Notes under the pieces: model-generated
Databases searched by the model: none
The model's input: the letters and a program-made list of their open reading frames with translations, nothing else
What the model was told of the DNA's origin: nothing
From: Williamsia sp. 1135
GTDB taxonomy: Bacteria; Actinomycetota; Actinomycetes; Mycobacteriales; Mycobacteriaceae
Assembly (NCBI RefSeq): GCF_002095395.1
Contig: NZ_MJEI01000078.1
Coordinates: forward strand, 1 to 63,129
Direction: 5' to 3'
Length of the DNA stretch: 63,129 nt
In this document: piece after piece, positions 1 to 63,129 of the stretch
How the letters are laid out: each line of letters begins with the position of its first letter
How positions within the stretch are numbered: position 1 is the stretch's first letter
Program-made: the position numbers and the translations under genes

Positions 1-322
1 TCGTCACATGATCAGGTGCATCACCAGCACAGATGATGCGATAAGCGATATCGCGGTGACACAACCGCTCCAGCTGGCGTGAAGAACGCTGCCCGTGGGC
101 CCAGCCCCAGATCAGCAGGGTCAACAACATGTCCGGGTCATACCCGGCCCGCCCCACCCCGCCGGTCTTGCGTTGGGCGTGCAACACGCTGGTCTCGAGC
201 GAGGCGACGGTCTCGATCACCAACCACACCGGATCCGAATCGGGCAACCAGTCCCGCATACTCGGCGGCAACAGAAAGTACTGATCACGATCCACTGGAC
301 GATAACCCCTGGCCACCAACAC
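1..322 (-). CDS. IS transposase, N-terminal part (cut by window edge)
   Basis: The minus strand reads without a stop from a GTG at 322 to the window edge, giving about 107 residues. The start carries the pattern YRPVDRDQYFLLPPSMRDWL, followed by GYDPDMLLTLLIWGWAHG and LCHRDIAYRIICAGD. This is the N-terminal DUF772-type domain of IS5/IS1182-like DDE transposases, which cut and paste their own element. The catalytic DDE part would lie left of the window, so intactness cannot be judged. It lies about 120 bp downstream of the DrrB-like gene, so it marks the left edge of the NRPS/export block. GTG at 316 is an alternative start. No terminal inverted repeat could be placed with confidence. Family assignment at the IS1182-like level is inferred from the N-terminal motif only. 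Confidence 0.75.
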   Translation of the reverse strand, partial: MLVARGYRPVDRDQYFLLPPSMRDWLPDSDPVWLVIETVASLETSVLHAQRKTGGVGRAGYDPDMLLTLLIWGWAHGQRSSRQLERLCHRDIAYRIICAGDAPDHVT

Positions 323-444
323 ATTATCGCCCACAAACCACCACAAACCGGCTAGACAAGCCGACGCCGAACCGGCCAACTATGTACAAATTGCAACAGC
401 CCGAATACGCCCCCGGCGCACTCACACGGGGCTGAATGTGGTGG

Positions 445-1287
445 TCAGAGGCGACGCAAGGCCCGCGACGCCAGCGGAACGGTGATCGCCAGCAGTGCAC
501 AGATACTGATCAGCGAGTAGAGCTGCGGATTCTCCGACGCCCAGGTCACGGGGTTCGGCAGCAGCGGGTTCACCGTCACCGGGTTCCCGAAGCACTCTCG
601 GAGACTCTGCGCGACAGCGGTCACCGGATTCCAGTTCGCGACAGTGCGCAGCGGACCCGGCAGCGTGGCGGCCGGGATGAAGGCCGACGAGATGAACGTC
701 AGCGGAAAGAGCACGGTGAGCAGCAGGCTCTGCGCCGCCTCCGCCGACCCTGCCAGCAACCCCACCACCGCCCCCACCCACGAGAGCGCGAATCCGAACA
801 GCAGCGCGATCGCATAGCCGGTGAGTGCCTCTCCGAAGCTGGTGTCGATGCGCCACCCGATCGCGAGCCCGGCGAGCGACATCACGATCAGCCCCACCAC
901 GTTGACCGTGATGTCGGACACCGAGCGGCCGACCACGAAGGCCAGCCGGGACATGGGCAGCGCCCGGAACCGGTCGACCATGCCGCTCTTGATGTCGGTG
1001 GCGAGCCCGAGTGCGGTGAAGCCTGCGTTGAAGGCGACGGTCTGCGTCATGATGCCGCCGATCAGGAACTCCCGATAGCGGTCACCCCCGAGAGCCTCGC
1101 CGAAGACGTACGAGAACAGCAGTACGAACATGAGCGGCTGCAACACGACACCGAGGATCATCTGCCAGTTACGCAGGATCGTCCGGATGTTCCGGAGCGC
1201 CACCACTTCGCAATCGACCAGGAAGGTTCCGGCATTTCGGGGCCGCGGGCCCACGATCGGTTCCACCACCGCAAGAGTTTCAGCCAC
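445..1287 (-). CDS. DrrB-like ABC-2 type transporter permease
   Basis: About 280 residues with six hydrophobic stretches. The typical ABC-2 membrane core is visible: LGVVLQPLMFVLLFSYVFG near the N-terminus, then DIKSGMVDRFRALPMSR, and a C-terminal FPLTFISSAFIPAATLPGP followed by NPVTAVAQSLRECFGN. These are hallmarks of daunorubicin-resistance (DrrB/OleC5) permeases, which move lipids, glycolipids or lipopeptides across the membrane. A GTG at 1287 is chosen as start because it overlaps the stop of the ATPase gene by 8 bp and keeps translational coupling. A start at 1344 is open but would overlap by 65 bp. It is the last gene of the NRPS transcription unit and is the natural exporter for the peptide product, which is an inference from position. 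Confidence 0.85.
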   Translation of the reverse strand: MAETLAVVEPIVGPRPRNAGTFLVDCEVVALRNIRTILRNWQMILGVVLQPLMFVLLFSYVFGEALGGDRYREFLIGGIMTQTVAFNAGFTALGLATDIKSGMVDRFRALPMSRLAFVVGRSVSDITVNVVGLIVMSLAGLAIGWRIDTSFGEALTGYAIALLFGFALSWVGAVVGLLAGSAEAAQSLLLTVLFPLTFISSAFIPAATLPGPLRTVANWNPVTAVAQSLRECFGNPVTVNPLLPNPVTWASENPQLYSLISICALLAITVPLASRALRRL

Positions 1288-2239
1288 GGGGTGCGCTCCC
1301 TGCCAGGGAGACGAAGACGTCGTCGAGGGTCGGTTCGGAGACACTGGAGTCGGTGACCTCGATACCGGTTCTGGCGAGTACGCCGATGGCGTGGGTCAGG
1401 CTGCGACTGGCGTCGTGCGTCGAGTAGGTGATCACTGAGCCGTCGACGCCGACGGACTGCACACCGTCCAGCCGGCCGATCACCTCGGAGGCGGATCTCG
1501 CGTCGCCCGCGCGGGTCAGCTGCAAGCGCACCTGCGCTGTGCGGAGTTTCGACTTCAATTCCGCTGGAGTGCCGCGCGCGACCACTTCACCACCGACGAT
1601 GACGGTCACCGCATCAGCGAGTTGATCGGCCTCTTCGAGATACTGGGTGGTCAGCAGAACACTTGTCCCCTCGTACACCAGAGCTTTGATCTCCGACCAC
1701 AATTCGGTTCTGCTGATCGGATCGAGACTCGCGGTCGGCTCGTCGAGGAGCAGTACCGGCGGCCTGATGATGATGGCGCCCGCCAGATCGATCCGGCGCC
1801 GCATCCCGCCCGAGTAGGTGGCGACTCGACGTTTACCAGCGGTGGCAAGATTGAACTGCTCCAACAGTTCTCGCGACCTCAGGGTGGCCTGTTTGCGCCC
1901 CAGACCCGACAGTCTCGCGATCATCACCAGGTTCTCGTGTCCGGTCAGGTTGTCGTCGACGACGGCATGCTGTCCGGACAATCCGATGAGACTGCGCACC
2001 TGGTGCGAGTGCGTCCGTGCGTCGATCCCGTTGATGTGTACCGAACCCGATGTCGGCGACAAGAGGGTGGCGATGATCCTGACGGTGGTCGTCTTGCCTG
2101 CCCCGTTGGGGCCCAGCAGACCCATCACCGTGCCGGCCGGGACCACCAGGTCTATCCCCTTCAGCGCGTCGACACCGCGGTGGCTCATCCGGAGGTTTGC
2201 GACCTCGATGGCGTTGGTGTCATTCACAAACGGGGACAT
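1280..2239 (-). CDS. DrrA-like ABC transporter ATP-binding protein
   Basis: 319 residues. The Walker A motif GPNGAGKTTT lies near residue 43, the Q-loop region is LSGQHAVVDDNLTG, the signature is YSGGMRRRIDLAGA, and Walker B is VLLLDEPTASLDP. A C-terminal extension with IEVTDSSVSEPTLDDVFVSL is typical of the DrrA/CcmA subfamily. It should power the permease encoded next, overlapping by 8 bp. Its ATG at 2239 lies inside the end of the DUF4012 gene (20-bp overlap), so NRPS, DUF4012, ATPase and permease look like one translationally coupled series. In mycolic-acid bacteria such pairs export complex lipids and lipopeptides. The substrate here is inferred, not shown. Confidence 0.9.
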   Translation of the reverse strand: MSPFVNDTNAIEVANLRMSHRGVDALKGIDLVVPAGTVMGLLGPNGAGKTTTVRIIATLLSPTSGSVHINGIDARTHSHQVRSLIGLSGQHAVVDDNLTGHENLVMIARLSGLGRKQATLRSRELLEQFNLATAGKRRVATYSGGMRRRIDLAGAIIIRPPVLLLDEPTASLDPISRTELWSEIKALVYEGTSVLLTTQYLEEADQLADAVTVIVGGEVVARGTPAELKSKLRTAQVRLQLTRAGDARSASEVIGRLDGVQSVGVDGSVITYSTHDASRSLTHAIGVLARTGIEVTDSSVSEPTLDDVFVSLAGSAPRG

Positions 2240-4000
2240 CGACCTTCACTTCCGGATCGTCGACCAGTGGCTGCACCGGCACGACGGGTTCGCCGGGCGA
2301 GGTCGGTTCCGTGAGTTGATAGGTCACCGTCACGGTCTCACCGGGCGGGATCTGGATCTGTCCGGTGGCGAAAGGGTGTCCGCGTTCGGTTCCAACAGCG
2401 ATCAGCATGGATTCGCCGTCTATGGTCGCCGAATCGATGGTCGCGCCCTCGGTCCCATAAAGGGTCACTGCCGAGAAGTTCGTACCGTTCGGTAGTTGCA
2501 GTTGCGGGTTACCCAGACTGCCGATCACGTACGGCGGCAAACTCAGGTCGGTCAGGGTGTTGGTGAACTTCACCTCGACGGTCGACGTGCGGGTGTCCGA
2601 GTCGCAGCTACCGGCCTTGTAAGTGATCGCCCGTTCCAGGTAGTAGTCGATCTTGTTGCCCGCCAGGTTTCCCACCACGACGTTCGCGTACGGCGCGGTG
2701 GTTTCGGCGACCTCGTGCGCGAGACCGGCGTCGGTGAGCAGTTGCTGCTCGTTCTCATCGGCGCTGTAGACCATGAGTCGCTGTTCGTGCACCGAACGCC
2801 CCAGCGCCTCCAGCACCTTGGACGTGTTCCCACGCATCGAGGTCAGCGCCGAGACCGACTTCTGGGCGATCTCTTGCAAATACGCCTTGCGAGCGGTGTT
2901 GTTGTTCGCGAACTGCTGGTACGAGGTCGACAGGGTCAGCTCGGTGACATCGTCGCCGCTCACCTTCTGGCCGTTGTCGAGGGTCACGGGCCCGGTGGCG
3001 TCGAGGAGGTAACTCAGGGCGACGGGATCGAGCGCGACCGCACCGTCGAGTTGGGTACCGGACTGCTGCTGCCACATGTTCATCCAGATCTGCGCCGCGT
3101 ACGGGAAGTGGGCACTGATATTGCTGTTCCGGATGTCGGTGTAGGGACGGCTGTACTTGTAGTTGTAGTCGTACTCTTCCCCGAGATCGACAGGGTTTGC
3201 CGGCGCATCGATCTCGGCGTTTGTCCCCAGATCGTCGACGTTCACGCGTCCGTTCTCGGCGCTCACCACCCCGTAGGCGCCGAGAAGTCCACCCGTGGGG
3301 CGGGACTCGGCCGGGGTCTGGAATCCGAAGAAGTAGTTGCGCTCGCCTCCTCCACCGAGCATCGGTGGGAGCAACTGCGCGGCCGTGTCGGTACCGCGGA
3401 TGAACCGTGCGGATTCGGTGAGCTGGTCGAGCAACTTGGTCCGGGCATCGGACACCGTGCCGAACCAGCTTCCGTCCGTGGACGTCACGTCGGCCTGGAT
3501 GGCTTCGGCGCGGTCGGCGGTGACTGCCAGCTGCGGTTGCGCCTGCGCGAGCGCAGCCGTGTTGATCGTGTTGTCTGCCGATCGCAGGTTGTCAGGGTTG
3601 ATGACCCCGGCCAGTTCAGCCGTCGGCGCCAGCACATCCGACGCCAGCGCATCGACCGAATCGGTCATCTCCTGCACCGATTGCAGCGGATCACCGAGCC
3701 ACGGGATCGCGGCTGCCGCCGACCACACCGGGTTGTGCGCATCGTCTTTCGCCGACCGGGCGTCGGTGACGGCGGCCTCTGCCTCGCCAACGGCCTTGTC
3801 GGTGTCGCCGTCGAGGAAGGCCCGCTGCGCCGATGAGGCATGCCCGCGGGCCGAATCCAGGGAATCCTTCGCCTTCAATCCCAGGTAGCCGAGATAGAGG
3901 GCCGCCGCGACGAGCAGCACCAACACCACGAAGATCCCGAGCAGCCACCATCGCAGGCGCGACCTTCGTCTCGGGGCGGGTTCAGGCGTTGCAGCGCTGG

Positions 4001-4004
<4 letters not shown>
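2220..4004 (-). CDS. DUF4012 membrane-anchored extracytoplasmic protein
   Basis: 594 residues. A short basic N-terminus (PAPRRRSRLRWW) precedes one membrane segment (LLGIFVVLVLLVAAALYLGY, about residues 20-40). A large outside domain then carries the DUF4012 features: GGGGERNYFFGFQTPAESRPTGG around residue 218, GALDP-like AVALDPVALSYLLDATGPV, and NNTARKAYLQEIAQK. The function of DUF4012 is not established. The family is frequent beside actinobacterial exopolysaccharide genes. The start is a TTG at 4004 that overlaps the NRPS stop (TTGA) behind the Shine-Dalgarno-like GGAGAG, so it is translated directly after the NRPS. It may help assemble or attach the surface product, which is inference from position only. 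Confidence 0.85.
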
Positions 4005-21919
<17,915 letters not shown>

Positions 21920-21957
21920 GAGGGCCCCTCCTCACTAGGGTTGAGGCGGTATATCAC

Positions 21958-23451
21958 CTAACTCGCATTGGTAGTGGTCGGCTCGAGCGCAACCTCGATG
22001 TTCTGGTGCTGATGCGCCTTCTTCTTACCGATACGACTCCAGAATTTTGGCTTTTTCACGACGTCCGAGGACGTGTAGTAATAGCCATACTTGTATGCGC
22101 CACCGGTGGTGGGGACGTCGGTCAAAACCACTCCCATAAGGGTGGCCTGAACCGCTTCAAGTTGCTCGATGGCGGCACCTATGTCCGGCACCCGGGATTG
22201 GTTCGCGCGCGCAACGAGGACTACACCGTCCGCCCACTGAGCAAGCACTGCCGCGTCCGTGACAGGAAGCAGCGGGGGCGAATCAATGATCACGTAGTCG
22301 AACATCGCCGAAAGGTTCTCGATGCCTTGGCCAGCCTTCTTGGAGCCCAACAACTCGGCAGGATTCGGGGGCTGAGGTCCCGAAGCCAGGATTTGAAGCC
22401 CGCTCACCTCGCTGGGCTGTAGCAGATCAGCCATTGACCCGTCGCCCTTGAGATAGTTGGTGAAGCCAACGTCCCCCATACCACCTGTCCGGTGGTAAAC
22501 CTGCGGACGGCGAAGATCGGCGTCAACGAGTACTACTCTTTTGCCTGTTTCAGCCAGCGCGGCAGCCAGATTCATTGCGGTCGTGGTCTTTCCCTCGGCA
22601 GGGAGTGCACTCGTTACGATGATCCGGCGTGAAGGATTGTCAACACTAGTAAACGCCAGGTTAGTACGCAGTTTGCGATAGGCCTCTGCGGCGAGGGTCG
22701 CACCTGTCCTGAAGTCGATCAAACCCTGCTTCTTCAGAAGCTCATCCGTAGGCACCGAGGCGAGAACTGGCGACTTCGCAACTGCAGACAGATCCTGCTC
22801 TCCGCGGACCCTGTTGTTGTAACGGTCTCTGAAGAACACGACTACCAACCCGAGCAACAGACCTACCGCGACAGCGAGAAGAGTGTTCCGGAAGATTTGT
22901 GGGGAGATGGCGTTAGACGACTCACCCGCTGGTGTCACCACGGTCATCTTAGCCAACGGAGCACCCCCGCCGCTCGGGGTTTCCAGCGTGCTGACGTAGG
23001 TCGTCATCGAGTCGGCAATCGCGTTGGCCAGATCCGCTGCCATGGCCTTATTACTGTCTTCCACAGATATGTTCAGCAACACCGTGTCCGGCGTCGTCGA
23101 CGCCGTGACAGCCGCCTTCGCGTCCGCCATCGAGATGTTCAGCCCGGATCTTTCGAGGGCGTCGCCAACTACAGCTTCCGACGAGACCAGCTTCGTGTAA
23201 GAGGTAACACGTTGCTGCGAGGCCAACGAACCTTGGTAGGCACTCTGCGCGTTAGCCTCGCTACCCGATGTTACGTACAGCGACGCAGTCGACCTGTAAA
23301 TAGGTTCCTGTAAGACGCTAAAAGTAAACGCCGCACCGCCGCAAATGGCTGTGATCAAAAGGACAACCAACCAGCCCCGCCTGACGACCGCGACCGTCGA
23401 CCGCAGGGGATTCGCGCCTTCCGAGGAGGTTTGTTGCGAACTATGCGTCAT
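21958..23451 (-). CDS. Wzc/CpsCD-like polysaccharide copolymerase with bacterial tyrosine kinase domain
   Basis: 497 residues combining a Wzz chain-length domain and a BY-kinase in one chain. There are two membrane segments (WLVVLLITAICGGAAFTFSV near residue 27, and NTLLAVAVGLLLGLVVVFF near 190). The kinase has Walker A (SALPAEGKTTTAMNLA), Walker A' (VVLVDADLRRP) and Walker B (YVIIDSPP). A short tyrosine cluster KYGYYYTSS near the C-terminus is the likely autophosphorylation tail. Such proteins set polymer length and control export in Wzx/Wzy pathways. They are dephosphorylated by low-molecular-weight phosphatases like the one encoded at 50.8 kb. ATG at 23451 overlaps the stop of a possible 13-15 codon leader. 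It is the last exopolysaccharide gene before the NRPS. Confidence 0.92.
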   Translation of the reverse strand: MTHSSQQTSSEGANPLRSTVAVVRRGWLVVLLITAICGGAAFTFSVLQEPIYRSTASLYVTSGSEANAQSAYQGSLASQQRVTSYTKLVSSEAVVGDALERSGLNISMADAKAAVTASTTPDTVLLNISVEDSNKAMAADLANAIADSMTTYVSTLETPSGGGAPLAKMTVVTPAGESSNAISPQIFRNTLLAVAVGLLLGLVVVFFRDRYNNRVRGEQDLSAVAKSPVLASVPTDELLKKQGLIDFRTGATLAAEAYRKLRTNLAFTSVDNPSRRIIVTSALPAEGKTTTAMNLAAALAETGKRVVLVDADLRRPQVYHRTGGMGDVGFTNYLKGDGSMADLLQPSEVSGLQILASGPQPPNPAELLGSKKAGQGIENLSAMFDYVIIDSPPLLPVTDAAVLAQWADGVVLVARANQSRVPDIGAAIEQLEAVQATLMGVVLTDVPTTGGAYKYGYYYTSSDVVKKPKFWSRIGKKKAHQHQNIEVALEPTTTNAS

Positions 23452-23650
23452 CGAATTCCATTTCCGTAGTCACTAACAAGCGTCGGCATGGACATCTTTC
23501 CAGCAGTTTGCGTTACCAGATAGAGATCCAGCGGTCGAAGTACTACCGCAAGGTACGCCGTTGACCCCCGATCAAAATATGCTATCTCGCTACCGTCACC
23601 GGTGCACGCCTCAGGTCGAAAATTTGGCTGGGTTGGATCGCCAGGGCAGT
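23452..23650 (-). promoter_or_regulatory. Leader region upstream of the wzc-like/NRPS genes
   Basis: About 200 bp separate the flippase stop from the copolymerase start, the largest gap inside the polysaccharide operon apart from 34.5-34.9 kb. It is AT-richer than the coding sequence around it. A secondary promoter for wzc, NRPS and exporter genes may lie here, but no clear -35/-10 pair can be fixed. On the minus strand a short frame opens at ATG 23495 or 23489 and ends with TGA at 23450-23448, overlapping the wzc ATG as ATGA. It is preceded by GGAAAG. That could be a coupling leader of 13-15 codons or coincidence. Confidence 0.3.
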
Positions 23651-25156
23651 CTAGGGTCGCATTGCCGAAATATCAGAACGGCACAATTTCATGAACTTCC
23701 GATGGACGACAGCTAACACAGCAACGTAGACAAAGAGGCCACCCAATAGCGATACAAGGATCCCTAAAGCCGAATTACCCAGCAGTTGTGTGATCCCAAG
23801 GTAAGTGATACATGCCCATGCGCTTCCGTGCACCGGTGGACCCACGCAGCCAATTTGCCGACCATAGTCGAAACCGGTCGCACGCTTCGACAGCCAGGCG
23901 ACCACGGGAGTGAGTAGGAAGCCAGCAATCGTCAAGCCAGCGGCTACACCGACGATGCCGAATTGTAAACCAACAACAATAGCTGTCACCTGCACCGTCG
24001 CCGCAACGATACTGAACCGCAGCAGCCACGAGGATAGGCCCATGCCCATCAGTATCGACGTGTTGACAGTCGTCACCGACTGCCGCGCGCCGCCGATGGC
24101 CAAGATAGTCAGGACGGGTATCGCTGCCGTCCATGCAGGCCCCAACAATAACGGAACTAAGTCGTGAGCGGAAACCGAAACGGCAGCCATTACCGGAAAC
24201 GAGAACAACGCGATACCCCGAACGCTTCTCGAGACCGCGGGTACAACAGACACTCCGTCAGCTCTGCCCCTCGCGACGACGGGGAACAACACCCTGGTAA
24301 CAACTTGGCCGATCATCTGAACTGGCGTGGTCAGAACCCTGTAAGAGAGGCCATACTGCGCCAACGAATCCGCGCCCAGCTCTCGGCCAATCAAGATATT
24401 ATCAACATTCTGTACGGAAAACGACAACAAGTTGCTGAAGAAGACCCGAATACTGAATCCCCAGGTTCCTCGCAGCGACCTCAGACGGAGACTCGGCATA
24501 GGCGGCCGAGCGGCGACAGCCAAAACAAGAAGGACCACGACATCGGACACGACTATCTGGAGCACCAAAGACCAATAATCCATCCCGGACAGCGCTCCGA
24601 CTATCGCAACGAGGGCGCCGACAAGTGCTCCGCCGCCATCTCCTACAGCTTGAGACTTGAAGTTCATGTCTCTAACCAACAGAACCCTTGGCACCAGCAC
24701 GCCCGCCTTCAGCAGAAGACCGACCCCTAGAACACACAGAACTGCCCGCAGCTCGGGCGTATGAAAGAACCTCGAGACCGGACCAGCCGAGAAGACTGTT
24801 AGCGTCGCGAGAGCCGCAGCCAAAATCAAGTTTGCAGAAATGGCCGCGGCAGACATTCTCCTTGTCAGGCGCGGCAATGAGATTAGTGAGCTTGCTATGC
24901 CTTGGTCAAGTAGCAAAGTCATAAACGCCGTGTAGATCGCGGCCTGGGTTATTACGCCGTAAGACTCTGGCCCCAGAATTCGAGCCAAGTAAACGGAACT
25001 CAAAACGATGACTATTTGTCGGCTCACCAAACCCAGGGCATTCCACGACACGGACCGTGATCCAGACTTACGCGATACCGGATCACCCTTGTCGTCATTA
25101 GCCGCCGTACATGCCCGATCCGGCTTTAGCTGACGGTCACTGCCCGATCGCCTCAC
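23651..25156 (-). CDS. Wzx-like flippase (MOP/PST superfamily polysaccharide transporter)
   Basis: About 501 residues with twelve or more hydrophobic segments. The N-terminal pattern WNALGLVSRQIVIVLSSVYLARILGPESYGVI is the usual start of PST/MATE-like polysaccharide exporters, and FSIRVFFSNLLSFSVQNVDNILIGRELG is the matching mid-protein motif. It should flip lipid-linked repeat units across the membrane for Wzy. The frame is open further upstream. GTG at 25156 is chosen because it overlaps the stop of the preceding gene (GTGA) and removes a long nonsense-like extension. A GTG at 25051, directly before the conserved start, is an alternative that would leave a 100-bp gap. Confidence 0.88.
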   Translation of the reverse strand: MRRSGSDRQLKPDRACTAANDDKGDPVSRKSGSRSVSWNALGLVSRQIVIVLSSVYLARILGPESYGVITQAAIYTAFMTLLLDQGIASSLISLPRLTRRMSAAAISANLILAAALATLTVFSAGPVSRFFHTPELRAVLCVLGVGLLLKAGVLVPRVLLVRDMNFKSQAVGDGGGALVGALVAIVGALSGMDYWSLVLQIVVSDVVVLLVLAVAARPPMPSLRLRSLRGTWGFSIRVFFSNLLSFSVQNVDNILIGRELGADSLAQYGLSYRVLTTPVQMIGQVVTRVLFPVVARGRADGVSVVPAVSRSVRGIALFSFPVMAAVSVSAHDLVPLLLGPAWTAAIPVLTILAIGGARQSVTTVNTSILMGMGLSSWLLRFSIVAATVQVTAIVVGLQFGIVGVAAGLTIAGFLLTPVVAWLSKRATGFDYGRQIGCVGPPVHGSAWACITYLGITQLLGNSALGILVSLLGGLFVYVAVLAVVHRKFMKLCRSDISAMRP

Positions 25157-26373
25157 TGGGCTGCTGACCCCCGACGGCTTCGGAGGGTATGCAGCGGGGT
25201 CGCGATCCTGTTGTCGAACACGTTGAGACCACCTGCGATAGTTGGCAACGCAGGAATGACTCGGCCAGTCCTTCTGAGACCAACAACACCACCCCCTAGC
25301 AAATTCCTGATCGACGACCAGTGATCTTCTACGCGCACGATGGCCGCATCCAAACCTGCAGACTCGGTATCGGTGATTCTGCACGCGCTCAGGCGTTCGA
25401 TCACGTCAGGCCAACTCAGCAGCAAGCGGTCCTCGTGACAAATAAGCTTCAGCAATCCAGAAAACTTATGCTGATAGGAAGAGTCTGCAACAAGGAACGC
25501 CGGAACCCCGTAAGCAGCACTTGTTATGTATGCGTGGAGCGAGGACCCTACGTAGAGCGAACTCCGCGCCAGCACCGCTGCGATCTCACGCACGCTCGCA
25601 TTGTTGCGCAGAACAATCGATCTGCAACTGGTGTGTGTAGCAACCTTCTCTGCGTAGTTCAAATCACCGTGACACAACCCGATCGGGACTAGTACGAGAG
25701 GCAGACCCAAACTCGAGCCTATTCGATCCAAAACGGCAGCGAGATGGACAACGTCAACTCCGCCGTACCTGTCATTCACGTGAACCGCGACGTACCCGCC
25801 CGGTGCGAACTTGGAGATGAAATCGCTCGGCGGAAGTTCGCCCAACGGGCCAAACACAGATTGCAAATTCAACGCCGTGTCAGGCACGATCCTGACGTTC
25901 TTCGCACCCGCATCACTGAGAAACTCAGCGCTTCGTTCATCGCGCACTGAAGCATAGTCCGCAGTATTGAAAAGCGTTGCCATTAGCTTTCCTACAGACG
26001 GGCCAGGACGGCGCGGCACACCTGGCGCATTGAAAATCAGAGGCGCCTTGTGCCGGGCCGCAAACTCTGTAGCCCCGGCCCACAGTCTAGGATACGCCCA
26101 GCGCGCTGTCGTCCTGTATTCAAACAGACTAGAAGGCCTGGCATGTACTACGTTTCCGCCGCCAACGAACACGGCATCCACCACCACATCGAGGCCTGAC
26201 ATCACTTGCCTATAACCTACGCTTCTGGGAACGTCCGAATAGGGCCTGCCACCCACAGGTGACACCAGTAAACTTTCCTTCATACTCGTATCCGTGCCCG
26301 CAGCAACAATAGCGGGAAACAGCAAATCTCCATAGTTCGCCACGTCATAGGTGCCAAAGTTCGCGATTACCAT
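25153..26373 (-). CDS. Polysaccharide pyruvyl transferase family protein
   Basis: 406 residues. The N-terminus IANFGTYDVANYGDLLFPAI, the glycine-rich FVGGGNVVH, the RDERSAEFL segment, and the C-terminal SSLHAYITSAAYGVPAF are characteristic of the CsaB/WcaK-type PS_pyruv_trans family, which has a GT-B-like fold. Members add ketal pyruvate from phosphoenolpyruvate to sugars, giving the polymer negative charge. The family also contains proteins of unknown reaction, so the activity is inferred. ATG at 26373 follows a GAGGT. The gene overlaps the flippase start by 4 bp, and the gap to the lyase gene upstream is 22 bp. Confidence 0.82.
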   Translation of the reverse strand: MVIANFGTYDVANYGDLLFPAIVAAGTDTSMKESLLVSPVGGRPYSDVPRSVGYRQVMSGLDVVVDAVFVGGGNVVHARPSSLFEYRTTARWAYPRLWAGATEFAARHKAPLIFNAPGVPRRPGPSVGKLMATLFNTADYASVRDERSAEFLSDAGAKNVRIVPDTALNLQSVFGPLGELPPSDFISKFAPGGYVAVHVNDRYGGVDVVHLAAVLDRIGSSLGLPLVLVPIGLCHGDLNYAEKVATHTSCRSIVLRNNASVREIAAVLARSSLYVGSSLHAYITSAAYGVPAFLVADSSYQHKFSGLLKLICHEDRLLLSWPDVIERLSACRITDTESAGLDAAIVRVEDHWSSIRNLLGGGVVGLRRTGRVIPALPTIAGGLNVFDNRIATPLHTLRSRRGSAAQ

Positions 26374-26395
26374 CTTGTTAGACCTCGAGTCTCAT

Positions 26396-27166
26396 TTAAA
26401 CCTGACCATTAACGCATCTAAGTGGCTCTATCGAGACTTTACGGCCAACTTCCAGACGGAAAGTATTATCTCGGTCGGATGAGTACAACCCCACTTTCAT
26501 GTACGACGACTGGCCAGTGTAAAGATTTGCGATCCGATTGAGGTCCAGCAAGCTTCGCCCGTTCACATGTAGAGATAAGGCGCCACCTTCCCTAGACGAG
26601 CTCCAGGTCGTCTTCATCGAGAACATCAGCCAGGTATTGTTTTCGAACAGACCCAGATCGAATGATCTCGAGTCAGCTGATGAACAATTCATGGTATCCA
26701 GGGTGCCGCCACGGACAACCAGCCGCAAACGATTAACACTGGCGGCCGAAAACACCTCCAAAGCAAGATTTGGCGGGCAATTTGCGTATGTCTGGTGCCA
26801 TTGAGAGACGATGAGCCAACGCCCCTTGGTTACTGTCGGAAAGTTCACGCCCCGTATCGACCAATTGTAGGTAGTCGTTTGCGCGTTGCCTGCATAGGAC
26901 TGCGCCGTCCCAAGTGCGTACTCCACTCTGCGCGGAGCGACTGCGGTCGGTGACTCCCGCAACCATAGAGAACTCATTGCCCAATGCGCGGGTTCGGTGT
27001 GATAGTCAATGATTCGCGTCCGCTCATCAACTTGCGTATGGGAACGTTCGAAGGAGGTCACGTCCGACGGATGGAATACGTCGCACAAGACAGGGTTTTG
27101 GGCATCTAAAGTTGCAACCAAGAAAACAACGCCCAGGCAAACAACTGCCAACGCCAGGCTAGTCAA
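26396..27166 (-). CDS. Secreted polysaccharide lyase-like protein (heparin lyase I fold)
   Basis: 256 residues. A single hydrophobic N-terminal segment (LALAVVCLGVVFLVATLDAQ) acts as signal or anchor. The remainder resembles polysaccharide lyase PF14099, a jelly-roll of the heparin lyase I type: HWAMSSLWLRES, then KGRWLIVSQWHQTY, NNTWLMFSMKTTWS, GGALSLHVNGRSL and a final YMKVGLYSSD. In exopolysaccharide operons such enzymes trim or release the finished uronic-acid polymer outside the cell. Here Ugd supplies the uronate, which fits. Catalytic residues cannot be assigned by eye. It starts at an ATG that overlaps the upstream glycosyltransferase stop (ATGA). Confidence 0.65.
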   Translation of the reverse strand: MTSLALAVVCLGVVFLVATLDAQNPVLCDVFHPSDVTSFERSHTQVDERTRIIDYHTEPAHWAMSSLWLRESPTAVAPRRVEYALGTAQSYAGNAQTTTYNWSIRGVNFPTVTKGRWLIVSQWHQTYANCPPNLALEVFSAASVNRLRLVVRGGTLDTMNCSSADSRSFDLGLFENNTWLMFSMKTTWSSSREGGALSLHVNGRSLLDLNRIANLYTGQSSYMKVGLYSSDRDNTFRLEVGRKVSIEPLRCVNGQV

Positions 27167-28266
27167 CTGCGACTCGATTTAAGTGGTCGAACCCTACGAA
27201 CAATATTCTCGGAAACGTCGAAAAAAGCAAAACGCGACGCGACAAACGAGTTTAACTCTTCATTCGCATCTGCGAAATACACCCCGTATTCTCCGGCCCT
27301 GTAAATGGACGTGAAACTCTCAGCCAGTGCAGCGGCATCGCCGGCGGGCACCTGCACTATCTGCTTGGGAACAATTGGCATCAATTCATCCAATGCTGGA
27401 GATTCTCTCGTAACGACCAGCCTGCCGGACGCCAAACCTTGCCAAACCTTATTAGGGATGACCGACTCTGCTTTCTCCGATGTCCCGAAGACACCGCAGA
27501 CAATCTGAGCGTCATCGATAAACATACCGAGTTCAGACTCTGGCACCGGGTCGCGAAACTCGCACCTGTCAAGAATCCCCAGATCGGCGGCCTGCTGCAT
27601 TACGATTTCTCGGCGTGGTCCCCCACCTATTAATGTTAGCGATATATTGACCTCGTTTCCGAGAAGAGCAATACTATCAATCAGCACTTCGGCCCCATGA
27701 AGTGGCAGGAAGTTTCCGTAGAACAGAACCCTAATTTGACCTGTTGCCGGCGCGGTCGCTCGAACCTCACTGCACCAGACCGGCGCCCCGACTGGGAGAT
27801 CAACTACACGGATCCCCGCAACACGCTCAACCAACCGAGATGCCCGATACGAATTATCAATTAGAATCAAATCGGCTGCTCTGTAGGCGAGAAAATCTTG
27901 CAATTTATAAAGTTGGGCCCGCAAGGAGTCTGTCCGGTGCGCGTTCCAGTCATCTATCTTAGTTTCATAAATTCCCACAAACGCATCAACTATAAGTGGG
28001 GCGCGATTCAGTCGCGCCCAGATGTAGGCAAACGGAGCGAACTTCATCGAGAATTCAGAGAGAACATATATGTCATGCCCCCTCCCTTGCCTCCAGGCTT
28101 CTCGGATGTAATCCAGCCACCTCGTAACTCGTCGTCGTTCGCCGTCCGAGCTGAGTATTAGAGGTATCACCTGGCAATCGAGTCCCTTCAGGTAGGCTCT
28201 GACGCGCCTATTCCGCGGGTAGTCCGGGTTTTGTACGGCCAGGTAGCAGACACTTAGTTTGGGCAT
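27163..28266 (-). CDS. Glycosyltransferase, GT4-like (GT-B fold)
   Basis: 367 residues. The N-terminal half starts SVCYLAVQNPDYPRNRRVRAYLKGL. The C-terminal half carries VLFYGNFLPLHGAEVLIDSIALL and LTLIGGGPRREIVMQQA, then GVFGTSEKAESVIPNKVWQGLASGR, the nucleotide-sugar binding region of GT4 enzymes, with a late acidic stretch (ALDELMPIVP). It should transfer one sugar of the repeat unit on the cytoplasmic face. Donor and linkage cannot be told from sequence. Its end overlaps the lyase start by 4 bp and its start overlaps the polymerase stop by 13 bp. Confidence 0.85.
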   Translation of the reverse strand: MPKLSVCYLAVQNPDYPRNRRVRAYLKGLDCQVIPLILSSDGERRRVTRWLDYIREAWRQGRGHDIYVLSEFSMKFAPFAYIWARLNRAPLIVDAFVGIYETKIDDWNAHRTDSLRAQLYKLQDFLAYRAADLILIDNSYRASRLVERVAGIRVVDLPVGAPVWCSEVRATAPATGQIRVLFYGNFLPLHGAEVLIDSIALLGNEVNISLTLIGGGPRREIVMQQAADLGILDRCEFRDPVPESELGMFIDDAQIVCGVFGTSEKAESVIPNKVWQGLASGRLVVTRESPALDELMPIVPKQIVQVPAGDAAALAESFTSIYRAGEYGVYFADANEELNSFVASRFAFFDVSENIVRRVRPLKSSRS

Positions 28267-29627
28267 GAACCACGGCCCCTCGCTCCTACCCGTCCAACCG
28301 CTTGCGCTCTCTCGGTCGACGCTGTTCGGACCTCGTTTGCTCCGCCATTCACCAATCTCGAACCACCGTCATCTGCGAACTGCCGAAAGTACATCACCGC
28401 AACAACAAGTACACATAAAATACTTGGATAAAGAAGTGTTCGATCTGAGACTCCCGTAAGAACTGGGTACAGGACAACCGTAAGAACACGCCAATCAGAG
28501 GCCGACTTAACTACTAGGTAGAAAACAGCGAGGACAAACAGCAGGAACCCAAAGACTCCTGTCTCAGCCAGAACTTCAATATAAGCACTATGTACTCCGA
28601 GATTCGATGGCAGCAGATTCTGCGCATTGCCCCAGCCCACACCAAATAGCCAGTTTTCGCGCCACAGGTCGAGCGCAAACTGCCACTGCGTTATTCGCCA
28701 CCCGCCGGCATTGTCTCCGTCGACACCTCCAGACGAAACAAGGTTTGCAAACCTCGATGTCGCCACGCCCGCAAAGGGGACTGCAAGCACCAAGATACCA
28801 AGCACCCATCTCGACAGTATCTGACCGCTCCGGACCGCGATGCACACCAACAGAATCACAAAAACCAAAACCGCGGTGCGGCTACCGGTCATCGCCGCGG
28901 CCCCCATCAGCACTGTGCAAAGAGCGATCTGGGTTCCAAAACGATGCCGGTTAATTAAGATAATCACGAGCACGCCAAGCAAAAGTGGGTACGCTGCGAA
29001 ATTCGGGTGCCCAAACAGCCCACCGTAGCGAGCGGCACCGATCACACCCTCCTTTGAAGCAAAGGGCGCTGGCCAACCGACGAATGGCTGGACAATAACA
29101 CTAACTGCGCCAATTATTAAGAGTGTTTGGAGCGCATTCAGTGAGAATTTAACTAATTCAGCGTTATTATTAGCCAGATAATAGACCAATAACGCGAGTG
29201 TCAAGTATCTGAGCACCGAAGCTAGTTTTGCGTCACCCGGATTAGCCAGCGCAGAGAACGCAACAACGAAAGCGAGTACTGCGAGGTATATACCCAGCGA
29301 CTCGCGCATACGGTTGCGCGTTCCGGGTTGTTGGAAAATCATCGATTGAACCAGTAGAAGCAAACCCGCAAGCGTAACTGCGTTATCCAAGGTAAGACCA
29401 CCGAACTTAATCTGGGTCAGCACCAAAGGACCCGCCAGAATCAACACTATGGCGGTGTGCACTGCGCCGAAAAGGTTTGCGAAAAGGGTCAACAACAGCC
29501 CTGCCAATACGACGAGAGCGAGCGGTGTGCTAACGGACGAACAAACTCCGAGCACCGCGGCTAACATTGTCGCAGCACCAAGGGTAGCGAGACCTGGTCG
29601 CAGTTGGGACGTTCCGAATGTGGGCAT
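28254..29627 (-). CDS. Wzy-like polymerase / O-antigen ligase family membrane protein
   Basis: 457 residues with about eleven membrane segments and little else. The family pattern is visible in the second half: YGGLFGHPNFAAYPLLLGVLV, then GAAAMTGSRTAVLVFVILL, and the outside loop WRENWLFGVGWGNAQNLLPS with HSAYIEVLAETGVFGFLLF. These are the Wzy_C/O-antigen ligase signatures, including the conserved GxGxGN and HSxYIExLAE elements. It should polymerise flipped repeat units outside the membrane. ATG at 29627 starts directly after the TAG of the gene before it. Codon use is rich in A/T-ending codons compared with the NRPS. Confidence 0.88.
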   Translation of the reverse strand: MPTFGTSQLRPGLATLGAATMLAAVLGVCSSVSTPLALVVLAGLLLTLFANLFGAVHTAIVLILAGPLVLTQIKFGGLTLDNAVTLAGLLLLVQSMIFQQPGTRNRMRESLGIYLAVLAFVVAFSALANPGDAKLASVLRYLTLALLVYYLANNNAELVKFSLNALQTLLIIGAVSVIVQPFVGWPAPFASKEGVIGAARYGGLFGHPNFAAYPLLLGVLVIILINRHRFGTQIALCTVLMGAAAMTGSRTAVLVFVILLVCIAVRSGQILSRWVLGILVLAVPFAGVATSRFANLVSSGGVDGDNAGGWRITQWQFALDLWRENWLFGVGWGNAQNLLPSNLGVHSAYIEVLAETGVFGFLLFVLAVFYLVVKSASDWRVLTVVLYPVLTGVSDRTLLYPSILCVLVVAVMYFRQFADDGGSRLVNGGANEVRTASTERAQAVGRVGARGRGSCPN

Positions 29628-31115
29628 CTAGTCCTCTGCTCCCGCAGATCTTCGAACTATTCGTGCCGGGTTGCCAGCAGCTGTCGCCATCGCGGGCACG
29701 TCTATTAACACCACGCTCCCTGCGCCGACAACGGCGTCGGCACCGATGACGACGCTCCCGAGGATCGTAACGTTTGCCCCGAGTTCCACGCGGTCACCAA
29801 GAGTCGGGCAGTCCGTTGAGCTATAGCGACTACCCAACGTCGTCCCGTGCCTGAGTGTTATGTCACTTCCCAGTCGGCAATTCTTGTTCACTACTAGTCC
29901 GAACCCGTGGTGGATCGACAACCTTGGCCCCACAACGGTCCCGACGGGCAAGTCAATTCCTGCGACCGACATCGAAACCATTCGGTATAGCGCAATAAGA
30001 GGGAGAGCTAGCATCGACCTGAGGCGACCACGTTTTTTTCCGCGTACGCTCCTGGCCAAGCGAAATAGTGCGAGTACTACCTGAATCGTCGGGCGTTTGC
30101 GATTACCGTTAAAATCAACAAACAAATTGATACCTCGGTTTTCCTGAGGAGTTTGCTCACGCTTCTCGCGAATACTCAGTATTCTCAGAACTTGATTTCC
30201 AACTAAGTTATTCCGCACCATGCGATCTAAGACGCTCAGCAACGGCGCGGTATAGATTTTATCCATCGGCAAGTATTCGCCCGGCGATTTCCCGTACTTC
30301 AGGTGTCGCACGTAACCGCGTGCCCATAGCTCTAGGGAACGTTTGACCATCCGATGGCGGGATACCCGTATTCCTCCGGCAACCGTCAGTTCTCGGTCGA
30401 TTAGCCGCTTCTGTTCCGCTACAGCAGCAACGACATTACCGGTAATAGTGTCCGCGCTGATCGTTCTTAGCACTAGGGGTTCGTTAAAGACCGCTCCGCG
30501 AGTTGATCCATCACGAAACATTCGCAACCAGAGGTCGTAGTCGACCAGTCTCCGTTGACTACTGAAACCCCCAGCTACAAGAACCGACTCCCGACTTATT
30601 AGTGTTGCCGACGAAACAAATGGGTTCTTCTGCCAGATGCTGTCATACGTCGGTGAGCTGCGAAGAGTTGGCGAAGGGCCCCCTTGCTCCTGACCTAGTT
30701 TCTTTTCAGCGAAACCGACCACCTGAAGTTTCGGGTACTGCGCCACCGCCTGGGTGAGGAGTTCGCTGGCATTACCCACGAGAGCGTCATCAGCATCTAG
30801 AATTAGTATCCAGGACGACGAGGATTCTGCGATTAATCGCTTTCTAGCAACACCAACACCAAAGTTATCTGTGTTATCGATGATTTTGCACTTATCGCGG
30901 TAGCGGTCGAGCACGGCAGCAGTCTCATCCGTGCTCCCGTCGTTATAGACAATGATTTGAGAGGGAGAATACTTTTGGCGCAGAACCGACTCAACGGTAT
31001 TCACTATTGTAGCTTCGGCATTGTATGCGGGAATCAGCACCTGCCAATCGAGTGCCGGACAGTTCGCTCGGCTCGTACCCGGCTGCACGGCACTTTCTGT
31101 AGGGTGTGTAGCCAT
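29628..31115 (-). CDS. Fusion of GT2 glycosyltransferase with a serine-acetyltransferase-like (hexapeptide repeat) domain
   Basis: 495 residues in two parts. Residues about 20-300 form a GT-A family 2 enzyme: VLIPAYNAEATIVNTVESVLRQ, YNDGSTDETAAVL, the DxD-like LILDADDALVG, and a later LVDYDLWLRMFRDG. Residues about 325-490 start FVDFNGNRKRPTIQVVLALFRLA, the usual N-terminus of stand-alone acyltransferases in exopolysaccharide clusters. A left-handed beta-helix follows with LPVGTVVGPRLSIHHGFG, then GSDITLRHGTTLG and GANVTILGSVVIGADAVVGAGSV. These are the CysE-type histidine and hexapeptide repeats. One protein may therefore add a sugar and acetylate it. No internal stop or start suggests two genes. 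ATG at 31115 lies behind AGGAGAGG. Confidence 0.88.
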   Translation of the reverse strand: MATHPTESAVQPGTSRANCPALDWQVLIPAYNAEATIVNTVESVLRQKYSPSQIIVYNDGSTDETAAVLDRYRDKCKIIDNTDNFGVGVARKRLIAESSSSWILILDADDALVGNASELLTQAVAQYPKLQVVGFAEKKLGQEQGGPSPTLRSSPTYDSIWQKNPFVSSATLISRESVLVAGGFSSQRRLVDYDLWLRMFRDGSTRGAVFNEPLVLRTISADTITGNVVAAVAEQKRLIDRELTVAGGIRVSRHRMVKRSLELWARGYVRHLKYGKSPGEYLPMDKIYTAPLLSVLDRMVRNNLVGNQVLRILSIREKREQTPQENRGINLFVDFNGNRKRPTIQVVLALFRLARSVRGKKRGRLRSMLALPLIALYRMVSMSVAGIDLPVGTVVGPRLSIHHGFGLVVNKNCRLGSDITLRHGTTLGSRYSSTDCPTLGDRVELGANVTILGSVVIGADAVVGAGSVVLIDVPAMATAAGNPARIVRRSAGAED

Positions 31116-31184
31116 TGCATCCTCTCCTACGCTTCGTGTTTTGACCTGACTACAGCCATGCCCAGAGTTCTTAGAATACTGCTG

Positions 31185-32141
31185 TTACGTCTTCAGTACG
31201 GTCCGACTGATGCTCGATCGTGTGGATAGCAACAAATGATCCAGCGTCAGTTCATCTGCTTCGGCCGTAACTGCCAGTGACCGGACTGTCAGTTCGCGGG
31301 CGATCTGGGCCTGGTGATCATCGACGTGCTCGCCATACTGACTCCGTCGTGGGACCAGGACGGGGCACTTTCCTAGGTCCATGATCTGCATTGCGGACCC
31401 AACTCCTGAATGACTTATCACGACATCAGATTCGAGGACCTCCCGCTGCATTTCGTGCGCCGCTATCGTGCGGTGGACTTGGCCTGGCAAGTCCTCACGG
31501 ACTGTTTCGCCTATCTGCCAAACGAATTCATTGTCGCCCGGAACTACAGCAAGCAAACGATCAACTAGTCGATCAAATCGATAAGGCTGTATCGTGCCTA
31601 GAGTTACAAATATCTTCAGAGGTCCCGTCGGAGCGGGTGTCTTAGAGGTTGCTGCTGTGTAATCTTGCAAGACTGAGAACTGGTGAGTCCACTTACCGTC
31701 TTCCCACGCCCTATGCTGCGTGAAGGTTTTGATACCCGGTACTTTTGCGACGATCCGGCCGGTGAGGGACGGGCCATCAAACCGGGATACGCTCTCAATG
31801 TACCAAGCTGCGCGTCGCTGCATTCTCGCCATAGGCAGTACCACTGCGGCGATTGCAGCACCTGTACTGACCGCGATCTGGTAGTCGGAATCGGCGAGGA
31901 TGCGACGAACTTTCGGCGATGCAGCGACAGCTCCTCTGAAATCTCGCGGCGCGATGTAGGGCACATAGTGGACTCTCTGGCCTTCAAGGAGGGACCTCGA
32001 CTGAGGGTGATCAAAGGTAATCCAAATTGGATCCTCAGCGATTGGTAGCGTCGGCTGCAACCGGACCAGCTGAGCCAGATGACCGCCCGTGGAAGCCGCG
32101 AGGACGGCTCTTGGCTTGGTTGACTTGCCGCCCTCAACCAT
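31185..32141 (-). CDS. Alg14/Alg13-like glycosyltransferase (fused CpsF/CpsG type)
   Basis: About 318 residues. The N-terminal part reads RAVLAASTGGHLAQLVRL and resembles Alg14/EpsE, including VSTGAAIAAVVLPMAR and the WYIESVSRFDGPSLTGRIV membrane-associated stretch. The C-terminal part starts KIFVTLGTIQPYRFDRLVDRL and ends with VLESDVVISHSGVGSAMQIMDLGKCPVLVPRR, the Alg13/GT28 UDP-sugar site. In streptococci these are two proteins that work as a complex. Here they are joined. It should add the second sugar to the lipid-linked primer. ATG at 32141 is chosen for its 8-bp overlap with the upstream gene. ATG at 32189 and 32228 are open alternatives, so the start is uncertain. Confidence 0.82.
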   Translation of the reverse strand: MVEGGKSTKPRAVLAASTGGHLAQLVRLQPTLPIAEDPIWITFDHPQSRSLLEGQRVHYVPYIAPRDFRGAVAASPKVRRILADSDYQIAVSTGAAIAAVVLPMARMQRRAAWYIESVSRFDGPSLTGRIVAKVPGIKTFTQHRAWEDGKWTHQFSVLQDYTAATSKTPAPTGPLKIFVTLGTIQPYRFDRLVDRLLAVVPGDNEFVWQIGETVREDLPGQVHRTIAAHEMQREVLESDVVISHSGVGSAMQIMDLGKCPVLVPRRSQYGEHVDDHQAQIARELTVRSLAVTAEADELTLDHLLLSTRSSISRTVLKT

Positions 32142-33201
32142 TGCAGGCCCGCGCACTGTTGGTCGTGCTGTCCATCCGGATCCATTCATCTTCCAGGGTT
32201 GATGCACAGCGGTCTGACGAGTACTCATTGCGGATCTTCATTAATGATTTTTCAGACATGTCGGCTCGAAGACAATCATCGTCGATAACCTTGCGTAGGG
32301 CAGTCGCAAACTGAGCGGTCGAACCGGTATCAACGACGATACCGGCGCCCTCCAGCAAGTTCGCGACGCTTCCAACGTCAGTAGCGACTATGGCACAACG
32401 CTGCGCCATAGACTCCAACAAGAACATCGGAAGTGCCTCGCCACGAGAGGGAAGGACCGCTATCGAAGCTTGCGCCTGCAATTTGGCCACCTCGAAGTGC
32501 GGGAGTGATCCCGGGACGATTACGTTCGGGATGTCTTCATATGGCGCGAGGTCCATAGTGACCGGCCCCGCAACCACCAGAACCCACCCTTCGTGCTGAG
32601 GCGCCAGTTCTTTCCAGGCGTCAAGAAGAACGTCAGCTCCCTTTCTCCACCCCACCTCGCCGGCAAACAGAATGAGGTCACTCTTCCTGGGCCATTCTGA
32701 GGGTATCGCAACAGCGTTGGGTACCCGAAGCACGCGCCTCACGCCGGACCCGTTCGTCCGAACCGCATCGGTAGTCGCATCCGTGAGAGTGAACACCGTA
32801 TTTGCCGAGCGTAACGAAGCTGCAACAATGCGTGGATGCTTCGATGCGAAGTCAGTGAAACTGCTGCCGTGAATGTGAATCCCAACAGCCATCCCAATTA
32901 TTTTCGATAACCAAGCGAGGGACCCCTCTCGAATGAACGATCCGCCCTGAGATACGTGGAAGATGGTGACGATCCGCCCCTGTCTAATCCTAGTTGTGAT
33001 GAGCCGAGCAGCAGCCAACAGCCAGAGGACGGGTGAGAGCGGGTCGCGCTTGCCACGAGTAGAACGAAGAGCGGTAACAATGCAGGTCGGGTACGGCCAC
33101 GAAAGATAGCCAGCGACGACCTGTGCCATTCCTCCCGGCAAGTCGCCAACCACACCTACGTGAAGCACACGAACAGCTTCGGGCGTCGCTACCGTGGACA
33201 T
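32134..33201 (-). CDS. Glycosyltransferase, GT4 family
   Basis: 355 residues. The start RVLHVGVVGDLPGGMAQVVAGYL shows the GT4 acceptor-side loop with GGM. The donor domain has LILFAGEVGWRKGADVLLDAWKELAP, LVVAGPVTM, and ASIAVLPSRGEALPMFLLESMAQRCAIVATDVGS, which contains the conserved E-x7-E element that binds the nucleotide sugar. It should act on the cytoplasmic side in repeat-unit assembly. The ATG at 33201 begins immediately after the TAG of the ugd-like gene, and its end overlaps the next transferase by 8 bp. Confidence 0.88.
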   Translation of the reverse strand: MSTVATPEAVRVLHVGVVGDLPGGMAQVVAGYLSWPYPTCIVTALRSTRGKRDPLSPVLWLLAAARLITTRIRQGRIVTIFHVSQGGSFIREGSLAWLSKIIGMAVGIHIHGSSFTDFASKHPRIVAASLRSANTVFTLTDATTDAVRTNGSGVRRVLRVPNAVAIPSEWPRKSDLILFAGEVGWRKGADVLLDAWKELAPQHEGWVLVVAGPVTMDLAPYEDIPNVIVPGSLPHFEVAKLQAQASIAVLPSRGEALPMFLLESMAQRCAIVATDVGSVANLLEGAGIVVDTGSTAQFATALRKVIDDDCLRADMSEKSLMKIRNEYSSDRCASTLEDEWIRMDSTTNSARACNG

Positions 33202-34545
33202 CTAGACGCTCCAATCCGCTTGCATTTTTCGCCCCAATCCGCGGTACCTCCACCCGGCTTCAACCCACTGCGTAGCGTCGAGGCAGTTTCGACCGTCGAT
33301 TATTCGTCTTGAACGAACCAGCCCTGCCAACTCAGATGGGTTTAGTTGTCTGAACTCGCTCCATTCAGTCAAAACGAGAACCACGTCAGCGCCCTCGCAC
33401 GCCTCTCGCAGCGAGGTTCGATAGTCGAGTGTCGGGAATAACTTGCGTGAGTTCTCAATTGCTTTGGGGTCGTAAACCGACACTGCAGCGCCTTGTAGTT
33501 GGATTTGGCCGGCAACGTTCAGCGCGGGCGAGTCTCGAACATCGTCTGACTCGGGTTTAAACGCCGCGCCCAACACAGCCACCCGCGTTCCAAGAAAACC
33601 CCCTCCGCAGGCTTGTCGCGCTAATTCGACGACCTGGGTCCGACGACGCATATTAATATTGTCTACTTCGCGAAGAAAAGTTAAAGCTTGATCGGCTCCC
33701 AGCTCACCTGCGCGGGCCATAAAAGCGCGGATGTCTTTAGGTAGGCATCCGCCGCCAAAACCTATTCCAGCGTTAAGGAACTTCCGGCCAATTCGGTCGT
33801 CATGACCGATGGCGTCTGCGAGTTCCGTTACATCGCCGCCAGCTGCCTCGCATACTTCAGCAATAGCGTTGATGAATGAGATCTTTGTCGCGAGGAAAGC
33901 GTTTGCGGACGCCTTCACAAGCTCAGCTGTCGCGAGATTCGTGAGCACGAACGGCGTTCCCGACGCTATCGTGTCCTCGTAGATTTGACGTGCCAGCTCT
34001 TCAGCTCGACTCGGCCGCGTCTTATCGATGCCGATCACGAGACGGTCAGGACGTAGTGTGTCCTCGACGGCGTGCCCTTCACGAAGAAATTCGGGATTCC
34101 ACGCAACTTCAACCTCGACATCCGCGGGCGCCAATTCGCGTGCGCGACGCCCTAGCCTCTCTGCAGTACCGACAGGGACGGTTGACTTGCCGAAAATCAC
34201 CGTCGGCCGAGTGATTAGACGTCCGATACTCTCAATCACACTGTCGACATATTGTAGATCCGCAGCGTACTCACCGCGCTTCTGTGGAGTGCCGACTGCA
34301 AGGAAGTGAACTTCAGCGAACTCCGCTGCTTCTTCGTACGATGAGGTGAACCGCAAATGCCCTGCATCGATGTTCCGCTTCAACACCTCCGCGAGTCCGG
34401 GCTCATAAAATGGCACGTCTCCAGCCTGGAGTTTTGAAAGCTTTGAGGGATCGACATCGACGCCCAGAACGTCGTGCCCGAGTTCGGCCATGCACGCCGC
34501 ATGCGTCGCACCGAGATACCCAGTCCCAAGGACGGTCATACGCAT
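33202..34545 (-). CDS. ugd: UDP-glucose 6-dehydrogenase
   Basis: 447 residues. The Rossmann start MRMTVLGTGYLGATHAACMAELGH, the AVGTPQ loop, the KSTVPVGTAERL segment, the EFLREG motif and the active-site cysteine in GFGGGCLPKD (about residue 268) identify the UDP-glucose/GDP-mannose dehydrogenase family. The tight similarity to TuaD/Ugd points to UDP-glucose as substrate. It converts UDP-glucose to UDP-glucuronate with two NAD+, giving the uronic acid of the polymer. The ATG at 34545 is preceded by a very good AGGAGG seven bases upstream. It is a different type from the WecC-like dehydrogenase at 42.9 kb, so two uronate donors are made by two loci. Confidence 0.93.
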   Translation of the reverse strand: MRMTVLGTGYLGATHAACMAELGHDVLGVDVDPSKLSKLQAGDVPFYEPGLAEVLKRNIDAGHLRFTSSYEEAAEFAEVHFLAVGTPQKRGEYAADLQYVDSVIESIGRLITRPTVIFGKSTVPVGTAERLGRRARELAPADVEVEVAWNPEFLREGHAVEDTLRPDRLVIGIDKTRPSRAEELARQIYEDTIASGTPFVLTNLATAELVKASANAFLATKISFINAIAEVCEAAGGDVTELADAIGHDDRIGRKFLNAGIGFGGGCLPKDIRAFMARAGELGADQALTFLREVDNINMRRRTQVVELARQACGGGFLGTRVAVLGAAFKPESDDVRDSPALNVAGQIQLQGAAVSVYDPKAIENSRKLFPTLDYRTSLREACEGADVVLVLTEWSEFRQLNPSELAGLVRSRRIIDGRNCLDATQWVEAGWRYRGLGRKMQADWSV

Positions 34546-34947
34546 TAGAATTCCTCCTATGTCATTAGTCTATTGGCGGAGTCGCGCAAGACGGATCTCA
34601 GCTCATTGGATGCCGCAAGGGGAACCAATTGGATGTTCGGTGTAATGGGATCTTGCACCTTGAGAACGAAAGCGGTTTGAACGACGGACCCGGTAGACGT
34701 CGATTCGCTTGCGCGATTGGGTGCCGTCCAATCGGCGGTCTCCCCTAAGTGGGGAGTTCGTCGCCGCCGAAAATAGGTAGGCTGCCTGGTAACTCTTCCT
34801 GACGTCGGCATACAGCTGGCTCCGGTGTCGGTAATGCCAGCTTGTGGATCTATTCCGACTCTATCGGCGCCTGTGCGGAGAATACATTTGGCAAAGAAGA
34901 GCGAACTACAGATTCTCTCGGTAGACTCACGTAGTTTGGTGGGTGCC
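34546..34947. other. 402-bp gap in the polysaccharide operon without a convincing gene
   Basis: This stretch lies between the initiating transferase and ugd. A minus-strand frame (34557-34958, GTG start, 133 codons) spans it and overlaps the transferase end by 11 bp. Its codons show no bias toward G/C in third position, it has no recognisable motif, and it lacks a good ribosome site. I do not call it. An internal promoter or processing site upstream of ugd is possible, but no clear hexamers are seen. Confidence 0.5.
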
Positions 34948-36459
34948 TTAGTACGCACCGTCGCTCCTCACCACAGCGCGCGCTGTGCGCCAGAGGATCA
35001 TAGCGTCTTGCATAATGGACCAATTTTCAACGTACGAAAGATCCAGACGAACCGACTCGTCCCAGTCCAAGTCAGAACGTCCTGACACTTGCCACAGACC
35101 GGTCATTCCTGGACGGACCAGCATGCGACGCGTTACGAGTTCGCTGTACTGTTCGACCTCATCCCGGAGTGGTGGCCGAGGCCCCACCAAGCTCATCGAT
35201 CCAGTCACGACGTTAAAAAGTTGGGGAAGTTCGTCGAGGCTATACCTACGCAGAATCTTTCCCGCGGTTGTGACGCGCGGGTCTTCTCGCATCTTGAAGA
35301 GGATGCCTGCACCCTCGTTTCGTTGCGCCAAAGCGAACTTTTGCTTATCTGCACCGTCTATCATGGTTCGAAACTTCCACATCTGGAAGGGCTCGTTGTT
35401 GAGTCCGATCCGTTCAGCCCGGTAGAACACGGGTCCGTTGGAGTTGAACTTCACCGCTAGCGCGCACCCGACCATCACCGGCGCGAGAATCATCAGAATG
35501 CCTATGGCGCCGAGACGGTCAAAAGCCGCCTTGAAGAACTTGTTTGCCCCCTCGTAGCGCGGTTTATCTATGTGCAGCAGTGGTAGACCGGCGACTGGCC
35601 TGACGAGCATCCGGGGGCCCGCGACATCCGCTACCCCAGGGGCGACGAGCAGGTCTACATGCATGCCTTCCAGATCCCAGGAGAGTTCTCGCATCACCGA
35701 GTGCCCGAGCGTCTCAGCACACGTGACTGCCACGGCGGTGGCGCCGGATTTCGCTACTCCATCTCGGGCGTCTGCGCAGTCTCCGAAAACGGTCAGGTCA
35801 CGCCCGCCGATCGTCACAACTTCTCTGTGCCTCGAAGCGTGGCCTGGTGGCACACACAAACCTACGACTTCAAGCCCCAGGCCTGGGTTGCGGTCTAGGT
35901 GTCTGACAAGCGGTGCTGCCGATTCAGGGCTACCAACGATCAGAACCTGGTTCAGGTTCTGTCGGTTCCGTCGCCCTCTAGCCAGATTCCATCGCATGAG
36001 CCACCGCGCTGATAGCAGTCCCAATGTGCCGGCAGGGAGCGCAATTGCGAGAAGTCCTCGCGCCACGTCCCACTTGAACAGTAAATCCACTATTGCCAAG
36101 AGGCCGAACACGGCGAACGACGCCCGTACGATTCGGCTGTACTCTTCGGCACCCGACCCGACGATTCGACGATCCGTACTCTGTACAACCCGCAGCGCGA
36201 TCACCCAGGCGAGCACAAAACCCGCTGAAACAACGATTCCCGGCGTGCTGAACCGTCCGACCGGATCGATAACCGAAGGAAAACCGAAGCGGATCTGCTG
36301 AGCACCCAGCACGGCAGTAATGATGATTGCCACATCAGTCAGTTGAACGCGCTTGACGTACGCGTCAGCCCAGGTTTTTACCCTTGGTCGCACCGAGAGT
36401 GGCGGCGGCTGCGGTGCGCTGCGCCAGTCAGCACTGATCACCCGCGTACTTCGTGTCAT
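34948..36459 (-). CDS. Initiating polyprenyl-phosphate glycosylphosphotransferase (WbaP/CpsE-like)
   Basis: About 503 residues. Four membrane segments fill the first 150 residues and a central CoA-binding-like domain contains NLNQVLIVGSPESAAPLVRHL. The C-terminal catalytic part (bacterial sugar transferase) carries KAAFDRLGAIGILMILAPVMVG, FYRAERIGLNNEPFQMWKFRTM, the RRYSLDELPQLFNVV motif, and MSLVGPRPPLRDEVEQY. It starts the repeat unit by placing a sugar-1-phosphate on undecaprenyl phosphate. The frame opens upstream at 36516, but ATG at 36459 follows GGGGAGG at the right spacing and is preferred. It is the first gene of the large minus-strand operon. Confidence 0.92.
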   Translation of the reverse strand: MTRSTRVISADWRSAPQPPPLSVRPRVKTWADAYVKRVQLTDVAIIITAVLGAQQIRFGFPSVIDPVGRFSTPGIVVSAGFVLAWVIALRVVQSTDRRIVGSGAEEYSRIVRASFAVFGLLAIVDLLFKWDVARGLLAIALPAGTLGLLSARWLMRWNLARGRRNRQNLNQVLIVGSPESAAPLVRHLDRNPGLGLEVVGLCVPPGHASRHREVVTIGGRDLTVFGDCADARDGVAKSGATAVAVTCAETLGHSVMRELSWDLEGMHVDLLVAPGVADVAGPRMLVRPVAGLPLLHIDKPRYEGANKFFKAAFDRLGAIGILMILAPVMVGCALAVKFNSNGPVFYRAERIGLNNEPFQMWKFRTMIDGADKQKFALAQRNEGAGILFKMREDPRVTTAGKILRRYSLDELPQLFNVVTGSMSLVGPRPPLRDEVEQYSELVTRRMLVRPGMTGLWQVSGRSDLDWDESVRLDLSYVENWSIMQDAMILWRTARAVVRSDGAY

Positions 36460-37768
36460 TCCTGCCTCCCCAACACCTTGTCGGGATCTAACCCTGGACA
36501 ACGTCCTTGGGATCACATCTCTTATTGACGATCACTAATTGGTGTTTCGACTTATCTAATTCACCGTTGGATGCCAGCTGCCTTCGGCCAGATGCACGAA
36601 CTTTAGCGCTTATGTTTCGGCACGGCGAGTCGAAACGCCATATTTACTTCAGAACGGACGGAAATTACCACCCTTAGTTCGTATTGCGTGTCCTGTGTCA
36701 CATATTGACAAATTTCAGCGTCAGTCGGTTGCATGAATGCCCCCCAACCATCTAGCGAAATCGCGCTCACCCGCGACGAAAAACGCTGGTGGACAACGAG
36801 TCTGTAACCTACAGTTCACCAGACGGTAGCCACAATCTACAGATTCAGAAAATCGAGTCGCTTTGTCGATACGTTCTTGCCATTTCGGATAATTCGCGAC
36901 GTGTTCGTCGCTTTATCTTCACTACGCTATGACACGAGTTCATCATCTCAACCCCCCATAATTTTGGGATTCCTGGCGCGATCCGCAACAATTCGCCAAT
37001 TCTGGATCATCCGTTGCCAGGATTTTGACCCCAGGTGTTGACTCAGCGGTCCGAGGCGTTCCGGGCATAATGATCGTTACGGTCATTTATATAGCAGCGG
37101 CGCTGCGATGTCCATTCGTTGCGCCGCTCGGTGCGATGTACCTAGTTCCAACCTGCAAATCTGCCGACTTGTCGATGGGCAAGCATCAGGGGCCTGCTTG
37201 TCGGTAGGCCACACCGCTCACTACATCGCTTCGACAGCCGATCCGTTACACCACCCCTAAACTTGAGTCCGATTCCTGTTACCCCTACCGCATAGGCGCC
37301 TTCCTGCAGGCCCGCCTCCGCGTGGTAGCTAAGGCGCCACCGAGGGTGCCGCCTAACTTAGACGGCCCTGTCCGTAATCTTCGCGACGTATCCACCCGTC
37401 CGGTTGCGACTCGCCGCCGAGTTCGGCCAGATCAGACGCGTCGACCTTCAGGTCGGCTGTTGGCTGTGTGCCAGTCGGCCGCATCCCGCGAATCAGTTTA
37501 TGAGCCGACGGCCCACCCGTGGCGAAAGTGGCCTGTTCACGCGAGACGATGACTAGAGCTCACAGACGGGCGGGCCTCCCTGGGCACACGCGAAATCGGC
37601 AGCACTATTGAGGCGGTACCTGGGGAGTGAATATCCGATCGTGCCGTTCCACCCGTCAGCGTCCTGATCTCACACTAATTAGCCGAAAAGGCTCCGTAGC
37701 AATTTGCTCCTAGGGCATCCTGGATACGTATATTTCCAGCCGGACAGTAAACGTCGAAAGGATCACAC
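36460..37768. other. 1.3-kb gap between divergent units, no convincing gene
   Basis: It separates the minus-strand exopolysaccharide operon from the plus-strand peptide gene at 37769. Roughly 36530-36990 is clearly AT-richer than most of the window and should contain the operon promoter(s) and a long leader. The part from 37260 to 37620 is G+C-rich, with short frames in all phases but no motif or ribosome site. No tRNA, CRISPR or IS end was recognised. Given the length, a small RNA or an unrecognised short gene is possible. Confidence 0.5.
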
Positions 37769-37861
37769 ATGTCATCGGAGCTGTTCAGCTTCATTGAAGT
37801 TTTTGGCCAGATCATTCAATTCGTCGTGACCAGCCTGTTTGCGGGTAGCTCGGGCGGATAA
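37769..37861 (+). CDS. Tiny hydrophobic peptide (30 residues), member D of a microprotein family
   Basis: ATG at 37769, stop TAA at 37859-37861, preceded by GAAAGGATC as ribosome site. The peptide starts MSSELFSFIEVFGQIIQFVV and ends in small residues (AGSSGG). It has one acidic pair of positions (E4, E10), no basic residue, and is otherwise an amphipathic or membrane-seeking helix. It has no signal peptide and no recognised domain. It resembles the 22-residue peptides at 49.9 and 61.9 kb in the FS...I...II.FV pattern and in ending near F(A)GS. A strong terminator follows at once, so this is a monocistronic unit. Function is unknown. Small mycomembrane porin-like, phenol-soluble-modulin-like or toxin-like roles are only analogies. 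Confidence 0.7.
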   Translation: MSSELFSFIEVFGQIIQFVVTSLFAGSSGG

Positions 37862-37905
37862 ACGCACAGACGGACCCGGGGCCTCCGTGGGTCCTTATGC
37901 GTTTT
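37861..37905 (+). terminator. Intrinsic terminator after the 30-residue peptide gene
   Basis: Directly after the stop, AACGCA (37861) pairs with TGCGTT (to 37903). An inner GGACCC/GGGTCC stem lies within, and TTTT follows. Such a tight gene-terminator arrangement supports an independent short transcript. Confidence 0.7.
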
Positions 37906-37985
37906 GAGGGGTGTCAGAGGGTGGCGTGACCAATCCCCCATCGCCCTCGACTGCTCGACGACACTTACAACCATAAACTGGCGGT

Positions 37986-38354
37986 ATGCCACAGCGCGTC
38001 TTCCGCGGCAGCGAACTCATTTGCGTCGCAACGGGTGGTGCCCTCGGCGCCGGAGCACGGTTGTTGCTCGACCAGTGGTATTCCGGTCCTCGACACGACT
38101 TCGCTGTCAGTCTGATCGCAATCGGCGTATCAGGCTTGGTATTCGGTGCGCTGTCGGCAGGCGGGTATAGACAAACTATGCGCTGGTTCGTGCTCGGTTT
38201 CTGCAGCGGGCTAGGCGCTCTCAGCGTCGCCGTCGTTGTTGCCACAACATCCACTCACGTCTGGATGTCCGTCGCGTATCTCGTCGCAACAGTTTTCGTC
38301 GCCACCGGCGCGATCGCCGCGGGCCAGCTCACCGCCCGACTCGGCGCTCGATGA
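37986..38354 (+). CDS. CrcB/FluC-like small membrane protein, first of a pair
   Basis: 122 residues with four membrane segments, the size of fluoride channels of the CrcB/FluC family. The N-terminal GGALGAGARLLLDQW matches the family start GGxxGAxxRxxL. Two hallmark elements are missing. The usual VN..G segment reads SLIAIGVSGLVFG, and the phenylalanine/threonine box (TTFST) reads LGALSVAVV. It may therefore be a divergent dimer partner or have another role. The next gene is a similar protein, starting by ATGA overlap, as in heterodimeric FluC pairs of actinobacteria. ATG at 37986 has only a weak ribosome site. Confidence 0.55.
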   Translation: MPQRVFRGSELICVATGGALGAGARLLLDQWYSGPRHDFAVSLIAIGVSGLVFGALSAGGYRQTMRWFVLGFCSGLGALSVAVVVATTSTHVWMSVAYLVATVFVATGAIAAGQLTARLGAR

Positions 38355-38722
38355 GTCCTCTTCTCCAAGTCACGCTGGGTGGCGCCGCTGGCGGCGCCTT
38401 CGCCTACTGCGCCCTCACACTGTTGCCGTGGCGCGACCAGCGGATAGTCCTCGCACTGAATGCGTTCAGTGCGGCGCTCCTCGCCGTCGCTGTGGCAGGC
38501 GAGTCGCAGACATCGTGGTCGGTCACCACCACAATGATTGGGTTTTCGGGGGCCAGCTCGTCGTTTGCGGTGATGTCAGCCCTTCCGCGGCGGATCTCCG
38601 TGCAGGGAGTGGGTGCAATCTTTCTGGCCGTTCTACAGAATGTGGCGATTTCTGCACTGGCAGCCGTGGACGCCTACTTGATCAGTCATGTTGTCTACAC
38701 CGTGTACGGCAAGCTCACGTGA
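38351..38722 (+). CDS. CrcB/FluC-like small membrane protein, second of a pair
   Basis: 123 residues, four membrane segments, overlapping the previous gene as ATGA. It starts VTLGGAAGGAFAYCALTLLP, where the family arginine after GA is replaced by alanine/tyrosine. GFSGASSSFAVMSALPRR stands where GFTTFSTFSxE is expected, so a serine-rich, phenylalanine-poor version of the filter region. LNAFSAALLAV keeps the asparagine of the second helix. Together with its partner it would make a dual-topology pair, but fluoride transport is doubtful with these changes. Confidence 0.55.
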   Translation: MSPLLQVTLGGAAGGAFAYCALTLLPWRDQRIVLALNAFSAALLAVAVAGESQTSWSVTTTMIGFSGASSSFAVMSALPRRISVQGVGAIFLAVLQNVAISALAAVDAYLISHVVYTVYGKLT

Positions 38723-38729
38723 AGGATTG

Positions 38730-39296
38730 CTACAGGAAACGATCGCAGCCCACCACCGCTGCCTTCACAAAGCCCACTACCTGGTAGGCATAAACGCTCT
38801 CCCACTTCGCCAGTGAGAAGTCATAGGCGCGCGGTACGCCAGTCATGGTCACCTTCCCCGTGAAGCACTCAGAGAAAACGAAGCGTGCCCGCAAGAGGTG
38901 ATAGCGCCAGCTGATGACGATGACGTGGTCCCATTCGAACCGTTCTGCCATCTGCTGGGTGAAGATGGCCTCGCCACGGGTGGTTCCGGGTTGCGGCTTG
39001 AAGCAGACGACCTCTACTTCCGGGGTGGAGGCAGCGCATGCCTTCTTCATGACCTTGTCACCGGACCAATACGGATTCGACAGCAAGACTGTGTCTGCGT
39101 ACCCCTGCGCGGCCAGGTCTAGGCCGTACGCTTCACGGCCGTCATGTTCACCTCCGAGGACCACAATCGCATCTGCCCTGGTCACCGGATCCATATCGCC
39201 TTTGGTGAACAGCAGGTAGCCCGAAACCCCCAGCGCCACAGGTAGAACGACCAAACCCACGCACATTGCAATCAACAATCTGCGGATCCACTTCAT
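38730..39296 (-). CDS. YdcF/SanA-like DUF218 membrane-anchored protein
   Basis: 188 residues. One N-terminal membrane segment (LLIAMCVGLVVLPVALGVSGYL) precedes a DUF218 domain: ADAIVVLGGEHDGREAYGLDLAAQGYADTVLLS, TTRGEAIFTQQMAERF, and VIVISWRYHLLRARFVFSECF. DUF218 proteins bind to or affect the cell envelope (SanA, ElyC in other bacteria), but their reaction is not settled. The gene converges with the FluC-like pair, with 7 bp between stops. 49 bp upstream of its start lies the mycolyltransferase stop, so the two may be co-transcribed. Confidence 0.82.
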   Translation of the reverse strand: MKWIRRLLIAMCVGLVVLPVALGVSGYLLFTKGDMDPVTRADAIVVLGGEHDGREAYGLDLAAQGYADTVLLSNPYWSGDKVMKKACAASTPEVEVVCFKPQPGTTRGEAIFTQQMAERFEWDHVIVISWRYHLLRARFVFSECFTGKVTMTGVPRAYDFSLAKWESVYAYQVVGFVKAAVVGCDRFL

Positions 39297-39345
39297 TGGT
39301 ACCGATCGTAAACCCGGCCGGACTCATCCGCTGACTACGCGAGCA

Positions 39346-40392
39346 TCAGCTCAGGCCCAGCGACCTCGACAGCGTCGGCCACGACGCGTGGAAATCATCG
39401 TTCCAGTAGCTCCAGGCGTGGGTGCCCGTCAACCGGAAGTGCGTGGTCGGACGCATACCCAGGGCAGTCAAACGGATTGCGAAGGCGCGGGTGCACCCGT
39501 TGGTCACGGCCTCGATCGCGCCACCAGCGATGATCTGGTCCGCCAATTTGGCTATATCGCCGCCGATGTAGGAGTCGTTCAGTCGATCGTATTGGCCCGG
39601 CAGGCCGCTACCCGCCGACAAGAAGACTGCCGTGCCTCGCAGACGTTCGGCGTGAACCCATGGATCGTGTGCGGCCCATTCCGGATCGTTGGACGGCCCG
39701 TACATGTTTTCCGGGTTTCCCACCCCGACGTGGTTCATCGTGATCCGGATCAGCGCCTGCCCGACAGGATCGCTGACGTTGGCACACGCGCTGTAGGCAG
39801 CAACACCGTCATAGAGGCCAGGTTTTGCGATCGCTAACTGCAGGGCAGACGTTCCTACGCGTGACATCCCCGCCACCGCGTTCCGCCCGGTGGTTCCGAG
39901 CATGTTGTCGATGACCGGTGGGAGCTCCTTGGTCATGAACGTCTCCCACTTGGCGACACCCACATCGGGATCGGGACTCTTCCAGTCCGTCCAGTAGGCG
40001 TTGACACCACCCGCCGGCGACACGATGTTGACGTGAGCATCGTCGAGGTACTGGGCGATGTCAGTGTCGGCATACCTGGCGCCACCATCGAGCAAATAGA
40101 GAACGGGCGCAGGGGTCGACGTATCCTTAGGACCCCGAATATGCACAGGTACCGAGCGGCTCATCGCACTCGAGTACACCTGCACCACAGATTCTCGTCC
40201 CGTTCCCACCGCAGCCCGGTTCAATATCGATCGATCCCGCTGAGCCAACTGTTGATCCCAGTATCCGATGTCGCCGCTGGAGGTGGCGCTCGAGTCGGGT
40301 GCGACCGGTGCGGCGCCCACCGTTGGCGCGCCCACAACGACGCAAGCGGCGGCCAACGCCGCACAGATAGCTGTACGGATGAATTTCTTCAT
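39346..40392 (-). CDS. Secreted trehalose/protein mycolyltransferase (antigen 85/esterase D family)
   Basis: 348 residues. A clear signal peptide (MKKFIRTAICAALAAACVVV, cleaved near APTVGAAP). The alpha/beta hydrolase core has PVLYLLDGGARYADTDIAQYL, the nucleophile in AGMSRVGTSAL (about residue 176), an outer loop with NPENMYGPSNDPEWAAHDPWVHAERL, and the histidine in GTHAWSYWNDDF near the C-terminus. These match mycolyltransferases, which move mycolic acids between trehalose mycolates, arabinogalactan and, in corynebacteria, small outer-membrane proteins. It implies a mycomembrane. The start ATG sits just behind GGGGAG. Confidence 0.9.
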   Translation of the reverse strand: MKKFIRTAICAALAAACVVVGAPTVGAAPVAPDSSATSSGDIGYWDQQLAQRDRSILNRAAVGTGRESVVQVYSSAMSRSVPVHIRGPKDTSTPAPVLYLLDGGARYADTDIAQYLDDAHVNIVSPAGGVNAYWTDWKSPDPDVGVAKWETFMTKELPPVIDNMLGTTGRNAVAGMSRVGTSALQLAIAKPGLYDGVAAYSACANVSDPVGQALIRITMNHVGVGNPENMYGPSNDPEWAAHDPWVHAERLRGTAVFLSAGSGLPGQYDRLNDSYIGGDIAKLADQIIAGGAIEAVTNGCTRAFAIRLTALGMRPTTHFRLTGTHAWSYWNDDFHASWPTLSRSLGLS

Positions 40393-40613
40393 ACTCCCCG
40401 ACTCTTCGATCGACCCTCAGTGGACGTCTCGAATGATTGTCCGCCACTGCGACCAGATTCGCATATCGGGGTAGCCGCCATTCAGCACGCGCGCGTGCAG
40501 TCAAGATGGTTGTGCAACAACATCATGCAGTGACTGATACGTAAAACCTCGGCGTCGTCGTCCGTTCGTATGAACCTCAGAGAGGCCCCGGCACTCAAGT
40601 GCAGTTTCGATTG

Positions 40614-40769
40614 TCAGCGAAGAAGACGGAGATTCGGCTCTCGACTTTGCCGGCGGAGCGCAACCGCTTCGTCCTCGAGATCGGCGTGGCTGATCACCCG
40701 TCCGATGACCATTGCAACCACCATCGCCACGAGTACCCAGAGAACGGCACCAATAGCGATCCACCACAT
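40614..40769 (-). CDS. Small membrane protein, 51 residues (pair member a)
   Basis: Minus-strand ATG at 40769, stop TGA at 40614-40616. The protein begins MWWIAIGAVLWVLVAMVVAM as one membrane helix, continues IGRVISHADLEDEA, and ends with a basic tail (RRQSREPNLRLLR). It is the same type as the protein at 41109 on the other strand, which shares MWW..IGAV.W.LV, the alanine/valine-rich helix, IGR and an AD.. segment. Conservation between the two supports translation, although no strong Shine-Dalgarno site is seen. No known domain. Perhaps an accessory or regulatory membrane peptide. Confidence 0.65.
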   Translation of the reverse strand: MWWIAIGAVLWVLVAMVVAMVIGRVISHADLEDEAVALRRQSREPNLRLLR

Positions 40770-41108
40770 GTCATTCAGTATGGACAGAAAAGGACATCAA
40801 ACAGCCTCGAAAGGATTACGTGTCGGTCACATGATTGATTAATTGTGCGCAGCTTCCAGCAAGAGATCTAACACACCTGCCAATGCAACGACCGTCAGAG
40901 CAGACGTCGGGAATGACCCGGACTGGACGCCCGCGCCTCACACGGGTCGAAGTCAGCGCGTGAGGTGCGGCCATTTTCTGCAGGTTCATCGCCGCTCGCG
41001 GAAATCACAATGCCTTGAATTCGGACATTCCCCGTCAATTTATGACCGTAACAATCAATTCTTAGATCTGGCTATCTTTTCCAGTTCTCAATGGTCATAA
41101 TTCTGCAA
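40770..41108. other. 339-bp region between two divergent paralogous small genes
   Basis: Both small membrane protein genes read away from this stretch, so it should hold two divergent promoters. The right part (about 41020-41100) is AT-rich with TTGAATT and TATTT-like elements, but no hexamer pair is convincing. No further gene seen. Confidence 0.4.
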
Positions 41109-41339
41109 ATGTGGTGGTTGAGCGGCATCGGGGCCGTCGTCTGGATACTGGTGTCTGTTGCTGTCGCGTTGGCAATCGGCCGGATGGTCAAGCGCGCTGA
41201 TGTGCGAGAGCAGATCCATGCCGAAGCGCCTTCAGTCATCGCATTATCGAGCAACTTCAATCGCGAAAATGATTCCCTCTCAGCAGAATTGCGTGAATCC
41301 GCCGCTCCTGTGGACATCCCGCAGTCGCTGCGTGCCTGA
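41109..41339 (+). CDS. Small membrane protein, 76 residues (pair member b)
   Basis: The frame opens at ATG 41091, but ATG 41109 aligns with the start of the paralogue on the other strand and is preferred. It begins MWWLSGIGAVVWILVSVAVA, continues LAIGRMVKRADVREQIHAEA, and has a longer soluble tail containing a serine/asparagine-rich part (SSNFNRENDSLSAELRES). One membrane helix near the N-terminus, tail probably in the cytoplasm by the positive-inside rule. Function unknown. Confidence 0.65.
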   Translation: MWWLSGIGAVVWILVSVAVALAIGRMVKRADVREQIHAEAPSVIALSSNFNRENDSLSAELRESAAPVDIPQSLRA

Positions 41340-41587
41340 CGTCGTCGGCAACAAGGGCCACGCCGGTCTTCCCACCAGACGGCGCCGCTCGCCTAGTTAG
41401 TGCGAGTAAGAAATTCATGCATCCATCCCCAGACGTTGTTGTGGCTCATTAAAATGATCGGTCACCCCTTCCCGAATTATCGACGCGTTTAGCAGTATCT
41501 AGCCTTGGGCAGACTGCCTTTGATTAGAATTTCTATGCGCCGAGATACGTGCGCCGTAACCCGACTTATCCTCTTGGGGGGCCTCGA

Positions 41588-42226
41588 ATGGGTGAAACGA
41601 CGACCACGTTCATGCACACAGCCCGCCGGGTCTCGGGTATCCCACCCGAGCTCCTCGGCGTCGACCCCGAGGAGGGCGACCCCGTCGTCCGGGCGGTCCA
41701 GCAGCAACAGGCTGACGCCCTGTCTGCCGCGTTGTGGGTTGCTTCCTCCTACGTGATGGATGGGCTCTTCGAAGACCTTGCAGGCAGGTCCATGGCCGAT
41801 CCCGGAGTGTCGCTGACCACCGACGGAACCATCCTGCCCTTCCTACCCAGACGTTTCGCGCACGAATATGACTTTCGATTCATACAGAAGCTGATAGTCG
41901 CGGCAGCCGACCTGTTCGCCCGACTGACCCGAGAGTGGTCACCACCGGACTGCGTAGCCCAAGAGCTGCTCATTCGCGTGCTGTTCGATCACGTCCAGTT
42001 CTACAAAGACACCTATGGCCTCGACCTGGCGGACGACTGGCGGTCCACGCTCGCCCGGGAATTGCTTGCAGGCGCCGATCACGACCACCTCTATGGGCCC
42101 GACGCGTGCAACGCCGACCCAAGCCACTACAGCGGAACCGCCGCCACACTCGACAACTGGTTCAAGCCATTCGACGGCAAACGCTTGCCGCCGTACGTCG
42201 AGACACTCGAATCTCCCGAGCGCTGA
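41588..42226 (+). CDS. Conserved-looking hypothetical protein, 212 residues
   Basis: ATG at 41588 lies seven bases behind a G6 run and is preferred over ATG 41549. The protein is soluble and acidic. It starts MGETTTTFMHTARRVSGIPP, has an alpha-helical middle (QQQQADALSAALWVASSYVMDGLFEDL) and a region rich in aromatic and acidic residues (DHVQFYKDTYGLDLADDW). Codon use is typical of the genome, which supports it as a real gene. I do not recognise a family. It stands alone between noncoding stretches of about 250 and 690 bp. Confidence 0.65.
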   Translation: MGETTTTFMHTARRVSGIPPELLGVDPEEGDPVVRAVQQQQADALSAALWVASSYVMDGLFEDLAGRSMADPGVSLTTDGTILPFLPRRFAHEYDFRFIQKLIVAAADLFARLTREWSPPDCVAQELLIRVLFDHVQFYKDTYGLDLADDWRSTLARELLAGADHDHLYGPDACNADPSHYSGTAATLDNWFKPFDGKRLPPYVETLESPER

Positions 42227-42920
42227 TAGCCCAACTGAACCTGCCCTTTCGGGCACTTCTGATCGTCTATGTCATTGCTGGGCACCGGCACTGATGCGTT
42301 ACCCCTCGGTCGAAACCATGCCGTCTCAGATAGTGGGAACGGCCTGCGCACAGCCATCCTTGGCGTCCATTCGATGACTGAGTTCTCAGCGAACGAAAGT
42401 CAACTAACTAGAACCGGAGTGCAGAACCTGTGGCGGGTCGACGGTCAACTGAGGGCCGGCGCGCCGACACTATGAGCTATCGGCGACCGTGACGGTCATA
42501 AGTTCGCTTACGTCTCTCCAAAATGACCGGCAACGGGGGTGTCGACCCCGGAATTGCGAATTGTCTGCAACTTCATCACCATTCTTATTTCAATGAGCGG
42601 TGCGTCAAATAGAAAACTCCTGGATTTCAGAGACCGTGTGAACTCAGCCGGGCCCGTCCGTGGGCCCAACGTATGAATCAACGGCAATTCTCTTCTCGAG
42701 CGGGGTTTTTCGCCTGTTTCGAGTACAGTTTGCGACGGATCTAAGCAGGAAGTCGCGTAAAACTGCGCGAACATCAGCTGCGCGGAGTCACCGTCGGTAC
42801 TGATCTGGACGACATTTTTTCTCGAACGTTCAGTCAGATCGAAAACTCCGTCACCGGATTGCATCGCTCTGAGCGACGCCCTGCCCCGAATAGATCCGTG
42901 GCGATTTCGGAAGGCAAGTA
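42227..42920. other. Upstream region of the synthase-type polysaccharide operon
   Basis: About 690 bp of lower G+C than its neighbours. A minus-strand frame (42508-42987) crosses into the dehydrogenase gene, has no motif and unbiased codons, and is not called. The operon promoter should lie in the right half. No clear terminator or operator could be placed. Confidence 0.4.
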
Positions 42921-44198
42921 ATGAACCGTTCGGGCGATGCTGTGGTTGCGGTAGTCGGATTGGGATATGTCGGCGTGCCGACGGCAATGTCGTTGGTGGC
43001 CGCCGGCCACCGAGTGATCGGCTTCGACGTCGCCATCGAACGCCTCACCAATATCGCCGAAGCGAACATCGACCTTCCACCGGCCGATCTCACCAGGCTG
43101 CGTACCGACCTGGCTTCGGGACTTCTCGAACTCACCCTCGATGCGAACCGGATCAGTGAGGCCGACACCGTCATCGTGTGCGTGCCCACTCCCGTGGACG
43201 AGAGCCAGGCGCCGGATCTCACGGCCCTACACTCGGCCTGCAACACCGTGGTCGCCCAGGTCAGGGGTGGTCAGAGCATCATCCTGACGTCGACGACCTA
43301 CGTCGGGTGCACCCGTGAACTGCTGGTGGGTCCGTTGACAGACCGCGGCTTCGTGGTGGGCCAGGATGTGTTTGTCGCCTTCTCACCTGAGCGCATCGAC
43401 CCTGGTGTCAGCGGTCACTCCCCCACCGCCACCCCGCGCGTGGTCGGCGGCGTCACCCCCTCATGTACCCATCACGCCGCAGGAACCCTGGCCGCCACTG
43501 CTGCCGAGCTGCACGAAGTGTCCTCGCCCGAGGTCGCCGAGATGGCGAAGCTGCTCGAAAACACCTTCCGGGCCGTCAACATCGCCTTCGCCAACGAGTT
43601 CGCGGAGGTCGCCGAGTCGATGGGGCTACCGATCACCGAGATCATCGACGCCGCGGCGACGAAGCCGTATGGCTTCATGCGGTTCACCCCGGGGCCCGGC
43701 GTCGGCGGGCACTGCATCCCCTGCGATCCCCACTACCTGCTGTGGCAGTTGCGGCGTACCCGGGGCAGCGCCCCGATCACCGAAGCGGCGATGGCCGGCA
43801 TCGTGCAACGCCCGTCGACGATCGTGAGCAAGATCCGTGGCAGGCTCGCCGATGCGGGTCGGCCGATGGCCGGCTCCCGCGTGCACATCGTCGGTGTTGC
43901 CTACAAGCCCGGCGTCGCCGACGTGCGTGAGTCTCCTGCTTTGGAGATCATCACCGACCTGACTCGCGCAGGGGCCGTGGTCACCTACTCGGACGCCTAC
44001 GTCCCTGCCATCACCATTGACGGCAGGCGGGTTCCGACCTCGTCGAGCGAAGCCGCCGAGTCGGCAGACCTGATCCTCGTGCACACCGTCCATCCGGGTG
44101 AGACCGATTGGTGGACCTCAGATCAGGACACCGGGCGGCCGCAGGTGCTGGACATGACCTTTCGTTCCGAGTCCCGTCTCATCCCGGATATGCACTGA
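42921..44198 (+). CDS. WecC/WbpA-like UDP-sugar (UDP-ManNAc or UDP-GlcNAc) dehydrogenase
   Basis: 425 residues. The Rossmann start VVAVVGLGYVGVPTAMSLVAAGH, VCVPTPVDESQAPDL, TSTTYVGCTREL and FSPERIDPG are typical of the N-acetylated sugar branch of nucleotide-sugar dehydrogenases. The catalytic cysteine is in GPGVGGHCIPCDPHYLLW (about residue 264). The C-terminal domain has VGVAYKPGVADVRESPAL. It would oxidise a UDP-HexNAc to the uronate. ATG at 42921 follows GGAAGG. It is the first gene of a five-gene operon and probably provides the precursor for the GT2 synthase that follows three bases later. Confidence 0.88.
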   Translation: MNRSGDAVVAVVGLGYVGVPTAMSLVAAGHRVIGFDVAIERLTNIAEANIDLPPADLTRLRTDLASGLLELTLDANRISEADTVIVCVPTPVDESQAPDLTALHSACNTVVAQVRGGQSIILTSTTYVGCTRELLVGPLTDRGFVVGQDVFVAFSPERIDPGVSGHSPTATPRVVGGVTPSCTHHAAGTLAATAAELHEVSSPEVAEMAKLLENTFRAVNIAFANEFAEVAESMGLPITEIIDAAATKPYGFMRFTPGPGVGGHCIPCDPHYLLWQLRRTRGSAPITEAAMAGIVQRPSTIVSKIRGRLADAGRPMAGSRVHIVGVAYKPGVADVRESPALEIITDLTRAGAVVTYSDAYVPAITIDGRRVPTSSSEAAESADLILVHTVHPGETDWWTSDQDTGRPQVLDMTFRSESRLIPDMH

Positions 44199-44201
44199 CA
44201 G

Positions 44202-45719
44202 ATGGTAATTCACCACTCGGCTCGGTCATCGCGGACCGAGTCGGTACCGACATGGACGCCGCCCACGGGGTCAGCTGCGCAGATAGATGCAGACAAGTGG
44301 GGCGCGCCGCGTCGGCGACGTCGATGGTTCGACAACTGGGACCCACACGTCCGCAGAGCCGCCAAGTTCCTCATTGCGGTACTCGCGCTGACACCGCTGT
44401 TCGCGCTGCTGGCCCGACAGTTCCCAGAGATCGTCTTCGATCCGTGGATCATGTTGTACGGGTTCGCGGTGTTGTCGTCGACCATCTACGCCTTCGTCCT
44501 CGCCTACGCACGGTACGAAGATCCGGCCGAGTCACGACATTCCAACCACATTGCGCCCCTGAGTTTTCCGCCCCTGCAGGCAGTGCCGACCGTGAGTTTC
44601 CTCGTGGCGATCAAAGACGAACGCGACGTGATCGAGCGGTGCGTGCGGTCGATGGTCGAGTCGGACTATCCTGGCCTCGAGGTGATCGTCGTCGACGACG
44701 CCTCTACCGATGGCACCACCGATGGCACCACCGAGATCCTGAGACACCTCACCACCGAGCTGAACTTCACGCTGATCGAACTCGCGCGCAACGTCGGGAA
44801 GAAGAACGCGTTGGTTCGCGGCGCCGAGGTCGCCACGGGTGAGGTGATCGCATTCACCGACTCCGACTGCGTCCTGGCACCGGACGCGGTGCGCCGCTGC
44901 GTCGCCGCCCTGGTGTCCGAGGCGGACCTGGGTGCGGTGTCGGGACATGCGCGCGCCCTCAACGCCGACTCCACCCTGCTGACGAAGATCCAGGACACCT
45001 GGTACGAGGGATCGTTCCGCGTCGTCAAGGCCGCCGAAGCCTCCGTCGGGTCGGTGACCTGCGTGTCCGGGCCGCTGGCGGTGTTCCGCCGCGACGCCAT
45101 CTGGAACTACTTGCCGGCGTGGGCCAATGACCGCTTTCTCGGCGGCGAGTTCAAGTTCGCCACCGACCGCCAACTCACCGGATACGTCCTGGGCCAGAAG
45201 TGGCGGGGCCGGGCGCTCAAAGACCAGTACCCCGAGTCCCCCTTTGTCGCCGCGGTCGACTACCCCGAGCGTAAGTGGCGGGTCGGCTACGTGCGGTCGG
45301 CCAAGGTGTGGACCGTGGTGCCCGAGTCACCCCGCGCGTTCTTCAAGCAACAGGTGCGCTGGAAGAAGAGCTTCATCCGCAACCTGTGCTTCTCCGGAAC
45401 GTTCATGTGGCGCAGAGGGCTTCAGCCGTCCGTCCTCTATTACGGGCACGCTGTCTGGGTCGCGGCTGCGCCACTGATGGCGATCCGGCACATGATCTGG
45501 GCACCCGTCAACGGACTGTGGCTCCTGACCGCCCTCTACCTGGGCGGCATCTTCATCAAGGGCTGCGCCTGGGCCGTCGCGTTCGCTGTCGACAACCCCA
45601 ACTCGACCCGGTGGCGTTACCGGCCGCTGATGGGGCTCATCTCCACACTCTGTCTGTCCTGGCTGCTCCCCTACTCATTGCTCACGATTCGGCGCAACAT
45701 CTGGTCGAGGTCACTGTGA
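44202..45719 (+). CDS. Membrane polysaccharide synthase, processive GT2 (NodC/hyaluronan-synthase-like)
   Basis: 505 residues. Two membrane segments near residues 65-110 come before a GT-A domain: VSFLVAIKDERDVIERCVRSMV, VIVVDDASTDGTTDGTTE, ELARNVGKKNALVRGAEVA, the DxD in AFTDSDCVLAPDAV, and the polymerase motif QxxRW in FFKQQVRWKKSFIRN. Three or four membrane segments follow. This is the layout of processive synthases that make and extrude chitin, hyaluronan or PNAG-type polymers, independent of Wzx/Wzy. The duplicated GTTDGTT in the donor loop is unusual. The acceptor sugar is inferred from the dehydrogenase upstream and the deacetylase downstream. Its stop overlaps the next gene as GTGA. 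Confidence 0.9.
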   Translation: MVIHHSARSSRTESVPTWTPPTGSAAQIDADKWGAPRRRRRWFDNWDPHVRRAAKFLIAVLALTPLFALLARQFPEIVFDPWIMLYGFAVLSSTIYAFVLAYARYEDPAESRHSNHIAPLSFPPLQAVPTVSFLVAIKDERDVIERCVRSMVESDYPGLEVIVVDDASTDGTTDGTTEILRHLTTELNFTLIELARNVGKKNALVRGAEVATGEVIAFTDSDCVLAPDAVRRCVAALVSEADLGAVSGHARALNADSTLLTKIQDTWYEGSFRVVKAAEASVGSVTCVSGPLAVFRRDAIWNYLPAWANDRFLGGEFKFATDRQLTGYVLGQKWRGRALKDQYPESPFVAAVDYPERKWRVGYVRSAKVWTVVPESPRAFFKQQVRWKKSFIRNLCFSGTFMWRRGLQPSVLYYGHAVWVAAAPLMAIRHMIWAPVNGLWLLTALYLGGIFIKGCAWAVAFAVDNPNSTRWRYRPLMGLISTLCLSWLLPYSLLTIRRNIWSRSL

Positions 45720-45823
45720 ATCTGAAGTCCAGGAAGCTCCTGCGCGCACTGTTCAGCGTCGCGTTCATCGCGTTGGCCGTCGTGGTCTACATCTTTGTGC
45801 TCAGCCGAGGAACGCTGATATGA
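45716..45823 (+). CDS. 35-residue membrane protein in the synthase operon
   Basis: GTG at 45716 overlaps the synthase stop (GTGA), and its own stop TGA at 45821-45823 overlaps the deacetylase start (ATGA at 45820). The protein is basic at the start (NLKSRKLLRALF) and forms one membrane helix (SVAFIALAVVVYIFVLS). Overlaps on both sides are strong evidence for a translated gene. It may be a small subunit of the synthase, like the short membrane partners of other synthase systems. That role is inference. Confidence 0.8.
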   Translation: MNLKSRKLLRALFSVAFIALAVVVYIFVLSRGTLI

Positions 45824-47442
45824 GGCTGCTCGAACGAGATCGCGCCGCGACCGCGCAAGCGAACATCACCCGGTCACGCGGAGCGGCGTTGATGCCCGAG
45901 CTCGGACCAGCCACCCGCCGCGGGCATGTCGGGCACCGGTTCACAGCGCTCATCGTCCGCGTTATGGCGATCGCTGTCGTGATGTCACTCGTCGCCTCGG
46001 CAGTCGGTATCTGGTGGTGGCAGAAGTACATCGGCTTCCGCGAAGACACCGCGGCGCCCACCTTCACCTCCGAAGACACCGCCTTGTACGCAGGGTGGGC
46101 CGCCGAGAACACCGGCCGTCTCGGAGCAGGATTCGGCGCGGCTCCCCTGGTGCTGACCTACCACGACATAAGCACCGACCCCGACGCGGGCGAGTACGTC
46201 ATCACGCCGGAAGCCTTTGCCGCGCAGATGAAGATGCTCCACACCGCCGGCTACCGCACCTTGACCGGCAAACAGTACGCCGACTACCTGTTGGGGGCCT
46301 CCACCCCACCGGAGCAATCAGTGGTGATCACCTTCGACGACGGCACCTCCGGCCTCTACAAGTACGCCGACACCATCCTCGACGACTACGGCTTCAGCGC
46401 CGTCAGCTTCCTGATCACATCATCGGTGGGCACTCGGCAGCCGTACTACCTGACCTGGCAACAGATCAACCGGATGCATGACTCCGGACGCTGGTCCTTC
46501 CAATCCCATACCGACGATCTGCACTACCGCACCACCGAGAACGGGCAACTACTCCCGACCATGGCCGCCCACGAGACAGTCAACGGCCAGGTCGAAGACG
46601 ACGCACAGTTCCGCGAACGCATGCTCCTCGACGTCGAGGCGTCCGAACGCAAGTTCGCTGCTCACGACCTTCCTGCACCTCAACTATTCTCCTATCCGTT
46701 CTCGGCTCCGAGCTCGCGCATCAGCAATTCTGCCGTCGAGATCTCGTCGCAGGTCATCCGCGATCACTATGCCGCCGCCTTCACCAATCAGAGCCACGCG
46801 ATCGCGCCGGCACCGGTCTCCGCCGAACAGGTCACCCCGCTCGAGCGGCTGGAGATCAAGCGCGGGGACACCGAGCGCCAACTGTTCGACCGCATGCGCG
46901 GAGCCCAGACCCTGCCCGTCACCGCGATGGACCCCGTTGCCGTCGACAGCAGCTGGCTCGAACCCGGACGCTACTTCCGAGGTCCTGTCGATGACGGTGA
47001 ATTGGCCTCGGGCATCGTTCGATTCGACGCGGACACCCTGACCTACACCGAGGCGCTGTGGGCAGCACAACGCACCGACCAGTGGACGAACTACACGCTG
47101 ACCGGTACCGCCATCGACATCCGCCGCGGCATGTCCACGGGGTTGCGGGTGCGCACCGGCTCCGGTACCGATCAATCGGTGCGGCTGATGGTCAGTCGGG
47201 ACCGCGCCACCGTCACCGACAGCGCCAACCGAACACTGGCCGGCACGGTGCTCCGCGACAGTGCCACCCACCGCGTCAAGGTCACGGTGTCGCCGCAGGA
47301 GACCAGGATCTGGGTGGACGGCGCGGTGGTGGCCACGGTGCCCTCTCGCGACGGACGCGGTGGCTTCAGCGTGATCGGCAGCAGGACCGCGGCGGCGCAA
47401 CCGTTCCCGGCGTGGACGGATCTGCAGATAGAACCCCGCTGA
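45820..47442 (+). CDS. Membrane-anchored polysaccharide deacetylase (NodB/PgaB type) with C-terminal LamG-like domain
   Basis: 540 residues. One membrane segment (VMAIAVVMSLVASAVGIWWW, about residues 48-68) leads to an outside NodB domain: PLVLTYHDIS, then VVITFDDGTSGLYKYADTILDDYGF with the catalytic aspartates, and SFQSHTDDLHY with the two metal histidines. SYPFSAPSSRISNSAVE carries the usual YPFG-like loop, altered to YPFS. Residues about 370-540 look like a concanavalin/LamG-type beta-sandwich (TGTAIDIRRGMSTGLRVRTG, TRIWVDGAVVATV). It should N-deacetylate the polymer outside the cell, giving positive charge, as PgaB does for PNAG. Confidence 0.87.
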   Translation: MRLLERDRAATAQANITRSRGAALMPELGPATRRGHVGHRFTALIVRVMAIAVVMSLVASAVGIWWWQKYIGFREDTAAPTFTSEDTALYAGWAAENTGRLGAGFGAAPLVLTYHDISTDPDAGEYVITPEAFAAQMKMLHTAGYRTLTGKQYADYLLGASTPPEQSVVITFDDGTSGLYKYADTILDDYGFSAVSFLITSSVGTRQPYYLTWQQINRMHDSGRWSFQSHTDDLHYRTTENGQLLPTMAAHETVNGQVEDDAQFRERMLLDVEASERKFAAHDLPAPQLFSYPFSAPSSRISNSAVEISSQVIRDHYAAAFTNQSHAIAPAPVSAEQVTPLERLEIKRGDTERQLFDRMRGAQTLPVTAMDPVAVDSSWLEPGRYFRGPVDDGELASGIVRFDADTLTYTEALWAAQRTDQWTNYTLTGTAIDIRRGMSTGLRVRTGSGTDQSVRLMVSRDRATVTDSANRTLAGTVLRDSATHRVKVTVSPQETRIWVDGAVVATVPSRDGRGGFSVIGSRTAAAQPFPAWTDLQIEPR

Positions 47443-48257
47443 TGCCGCAGCACCTGTCTCGACGACGAGCGTTGGGCCTGGGGCTAGGGGCCATCGCGGC
47501 CGGGGGTCTCGTCGCATGCGGTGGAGGTCAACGATCACCTGCCGACACACGCTGGGTGCCGAAGTTCGCTGCGGGACGAGGCCTGGTGACCAATGAGTAC
47601 GCACTCCGCCGATCCGAAGCAGACGGCGCGGTCACGTCACCGGACTGGACCGTGACCAGCGGGTCACTGTTCCACGACGGCGGGTGCGGATGGAGCGGCC
47701 CGATAGACGGCAATTCACCGGACTCGGGCTCGTCGAAAGCGACCGGGTCGGCAGTTCTGAGAGCTCTGTCCCAACGCGACGACTTCGCCCGCTTTTCGAT
47801 GAGCTGCGAGCTGTGGGCAGACGAGCCGACCGAGACCGAGCGGACCCCGGAGCAGGATTACGACGGTGTTCATTTCCTGTTCGGGTACCGCTCACCCGAC
47901 GACCTGTACGCAGTGACGCTGGTCCGGCGTTCGGGAACGATCGTCTGGAAGCGCAAGGCTCCCCGGGGCACCGGCGCGGGTGTGTACCGCACCATCGCCA
48001 CGGCACCGCTTCCGGCGGCGACACGCACGTGGTCGCACTTCACAGCGGACGTGGGCATCGACAACAACTCGGTGTCTCTGGCGGTCCGTCAGGATGGCGA
48101 ACTCGTCCTCGGTGCAATCGATATCGGTGCACGGCAGTCGCCGCCCCAACTACGGCCCGGGCGAGTTGGCTGGCGCGGAGACAATACCGAGTTCTGGTTT
48201 CGGAGTTTGTCGGTCGCGCCTACCGAGACTGCCGCCGCGAAGCCATCGGCCGAGTAG
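47442..48257 (+). CDS. Tat-exported lipoprotein with LamG/glucanase-like sandwich domain
   Basis: 271 residues. ATG at 47442 overlaps the deacetylase stop (TGATG). The signal SRRRALGLGLGAIAAGG carries a twin-arginine motif and the lipobox LVAC (cysteine near residue 26), so it is folded before export and then lipid-anchored. The mature part has VTSGSLFHDGGCGWSGPIDG, DYDGVHFLFGYRSPDDLYAV and RPGRVGWRGDNTEFWFRSLSV, a beta-sandwich resembling domains of family 16/DUF1080 type that bind or cut polysaccharide. Catalytic residues are not identified. It is the last operon gene and could retain or process the synthase product. Confidence 0.8.
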   Translation: MPQHLSRRRALGLGLGAIAAGGLVACGGGQRSPADTRWVPKFAAGRGLVTNEYALRRSEADGAVTSPDWTVTSGSLFHDGGCGWSGPIDGNSPDSGSSKATGSAVLRALSQRDDFARFSMSCELWADEPTETERTPEQDYDGVHFLFGYRSPDDLYAVTLVRRSGTIVWKRKAPRGTGAGVYRTIATAPLPAATRTWSHFTADVGIDNNSVSLAVRQDGELVLGAIDIGARQSPPQLRPGRVGWRGDNTEFWFRSLSVAPTETAAAKPSAE

Positions 48258-48317
48258 GCCACTTCATTACCGCAGTCTCGGCGCATCGAAAGCGCGCCCC
48301 TATGCCATCGTGGAGAA

Positions 48318-49559
48318 GTGGCACGCACATGGTTATCGGTGACAGTAGAGCTGCTCGGCGGGCGAGGCGACGAGTTATGGCCCCGGCCGGGCCGAACCTT
48401 CGCCGTCGGGCCGGCGCACACCTTCCTTGACTTCGCGACTGCCGTCAACGACGCCTTCGCGAGATGGGACCGGTCTCACTCGTCGATGTTCGTCCTCGCC
48501 GACGGTCGAATGGTCACCGACGTGCACATGGCCGCAGAGATGTCCGGTTCCATCCATGGACCCATCACCGAACCCCTCGACATCGCATCGGCGAAAGTGG
48601 CCGCAATCCTCAAGCCCGGCGACGAATTCCAATTCACCTTCGATTTGGGCGATGACTGGGTCCACCACTGCGCGATCGGTGCCGACAAGGTGGATCCGGT
48701 GCAGGTGCTCGGCATCAAACCGCCCAAGCCCCTGCCCTACTGGGGGTGGGGCGACATCCCGGACCAGTACGGGCGCCGGTGGGCCGACGACGACCGGCAA
48801 GGCGCGGCTCCGGCGAGGCCCGACCAGCCACACCCAATGCTGCAGGGGCGCTGGCCCGGGCGCGGTCAGGTGCCGGCACTCGACCGAACCGAACTCCGCG
48901 CCGCCATCGCGACGGCAGACTCCGCCCGGTTCCTCGCGGTGGTCACCGGGCATGACATCGACGACGCCCTGCAGCAGATCGGCACCGGGATCGCGATGGC
49001 ACTGCAGCAACGCCGTAAACAAGCCGAGCCGGTGGCACTGTCTATACTCAACCGCCTCACCAGCCGCGCGAGCGCCGGTGATGCGGTCCTGGCCGACGAC
49101 ATTCTCGCCCACCTGCGGGGCGTGCCGCTGGCAGGACGCGTCCTGCCGATCGACCTCGACATGCTCGGCGACGCGCTCGAGGGCGCTCTCGTCGAGTCGA
49201 GCGGTGGGTACGTCGACCTGATCACAGGCGAGGTGTACGACGGCAGCGCCACCGACGCGGACGTGGTTGGGGACGACATGGCCATCAACGTCGAAGAAGA
49301 TCCCGACCGGTGGCTCTGGTTCGACCGCGCGGACTCACAGAGCGGCTGGCGCGACATGGCCACTTTCACCGAGCGGCAGCATGATGAGAACGTTCGCGAG
49401 CGCCTCGAGCGTGCGATCGAGGGCAAGGGCGCCTTTAGCAGATTTCGCGACGTCGTTTACGGAGAAGGCCTCGGCGACCGGTGGAACGCCTTCTCCACGG
49501 ACCGTCGTATAGGCCGTGCCCGTGAATTTCTGGCGGACAACGGCATCCGCGTGGGCTGA
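48318..49559 (+). CDS. Plasmid pRiA4b ORF-3/TnpR-passenger domain protein with C-terminal UPF0158 domain
   Basis: 413 residues. The N-terminal domain (about 1-150) has FATAVNDAFARWDRSHSSMF, PGDEFQFTFDLGDDWVHHCAIG and the following PYWGWGDIPDQYG, typical of PF07929, known as the IS1096 passenger TnpR family although no recombinase activity is shown. The C-terminal part contains VDLITGEVYDG, DPDRWLWFDRADSQSGWRDMATF and GAFSRFRDVVYGEGLGDRWNAF, the UPF0158 signature. GTG at 48318 sits behind GGAGAA. It lies outside the sugar operon by 60 bp and its function is unknown. Such proteins occur widely in actinobacterial chromosomes and are not by themselves signs of an IS. Confidence 0.85.
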   Translation: MARTWLSVTVELLGGRGDELWPRPGRTFAVGPAHTFLDFATAVNDAFARWDRSHSSMFVLADGRMVTDVHMAAEMSGSIHGPITEPLDIASAKVAAILKPGDEFQFTFDLGDDWVHHCAIGADKVDPVQVLGIKPPKPLPYWGWGDIPDQYGRRWADDDRQGAAPARPDQPHPMLQGRWPGRGQVPALDRTELRAAIATADSARFLAVVTGHDIDDALQQIGTGIAMALQQRRKQAEPVALSILNRLTSRASAGDAVLADDILAHLRGVPLAGRVLPIDLDMLGDALEGALVESSGGYVDLITGEVYDGSATDADVVGDDMAINVEEDPDRWLWFDRADSQSGWRDMATFTERQHDENVRERLERAIEGKGAFSRFRDVVYGEGLGDRWNAFSTDRRIGRAREFLADNGIRVG

Positions 49560-49864
49560 GCCGGCTTCCAGTAGATCGCGGGTGGTCCACGCAACGGGGC
49601 ATAAGTAGCCGCACGGGCTAATCGCGGCATTCACCGAGTACGGCAACCATCCAGCGAGCACCTCGACGATCAGCGCCCAGCCCTGCGACCGGCGGCGGGA
49701 CACTTCGGACGTTACGCCCCCTCAGAGAGGACACACACAGTTTTGGTTTCTAGGTATGCCAGTCACGCCTGAACGCGAATGACTTGGTCGCCCGGGCTGC
49801 GAAGCTCCGGGAGACCAGGTCAACGATCCAAAACCCCCGAGTGCTTTTATCGGGAACTGTTCGG
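49560..49864. other. 305-bp gap before the peptide genes
   Basis: No gene recognised. The left half is G+C-rich. Near its right end lies a weak terminator for the minus-strand peptide gene (49830-49854). Confidence 0.4.
49830..49854 (-). terminator. Weak intrinsic terminator after the 22-residue peptide gene
   Basis: On the minus strand CCCGA and TCGGG form a five-pair stem with a nine-base loop, followed by GGTTTT. It begins 11 bases after the peptide stop. The stem is short, so efficiency is doubtful. Confidence 0.4.
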
Positions 49865-49933
49865 TTACGACCCAAATGTCTCGATGACGAATGCGATGAT
49901 CTTGAGGATGTCCAAACTGAATACTGAGGTCAT
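49865..49933 (-). CDS. Tiny hydrophobic peptide (22 residues), member A of a microprotein family
   Basis: Minus-strand ATG at 49933 and TAA at 49867-49865, with GAAGGAG placed nine bases before the start. The peptide begins MTSVFSLDILKIIAFVI and ends with ETFGS. It is nearly identical in design to the peptide at 61.9 kb: both share MTSVFSL, then a charged/polar residue, I-L, one charge, I-I-A-F-V, E, and F. The shared protein pattern with differing codons argues for translation and selection. It would form one short amphipathic helix with net charge about -1 and has no signal peptide. Function unknown. Confidence 0.78.
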   Translation of the reverse strand: MTSVFSLDILKIIAFVIETFGS

Positions 49934-50035
49934 AGAGTCTTACTCCTTCAAATGTCAACACACTTATCTATGATAAGAGTTGAGTACGGAATAAAGCATC
50001 GTGCCAATTCAGCATATAGAGGCCCAAGACAACAG

Positions 50036-50074
50036 ATGCGGTGAATTCGAATTAATTATTCGAATTCACCGCAT
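50036..50074. terminator. Perfect 17-bp inverted repeat with 5-base loop
   Basis: ATGCGGTGAATTCGAAT (from 50036) pairs perfectly with ATTCGAATTCACCGCAT (to 50074) around TAATT. It lies between the two minus-strand peptide genes, downstream of the 33-residue one. A transcript from either strand folds into the same hairpin. TTT follows on the plus strand but no T-run on the minus strand, so it may be a terminator, an RNA-stability element or a protein-binding palindrome. Confidence 0.65.
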
Positions 50075-50174
50075 TTCCTGCGATAACTGGTAGCAATTCT
50101 TTCATCGAGACGGGCGAGTCGACCGCTTCGAAATCAGCGGAGCCTAGTGAAAACCGGTTTAACGACTCTTCAGA

Positions 50175-50276
50175 TCACTGGACTCCGGCGACGAAAAAGA
50201 GCAAGAGGTCCATCGCCCAGGGAGTGGTGTTCAAGAAGCCATCGATAGCGGCGTCAATCGTGGTGTATGTCGACAT
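50175..50276 (-). CDS. Tiny hydrophobic peptide (33 residues), member C
   Basis: Minus-strand ATG at 50276, TGA at 50177-50175, with an excellent GAGGGAGA five bases ahead of the start. The peptide reads MSTYTTIDAAIDGFLNTT, then PWAMDLLLFFVAGVQ. The first half is polar with two aspartates, the second a short hydrophobic helix. It has no signal peptide. It is followed 240 bp later by the 22-residue peptide on the same strand, so the two may be expressed together, as small porin gene pairs are in corynebacteria. The analogy is structural only. A longer in-frame start upstream exists but lacks a ribosome site. Confidence 0.72.
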   Translation of the reverse strand: MSTYTTIDAAIDGFLNTTPWAMDLLLFFVAGVQ

Positions 50277-50797
50277 TGAAGTCTCCCTCTGGTTCGTGTG
50301 TGGCCGCCGGCGTTGGGTGCAGGCGTAAGCGAGCGCTACGGCACATGCTCGCACGCTCGCCGCGTTGCATTCTGCCTGGGCCCGGCGAACCTTGCAGGCC
50401 GGGGTTGGCACTCATGTGCGGTGACCGCCCACCAGAGGGTGGTCAATCAAGGGTGGTGCCGCCCAGAGTGTCCGGGCGGCACCACCGAATGGATAGGGAT
50501 CAGTCACCTGGTGGCGACTGGACTACTGAGTTGCATACCCCGGCACGACCATCTGACCGGGCGCAACGAAGCACAAGCTACGTCGATAGGCACCTCCCTC
50601 ATCGTCCTGGCCCCGCCACCTGGATGGCGCGACCACATCGCTGTGGGAAATGTTCTAGCACCCACTCGTGCCGCTCGCAAGACCCTCGGCGTGAGTTTTT
50701 CGACTCAATGGTGCTCAGACACAGCACGACTGATCTCTCGGGCCACGTTGGCCGGCCACCGAGCGCTGATCGGGTCCGAAACACGCATACTGAACCG
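50277..50797. other. 521-bp intergenic region with a 13-bp hairpin
   Basis: It should contain the promoter of the 33-residue peptide (minus) and of the phosphatase (plus). Frames crossing it have no motif. A perfect hairpin lies at 50452-50486. No other gene is seen. Confidence 0.45.
50452..50486. repeat. Perfect 13-bp inverted repeat
   Basis: GGTGGTGCCGCCC and GGGCGGCACCACC are separated by nine bases. There is no T-run on either side. It could be a factor-independent actinobacterial terminator or an operator upstream of the peptide gene. Confidence 0.5.
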
Positions 50798-51277
50798 GTG
50801 AACATTCTTGTGGTGTGCACCGGCAACATCTGCCGGTCGCCGATTGCCCAGCGCATGCTCGAACAGCGGAGCAGCGCGCTCGGATTGGGCTGGACCGTCT
50901 CCAGTGCCGGCACCCGCGCCATGAACGGCCACGACATGCACCCCGAGAGCGCCCGAGCACTGCGGGCTCTAGGCCTCGACCCGCTCCCCTTCGCGTCCCG
51001 CTTTCTGACCCCGCCCCTCATTGCCGACAGCGACCTGGTCCTATGCCTGGCCCGCGACCATCGGGCCGCAGCCCGCCAGTTGGCACCGATCCGCTGGCGC
51101 ACGATCATCACCCTCCGCGAAGCCGGCCTCGACCCTGCCGTCAGTGCCGACCGCAACGCTGCATCCCTGGACATCGCCGATCCCCTGGGCAAACCGGCGG
51201 CAGAGTTCGACAGGGCCGCGGCCGAGATCGCCGAAGCAATCGATGCGGCGATCCCCGTGATCAGCGGAGGGCTGTAA
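50798..51277 (+). CDS. Low-molecular-weight protein tyrosine phosphatase (Wzb/PtpA-like)
   Basis: 159 residues. The GTG at 50798 gives the correct N-terminus VNILVVCTGNICRSPIAQRML, with the P-loop CTGNICRS (catalytic Cys near residue 7, Arg near 13). The general-acid region is LDIADPLGKP, matching the DP motif. Codons upstream of the GTG in the open frame look noncoding. In exopolysaccharide systems such phosphatases remove phosphate from the tyrosine tail of Wzc-like kinases. The kinase of this window is 27 kb away, so the link is an inference. The strength of the P-loop makes the family certain. Confidence 0.93.
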   Translation: MNILVVCTGNICRSPIAQRMLEQRSSALGLGWTVSSAGTRAMNGHDMHPESARALRALGLDPLPFASRFLTPPLIADSDLVLCLARDHRAAARQLAPIRWRTIITLREAGLDPAVSADRNAASLDIADPLGKPAAEFDRAAAEIAEAIDAAIPVISGGL

Positions 51278-51324
51278 TCGCGGCATGCCGCATCAGGGCT
51301 TCTCGACTCGGCAATACTGAGGCG

Positions 51325-51534
51325 ATGACGGATCACTCGCATGGCACGCCCGAAACCCTGAGCGACGACGAACTCGTGGAGCACATAAAAGACCTACGGG
51401 CACGCGTACAAGCGGCGTTAGTCAGCACCACGCCCGAAGGCGACCAACTCGAGCACAATGACAGTCGAGACGAACTCGACCACGCGAACGTGGTCGCCCG
51501 CAATCGCAATATCGACGTCCCGCCCGGACGGTAG
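51325..51534 (+). CDS. Small acidic protein, 69 residues
   Basis: ATG at 51325 to TAG at 51534. It begins MTDHSHGTPETLSDDELVEH, continues with a short helix (IKDLRARVQAAL) and a charged segment with DQLEHNDSRDELDHANVVARN. No membrane segment or cysteine. Codon use is normal for the genome. It lies 47 bp after the phosphatase and could be co-transcribed. Not a recognised family. Confidence 0.6.
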   Translation: MTDHSHGTPETLSDDELVEHIKDLRARVQAALVSTTPEGDQLEHNDSRDELDHANVVARNRNIDVPPGR

Positions 51535-51824
51535 TCGTGCACCGCACTACGAACTATGCGCGGTGGAACTTCTGGCTGGGTCGTCTGTTCTGCCGGGGTG
51601 CCATGGGGGGCTTGAGTCAGAGCTGAGGTTCCGCCGTTCTGGAGAACGCTTCTCGCCCTCAGAGAGGGCCACCACCATCATAAGACGAGTTAGGTCTGCG
51701 CCCTACATCACCACCAGCAAACCAGCTCCGCAGCCGCCGGCTCATACAAAGAAGGTGATGTTGTTGCCCGACGTCTCTGACAGGCTCGCGAGGGTAGTGA
51801 TCCCTCCAGGAGATGAGATGAGTC

Positions 51825-53269
51825 ATGGCGAGTGAAGCAACGAAGGTTCCCGGATTGACAAGGGAGGAACTGGCGGCTGAGGTTGACCATGTCTCCACTT
51901 CCGACTTCTTGTCGACGCCGTTGGGCGACTTCGAGTTCTTCGACGGCGTGCCCGAACGTGCTTCGGTTCAACCCATCTTCGACGGGCTCGATCTGGTGCG
52001 CGGGATCACCGCGTTCCTCGACACGGTCCCGGGTGCATCTCTGGTCGCTATGCGACGCGGCCTGCGTGCGGCGGGTGTCGATTCACCCGGGAAGATCGGC
52101 TACACCGACCCTAGGTGCACATCCGATCCGATTTTCCTCACACCGAACACCGAGACAACCTACGGTGTCACGTTTCTCGACCTGAAGGCGTGGGGGCCCA
52201 CTGCCGTTGAGGTGCCGCCGCAATCGCTGTGCGTCGTCGATGACTTCTGGTTCCGGTACGTTGCGGACATGGGCATCGCGGGCCCGGACGAGGGCGCGGG
52301 CGGCAAGTATCTGTTCCTGCCCCCGGACTATGACGGTGAGCATCCCGGCGGCTATTACAACTACCAGAGCCCGACGTACTCGAACTTCGTTGTGATCCGG
52401 GCGCTCGGCGGTGTTTCCGCCATCAAGCAGTCCCGGATCTACCGTCTCAGTGAGGCTGCCGCCGCCCCGGAGAACACATTCATCAACGTCGCCGAACTAC
52501 CGATCAATACCGTTCACTCCAACGACTTCACCTTTTTCGAAGAGATCGCCCAACTTGTCGCCGAGGAACCCGCCGCCGCGCTGGACCCTGAACGCGCCGG
52601 TACCCTGGCCGCGCTCGGCATCGTGCACGACAAGCCCTTCGCACCCGACGAACGCTTACGCGGTGTCCTTGACAATGCGGCTCGCACCGGCGCAGCGATG
52701 GCGCGCGCCATTCTCTACACACCCCGTGACCCCGAAACGTTCCGCTGGGAAGGGTCGTCGTGGAAGAACGCGTTCGTCGGCGGCAGCTACGAGTTCCTTA
52801 ACGGCGGTGCACGCAATCTTAATGCCCGCACTCTGTTTCACTATGCGGCAACAGTGATCACCCCGGCGATGGCGCACGCCCAGGTCGGTGCCGGTTCCGC
52901 ATACATCTACACGGCAGAAGATGCAGACGGTGCGCTCCTTGACGGCGCCGCGACCTACTCACTGAAAATCCCCACCAACCCGCCGGCGAAGAACTTCTGG
53001 GCGGTCGACGTCTACGACACCCAAACCCGGTCATTGTTGCAGTCGGCGACCTACCCAGCGGTGGCAAGCCAGTCGCCAGAACTCCAGATGGACGAGGACG
53101 GCTCGTGCGTGCTCTGGTTCGGCCCGACCGCACCGAAGGTAGCGAGGGCAACTGGATCGCGACCCTGCCGGGTAAGTCGTGGTGGCCGGTGCTGCGTCTG
53201 TACGGCCCGCTCGAGCCGTGGTTCGACATGACATGGCGTCTGCCGGAAATCGTGCGCGAGAATCACTGA
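51825..53269 (+). pseudogene. DUF1254/DUF1214 protein with a frameshift near the C-terminus
   Basis: The frame from ATG 51825 gives a full DUF1254-type protein: TDPRCTSDPIFLTPNTETTYGVTFLDLK, PGGYYNYQSPTYSNFVVIRAL, then the DUF1214 part NLNARTLFHYAATVITPAMA, AYIYTAEDADG and NFWAVDVYDTQTRSLLQ. At about 53139 the reading shifts: after GPTAPKV it runs into an arginine-rich end at 53231. Another frame continues the family sequence (EGNWIATLPGKSWWPVLRLY, then GPLEPWFDMTWRLP) to a stop at 53267-53269. One base appears to be missing next to AAGG. A sequencing error in the short G run cannot be excluded. DUF1254 proteins have no established activity. Confidence 0.85.
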
Positions 53270-53489
53270 CCACATCGCATCGCGCCGTGCATGGACCTCG
53301 ATCGTGCGCTGCCGGGCAGTATCCGACGGCCGGCCTCCTGGAGGTGGGAACGAACCAGCGGAAGCCATTGACCGAGGCCGCCTATTCTCGAGCCGCGAAG
53401 CGGACGCTTGATGACCGCTCATGCCGCCGCTCACAGTCGGTTGACCTGCATCGATCTGATTGTCAGAGGCGTCTGCCATACTCGAACAC

Positions 53490-55112
53490 ATGAGCGAACA
53501 GGGCGCCCTTATCGACGCCATCCAGCATATGGATGCCGCCGAGTTGGTCGTTGCGCGCGAAGCGATCTCACAGCGCCTGACTCAGGTGTCGCTGACGACG
53601 TTGTCGGACGAGCAAGTGGTCGAGACCGCTCAGGTGGTCGAGACCGGGCGGCGCCGCGAGGACGCACTCTCGGTGCGGTGGGCGCTTGAACTACGCGAGC
53701 GTGGTGTCGCGGCCAAGCGCGGGTTGAAGCCGGGTAAGTACCTGTCATCTCTGTTGCGGCTCAACGTCGATCACGCCGGCGCACGCTACAAAGCCGCCGA
53801 GCGGATCGGCTACCGCCGGGAGCTCTCCGGTGACCTGCTCCCGGCTCCTTACCCGGCAACCGCTGCTGCGATGACCGACGGTGCCATCGAGTTTGCGCAT
53901 TACCGAGTCATCCACAAGACCTTGAAGGCGCTTCCGGGAGTTCTACGAGTCCCAGAGGTGTGGTCGAAGGTCGAAGCTGATCTCGCAGCCTACGCACGCA
54001 CCATGTCGCCTGAGGACCTGACCAAAGCTGCCCAACGACTGATCGCCTACCTCAACCCAGACGGCGAGTTCACCGACGACGCTGACCGTGCCCGCACACG
54101 AGCATTCAAGGTGTCAGGACCCGATTTTGATCACATGTCCGGAATCTCCGGCACCCTCACCCCGGCGACCCGGGCACTGTGGGATGTCGTGGCCGAGAAG
54201 TGGGCCCGGCCGGGAATGAACAATCCCGCTGACCCGGAATCCCCGAGCGGCGATGGCGATGTGGCCGACACCGACGCGCTCGCCGCCGCCGCTGAACGCG
54301 ACGACCGCTCGCAAGAGCAACGCAACCACGACGCATTCCACCGGATGCTCGAGCACGCGGTGGGCTCGCGGGCCGTGGGCCAACACAGAGGGCAAGCCGC
54401 GAAGGTCGTGGTCACCATGACCCTGGACGAGCTGGAGAAAGAGACAGGGATCGCCACCACCGCTTCCGGCGGCACCCTTCCAGTCCGGGACGCGCTGGCG
54501 CTCGCCGGCTCCAGCCGAAAGTTCCTCGCACTTTTGGACAACGCGCATCGGCCGCTGTTTCTCGGTCGCGAAGCGCGATTGGCCTCCGCCGACCAACGCA
54601 TCGCCCTCATCGCTGCCGAGCGCGGCTGCTCCCGCCCCGGATGCGACCAGCCCGCCACTCGCACGGCCGTGCACCATATGCGGGAATGGAAGAACGGCGG
54701 CTACACCGACATCACTGTCCTCACCCTGGTTTGCGACCCCGACCACGGACAGATACACGACGGCGAGCACGGCTGGATCACCGAGATCATCACCTCCGAA
54801 ACCGGCCCACCCGGGTGGGTGGGTCGAGTCGGGTGGCGCCAACGCGGCACCGACGACCCCCTCACTCCCAACGACACCCACTTTCCTGAACGTCACTTCC
54901 AGGAGACCGTGGCTGCCCTGCGCGCAAAAGACGAAGCCGAAGAAGCACACGCCGCTTGGTTTCGACAGAGAGCCGAAGAAGAACTCTTCGAGGCGAACTG
55001 GCAGACCGAACATCCGGATTGGCACGCCGAGGAGCAACGATGGATTGCAGAACTCGAACAGTTACCCGATCCGGAACCACCGCCCAGCGACTGGTTCACT
55101 GACGCAGCCTGA
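53490..55112 (+). CDS. DUF222 protein with C-terminal HNH endonuclease domain (13E12-type)
   Basis: About 540 residues. ATG 53490 is preferred over TTG 53460. The DUF222 part has ALSVRWALELRERGVAAKRGL, FAHYRVIHKTLKALPG and RALWDVVAEKWARPGMNNP. The C-terminal HNH motif is complete: ERGCSRPGCDQPATRTAVHHM, followed by EWKNGGYTDITVLTLVCDPDHGQIH. Mycobacteria and gordonias carry many copies, often with an associated mobile history (13E12 REP). The biological role is unclear. An acidic, glutamine/tryptophan-rich tail follows. No direct link with its neighbours is visible. Confidence 0.88.
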   Translation: MSEQGALIDAIQHMDAAELVVAREAISQRLTQVSLTTLSDEQVVETAQVVETGRRREDALSVRWALELRERGVAAKRGLKPGKYLSSLLRLNVDHAGARYKAAERIGYRRELSGDLLPAPYPATAAAMTDGAIEFAHYRVIHKTLKALPGVLRVPEVWSKVEADLAAYARTMSPEDLTKAAQRLIAYLNPDGEFTDDADRARTRAFKVSGPDFDHMSGISGTLTPATRALWDVVAEKWARPGMNNPADPESPSGDGDVADTDALAAAAERDDRSQEQRNHDAFHRMLEHAVGSRAVGQHRGQAAKVVVTMTLDELEKETGIATTASGGTLPVRDALALAGSSRKFLALLDNAHRPLFLGREARLASADQRIALIAAERGCSRPGCDQPATRTAVHHMREWKNGGYTDITVLTLVCDPDHGQIHDGEHGWITEIITSETGPPGWVGRVGWRQRGTDDPLTPNDTHFPERHFQETVAALRAKDEAEEAHAAWFRQRAEEELFEANWQTEHPDWHAEEQRWIAELEQLPDPEPPPSDWFTDAA

Positions 55113-55272
55113 CCTGGCAGGATGCGACACCCGTGCGTGGCTCGGGGACAGCGGTCGGGCGCAGGCACAGCCATCACCCCAAAAGGAGCGTTGTGGCCCC
55201 ATTCCTGTCAAGTATTCGGTAATACTCATACTTTCGGCAGACTCAACCCCTGAGACCCCGAGGAGTCTGGCC

Positions 55273-56586
55273 ATGACCGATGAGGACCGCCGCGCACGCT
55301 CGGCGTCGCACTACACGCAGATGTCGCCAACGCCTGGGCTGACGGCGGTTGTGGAGCTGGCTGCTCAGGTCACGGGATGTCCGGTTGCCATGATCAACGT
55401 GATCGACGGCGCTTACCAATACACCATCGCCGCGCACGGAATCAGCGCCGGCTTGGTCGTGCCATTGCGCCTGTCTGGTTGCGCCAGCGTCGTCGCCGGG
55501 AATGCCCCGATAGTCATTGCCGACGCTGCCGACCGAACTGACGATTCCACGCTGATCACACTCATGCATGAGGTTGGGTTTCGCGCCTACGCGGGCATCC
55601 CACTGCTCGGACGCGAGGGCCTTCCGGTGGCCTCACTGTGTGTCATTGATCAAGATCCGCATTCCGAGCGGGCCATCGACGTCGCGGCGCTCGCGCGGTG
55701 CGCCATCCTTGCGGGAGATGCGCTCGATAGCGCTCGATCGCAAGGGGCCCACTTCGGAACCACCGGTTTGATCAATGCAGAGCCCCACGACAACGCAGTG
55801 TCGACGATCGAGATCGGCGTCCGCGAGGTGGCAACCGCGGTCGCCAACGACGAGATCGTGCCCTGGTATATGCCGATCATCGACCTGGAAACCGGCGACC
55901 TCACGGCAGTGGAAGCGTTGGCGAGGTGGCTCCACCCCACCCTCGGCGTCCTCCCGCCGGGCGCCTTTGTGCCGTTGATCGAGAACACCGACCTGATCAT
56001 CGACTTCGATCTGGCCATGTTGGCGCGTGCGCTCGACGATCTGCGGCGGTGGCGAACCACTGACACCGATGCCGCCGATGTGAAGGTCGCCGTCAACATG
56101 TCTGCACACCACTTCTACCGCCCGGACTGCGCCGACCGTATCGACAAGGTGGCCACTGCCGCCGGCATCGCAGCGGAGTCCATCGTTCTCGAGATCACCG
56201 AGACCGTCGCAGTTCCAACCACAGCACTGATCAATTCCCGGGTCATCAACGACCTGCAAGAGCGCGGTTACATTGTGGTCTTCGACGACATCGGCGGACC
56301 CTGGCTGCCCGCCGAGCATCTGCTGTCGTTCGGAGTCAACGGGCTCAAGGCCGACCGCGCAGTCGGTTCGTCGCTACACACACCCACCGGCCGCGCCATT
56401 GCGCGGGCTCTGACCGCGTTGACCGACGAACTCGGCCAGTTCTTGGTCATCGAAGGCATCGAATCCGCCGAACAAGCGCATCACGCCCGTGTCATCGGCG
56501 CCCGCTTCGGACAAGGATTCTATTGGTCCGCTGCGCAACCCGCCCACGCCTTTTCCACCTTCCGTCTCATCGGAAGACCCGGTTGA
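55273..56586 (+). CDS. GAF-EAL protein, probable cyclic-di-GMP phosphodiesterase
   Basis: About 437 residues from ATG 55273, which follows GAGGAG at eight bases. Residues about 1-150 form a GAF sensor (CPVAMINVIDGAYQYTIAAHG, AGIPLLGREGLPVASLCVIDQ). Residues about 190-430 form an EAL domain with the catalytic set apparently complete: AVEALARWLHP, VAVNMSAHHF, VLEITETVA, VVFDDIGG, GLKADRAV and VIEGIES, then FGQGFYWS. It should cleave c-di-GMP to pGpG in response to a signal bound by GAF. This second messenger often controls biofilm polymers, which fits the surroundings. The frame is open to 55045 but that part is not protein-like. Confidence 0.9.
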   Translation: MTDEDRRARSASHYTQMSPTPGLTAVVELAAQVTGCPVAMINVIDGAYQYTIAAHGISAGLVVPLRLSGCASVVAGNAPIVIADAADRTDDSTLITLMHEVGFRAYAGIPLLGREGLPVASLCVIDQDPHSERAIDVAALARCAILAGDALDSARSQGAHFGTTGLINAEPHDNAVSTIEIGVREVATAVANDEIVPWYMPIIDLETGDLTAVEALARWLHPTLGVLPPGAFVPLIENTDLIIDFDLAMLARALDDLRRWRTTDTDAADVKVAVNMSAHHFYRPDCADRIDKVATAAGIAAESIVLEITETVAVPTTALINSRVINDLQERGYIVVFDDIGGPWLPAEHLLSFGVNGLKADRAVGSSLHTPTGRAIARALTALTDELGQFLVIEGIESAEQAHHARVIGARFGQGFYWSAAQPAHAFSTFRLIGRPG

Positions 56587-56795
56587 ACGCTCCCGGCAAA
56601 GCAGGATCCGATACTTCCCTGTGTTTGAACCGGTGATCACACAGTGACGCCCTGACCTGCAAAAAGGGTGAGTTGTTACCCTTCAGTAAGCATTCTGTGG
56701 CATCATTGAACCCGGTGCAGTCCGAGCCATTTTCTGACAGTCGTATCTTTTGTGACGACGGGTCAGCACAGTTGGTAGTCGAAGGGACAACCACC

Positions 56796-57224
56796 GTGCA
56801 TACGCAACTCTCAGCTTTATTTCCTAACGACAACCTGCCTTACAAGGGCGCCCCGCTCAGCGTCATCACCTTGCAGCGACAGGGTACGACCATCCTCTCG
56901 GTAAACGGGGAGGTCGATCTTCTGACCGCGCCCCAGCTCACCGAAGCAGTGCTCACGGCGCTCCAGGCCGAATCACGTTGCCTGATAATCGACTTGACAG
57001 GTACGACGTTCTTGTCGTCAGCCGGCATGCAGGTTCTGATCGATGCCCAATCCGCAATGTCACCGAGTGGACACCTGGGCGTCGTCGCCAACGGTCCCGC
57101 CACAGCAGGGACCATGAAACTTGTAGGCCTGGACGGCATTCTGACCATCTCGGCCTCCGTCGACGCGGCGATCACGACGTACATCCACGCGGACCGCGAC
57201 GACACTGAATCTCTGAGCGCTTGA
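56796..57224 (+). CDS. STAS-domain protein (anti-sigma factor antagonist type)
   Basis: About 142 residues. The STAS core reads LSVITLQRQGTTILSVNGEVDLLTAPQL, RCLIIDLTGTTFLSSAGMQVL, then LGVVANGPATAGTMKLVGLDGILTI. The phosphorylatable serine is in LSSAGM. It may act in a partner-switching pathway with an RsbW-type kinase not in this window, and affect a stress sigma factor. GTG at 56796 behind GAAGGGA is chosen; a TTG at 56673 lies within a small hairpin and is less likely. It is 210 bp downstream of the EAL gene in the same direction. Confidence 0.85.
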   Translation: MHTQLSALFPNDNLPYKGAPLSVITLQRQGTTILSVNGEVDLLTAPQLTEAVLTALQAESRCLIIDLTGTTFLSSAGMQVLIDAQSAMSPSGHLGVVANGPATAGTMKLVGLDGILTISASVDAAITTYIHADRDDTESLSA

Positions 57225-57246
57225 CCGTCGCGTCCGCCGCCTGACA

Positions 57247-57324
57247 AATCTGCTCCACTTCTGGCAATCTGCTCCACTTCCAGTGCGCTGGAAGTGGAGC
57301 ACTTTTGCGTAAGTGGAGCAGATT
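57247..57324. terminator. Nested palindromes between converging genes, probable bidirectional terminator
   Basis: A 13-bp stem (GCTCCACTTCCAG with CTGGAAGTGGAGC) lies at 57271-57300, followed by ACTTTT. Around it a second perfect 14-bp inverted pair (AATCTGCTCCACTT from 57247 and AAGTGGAGCAGATT to 57324) encloses the first, and the left arm is also repeated directly. It separates the STAS gene (plus) from the fibre operon (minus). Confidence 0.75.
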
Positions 57325-57355
57325 GGCGCTGGCGAGGCCTTCACCACCGAACTAC

Positions 57356-59254
57356 TCAGCTCGGTGTCGTCACCCACACTCCGGATTGGCGACTGATGGT
57401 GACCGAGCCCGTGGCGCCGGTCACCTCTAATTCATCTGAACCCGGGACCCACTGCAGACTGTCGTCAGCCGCCGCCGACACGCGGTAGGCCTCCATCCCG
57501 TCCGAGCTGCGGATGACCACTGCCGGGCCGGCCGAGGTCTGCATCAATTGCGCCGAGTAGTTGCCGGTTGAGGAGCTGAAGGCCACCGAGATTGGTTGCT
57601 CGGTTTGCTCAGTCGGCTCAGCGGGCGTCGACGACGTCGGTGTAGGACTGGTCGCCGTCGTTGTCGGGGTGGTCGGCGTGATAGTCGTGCTGACGGGCGG
57701 TGCGCCAGACGGTGAGGTACCGGCAGTAGTGGAACTTTGCGGCGGCGACGACGTGCTGCCGGCGCTGGGGCTCGCCGTCGTCGTGGGTGCGGCCGTGCGG
57801 GCACCTGGCGCGGGCACTACGCACGCCACGCCGTTTGCAGCACTGGCGGTCACCTGTCGGGACACGAACTCCGTCGACTGGGTGGTGTCGTTCACGCGGG
57901 TACGAACCTCAACAATCGCCCCCGTGCCGCTCAGATGTGAGGCCGTGAGTTCGCTGTAGGCAAGTGTCTTCGTCACCGCCTGTCCTGCGGGCGTACCGCC
58001 GGCCGTCAAGATATTCGACGTGTAGGCAATGCTCCCGGTGGTCGCGTCGCGCACTATGAAGCGGTAGGTGAACCCGGAAAGGTGTGGCCACGAGAACGTG
58101 GCAGTCTTCTGCGCAGCGTTCGTCAGGCACGTGATGGATGCCGGTGGCGGGATGTAGGCAGCGGCCCCAGATGTCTCCAGGCCTGACCGGCAATGAAGGT
58201 TGGTGGTGTACAAACTCTTGTAAACCCGATAACCACGCCAGCCCGCAGAAACAGCACCCCCGGGAAGCATCGTGTGAATCTCGGCATCGTAGTCCCACGA
58301 GACGATGTCAATCGGAAATCCGCTGGCGCCGAGAGTCGCCGACAGAGTTGAACCGATAGCAGCGGAGGGTCCGGGGTTGACATCGACGGTTCGCCACACA
58401 TTGCCCGAGAGGTCGCGAAGGATGATCCGGTACTGGTACGGCGCACCGATGTGCTTCCAGTCGAGCGTCACCACAGTAGGACTCGTGAAGGTGCTGTTGG
58501 TGCACGTGACGTAGGTCAACCCGAAGAATGGGTCGTTCAACCGCGGGACGAAATCGTTGCGAGACGCAAACGACCCCGTGGTGGCTGAAGCTGAGTCAAT
58601 ATAGGCTGCTGCAGAGCCCTGGACACTGCCACCGACGACGGCCAATGCTGTTGTGAGTCCGACAATTACGAGGGACGATGCATTGCCTGCGAGGTGTTGC
58701 GGCTTGCGCGAGCGAGTCGGCGCGTCAGCCTCACCAGACCGTCGACGGCCGGCGGGAAAAATGACGAGCCACAGCAGCGCGACCACCGCCAGTCCGCCGA
58801 GAATTCTTGCGGCGGGGGTGTGAAGCCATGCGGCCACGTACCCGAGTCCATCGACGTGGAACACCACCCGCTCGGCCGCGGTGATCACATAGGACTGGGA
58901 GTCCGGAACGCTGTTGGCATCGCCTTGAAGGGTCAGTGCCGCAAAGTTTTCCGTGGTCGAGTCGACGGATACGACGCGGTGGGTGATGCGGATGCCCTGT
59001 TCGTTCGTGACGCTGATGACGTCGCCGGGTCGGATGTCGGTAGCCGGGACCGTATCTGCGATGGCCAGGGAGCCCGTCGGGATCGTCGGTTCCATGGACC
59101 CCGACTGAATGATCAACGGTGTGATGCCGAACAGCACAGCAACCGCTGCGGCAATGATGCACAGAAGGCCGGTCACGGCACCGATCGTCAGCGCTACCTC
59201 GCGGATGATGCGTGAGCGGTGGCGGATTGGGCGGCTGTTGCTGATGTCGGTCAC
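57356..59254 (-). CDS. SipW-type signal peptidase fused to a TasA/CalY-like secreted domain and Ser/Thr/Pro-rich stalk
   Basis: About 632 residues from GTG 59254, which overlaps the upstream stop (GTGA). Residues 20-45 form a membrane helix. Then come Ser53 in QSGSMEPTIPTG, His92 in GIRITHRVV and GDAN near 111-114: the Ser/His arrangement of archaeal/ER-type (S26B) peptidases. A second helix lies at 151-169. Residues 194-217 form a third helix ending GSAAAYIDSASATTGSF, very like the signal-cleavage regions of the three small subunits in this operon. About 270 residues of Fn3-like beta domain follow, then a run rich in T, S and P (near 480-560) and a final small domain. It may be a peptidase that cleaves its own fused substrate. 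Last gene of the operon. Confidence 0.85.
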   Translation of the reverse strand: MTDISNSRPIRHRSRIIREVALTIGAVTGLLCIIAAAVAVLFGITPLIIQSGSMEPTIPTGSLAIADTVPATDIRPGDVISVTNEQGIRITHRVVSVDSTTENFAALTLQGDANSVPDSQSYVITAAERVVFHVDGLGYVAAWLHTPAARILGGLAVVALLWLVIFPAGRRRSGEADAPTRSRKPQHLAGNASSLVIVGLTTALAVVGGSVQGSAAAYIDSASATTGSFASRNDFVPRLNDPFFGLTYVTCTNSTFTSPTVVTLDWKHIGAPYQYRIILRDLSGNVWRTVDVNPGPSAAIGSTLSATLGASGFPIDIVSWDYDAEIHTMLPGGAVSAGWRGYRVYKSLYTTNLHCRSGLETSGAAAYIPPPASITCLTNAAQKTATFSWPHLSGFTYRFIVRDATTGSIAYTSNILTAGGTPAGQAVTKTLAYSELTASHLSGTGAIVEVRTRVNDTTQSTEFVSRQVTASAANGVACVVPAPGARTAAPTTTASPSAGSTSSPPQSSTTAGTSPSGAPPVSTTITPTTPTTTATSPTPTSSTPAEPTEQTEQPISVAFSSSTGNYSAQLMQTSAGPAVVIRSSDGMEAYRVSAAADDSLQWVPGSDELEVTGATGSVTISRQSGVWVTTPS

Positions 59255-59889
59255 GTTGTCGTCGCATTGAACGTCAGGGTTACCGACTGCAGAGTCTGAG
59301 ATTGCACGCTCAGTGGCGTTGCCGGGACGAGCGTGACCACAAAGCAGAGGCTCTGCTTGTTCGTTCCCGCGGTCGTTCCCAGCGGTTGAGCCGCAGTGAT
59401 GATCGGGACGGTAACCGCGGCCTGCAGCATTGCGGTTCCGAGTTGCGACCCGCTGCAACTCCCTGTGGCCAACCCGTTGGATGTGCCGTTTGTCGGTGCG
59501 CTACCGGCGAATACGGCCATTCGGAGGAAGTTGGTGAGCGCGGGACTTCCCGCGGCAGTGCGCGCTGTCATGGTGTAGATCAACGGGAGCGTCGACAGGG
59601 TGTTCTGTACTTCTAACGTCGCAGCCCTGCTGTCGCCGGGCAGCATGTTCGTCATGCTCAGGCCCGTCGCACCGCTGAACGTGTAACTCTTGACCCCGTT
59701 GACGCGAAGGTCGACTGTTCCAGTCTTGAAATCTCCGGACGTCGCAAGTGCGGAGTTGCTCCACAACGCCATCGTCCCGACAGCGCCGAGTCCCAGGACG
59801 ATGCCCAGAGCCAGGATGGCACGCACTCGCACCCCGATCGACCCCATGAACACAGTTCGGACGGCGGCCCAGTCAGCGCTGGGCGCCAT
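59251..59889 (-). CDS. Secreted fibre subunit with SipW-dependent signal peptide (TasA/CalY-like)
   Basis: 212 residues. The signal stretch is AILALGIVLGLGAVGTMALWS, followed by NSALATSGDFKTGTVDLRVNG, the usual start of SipW-processed proteins. The mature part is a beta-rich domain with GLSMTNMLPGDSRAATLEVQN (the LxPGD element found in TasA/CalY) and two cysteines, in GSCSGS and LCFVV. It should be secreted through Sec, cut by the operon peptidase, and assemble outside into fibres or an adhesive coat. ATG at 59889 follows AGAGGA and overlaps the upstream peptidase end by 17 bp. ATG 59847 is a possible alternative. Confidence 0.82.
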   Translation of the reverse strand: MAPSADWAAVRTVFMGSIGVRVRAILALGIVLGLGAVGTMALWSNSALATSGDFKTGTVDLRVNGVKSYTFSGATGLSMTNMLPGDSRAATLEVQNTLSTLPLIYTMTARTAAGSPALTNFLRMAVFAGSAPTNGTSNGLATGSCSGSQLGTAMLQAAVTVPIITAAQPLGTTAGTNKQSLCFVVTLVPATPLSVQSQTLQSVTLTFNATTT

Positions 59890-60481
59890 GATCCGAATCC
59901 TCTTTCACCTCTCGTACGTCTGCCGGTTCGCAGCGCATGCGCCGTCGATCCCGGATGCTTCCGCCCGTCATGAGGATCGCGTAGGAAAACAGCGCCGTGA
60001 CAATCGCGCCGATGACCCAGGTGCGGTGTTGGCCGGTGACCCAGTTGTTGACGTATCCGAGGTAGGGGATGCTGTACCAGACCTCTCCTCGGATTTGCTC
60101 GACCACAACCGGTTTGGGGTCCGCGACGTCGTTGGCGTCGCCCTTCGTGGTGTAGGTGCGCTCCCCCAGAGTGTTCTGCGACGTGGCGACGATCCTGTGA
60201 GTTACCACCGCCGGCCGACCGGACTGTAGCTGATAGGTGATGGCGTCGCCGATCCGAAGGTCGTCGGCGTCGGCCGGTTTGACGATTATGAGCGTTCCGG
60301 GTGCGTACGTCGGTTGCATCGACCCGGTGAGCACGGTGAACCGCTCAGCACTGCCCGCGGCCGGGATGAGGAACGTGATCGCCAAGAGCGAGAGCATGGC
60401 GAACAGGAACGCCCACGACAGAACCGTGCGGACCCACCAGAGAAGTCCGGTGGACTCATCCGCTGAAACAGATACGGTCAT
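59873..60481 (-). CDS. SipW-type signal peptidase I (archaeal/ER class)
   Basis: 202 residues. ATG at 60481 overlaps the stop of the subunit gene before it (ATGA). One N-terminal helix (WAFLFAMLSLLAITFLIPAA) is followed by the catalytic serine in LTGSMQPTYAPGT (Ser54), histidine instead of lysine in AVVTHRIVA, and TKGDANDVADP. A second helix lies at TWVIGAIVTALFSYAILM. Replacement of Lys by His marks the SipW class, which processes special short secreted subunits in Bacillus biofilm operons. It lies between two such subunit genes. The frame is open further upstream in the track of the subunit gene but the overlap start fits best. Confidence 0.9.
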   Translation of the reverse strand: MTVSVSADESTGLLWWVRTVLSWAFLFAMLSLLAITFLIPAAGSAERFTVLTGSMQPTYAPGTLIIVKPADADDLRIGDAITYQLQSGRPAVVTHRIVATSQNTLGERTYTTKGDANDVADPKPVVVEQIRGEVWYSIPYLGYVNNWVTGQHRTWVIGAIVTALFSYAILMTGGSIRDRRRMRCEPADVREVKEDSDHGAQR

Positions 60482-61008
60482 AGCTGTTGATCCGCCCGAA
60501 AATTGAGGGTGACTTTGGTGGTCTTGTTCTGCAGAGCGCCGGCGCCGACAGTAGCGCGTAAACACCAGACTTCCGAAGTGTTTGCCTGCACCGTTCGTGC
60601 CGTCGACGGCGCCGGAAACACCGTCCACGGCCCGGCGACGACACTCGATGGACTACCAGTAGGCGGGCATCCCGCGATGCTGCTGACAATCGACGCACTG
60701 AGGGTCAGTGGTACTTCGCTCGTGGTGGGGACCACCGACTGGAGTCGGTATGCCGCCTTCGTGTCGCCGACCACCGAAATGGTCAGCGGGCGTTGAACCA
60801 CCGAACCCGGGGCCAGACCGGCGCTCCCGAAGTCGTTCCAGGCGTAGTTCTGCGACTCACCGGCCAGGATTCTCAGCTGGCCCGAGGTGACAGTCGCGCT
60901 GCCGGTCTGTGCCTGATCGCGCCAGGAAGCACCTGTTTGTTCTGCGGACATCACGGCCAGCACGGTGATCGCGATGGCGGCTCCAGCGCCCTGCCAGCGC
61001 TTCTTCAT
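60478..61008 (-). CDS. Secreted small subunit with SipW-dependent-type signal peptide
   Basis: 176 residues. It starts MKKRWQGAGAAIAITVLAVM with the cleavage region SAEQTGASWRDQAQTGSATVTSGQL. The mature part has GSAGLAPGSVVQRPLTISVVGDTKAAYRLQ, including an LAPG-type loop, and two cysteine-containing strands (SIAGCPPTG, SEVWCLRAT). It is shorter than TasA and more like other actinobacterial subunits of unknown structure. ATG at 61008 comes three bases after the previous stop and is followed by an ATGA overlap with the peptidase gene. Confidence 0.78.
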   Translation of the reverse strand: MKKRWQGAGAAIAITVLAVMSAEQTGASWRDQAQTGSATVTSGQLRILAGESQNYAWNDFGSAGLAPGSVVQRPLTISVVGDTKAAYRLQSVVPTTSEVPLTLSASIVSSIAGCPPTGSPSSVVAGPWTVFPAPSTARTVQANTSEVWCLRATVGAGALQNKTTKVTLNFRADQQL

Positions 61009-61011
61009 GGC

Positions 61012-61560
61012 TCAGGGGTTGTCGTTCTGCTGCAGGGTCAGAGTGGTCGCGGAAAGGTTCACCGTCTGATTCTGCGCAGTAAGACCCTCAGTGGCCGGGT
61101 CGAATGTCATCGTCACGTTGACCGTGATGGGTTGCGACGCTTCGGTAGGAGCGATCTGTACCCCGGTGGGGCCGCTGGGGAGATCTACCCCGTTGGCGGT
61201 CGCGGTGACTGACGCATCGAGAGCCAATCGCAGGTCCTCGTCGCCGGTGACCGCACCAATATTGGCCGACAGGGTGGCCGTGAGGTTGTCACCGGTCGCA
61301 TTGACCGCGGTGAGGCACCTGTACGAGACAACGTCACCTGGGACGATGCGGAACGCAGCAATACTCGCGATGGTGGTGTCGTTGTTCACATCGGTCCAAG
61401 TGCCTCCGCCGGTGCAATCGTCCAGTGACAGTTCGCCCGAGCTGATCGAGCCCCCGGGAGAGGTGGCGCTGTCATTCCAGAATGCCAAACTACCGAGCCC
61501 ACCCAAAAGAAGAACAGCTCCTGCGCCGGCGGCCACTGCTGCTTTGGTTTGCTTTTTCAT
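61012..61560 (-). CDS. Secreted subunit, alternate-type (SipW-dependent) signal peptide protein
   Basis: 182 residues. MKKQTKAAVAAGAGAVLLLG runs into GLGSLAFWNDSATSPGGSISSGEL, the standard consensus for alternate signal peptides in actinobacteria. The mature part has AAFRIVPGDVVSYRCL (with the VPGD loop) and ends TVNLSATTLTLQQNDNP. It is the first gene of the five-gene operon; the promoter should lie at 61561-61740. ATG at 61560 is preceded by a weak GAGAA. The name CalY/TasA-like is used by signal peptide and loop pattern only. Confidence 0.82.
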   Translation of the reverse strand: MKKQTKAAVAAGAGAVLLLGGLGSLAFWNDSATSPGGSISSGELSLDDCTGGGTWTDVNNDTTIASIAAFRIVPGDVVSYRCLTAVNATGDNLTATLSANIGAVTGDEDLRLALDASVTATANGVDLPSGPTGVQIAPTEASQPITVNVTMTFDPATEGLTAQNQTVNLSATTLTLQQNDNP

Positions 61561-61743
61561 CGGGTTCTCAATTCTTCTCGCCGTGCAGGGGTTACATCAC
61601 CATATAGCCGACTAGAACAAATTCGTTACAGACGGAATCGTTTCTGGGAGTGAAATACCACATGGTGGTGGAAATATTTTGGTAACCCACGCCTTGCCTT
61701 GCCTCGAATTCGGCAAGTCAAAGTTCGCGACCGGCGATGACAG

Positions 61744-61785
61744 AAAAACATGCTGTGTGCCACACATTATGGCACACAGCATGTT
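61744..61785 (-). terminator. Strong intrinsic terminator downstream of the sortase/peptide unit
   Basis: On the minus strand AACATGCTGTGTGCC and GGCACACAGCATGTT form a perfect 15-bp stem with a nine-base loop, followed by TTT. It ends the transcript carrying the peptide at 61.9 kb and insulates the fibre operon. Confidence 0.88.
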
Positions 61786-61829
61786 CGACCAACCAGAACT
61801 CCTGAGATGACTACCTCAGACGGGTACGC

Positions 61830-61898
61830 TTACGCCGCGAACATCTCGAAAACGAACGCAATTATCTCAAGAATGTTCAGACTGAATACTGAGGTCAT
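61830..61898 (-). CDS. Tiny hydrophobic peptide (22 residues), member B of a microprotein family
   Basis: Minus-strand ATG at 61898 and TAA at 61832-61830, with TAGGAG four bases ahead of the start. It begins MTSVFSLNILEIIAFVF and ends EMFAA. Against the peptide at 49.9 kb 14 of 22 residues are identical, and most changes are conservative. The codons differ (for example ATT/ATA versus ATC, CTT versus CTC), so it is protein rather than DNA that is conserved. Charge is about -2. It lies between the sortase gene and the fibre operon and ends 45 bases before a strong terminator. It might be expressed with the sortase. Function unknown. Confidence 0.8.
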   Translation of the reverse strand: MTSVFSLNILEIIAFVFEMFAA

Positions 61899-62038
61899 GT
61901 ACTCCTACTTTCGATTGCGTCGACCTCTGGGCAGATCGACGATTTGAATTCGAGCCGAAAACGGCAGACAATTTCAATCTTGCCCGCCCTCACCATACAT
62001 AGATTTCGCGGCTTCAATGCGGCAACTCGAATAATCGG

Positions 62039-62683
62039 TCAGCCCGTACCCACCAATTTCGCAAATGCCACGATGTTGTCGTCGTAGCTGTTGGCGGTTT
62101 CATCGAAGGCACCGCCGCAGGTGACCAGGCGCAGGCCCGCGTAGTCGAGTGTGCCGTAGACCAGGTCCGTCGGGAACTCGTCTTTGGGGAACGCCCTTAC
62201 GTCAGTGACCTCGAACTGCGCGATACTGCCGTCCTGCCGCGTCACGGCGATCTCAGCGCCTGGCTTCAAGTTGCGAAGTTCGTAGAAGACCCCGGGCGAA
62301 CCGGCCCAGTCGACGTGACCGGCGATGACGGACGGCCCCTTCTCGCCGGGTGTGGGCGCTCCGGTGTACCAACCTGCAGGGAATCCTGCCTCCGGAACCT
62401 GCAGGGCGCCTTCGGCATCGAGTCCCAGGTCCATCAGCGACGAGTCCACGCCAATGGAGGGGATCTCGATCCGACTCGGTACCGACTTCGTCAGTCCCGC
62501 ATTGCTGACAGCCGGGTCGACAGCCAGTTCCGAGATCGGCACCCCGCCGACATCCGAAGCCACATCGTCGGCGCATCCGCTCACCGAGAATGTCAGCGCC
62601 ACCAGGATGGCGACAGCGACGGCCGACACACGACCGGCGAGTCGCCGGCCGTACTTCCTTGGGCCTGAAGCCGGCGCGCTCAT
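62039..62683 (-). CDS. Class F-like sortase, possibly lipid-anchored
   Basis: About 214 residues. ATG 62683 overlaps the previous stop (TGATG) and gives a short basic start (SGPRKYGRRLAGR). A helix ends in FSVSGCADD, whose VSGC fits a lipobox. The sortase core has IEIPSIGVDSSLMDLGLDAEGAL, VPEAGFPAGWYTGAPTPGEKGPSVIAGHVDW (His) and LRLVTCGGAFD (Cys). After the cysteine the protein contains no arginine, although most sortases need one there. Sortases join proteins to cell-wall material or to each other. No LPXTG signal was recognised in its neighbours, so the substrate is unknown. Confidence 0.85.
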   Translation of the reverse strand: MSAPASGPRKYGRRLAGRVSAVAVAILVALTFSVSGCADDVASDVGGVPISELAVDPAVSNAGLTKSVPSRIEIPSIGVDSSLMDLGLDAEGALQVPEAGFPAGWYTGAPTPGEKGPSVIAGHVDWAGSPGVFYELRNLKPGAEIAVTRQDGSIAQFEVTDVRAFPKDEFPTDLVYGTLDYAGLRLVTCGGAFDETANSYDDNIVAFAKLVGTG

Positions 62684-63129
62684 CAGCGTGTCCAAGCGGT
62701 GCACGTTGTCACGTATCCGAGTTGGCGGAGCCACCGCGGATCGAGTATCGGGCCCGCGACCACGCTGCCGTCACCGGTGTCGATGGAACCGCGCGGCACA
62801 GTAGGAACCTGATTGCCTGGTGACGGCGCCTCCGGCGTGATGGCCGGCCCCGAATCAGGTGCCGGTTGTGTTGTGCCCGGCAGCCCTGGGATGGACGGCA
62901 GACCCGGAATGCTCGGCAGCGACGGGAGTCCGGGAATGGACGGCAATGTCAGAGTCGGCATCAGTGTTTCGTTCGTCGTCGTTTCGGTTGGCAGCGTCTC
63001 GTCGGTCGTGGTTGTCTCGTCGGTCGTAGTCGTCTCGTCGGTCGTAGTCGTCTCGTCCGTCGTAGTCGTCTCGTCGGTCGTAGTCGTCTCGTCGGTCGTA
63101 GTCGTCTCGTCGGTCGTAGTCGTCTCGTC
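62683..63129 (-). CDS. Repeat-rich surface protein, C-terminal part (5' end outside window)
   Basis: The minus strand is open from the right window edge to TGA at 62685-62683. The visible part starts with seven DETTTT repeats, then a linker (TLPTETTTNETL), proline-leucine repeats of the type LPSIPG, a PAPDSGPAITPEAPSPGNQV segment, and a final domain RGSIDTGDGSVVAGPILDP with a terminal YVTTCTAWTR. The acidic threonine-rich region is likely a wall-spanning stalk, perhaps glycosylated. It lies directly before the sortase with a one-base overlap, suggesting joint function. No LPXTG-membrane-basic tail is present. Confidence 0.75.
   Translation of the reverse strand, partial: DETTTTDETTTTDETTTTDETTTTDETTTTDETTTTDETTTTDETLPTETTTNETLMPTLTLPSIPGLPSLPSIPGLPSIPGLPGTTQPAPDSGPAITPEAPSPGNQVPTVPRGSIDTGDGSVVAGPILDPRWLRQLGYVTTCTAWTR
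62996..63129. repeat. 18-bp tandem repeat coding for DETTTT units
   Basis: About 7.4 copies of GTCTCGTCGGTCGTAGTC run to the window edge, with single-base changes (for example TCC for TCG near 63057 and GTGGTT in the first copy). The unit is a multiple of three, so copy changes keep the frame. Such arrays can vary in length between strains by slippage. Confidence 0.9.

Follow-up and report, generated by a model that had tools for sequence, protein, structure and literature searches.

Tiny signal-less peptides of Williamsia, with relatives encoded beside MytC-type mycoloyltransferase genes

Background

MytC/Cmt1 O-mycoloylates PorA and PorH in Corynebacterium glutamicum. PorA (45 aa) and PorH (57 aa) are both described, in passages of PMC11927696, as devoid of a signal sequence. 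The lengths given for known PorA/PorH proteins range from 37 to 57 aa, with PorACj at 40 aa and PorACur at 37 aa (PMC11927696, PMC5944148), and their genes are defined by a tandem arrangement flanked by groEL2 and polyphosphate kinase (PMC5944148). According to PMC11066868, Cmt1 is the sole enzyme required for protein O-mycoloylation in C. glutamicum. MytC (PDB 4H18) mycoloylates PorA in vitro (PMC11927696), and ProtX (cg2875), which is also small and signal-less, undergoes MytC-dependent mycoloylation at its penultimate Ser37 (PMC5310785). Passages of PMC5310785 and PMC11066868 present protein O-mycoloylation as demonstrated only in Corynebacterium and its existence elsewhere as an open question.

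Four micropeptide genes in the window

The window, i.e. the whole stretch of 63,129 nucleotides analysed here from Williamsia sp. 1135, carries four micropeptide genes. All are real genes at the following coordinates, three of them on the minus strand:

49865..49933, minus strand: peptide A, 22 aa, MTSVFSLDILKIIAFVIETFGS; the frame translates as given in the first-pass annotation
61830..61898, minus strand: paralogue of peptide A, 22 aa, MTSVFSLNILEIIAFVFEMFAA; 76% identity to the 49865 peptide over 21 residues
50175..50276, minus strand: peptide B, 33 aa, MSTYTTIDAAIDGFLNTTPWAMDLLLFFVAGVQ; present in 9/9 Williamsia genomes
37769..37861, plus strand: peptide C, 30 aa, MSSELFSFIEVFGQIIQFVVTSLFAGSSGG; present in 4/9 Williamsia genomes, 97-100% identity
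50036..50074, minus strand: terminator-like hairpin 3' of peptide B, in the B-A interval, 17-bp stem
37878..37895, plus strand: terminator-like hairpin 3' of peptide C, from the scanner listing
61801..61820, minus strand: weak terminator-like hairpin 3' of the 61830 peptide, from the scanner listing
39346..40392, minus strand: secreted Cmt1/MytC-type mycoloyltransferase at a distance of 1.5 kb from peptide C; top PDB hit is Cmt1 (E 2e-54)
48318-49559, plus strand: gene convergent with the 49865 peptide

A homology-free scan, whose filter was chosen after the peptide families were already known, retrieved exactly these four peptides from the window and nothing else, while 30 dinucleotide shuffles of the window gave a mean of 0.17 hits (maximum 2). 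As the first-pass annotation had it, the four frames are genuine, a Shine-Dalgarno-like site is present at each, and hairpins lie near three of them (3' of 50175, of 37769 and, more weakly, of 61830). A stem with a T-run 3' of the 49865 peptide and a longer palindrome 3' of the 61830 peptide were also seen by eye; both are absent from the scanner listing. A plasmid search gave no match. Titles, abstracts and some passages of the literature, with most subscription journals outside the coverage, yielded no publication on such peptides in Williamsia.

Three families rather than one

The four peptides had been taken for a single family at four sites. This stands for the 49865 and 61830 peptides, which form family A. 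However, the peptides at 37769 and 50175 align with that at 49865 no better than shuffles do (p 0.13 and 0.20), and profile comparisons of A with C and of A with B are not significant. A single family was therefore rejected and, as judged by sequence comparison, the window contains three families, A, B and C. The FS...II.FV...F pattern said to be common to the 37769 and A peptides needs a two-residue shift.

Family A (21-28 residues) occupies 23 places in 9/9 Williamsia genomes and was found in 0/242 other genomes of the same taxonomic family. The 49865 peptide has syntenic copies in three other Williamsia genomes (77-95% identity), and A and B genes are also neighbours in a further member of the genus (G003). 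The relation of A to family D, one of two additional tiny families described below, is marginal: hhalign gives E 0.005 but a probability of 7%, and none of 500 shuffles equalled the pairwise alignment of subtype A2 with D.

The absence of any clear match to known families, already remarked in the first-pass annotation, was borne out for the four window peptides by Pfam and NCBIfam searches up to E 10. These databases gave no match for the D and E peptides either, and only two insignificant matches (E 0.12-0.13) for eight tiny proteins of other genera. In particular, none of the four peptides matches the PorA/PorH models (NCBIfam NF033925, NF033937, NF033938) up to E 10; PorA and PorH sequences do match NF033925 and NF033938/NF033937. 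Pairwise comparison of the A peptides with PorA shows a weak similarity (p 0.006-0.04, uncorrected for many comparisons). The window peptides, at 22, 22, 33 and 30 residues (families 21-33), are shorter than the known 37-57 and fall below the smallest known PorA. Pfam or NCBIfam scans of 18 window genes, leaving out some small peptide-adjacent ORFs, assigned none to groEL2 or polyphosphate kinase.

Conservation and selection

The peptides are conserved in related genomes, A and B in 9/9 and C in 4/9 Williamsia genomes, and purifying selection was observed in most comparisons with enough changes. The 49865 and 61830 copies (MTSVFSL) differ at 15 of 66 bases, 8 of them at third positions, and show 6 residue changes against 9.4 expected (p = 0.02). 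Copies of peptide C from four species carry 4-11 base differences but 0-1 residue differences (p <= 0.0025 in 5/6 pairs, p = 0.07 in the sixth). The four syntenic copies of the 49865 peptide show too few differences for a meaningful comparison (p 0.15-0.62). Silent-biased change is also seen in peptide B and in the 28-residue A subtype, as in peptide C. In family E, which is linked to MytC, 0/2000 null draws were as low for 9/15 pairs.

Short hydrophobic frames with their own terminators and paralogues recall peptides that damage membranes and are held in check by antisense RNA, type I toxins among them. Such an identity is highly improbable: the Rfam scan of the window gave no match, the basic tail is absent, and A and B are kept in 9/9 genomes with synteny and silent-biased change. 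An RNA element was rejected on the same Rfam result. It is just as improbable that the frames encode attenuator leader peptides controlling the next gene, which would account for the terminator-like hairpins behind such short frames and for the same-strand gene downstream of 37769 and 61830. The 49865 peptide is convergent with 48318-49559 (plus strand) and subtype A2 with a mycoloyltransferase gene in six genomes, a geometry on which the leader reading was rejected; moreover, no run of one regulatory codon was seen and residues are conserved beyond codons.

Composition and predicted structure

Lys, Arg and His are absent from the window peptides, except for one Lys at 49865, and the net charge is -1 to -3, with acidic residues placed within the hydrophobic stretch. 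By inspection, signal peptides are absent (22-33 residues, no basic N-terminus), in agreement with the first-pass annotation. The peptides are predicted to be helical. Models give two helices for peptide B (6-17 and 21-31, mean pLDDT 86) and one for peptide C (2-27, mean pLDDT 91). Amphipathicity exceeds that of shuffles in A1 (49865/61830) and C and is borderline in the 28-residue A subtype, while it is not significant in B, subtype A2, D and E. The window peptides resemble PorA/PorH of Corynebacterium in being signal-less, very small, acidic and, by prediction, helical, and further in their paired genes (50175/49865 in the window, A and B in G003) and their link to a MytC-type mycoloyltransferase.

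Small size, absence of a signal peptide, helicity and the presence of several families per genome are also properties of phenol-soluble modulins. Secreted surfactants of this kind, exported unlipidated by a dedicated transporter, would wet or disperse the hydrophobic surface and the biofilm, and a SipW/class F sortase cluster does adjoin the 61830 peptide. This explanation appears unlikely, since NCBIfam and Pfam give no match up to E 10, the amphipathicity of B, A2, D and E is not above shuffles, the gene neighbourhood belongs to mycolate metabolism, and the link to a mycolate-transferring enzyme would go unexplained. The biofilm role suggested by the first-pass annotation has this sortase cluster, adjoining one of the four peptides, as its sole basis.

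Hydrophobic helices of 22-33 residues are long enough for a normal membrane and envelope enzymes are among the neighbours of the window peptides, as would suit small inner-membrane proteins binding and regulating the envelope enzymes or transporters encoded nearby. We consider this doubtful, although a little less so than the surfactants. Acidic residues lie in the hydrophobic stretch, almost no Lys or Arg is available for positive-inside anchoring, and the occurrence of several families at one enzyme suggests substrates rather than a single regulator.

The peptide-linked enzyme in Williamsia

Relatives of one of the window peptides adjoin an enzyme whose PDB matches are Cmt1 (E 1e-78), PS1 (1e-46) and Ag85A (4e-31), and the best Cmt1 match of each of the nine Williamsia genomes belongs to this clade. 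A tree without Ag85A, including 15/21 of the other Williamsia sequences and 23/30 of those from other genera (omitted rows being near-duplicate or distant), places the enzyme with Cmt1 in a 36-row fork (support 87/91), outside which fall two other Williamsia clades; the inner forks do not single out a MytC orthologue. A Ser-Glu-His triad is present, aligned by eye to Cmt1 S189, E310 and H341 (residues named in PMC11927696). A loop specific to MytC is used to tell it from trehalose mycoloyltransferases, which lack it. All eleven Cmt1-type paralogues of Williamsia in the alignment, however, share the MytC-like insertion (relative to PS1/Ag85A) and a Cys pair, so that the loop was dropped as proof of orthology.

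The best MytC/Cmt1 match adjoins an A peptide tail-to-tail, at about 0.1-0.2 kb, in 6/9 Williamsia genomes (G002, G003, G004, G006, G007, G008), where subtype A2 is convergent with the mycoloyltransferase gene. These represent approximately two lineages because the G003, G004, G006 and G008 loci are close relatives. The two further tiny families, D and E, lie on the other side of the MytC-type gene. A strict scan matched 7/9 best-MytC loci (17 hits in all) and 0/21 other Williamsia mycoloyltransferase loci; a looser filter gave 5 hits at the latter. A scan variant admitting GTG/TTG starts had hits at two of these 21 (L119, L133), both with Cys and judged spurious.

The best MytC match has no nearby tiny peptide in the window's own genome or in G001. 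The window peptides are not adjacent to it, and only C is near a Cmt1-type paralogue, a gene found about 1.5-1.6 kb from C in 4/4 genomes having this peptide.

A proposed mycomembrane role

We give roughly even odds (about 0.5) to the window peptides being signal-less, acidic, helical mycomembrane micropeptides, one of which has relatives that cluster with MytC-type genes. A mycomembrane role, which the first-pass annotation had judged plausible, is the best-backed idea because relatives adjoin MytC-type enzymes in Williamsia and tiny proteins adjoin homologues elsewhere. The peptides are probably substrates of MytC-type enzymes, similar to PorA/PorH/ProtX in their mode of working without belonging to these families. 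We infer export, lipidation, mycomembrane location, pores and an effect on the membrane. The inner membrane would be crossed, as it is by PorA/PorH, and a MytC-type enzyme would then O-mycoloylate Ser or Thr in the flexible peptide ends. The 49865 peptide (..FGS) and C (..AGSSGG) have Ser/Gly ends somewhat reminiscent of the ProtX site; A2 and B have no C-terminal Ser. Once lipidated, the helices may sit in the mycomembrane alone or assembled into hetero-oligomers, such as one formed by the neighbouring 49865/50175 pair. They would then modify how this membrane is packed or how permeable it is, and would not be its sole porin. In a further difference from PorA/PorH, MspA porins are also present in 9/9 Williamsia genomes, and the peptides therefore need not serve as general porins.

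Tiny peptides at homologous loci of other genera

More tentatively, mycolata other than Corynebacterium may possess unannotated mycomembrane lipopeptides of 20-50 residues, signal-less, with several unrelated families per genome, that are O-mycoloylated by flanking MytC-type enzymes. Such short peptides may escape ordinary annotation. If this lipopeptide reading is true, protein mycoloylation would be an order-wide way to fit tiny peptides into the outer membrane, even alongside MspA. The neighbourhood rule designates candidate substrates beside MytC-type enzymes, which makes O-mycoloylation testable beyond Corynebacterium, in soil genera that are harmless, and the scan is applicable to any mycolata genome.

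No such peptide was found around six Rhodococcus homologues of the window enzyme (L047-L052). At 30 closest-homologue loci in other genera, the strict scan gave 10 hits in 89 kb, at 9 loci, against 0.45 expected (Poisson p 6e-11), those in L146 and L165 being doubtful by eye and still counted; the background was 2 hits in 400 kb sampled elsewhere in 15 of the same genomes. With the looser filter, 16 hits were observed against 4.9 expected (p 6e-5). The strict hits include a pair of 45 and 48 residues (L149) and a peptide of 40 residues (L153), which are of PorA/PorH size.

Tiny peptide genes in Williamsia

The four small frames reported in the first-pass annotation are present in the window and represent real genes, correctly seen:

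49865..49933, minus strand, family A peptide
61830..61898, minus strand, family A peptide
50175..50276, minus strand, family B peptide
37769..37861, plus strand, family C peptide

They had been proposed to form one family, but the sites split into three (A, B and C). A homology-free scan kept ATG frames of 18-48 codons that had a Shine-Dalgarno site, carried no more than one Lys/Arg/His and one or more Asp/Glu, were at least 40% hydrophobic and lacked Cys. This filter, fixed only once the peptide families had been seen, returns exactly these four in the window, with an average of 0.17 in dinucleotide shuffles. Each of the four thus has a Shine-Dalgarno-like site, as initially assigned. Residue changes are fewer than expected from random placement of the observed base changes in most pairs with enough changes. 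The syntenic copies of 49865 differ too little for this test.

Family A occupies 23 places in all nine Williamsia genomes, with no member found in 242 further genomes from the same taxonomic family. It divides into three subtypes:

A1, 22 aa, MTSVFSL..
A2, 21-22 aa, MTST(M/F)(D/E)ID.LE..
A3, 26-28 aa, MTSTFE.A.LD.FQF..

Family B (251 genomes searched) is found at 13 places in 9/9 Williamsia genomes; outside the genus it has a single relative, in genome G023 (E 1.5e-9), and two more matches, weak and partial, within long frames. Family C occurs in four of the nine genomes of the genus, to which its search was confined. A and B are adjacent in the window and in genomes G002, G005 and G007, an arrangement seen again in G003. 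All peptide family members seen carry a serine within residues 2-4. A palindrome, CTTATCAT-N-GATAAG (window 49970-49990), sits directly upstream of the family A gene that starts at 49933 and is perhaps an operator; it is kept in 4/4 syntenic copies and is not present at 61830. In G002, a further candidate micropeptide, MLETIFYFFEVIENTFWVIADAVATGSVG (stretch L094:1803-1892, minus strand), is located 4 kb from an A3 peptide.

Association with a MytC/Cmt1-type enzyme

A2 peptides lie tail-to-tail with the gene of a secreted enzyme of 348-349 residues whose best PDB match is Cmt1. Cmt1 and MytC are the same enzyme: PMC11927696 describes PDB 4H18 as apo-MytC, and PMC11066868 singles out Cmt1 as the only enzyme that protein O-mycoloylation requires. 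A Cmt1 query yields 9-14 matches in each of the nine Williamsia genomes. The top match is the A2 neighbor in G002, G003, G004, G006, G007 and G008. Across the genomes, the top match leads the next paralogue modestly (e.g. 270 vs 246 bits in G000, the window's own 5.98 Mb genome, of which the window is contig C72). The Williamsia enzyme shares a fork with Cmt1 (support 87/91) in a tree which does not establish sole orthology, and the insertion separating MytC from PS1 and Ag85A is present in all Williamsia paralogues aligned. Named same-genus relatives of the window's mycoloyltransferase gene are found in Williamsia sp. 1138, W. soli and W. limnetica. Elsewhere in G000 (contig C48:146357-147212) a mycoloyltransferase match is divided between two overlapping frames.

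Scanning around the A2-neighbor or best-Cmt1-match enzymes identified two further families, D (MGSLEDIDFGALLQLLLGLIAGGGEEGGGTAG and relatives) and E (MTSSETGLLAFIQLLGGLLAGLAGGSSN and relatives); family E is clearly under purifying selection. When only flanks are considered, 7/9 best-Cmt1-match loci are positive (17 matches in 27 kb), and 0/21 other Williamsia mycoloyltransferase loci (63 kb). The two best-match loci without scan matches, with nothing in the surrounding 12-17 kb, are those of the window's own genome and G001.

Peptide C is the only window peptide near a Cmt1-type gene (1.5 kb), a linkage observed in all four genomes having C. In G003, G004, G006 and G008, members of family B are found about 5 kb away from a different mycoloyltransferase. 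In the window's own genome, A3 and the gene of a secreted cutinase/PE-PPE-domain protein are divergently oriented; the published list of putative O-mycoloylated proteins (PMC11066868) includes a PE-PPE-domain protein. The 61830 peptide neighbors SipW-type signal peptidases, an alternate-signal-peptide protein (TIGR04089) and a class F sortase (window 57356-62734).

Tiny peptides in other genera

From 30 genomes outside Williamsia, the nearest homologues of the enzyme were retrieved. Their flanks contain 10 scan matches at 9/30 loci (89 kb), and other stretches of 15 of those genomes contain two in 400 kb (Poisson p 6e-11, with a background rate resting on two matches). Even if the background is raised to the upper 95% limit, roughly 7 per 400 kb, the probability remains near 1e-5. 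One locus (L149) carries a pair of 45- and 48-residue peptides beside the enzyme homologue, to which a 40-residue peptide of L153 is related (pairwise p, 0 of 500). L152 and L173 encode peptides with Ser/Gly tails, and a looser filter retrieves three frames in L165 and two in L166. PorA/PorH models gave no match for seven other-genus tiny proteins and the four window peptides. A control stretch of another genus (L188:1717-1824 and 2094-2216, plus strand) also contains neighboring frames of 35 and 40 residues with Ser/Gly-rich tails.

Possible role

The genes, their conservation and their neighborhood are observed; the helical form of the peptides is predicted. We infer their export, mycoloylation, placement and effect: they would be mycomembrane micropeptides anchored through a mycolate by a MytC-type enzyme. 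The best reading places them alongside PorA/PorH/ProtX in kind, not as members of those families. According to PMC11066868, the mycoloylation sites known so far follow no strict motif and sit among small, flexible residues; in PorH and ProtX the modification is close to the C-terminus (PMC5310785). Ser/Gly/Thr tails of this kind occur in A1, C, D and E but not in A2 and B, which leaves the N-terminal Ser/Thr of the latter two as candidate sites. MspA porins are present in 9/9 Williamsia genomes. The window also holds one uninterrupted 5972-residue open frame (4001-21919, minus strand), whose length suggests that it may encode a multimodular synthetase.
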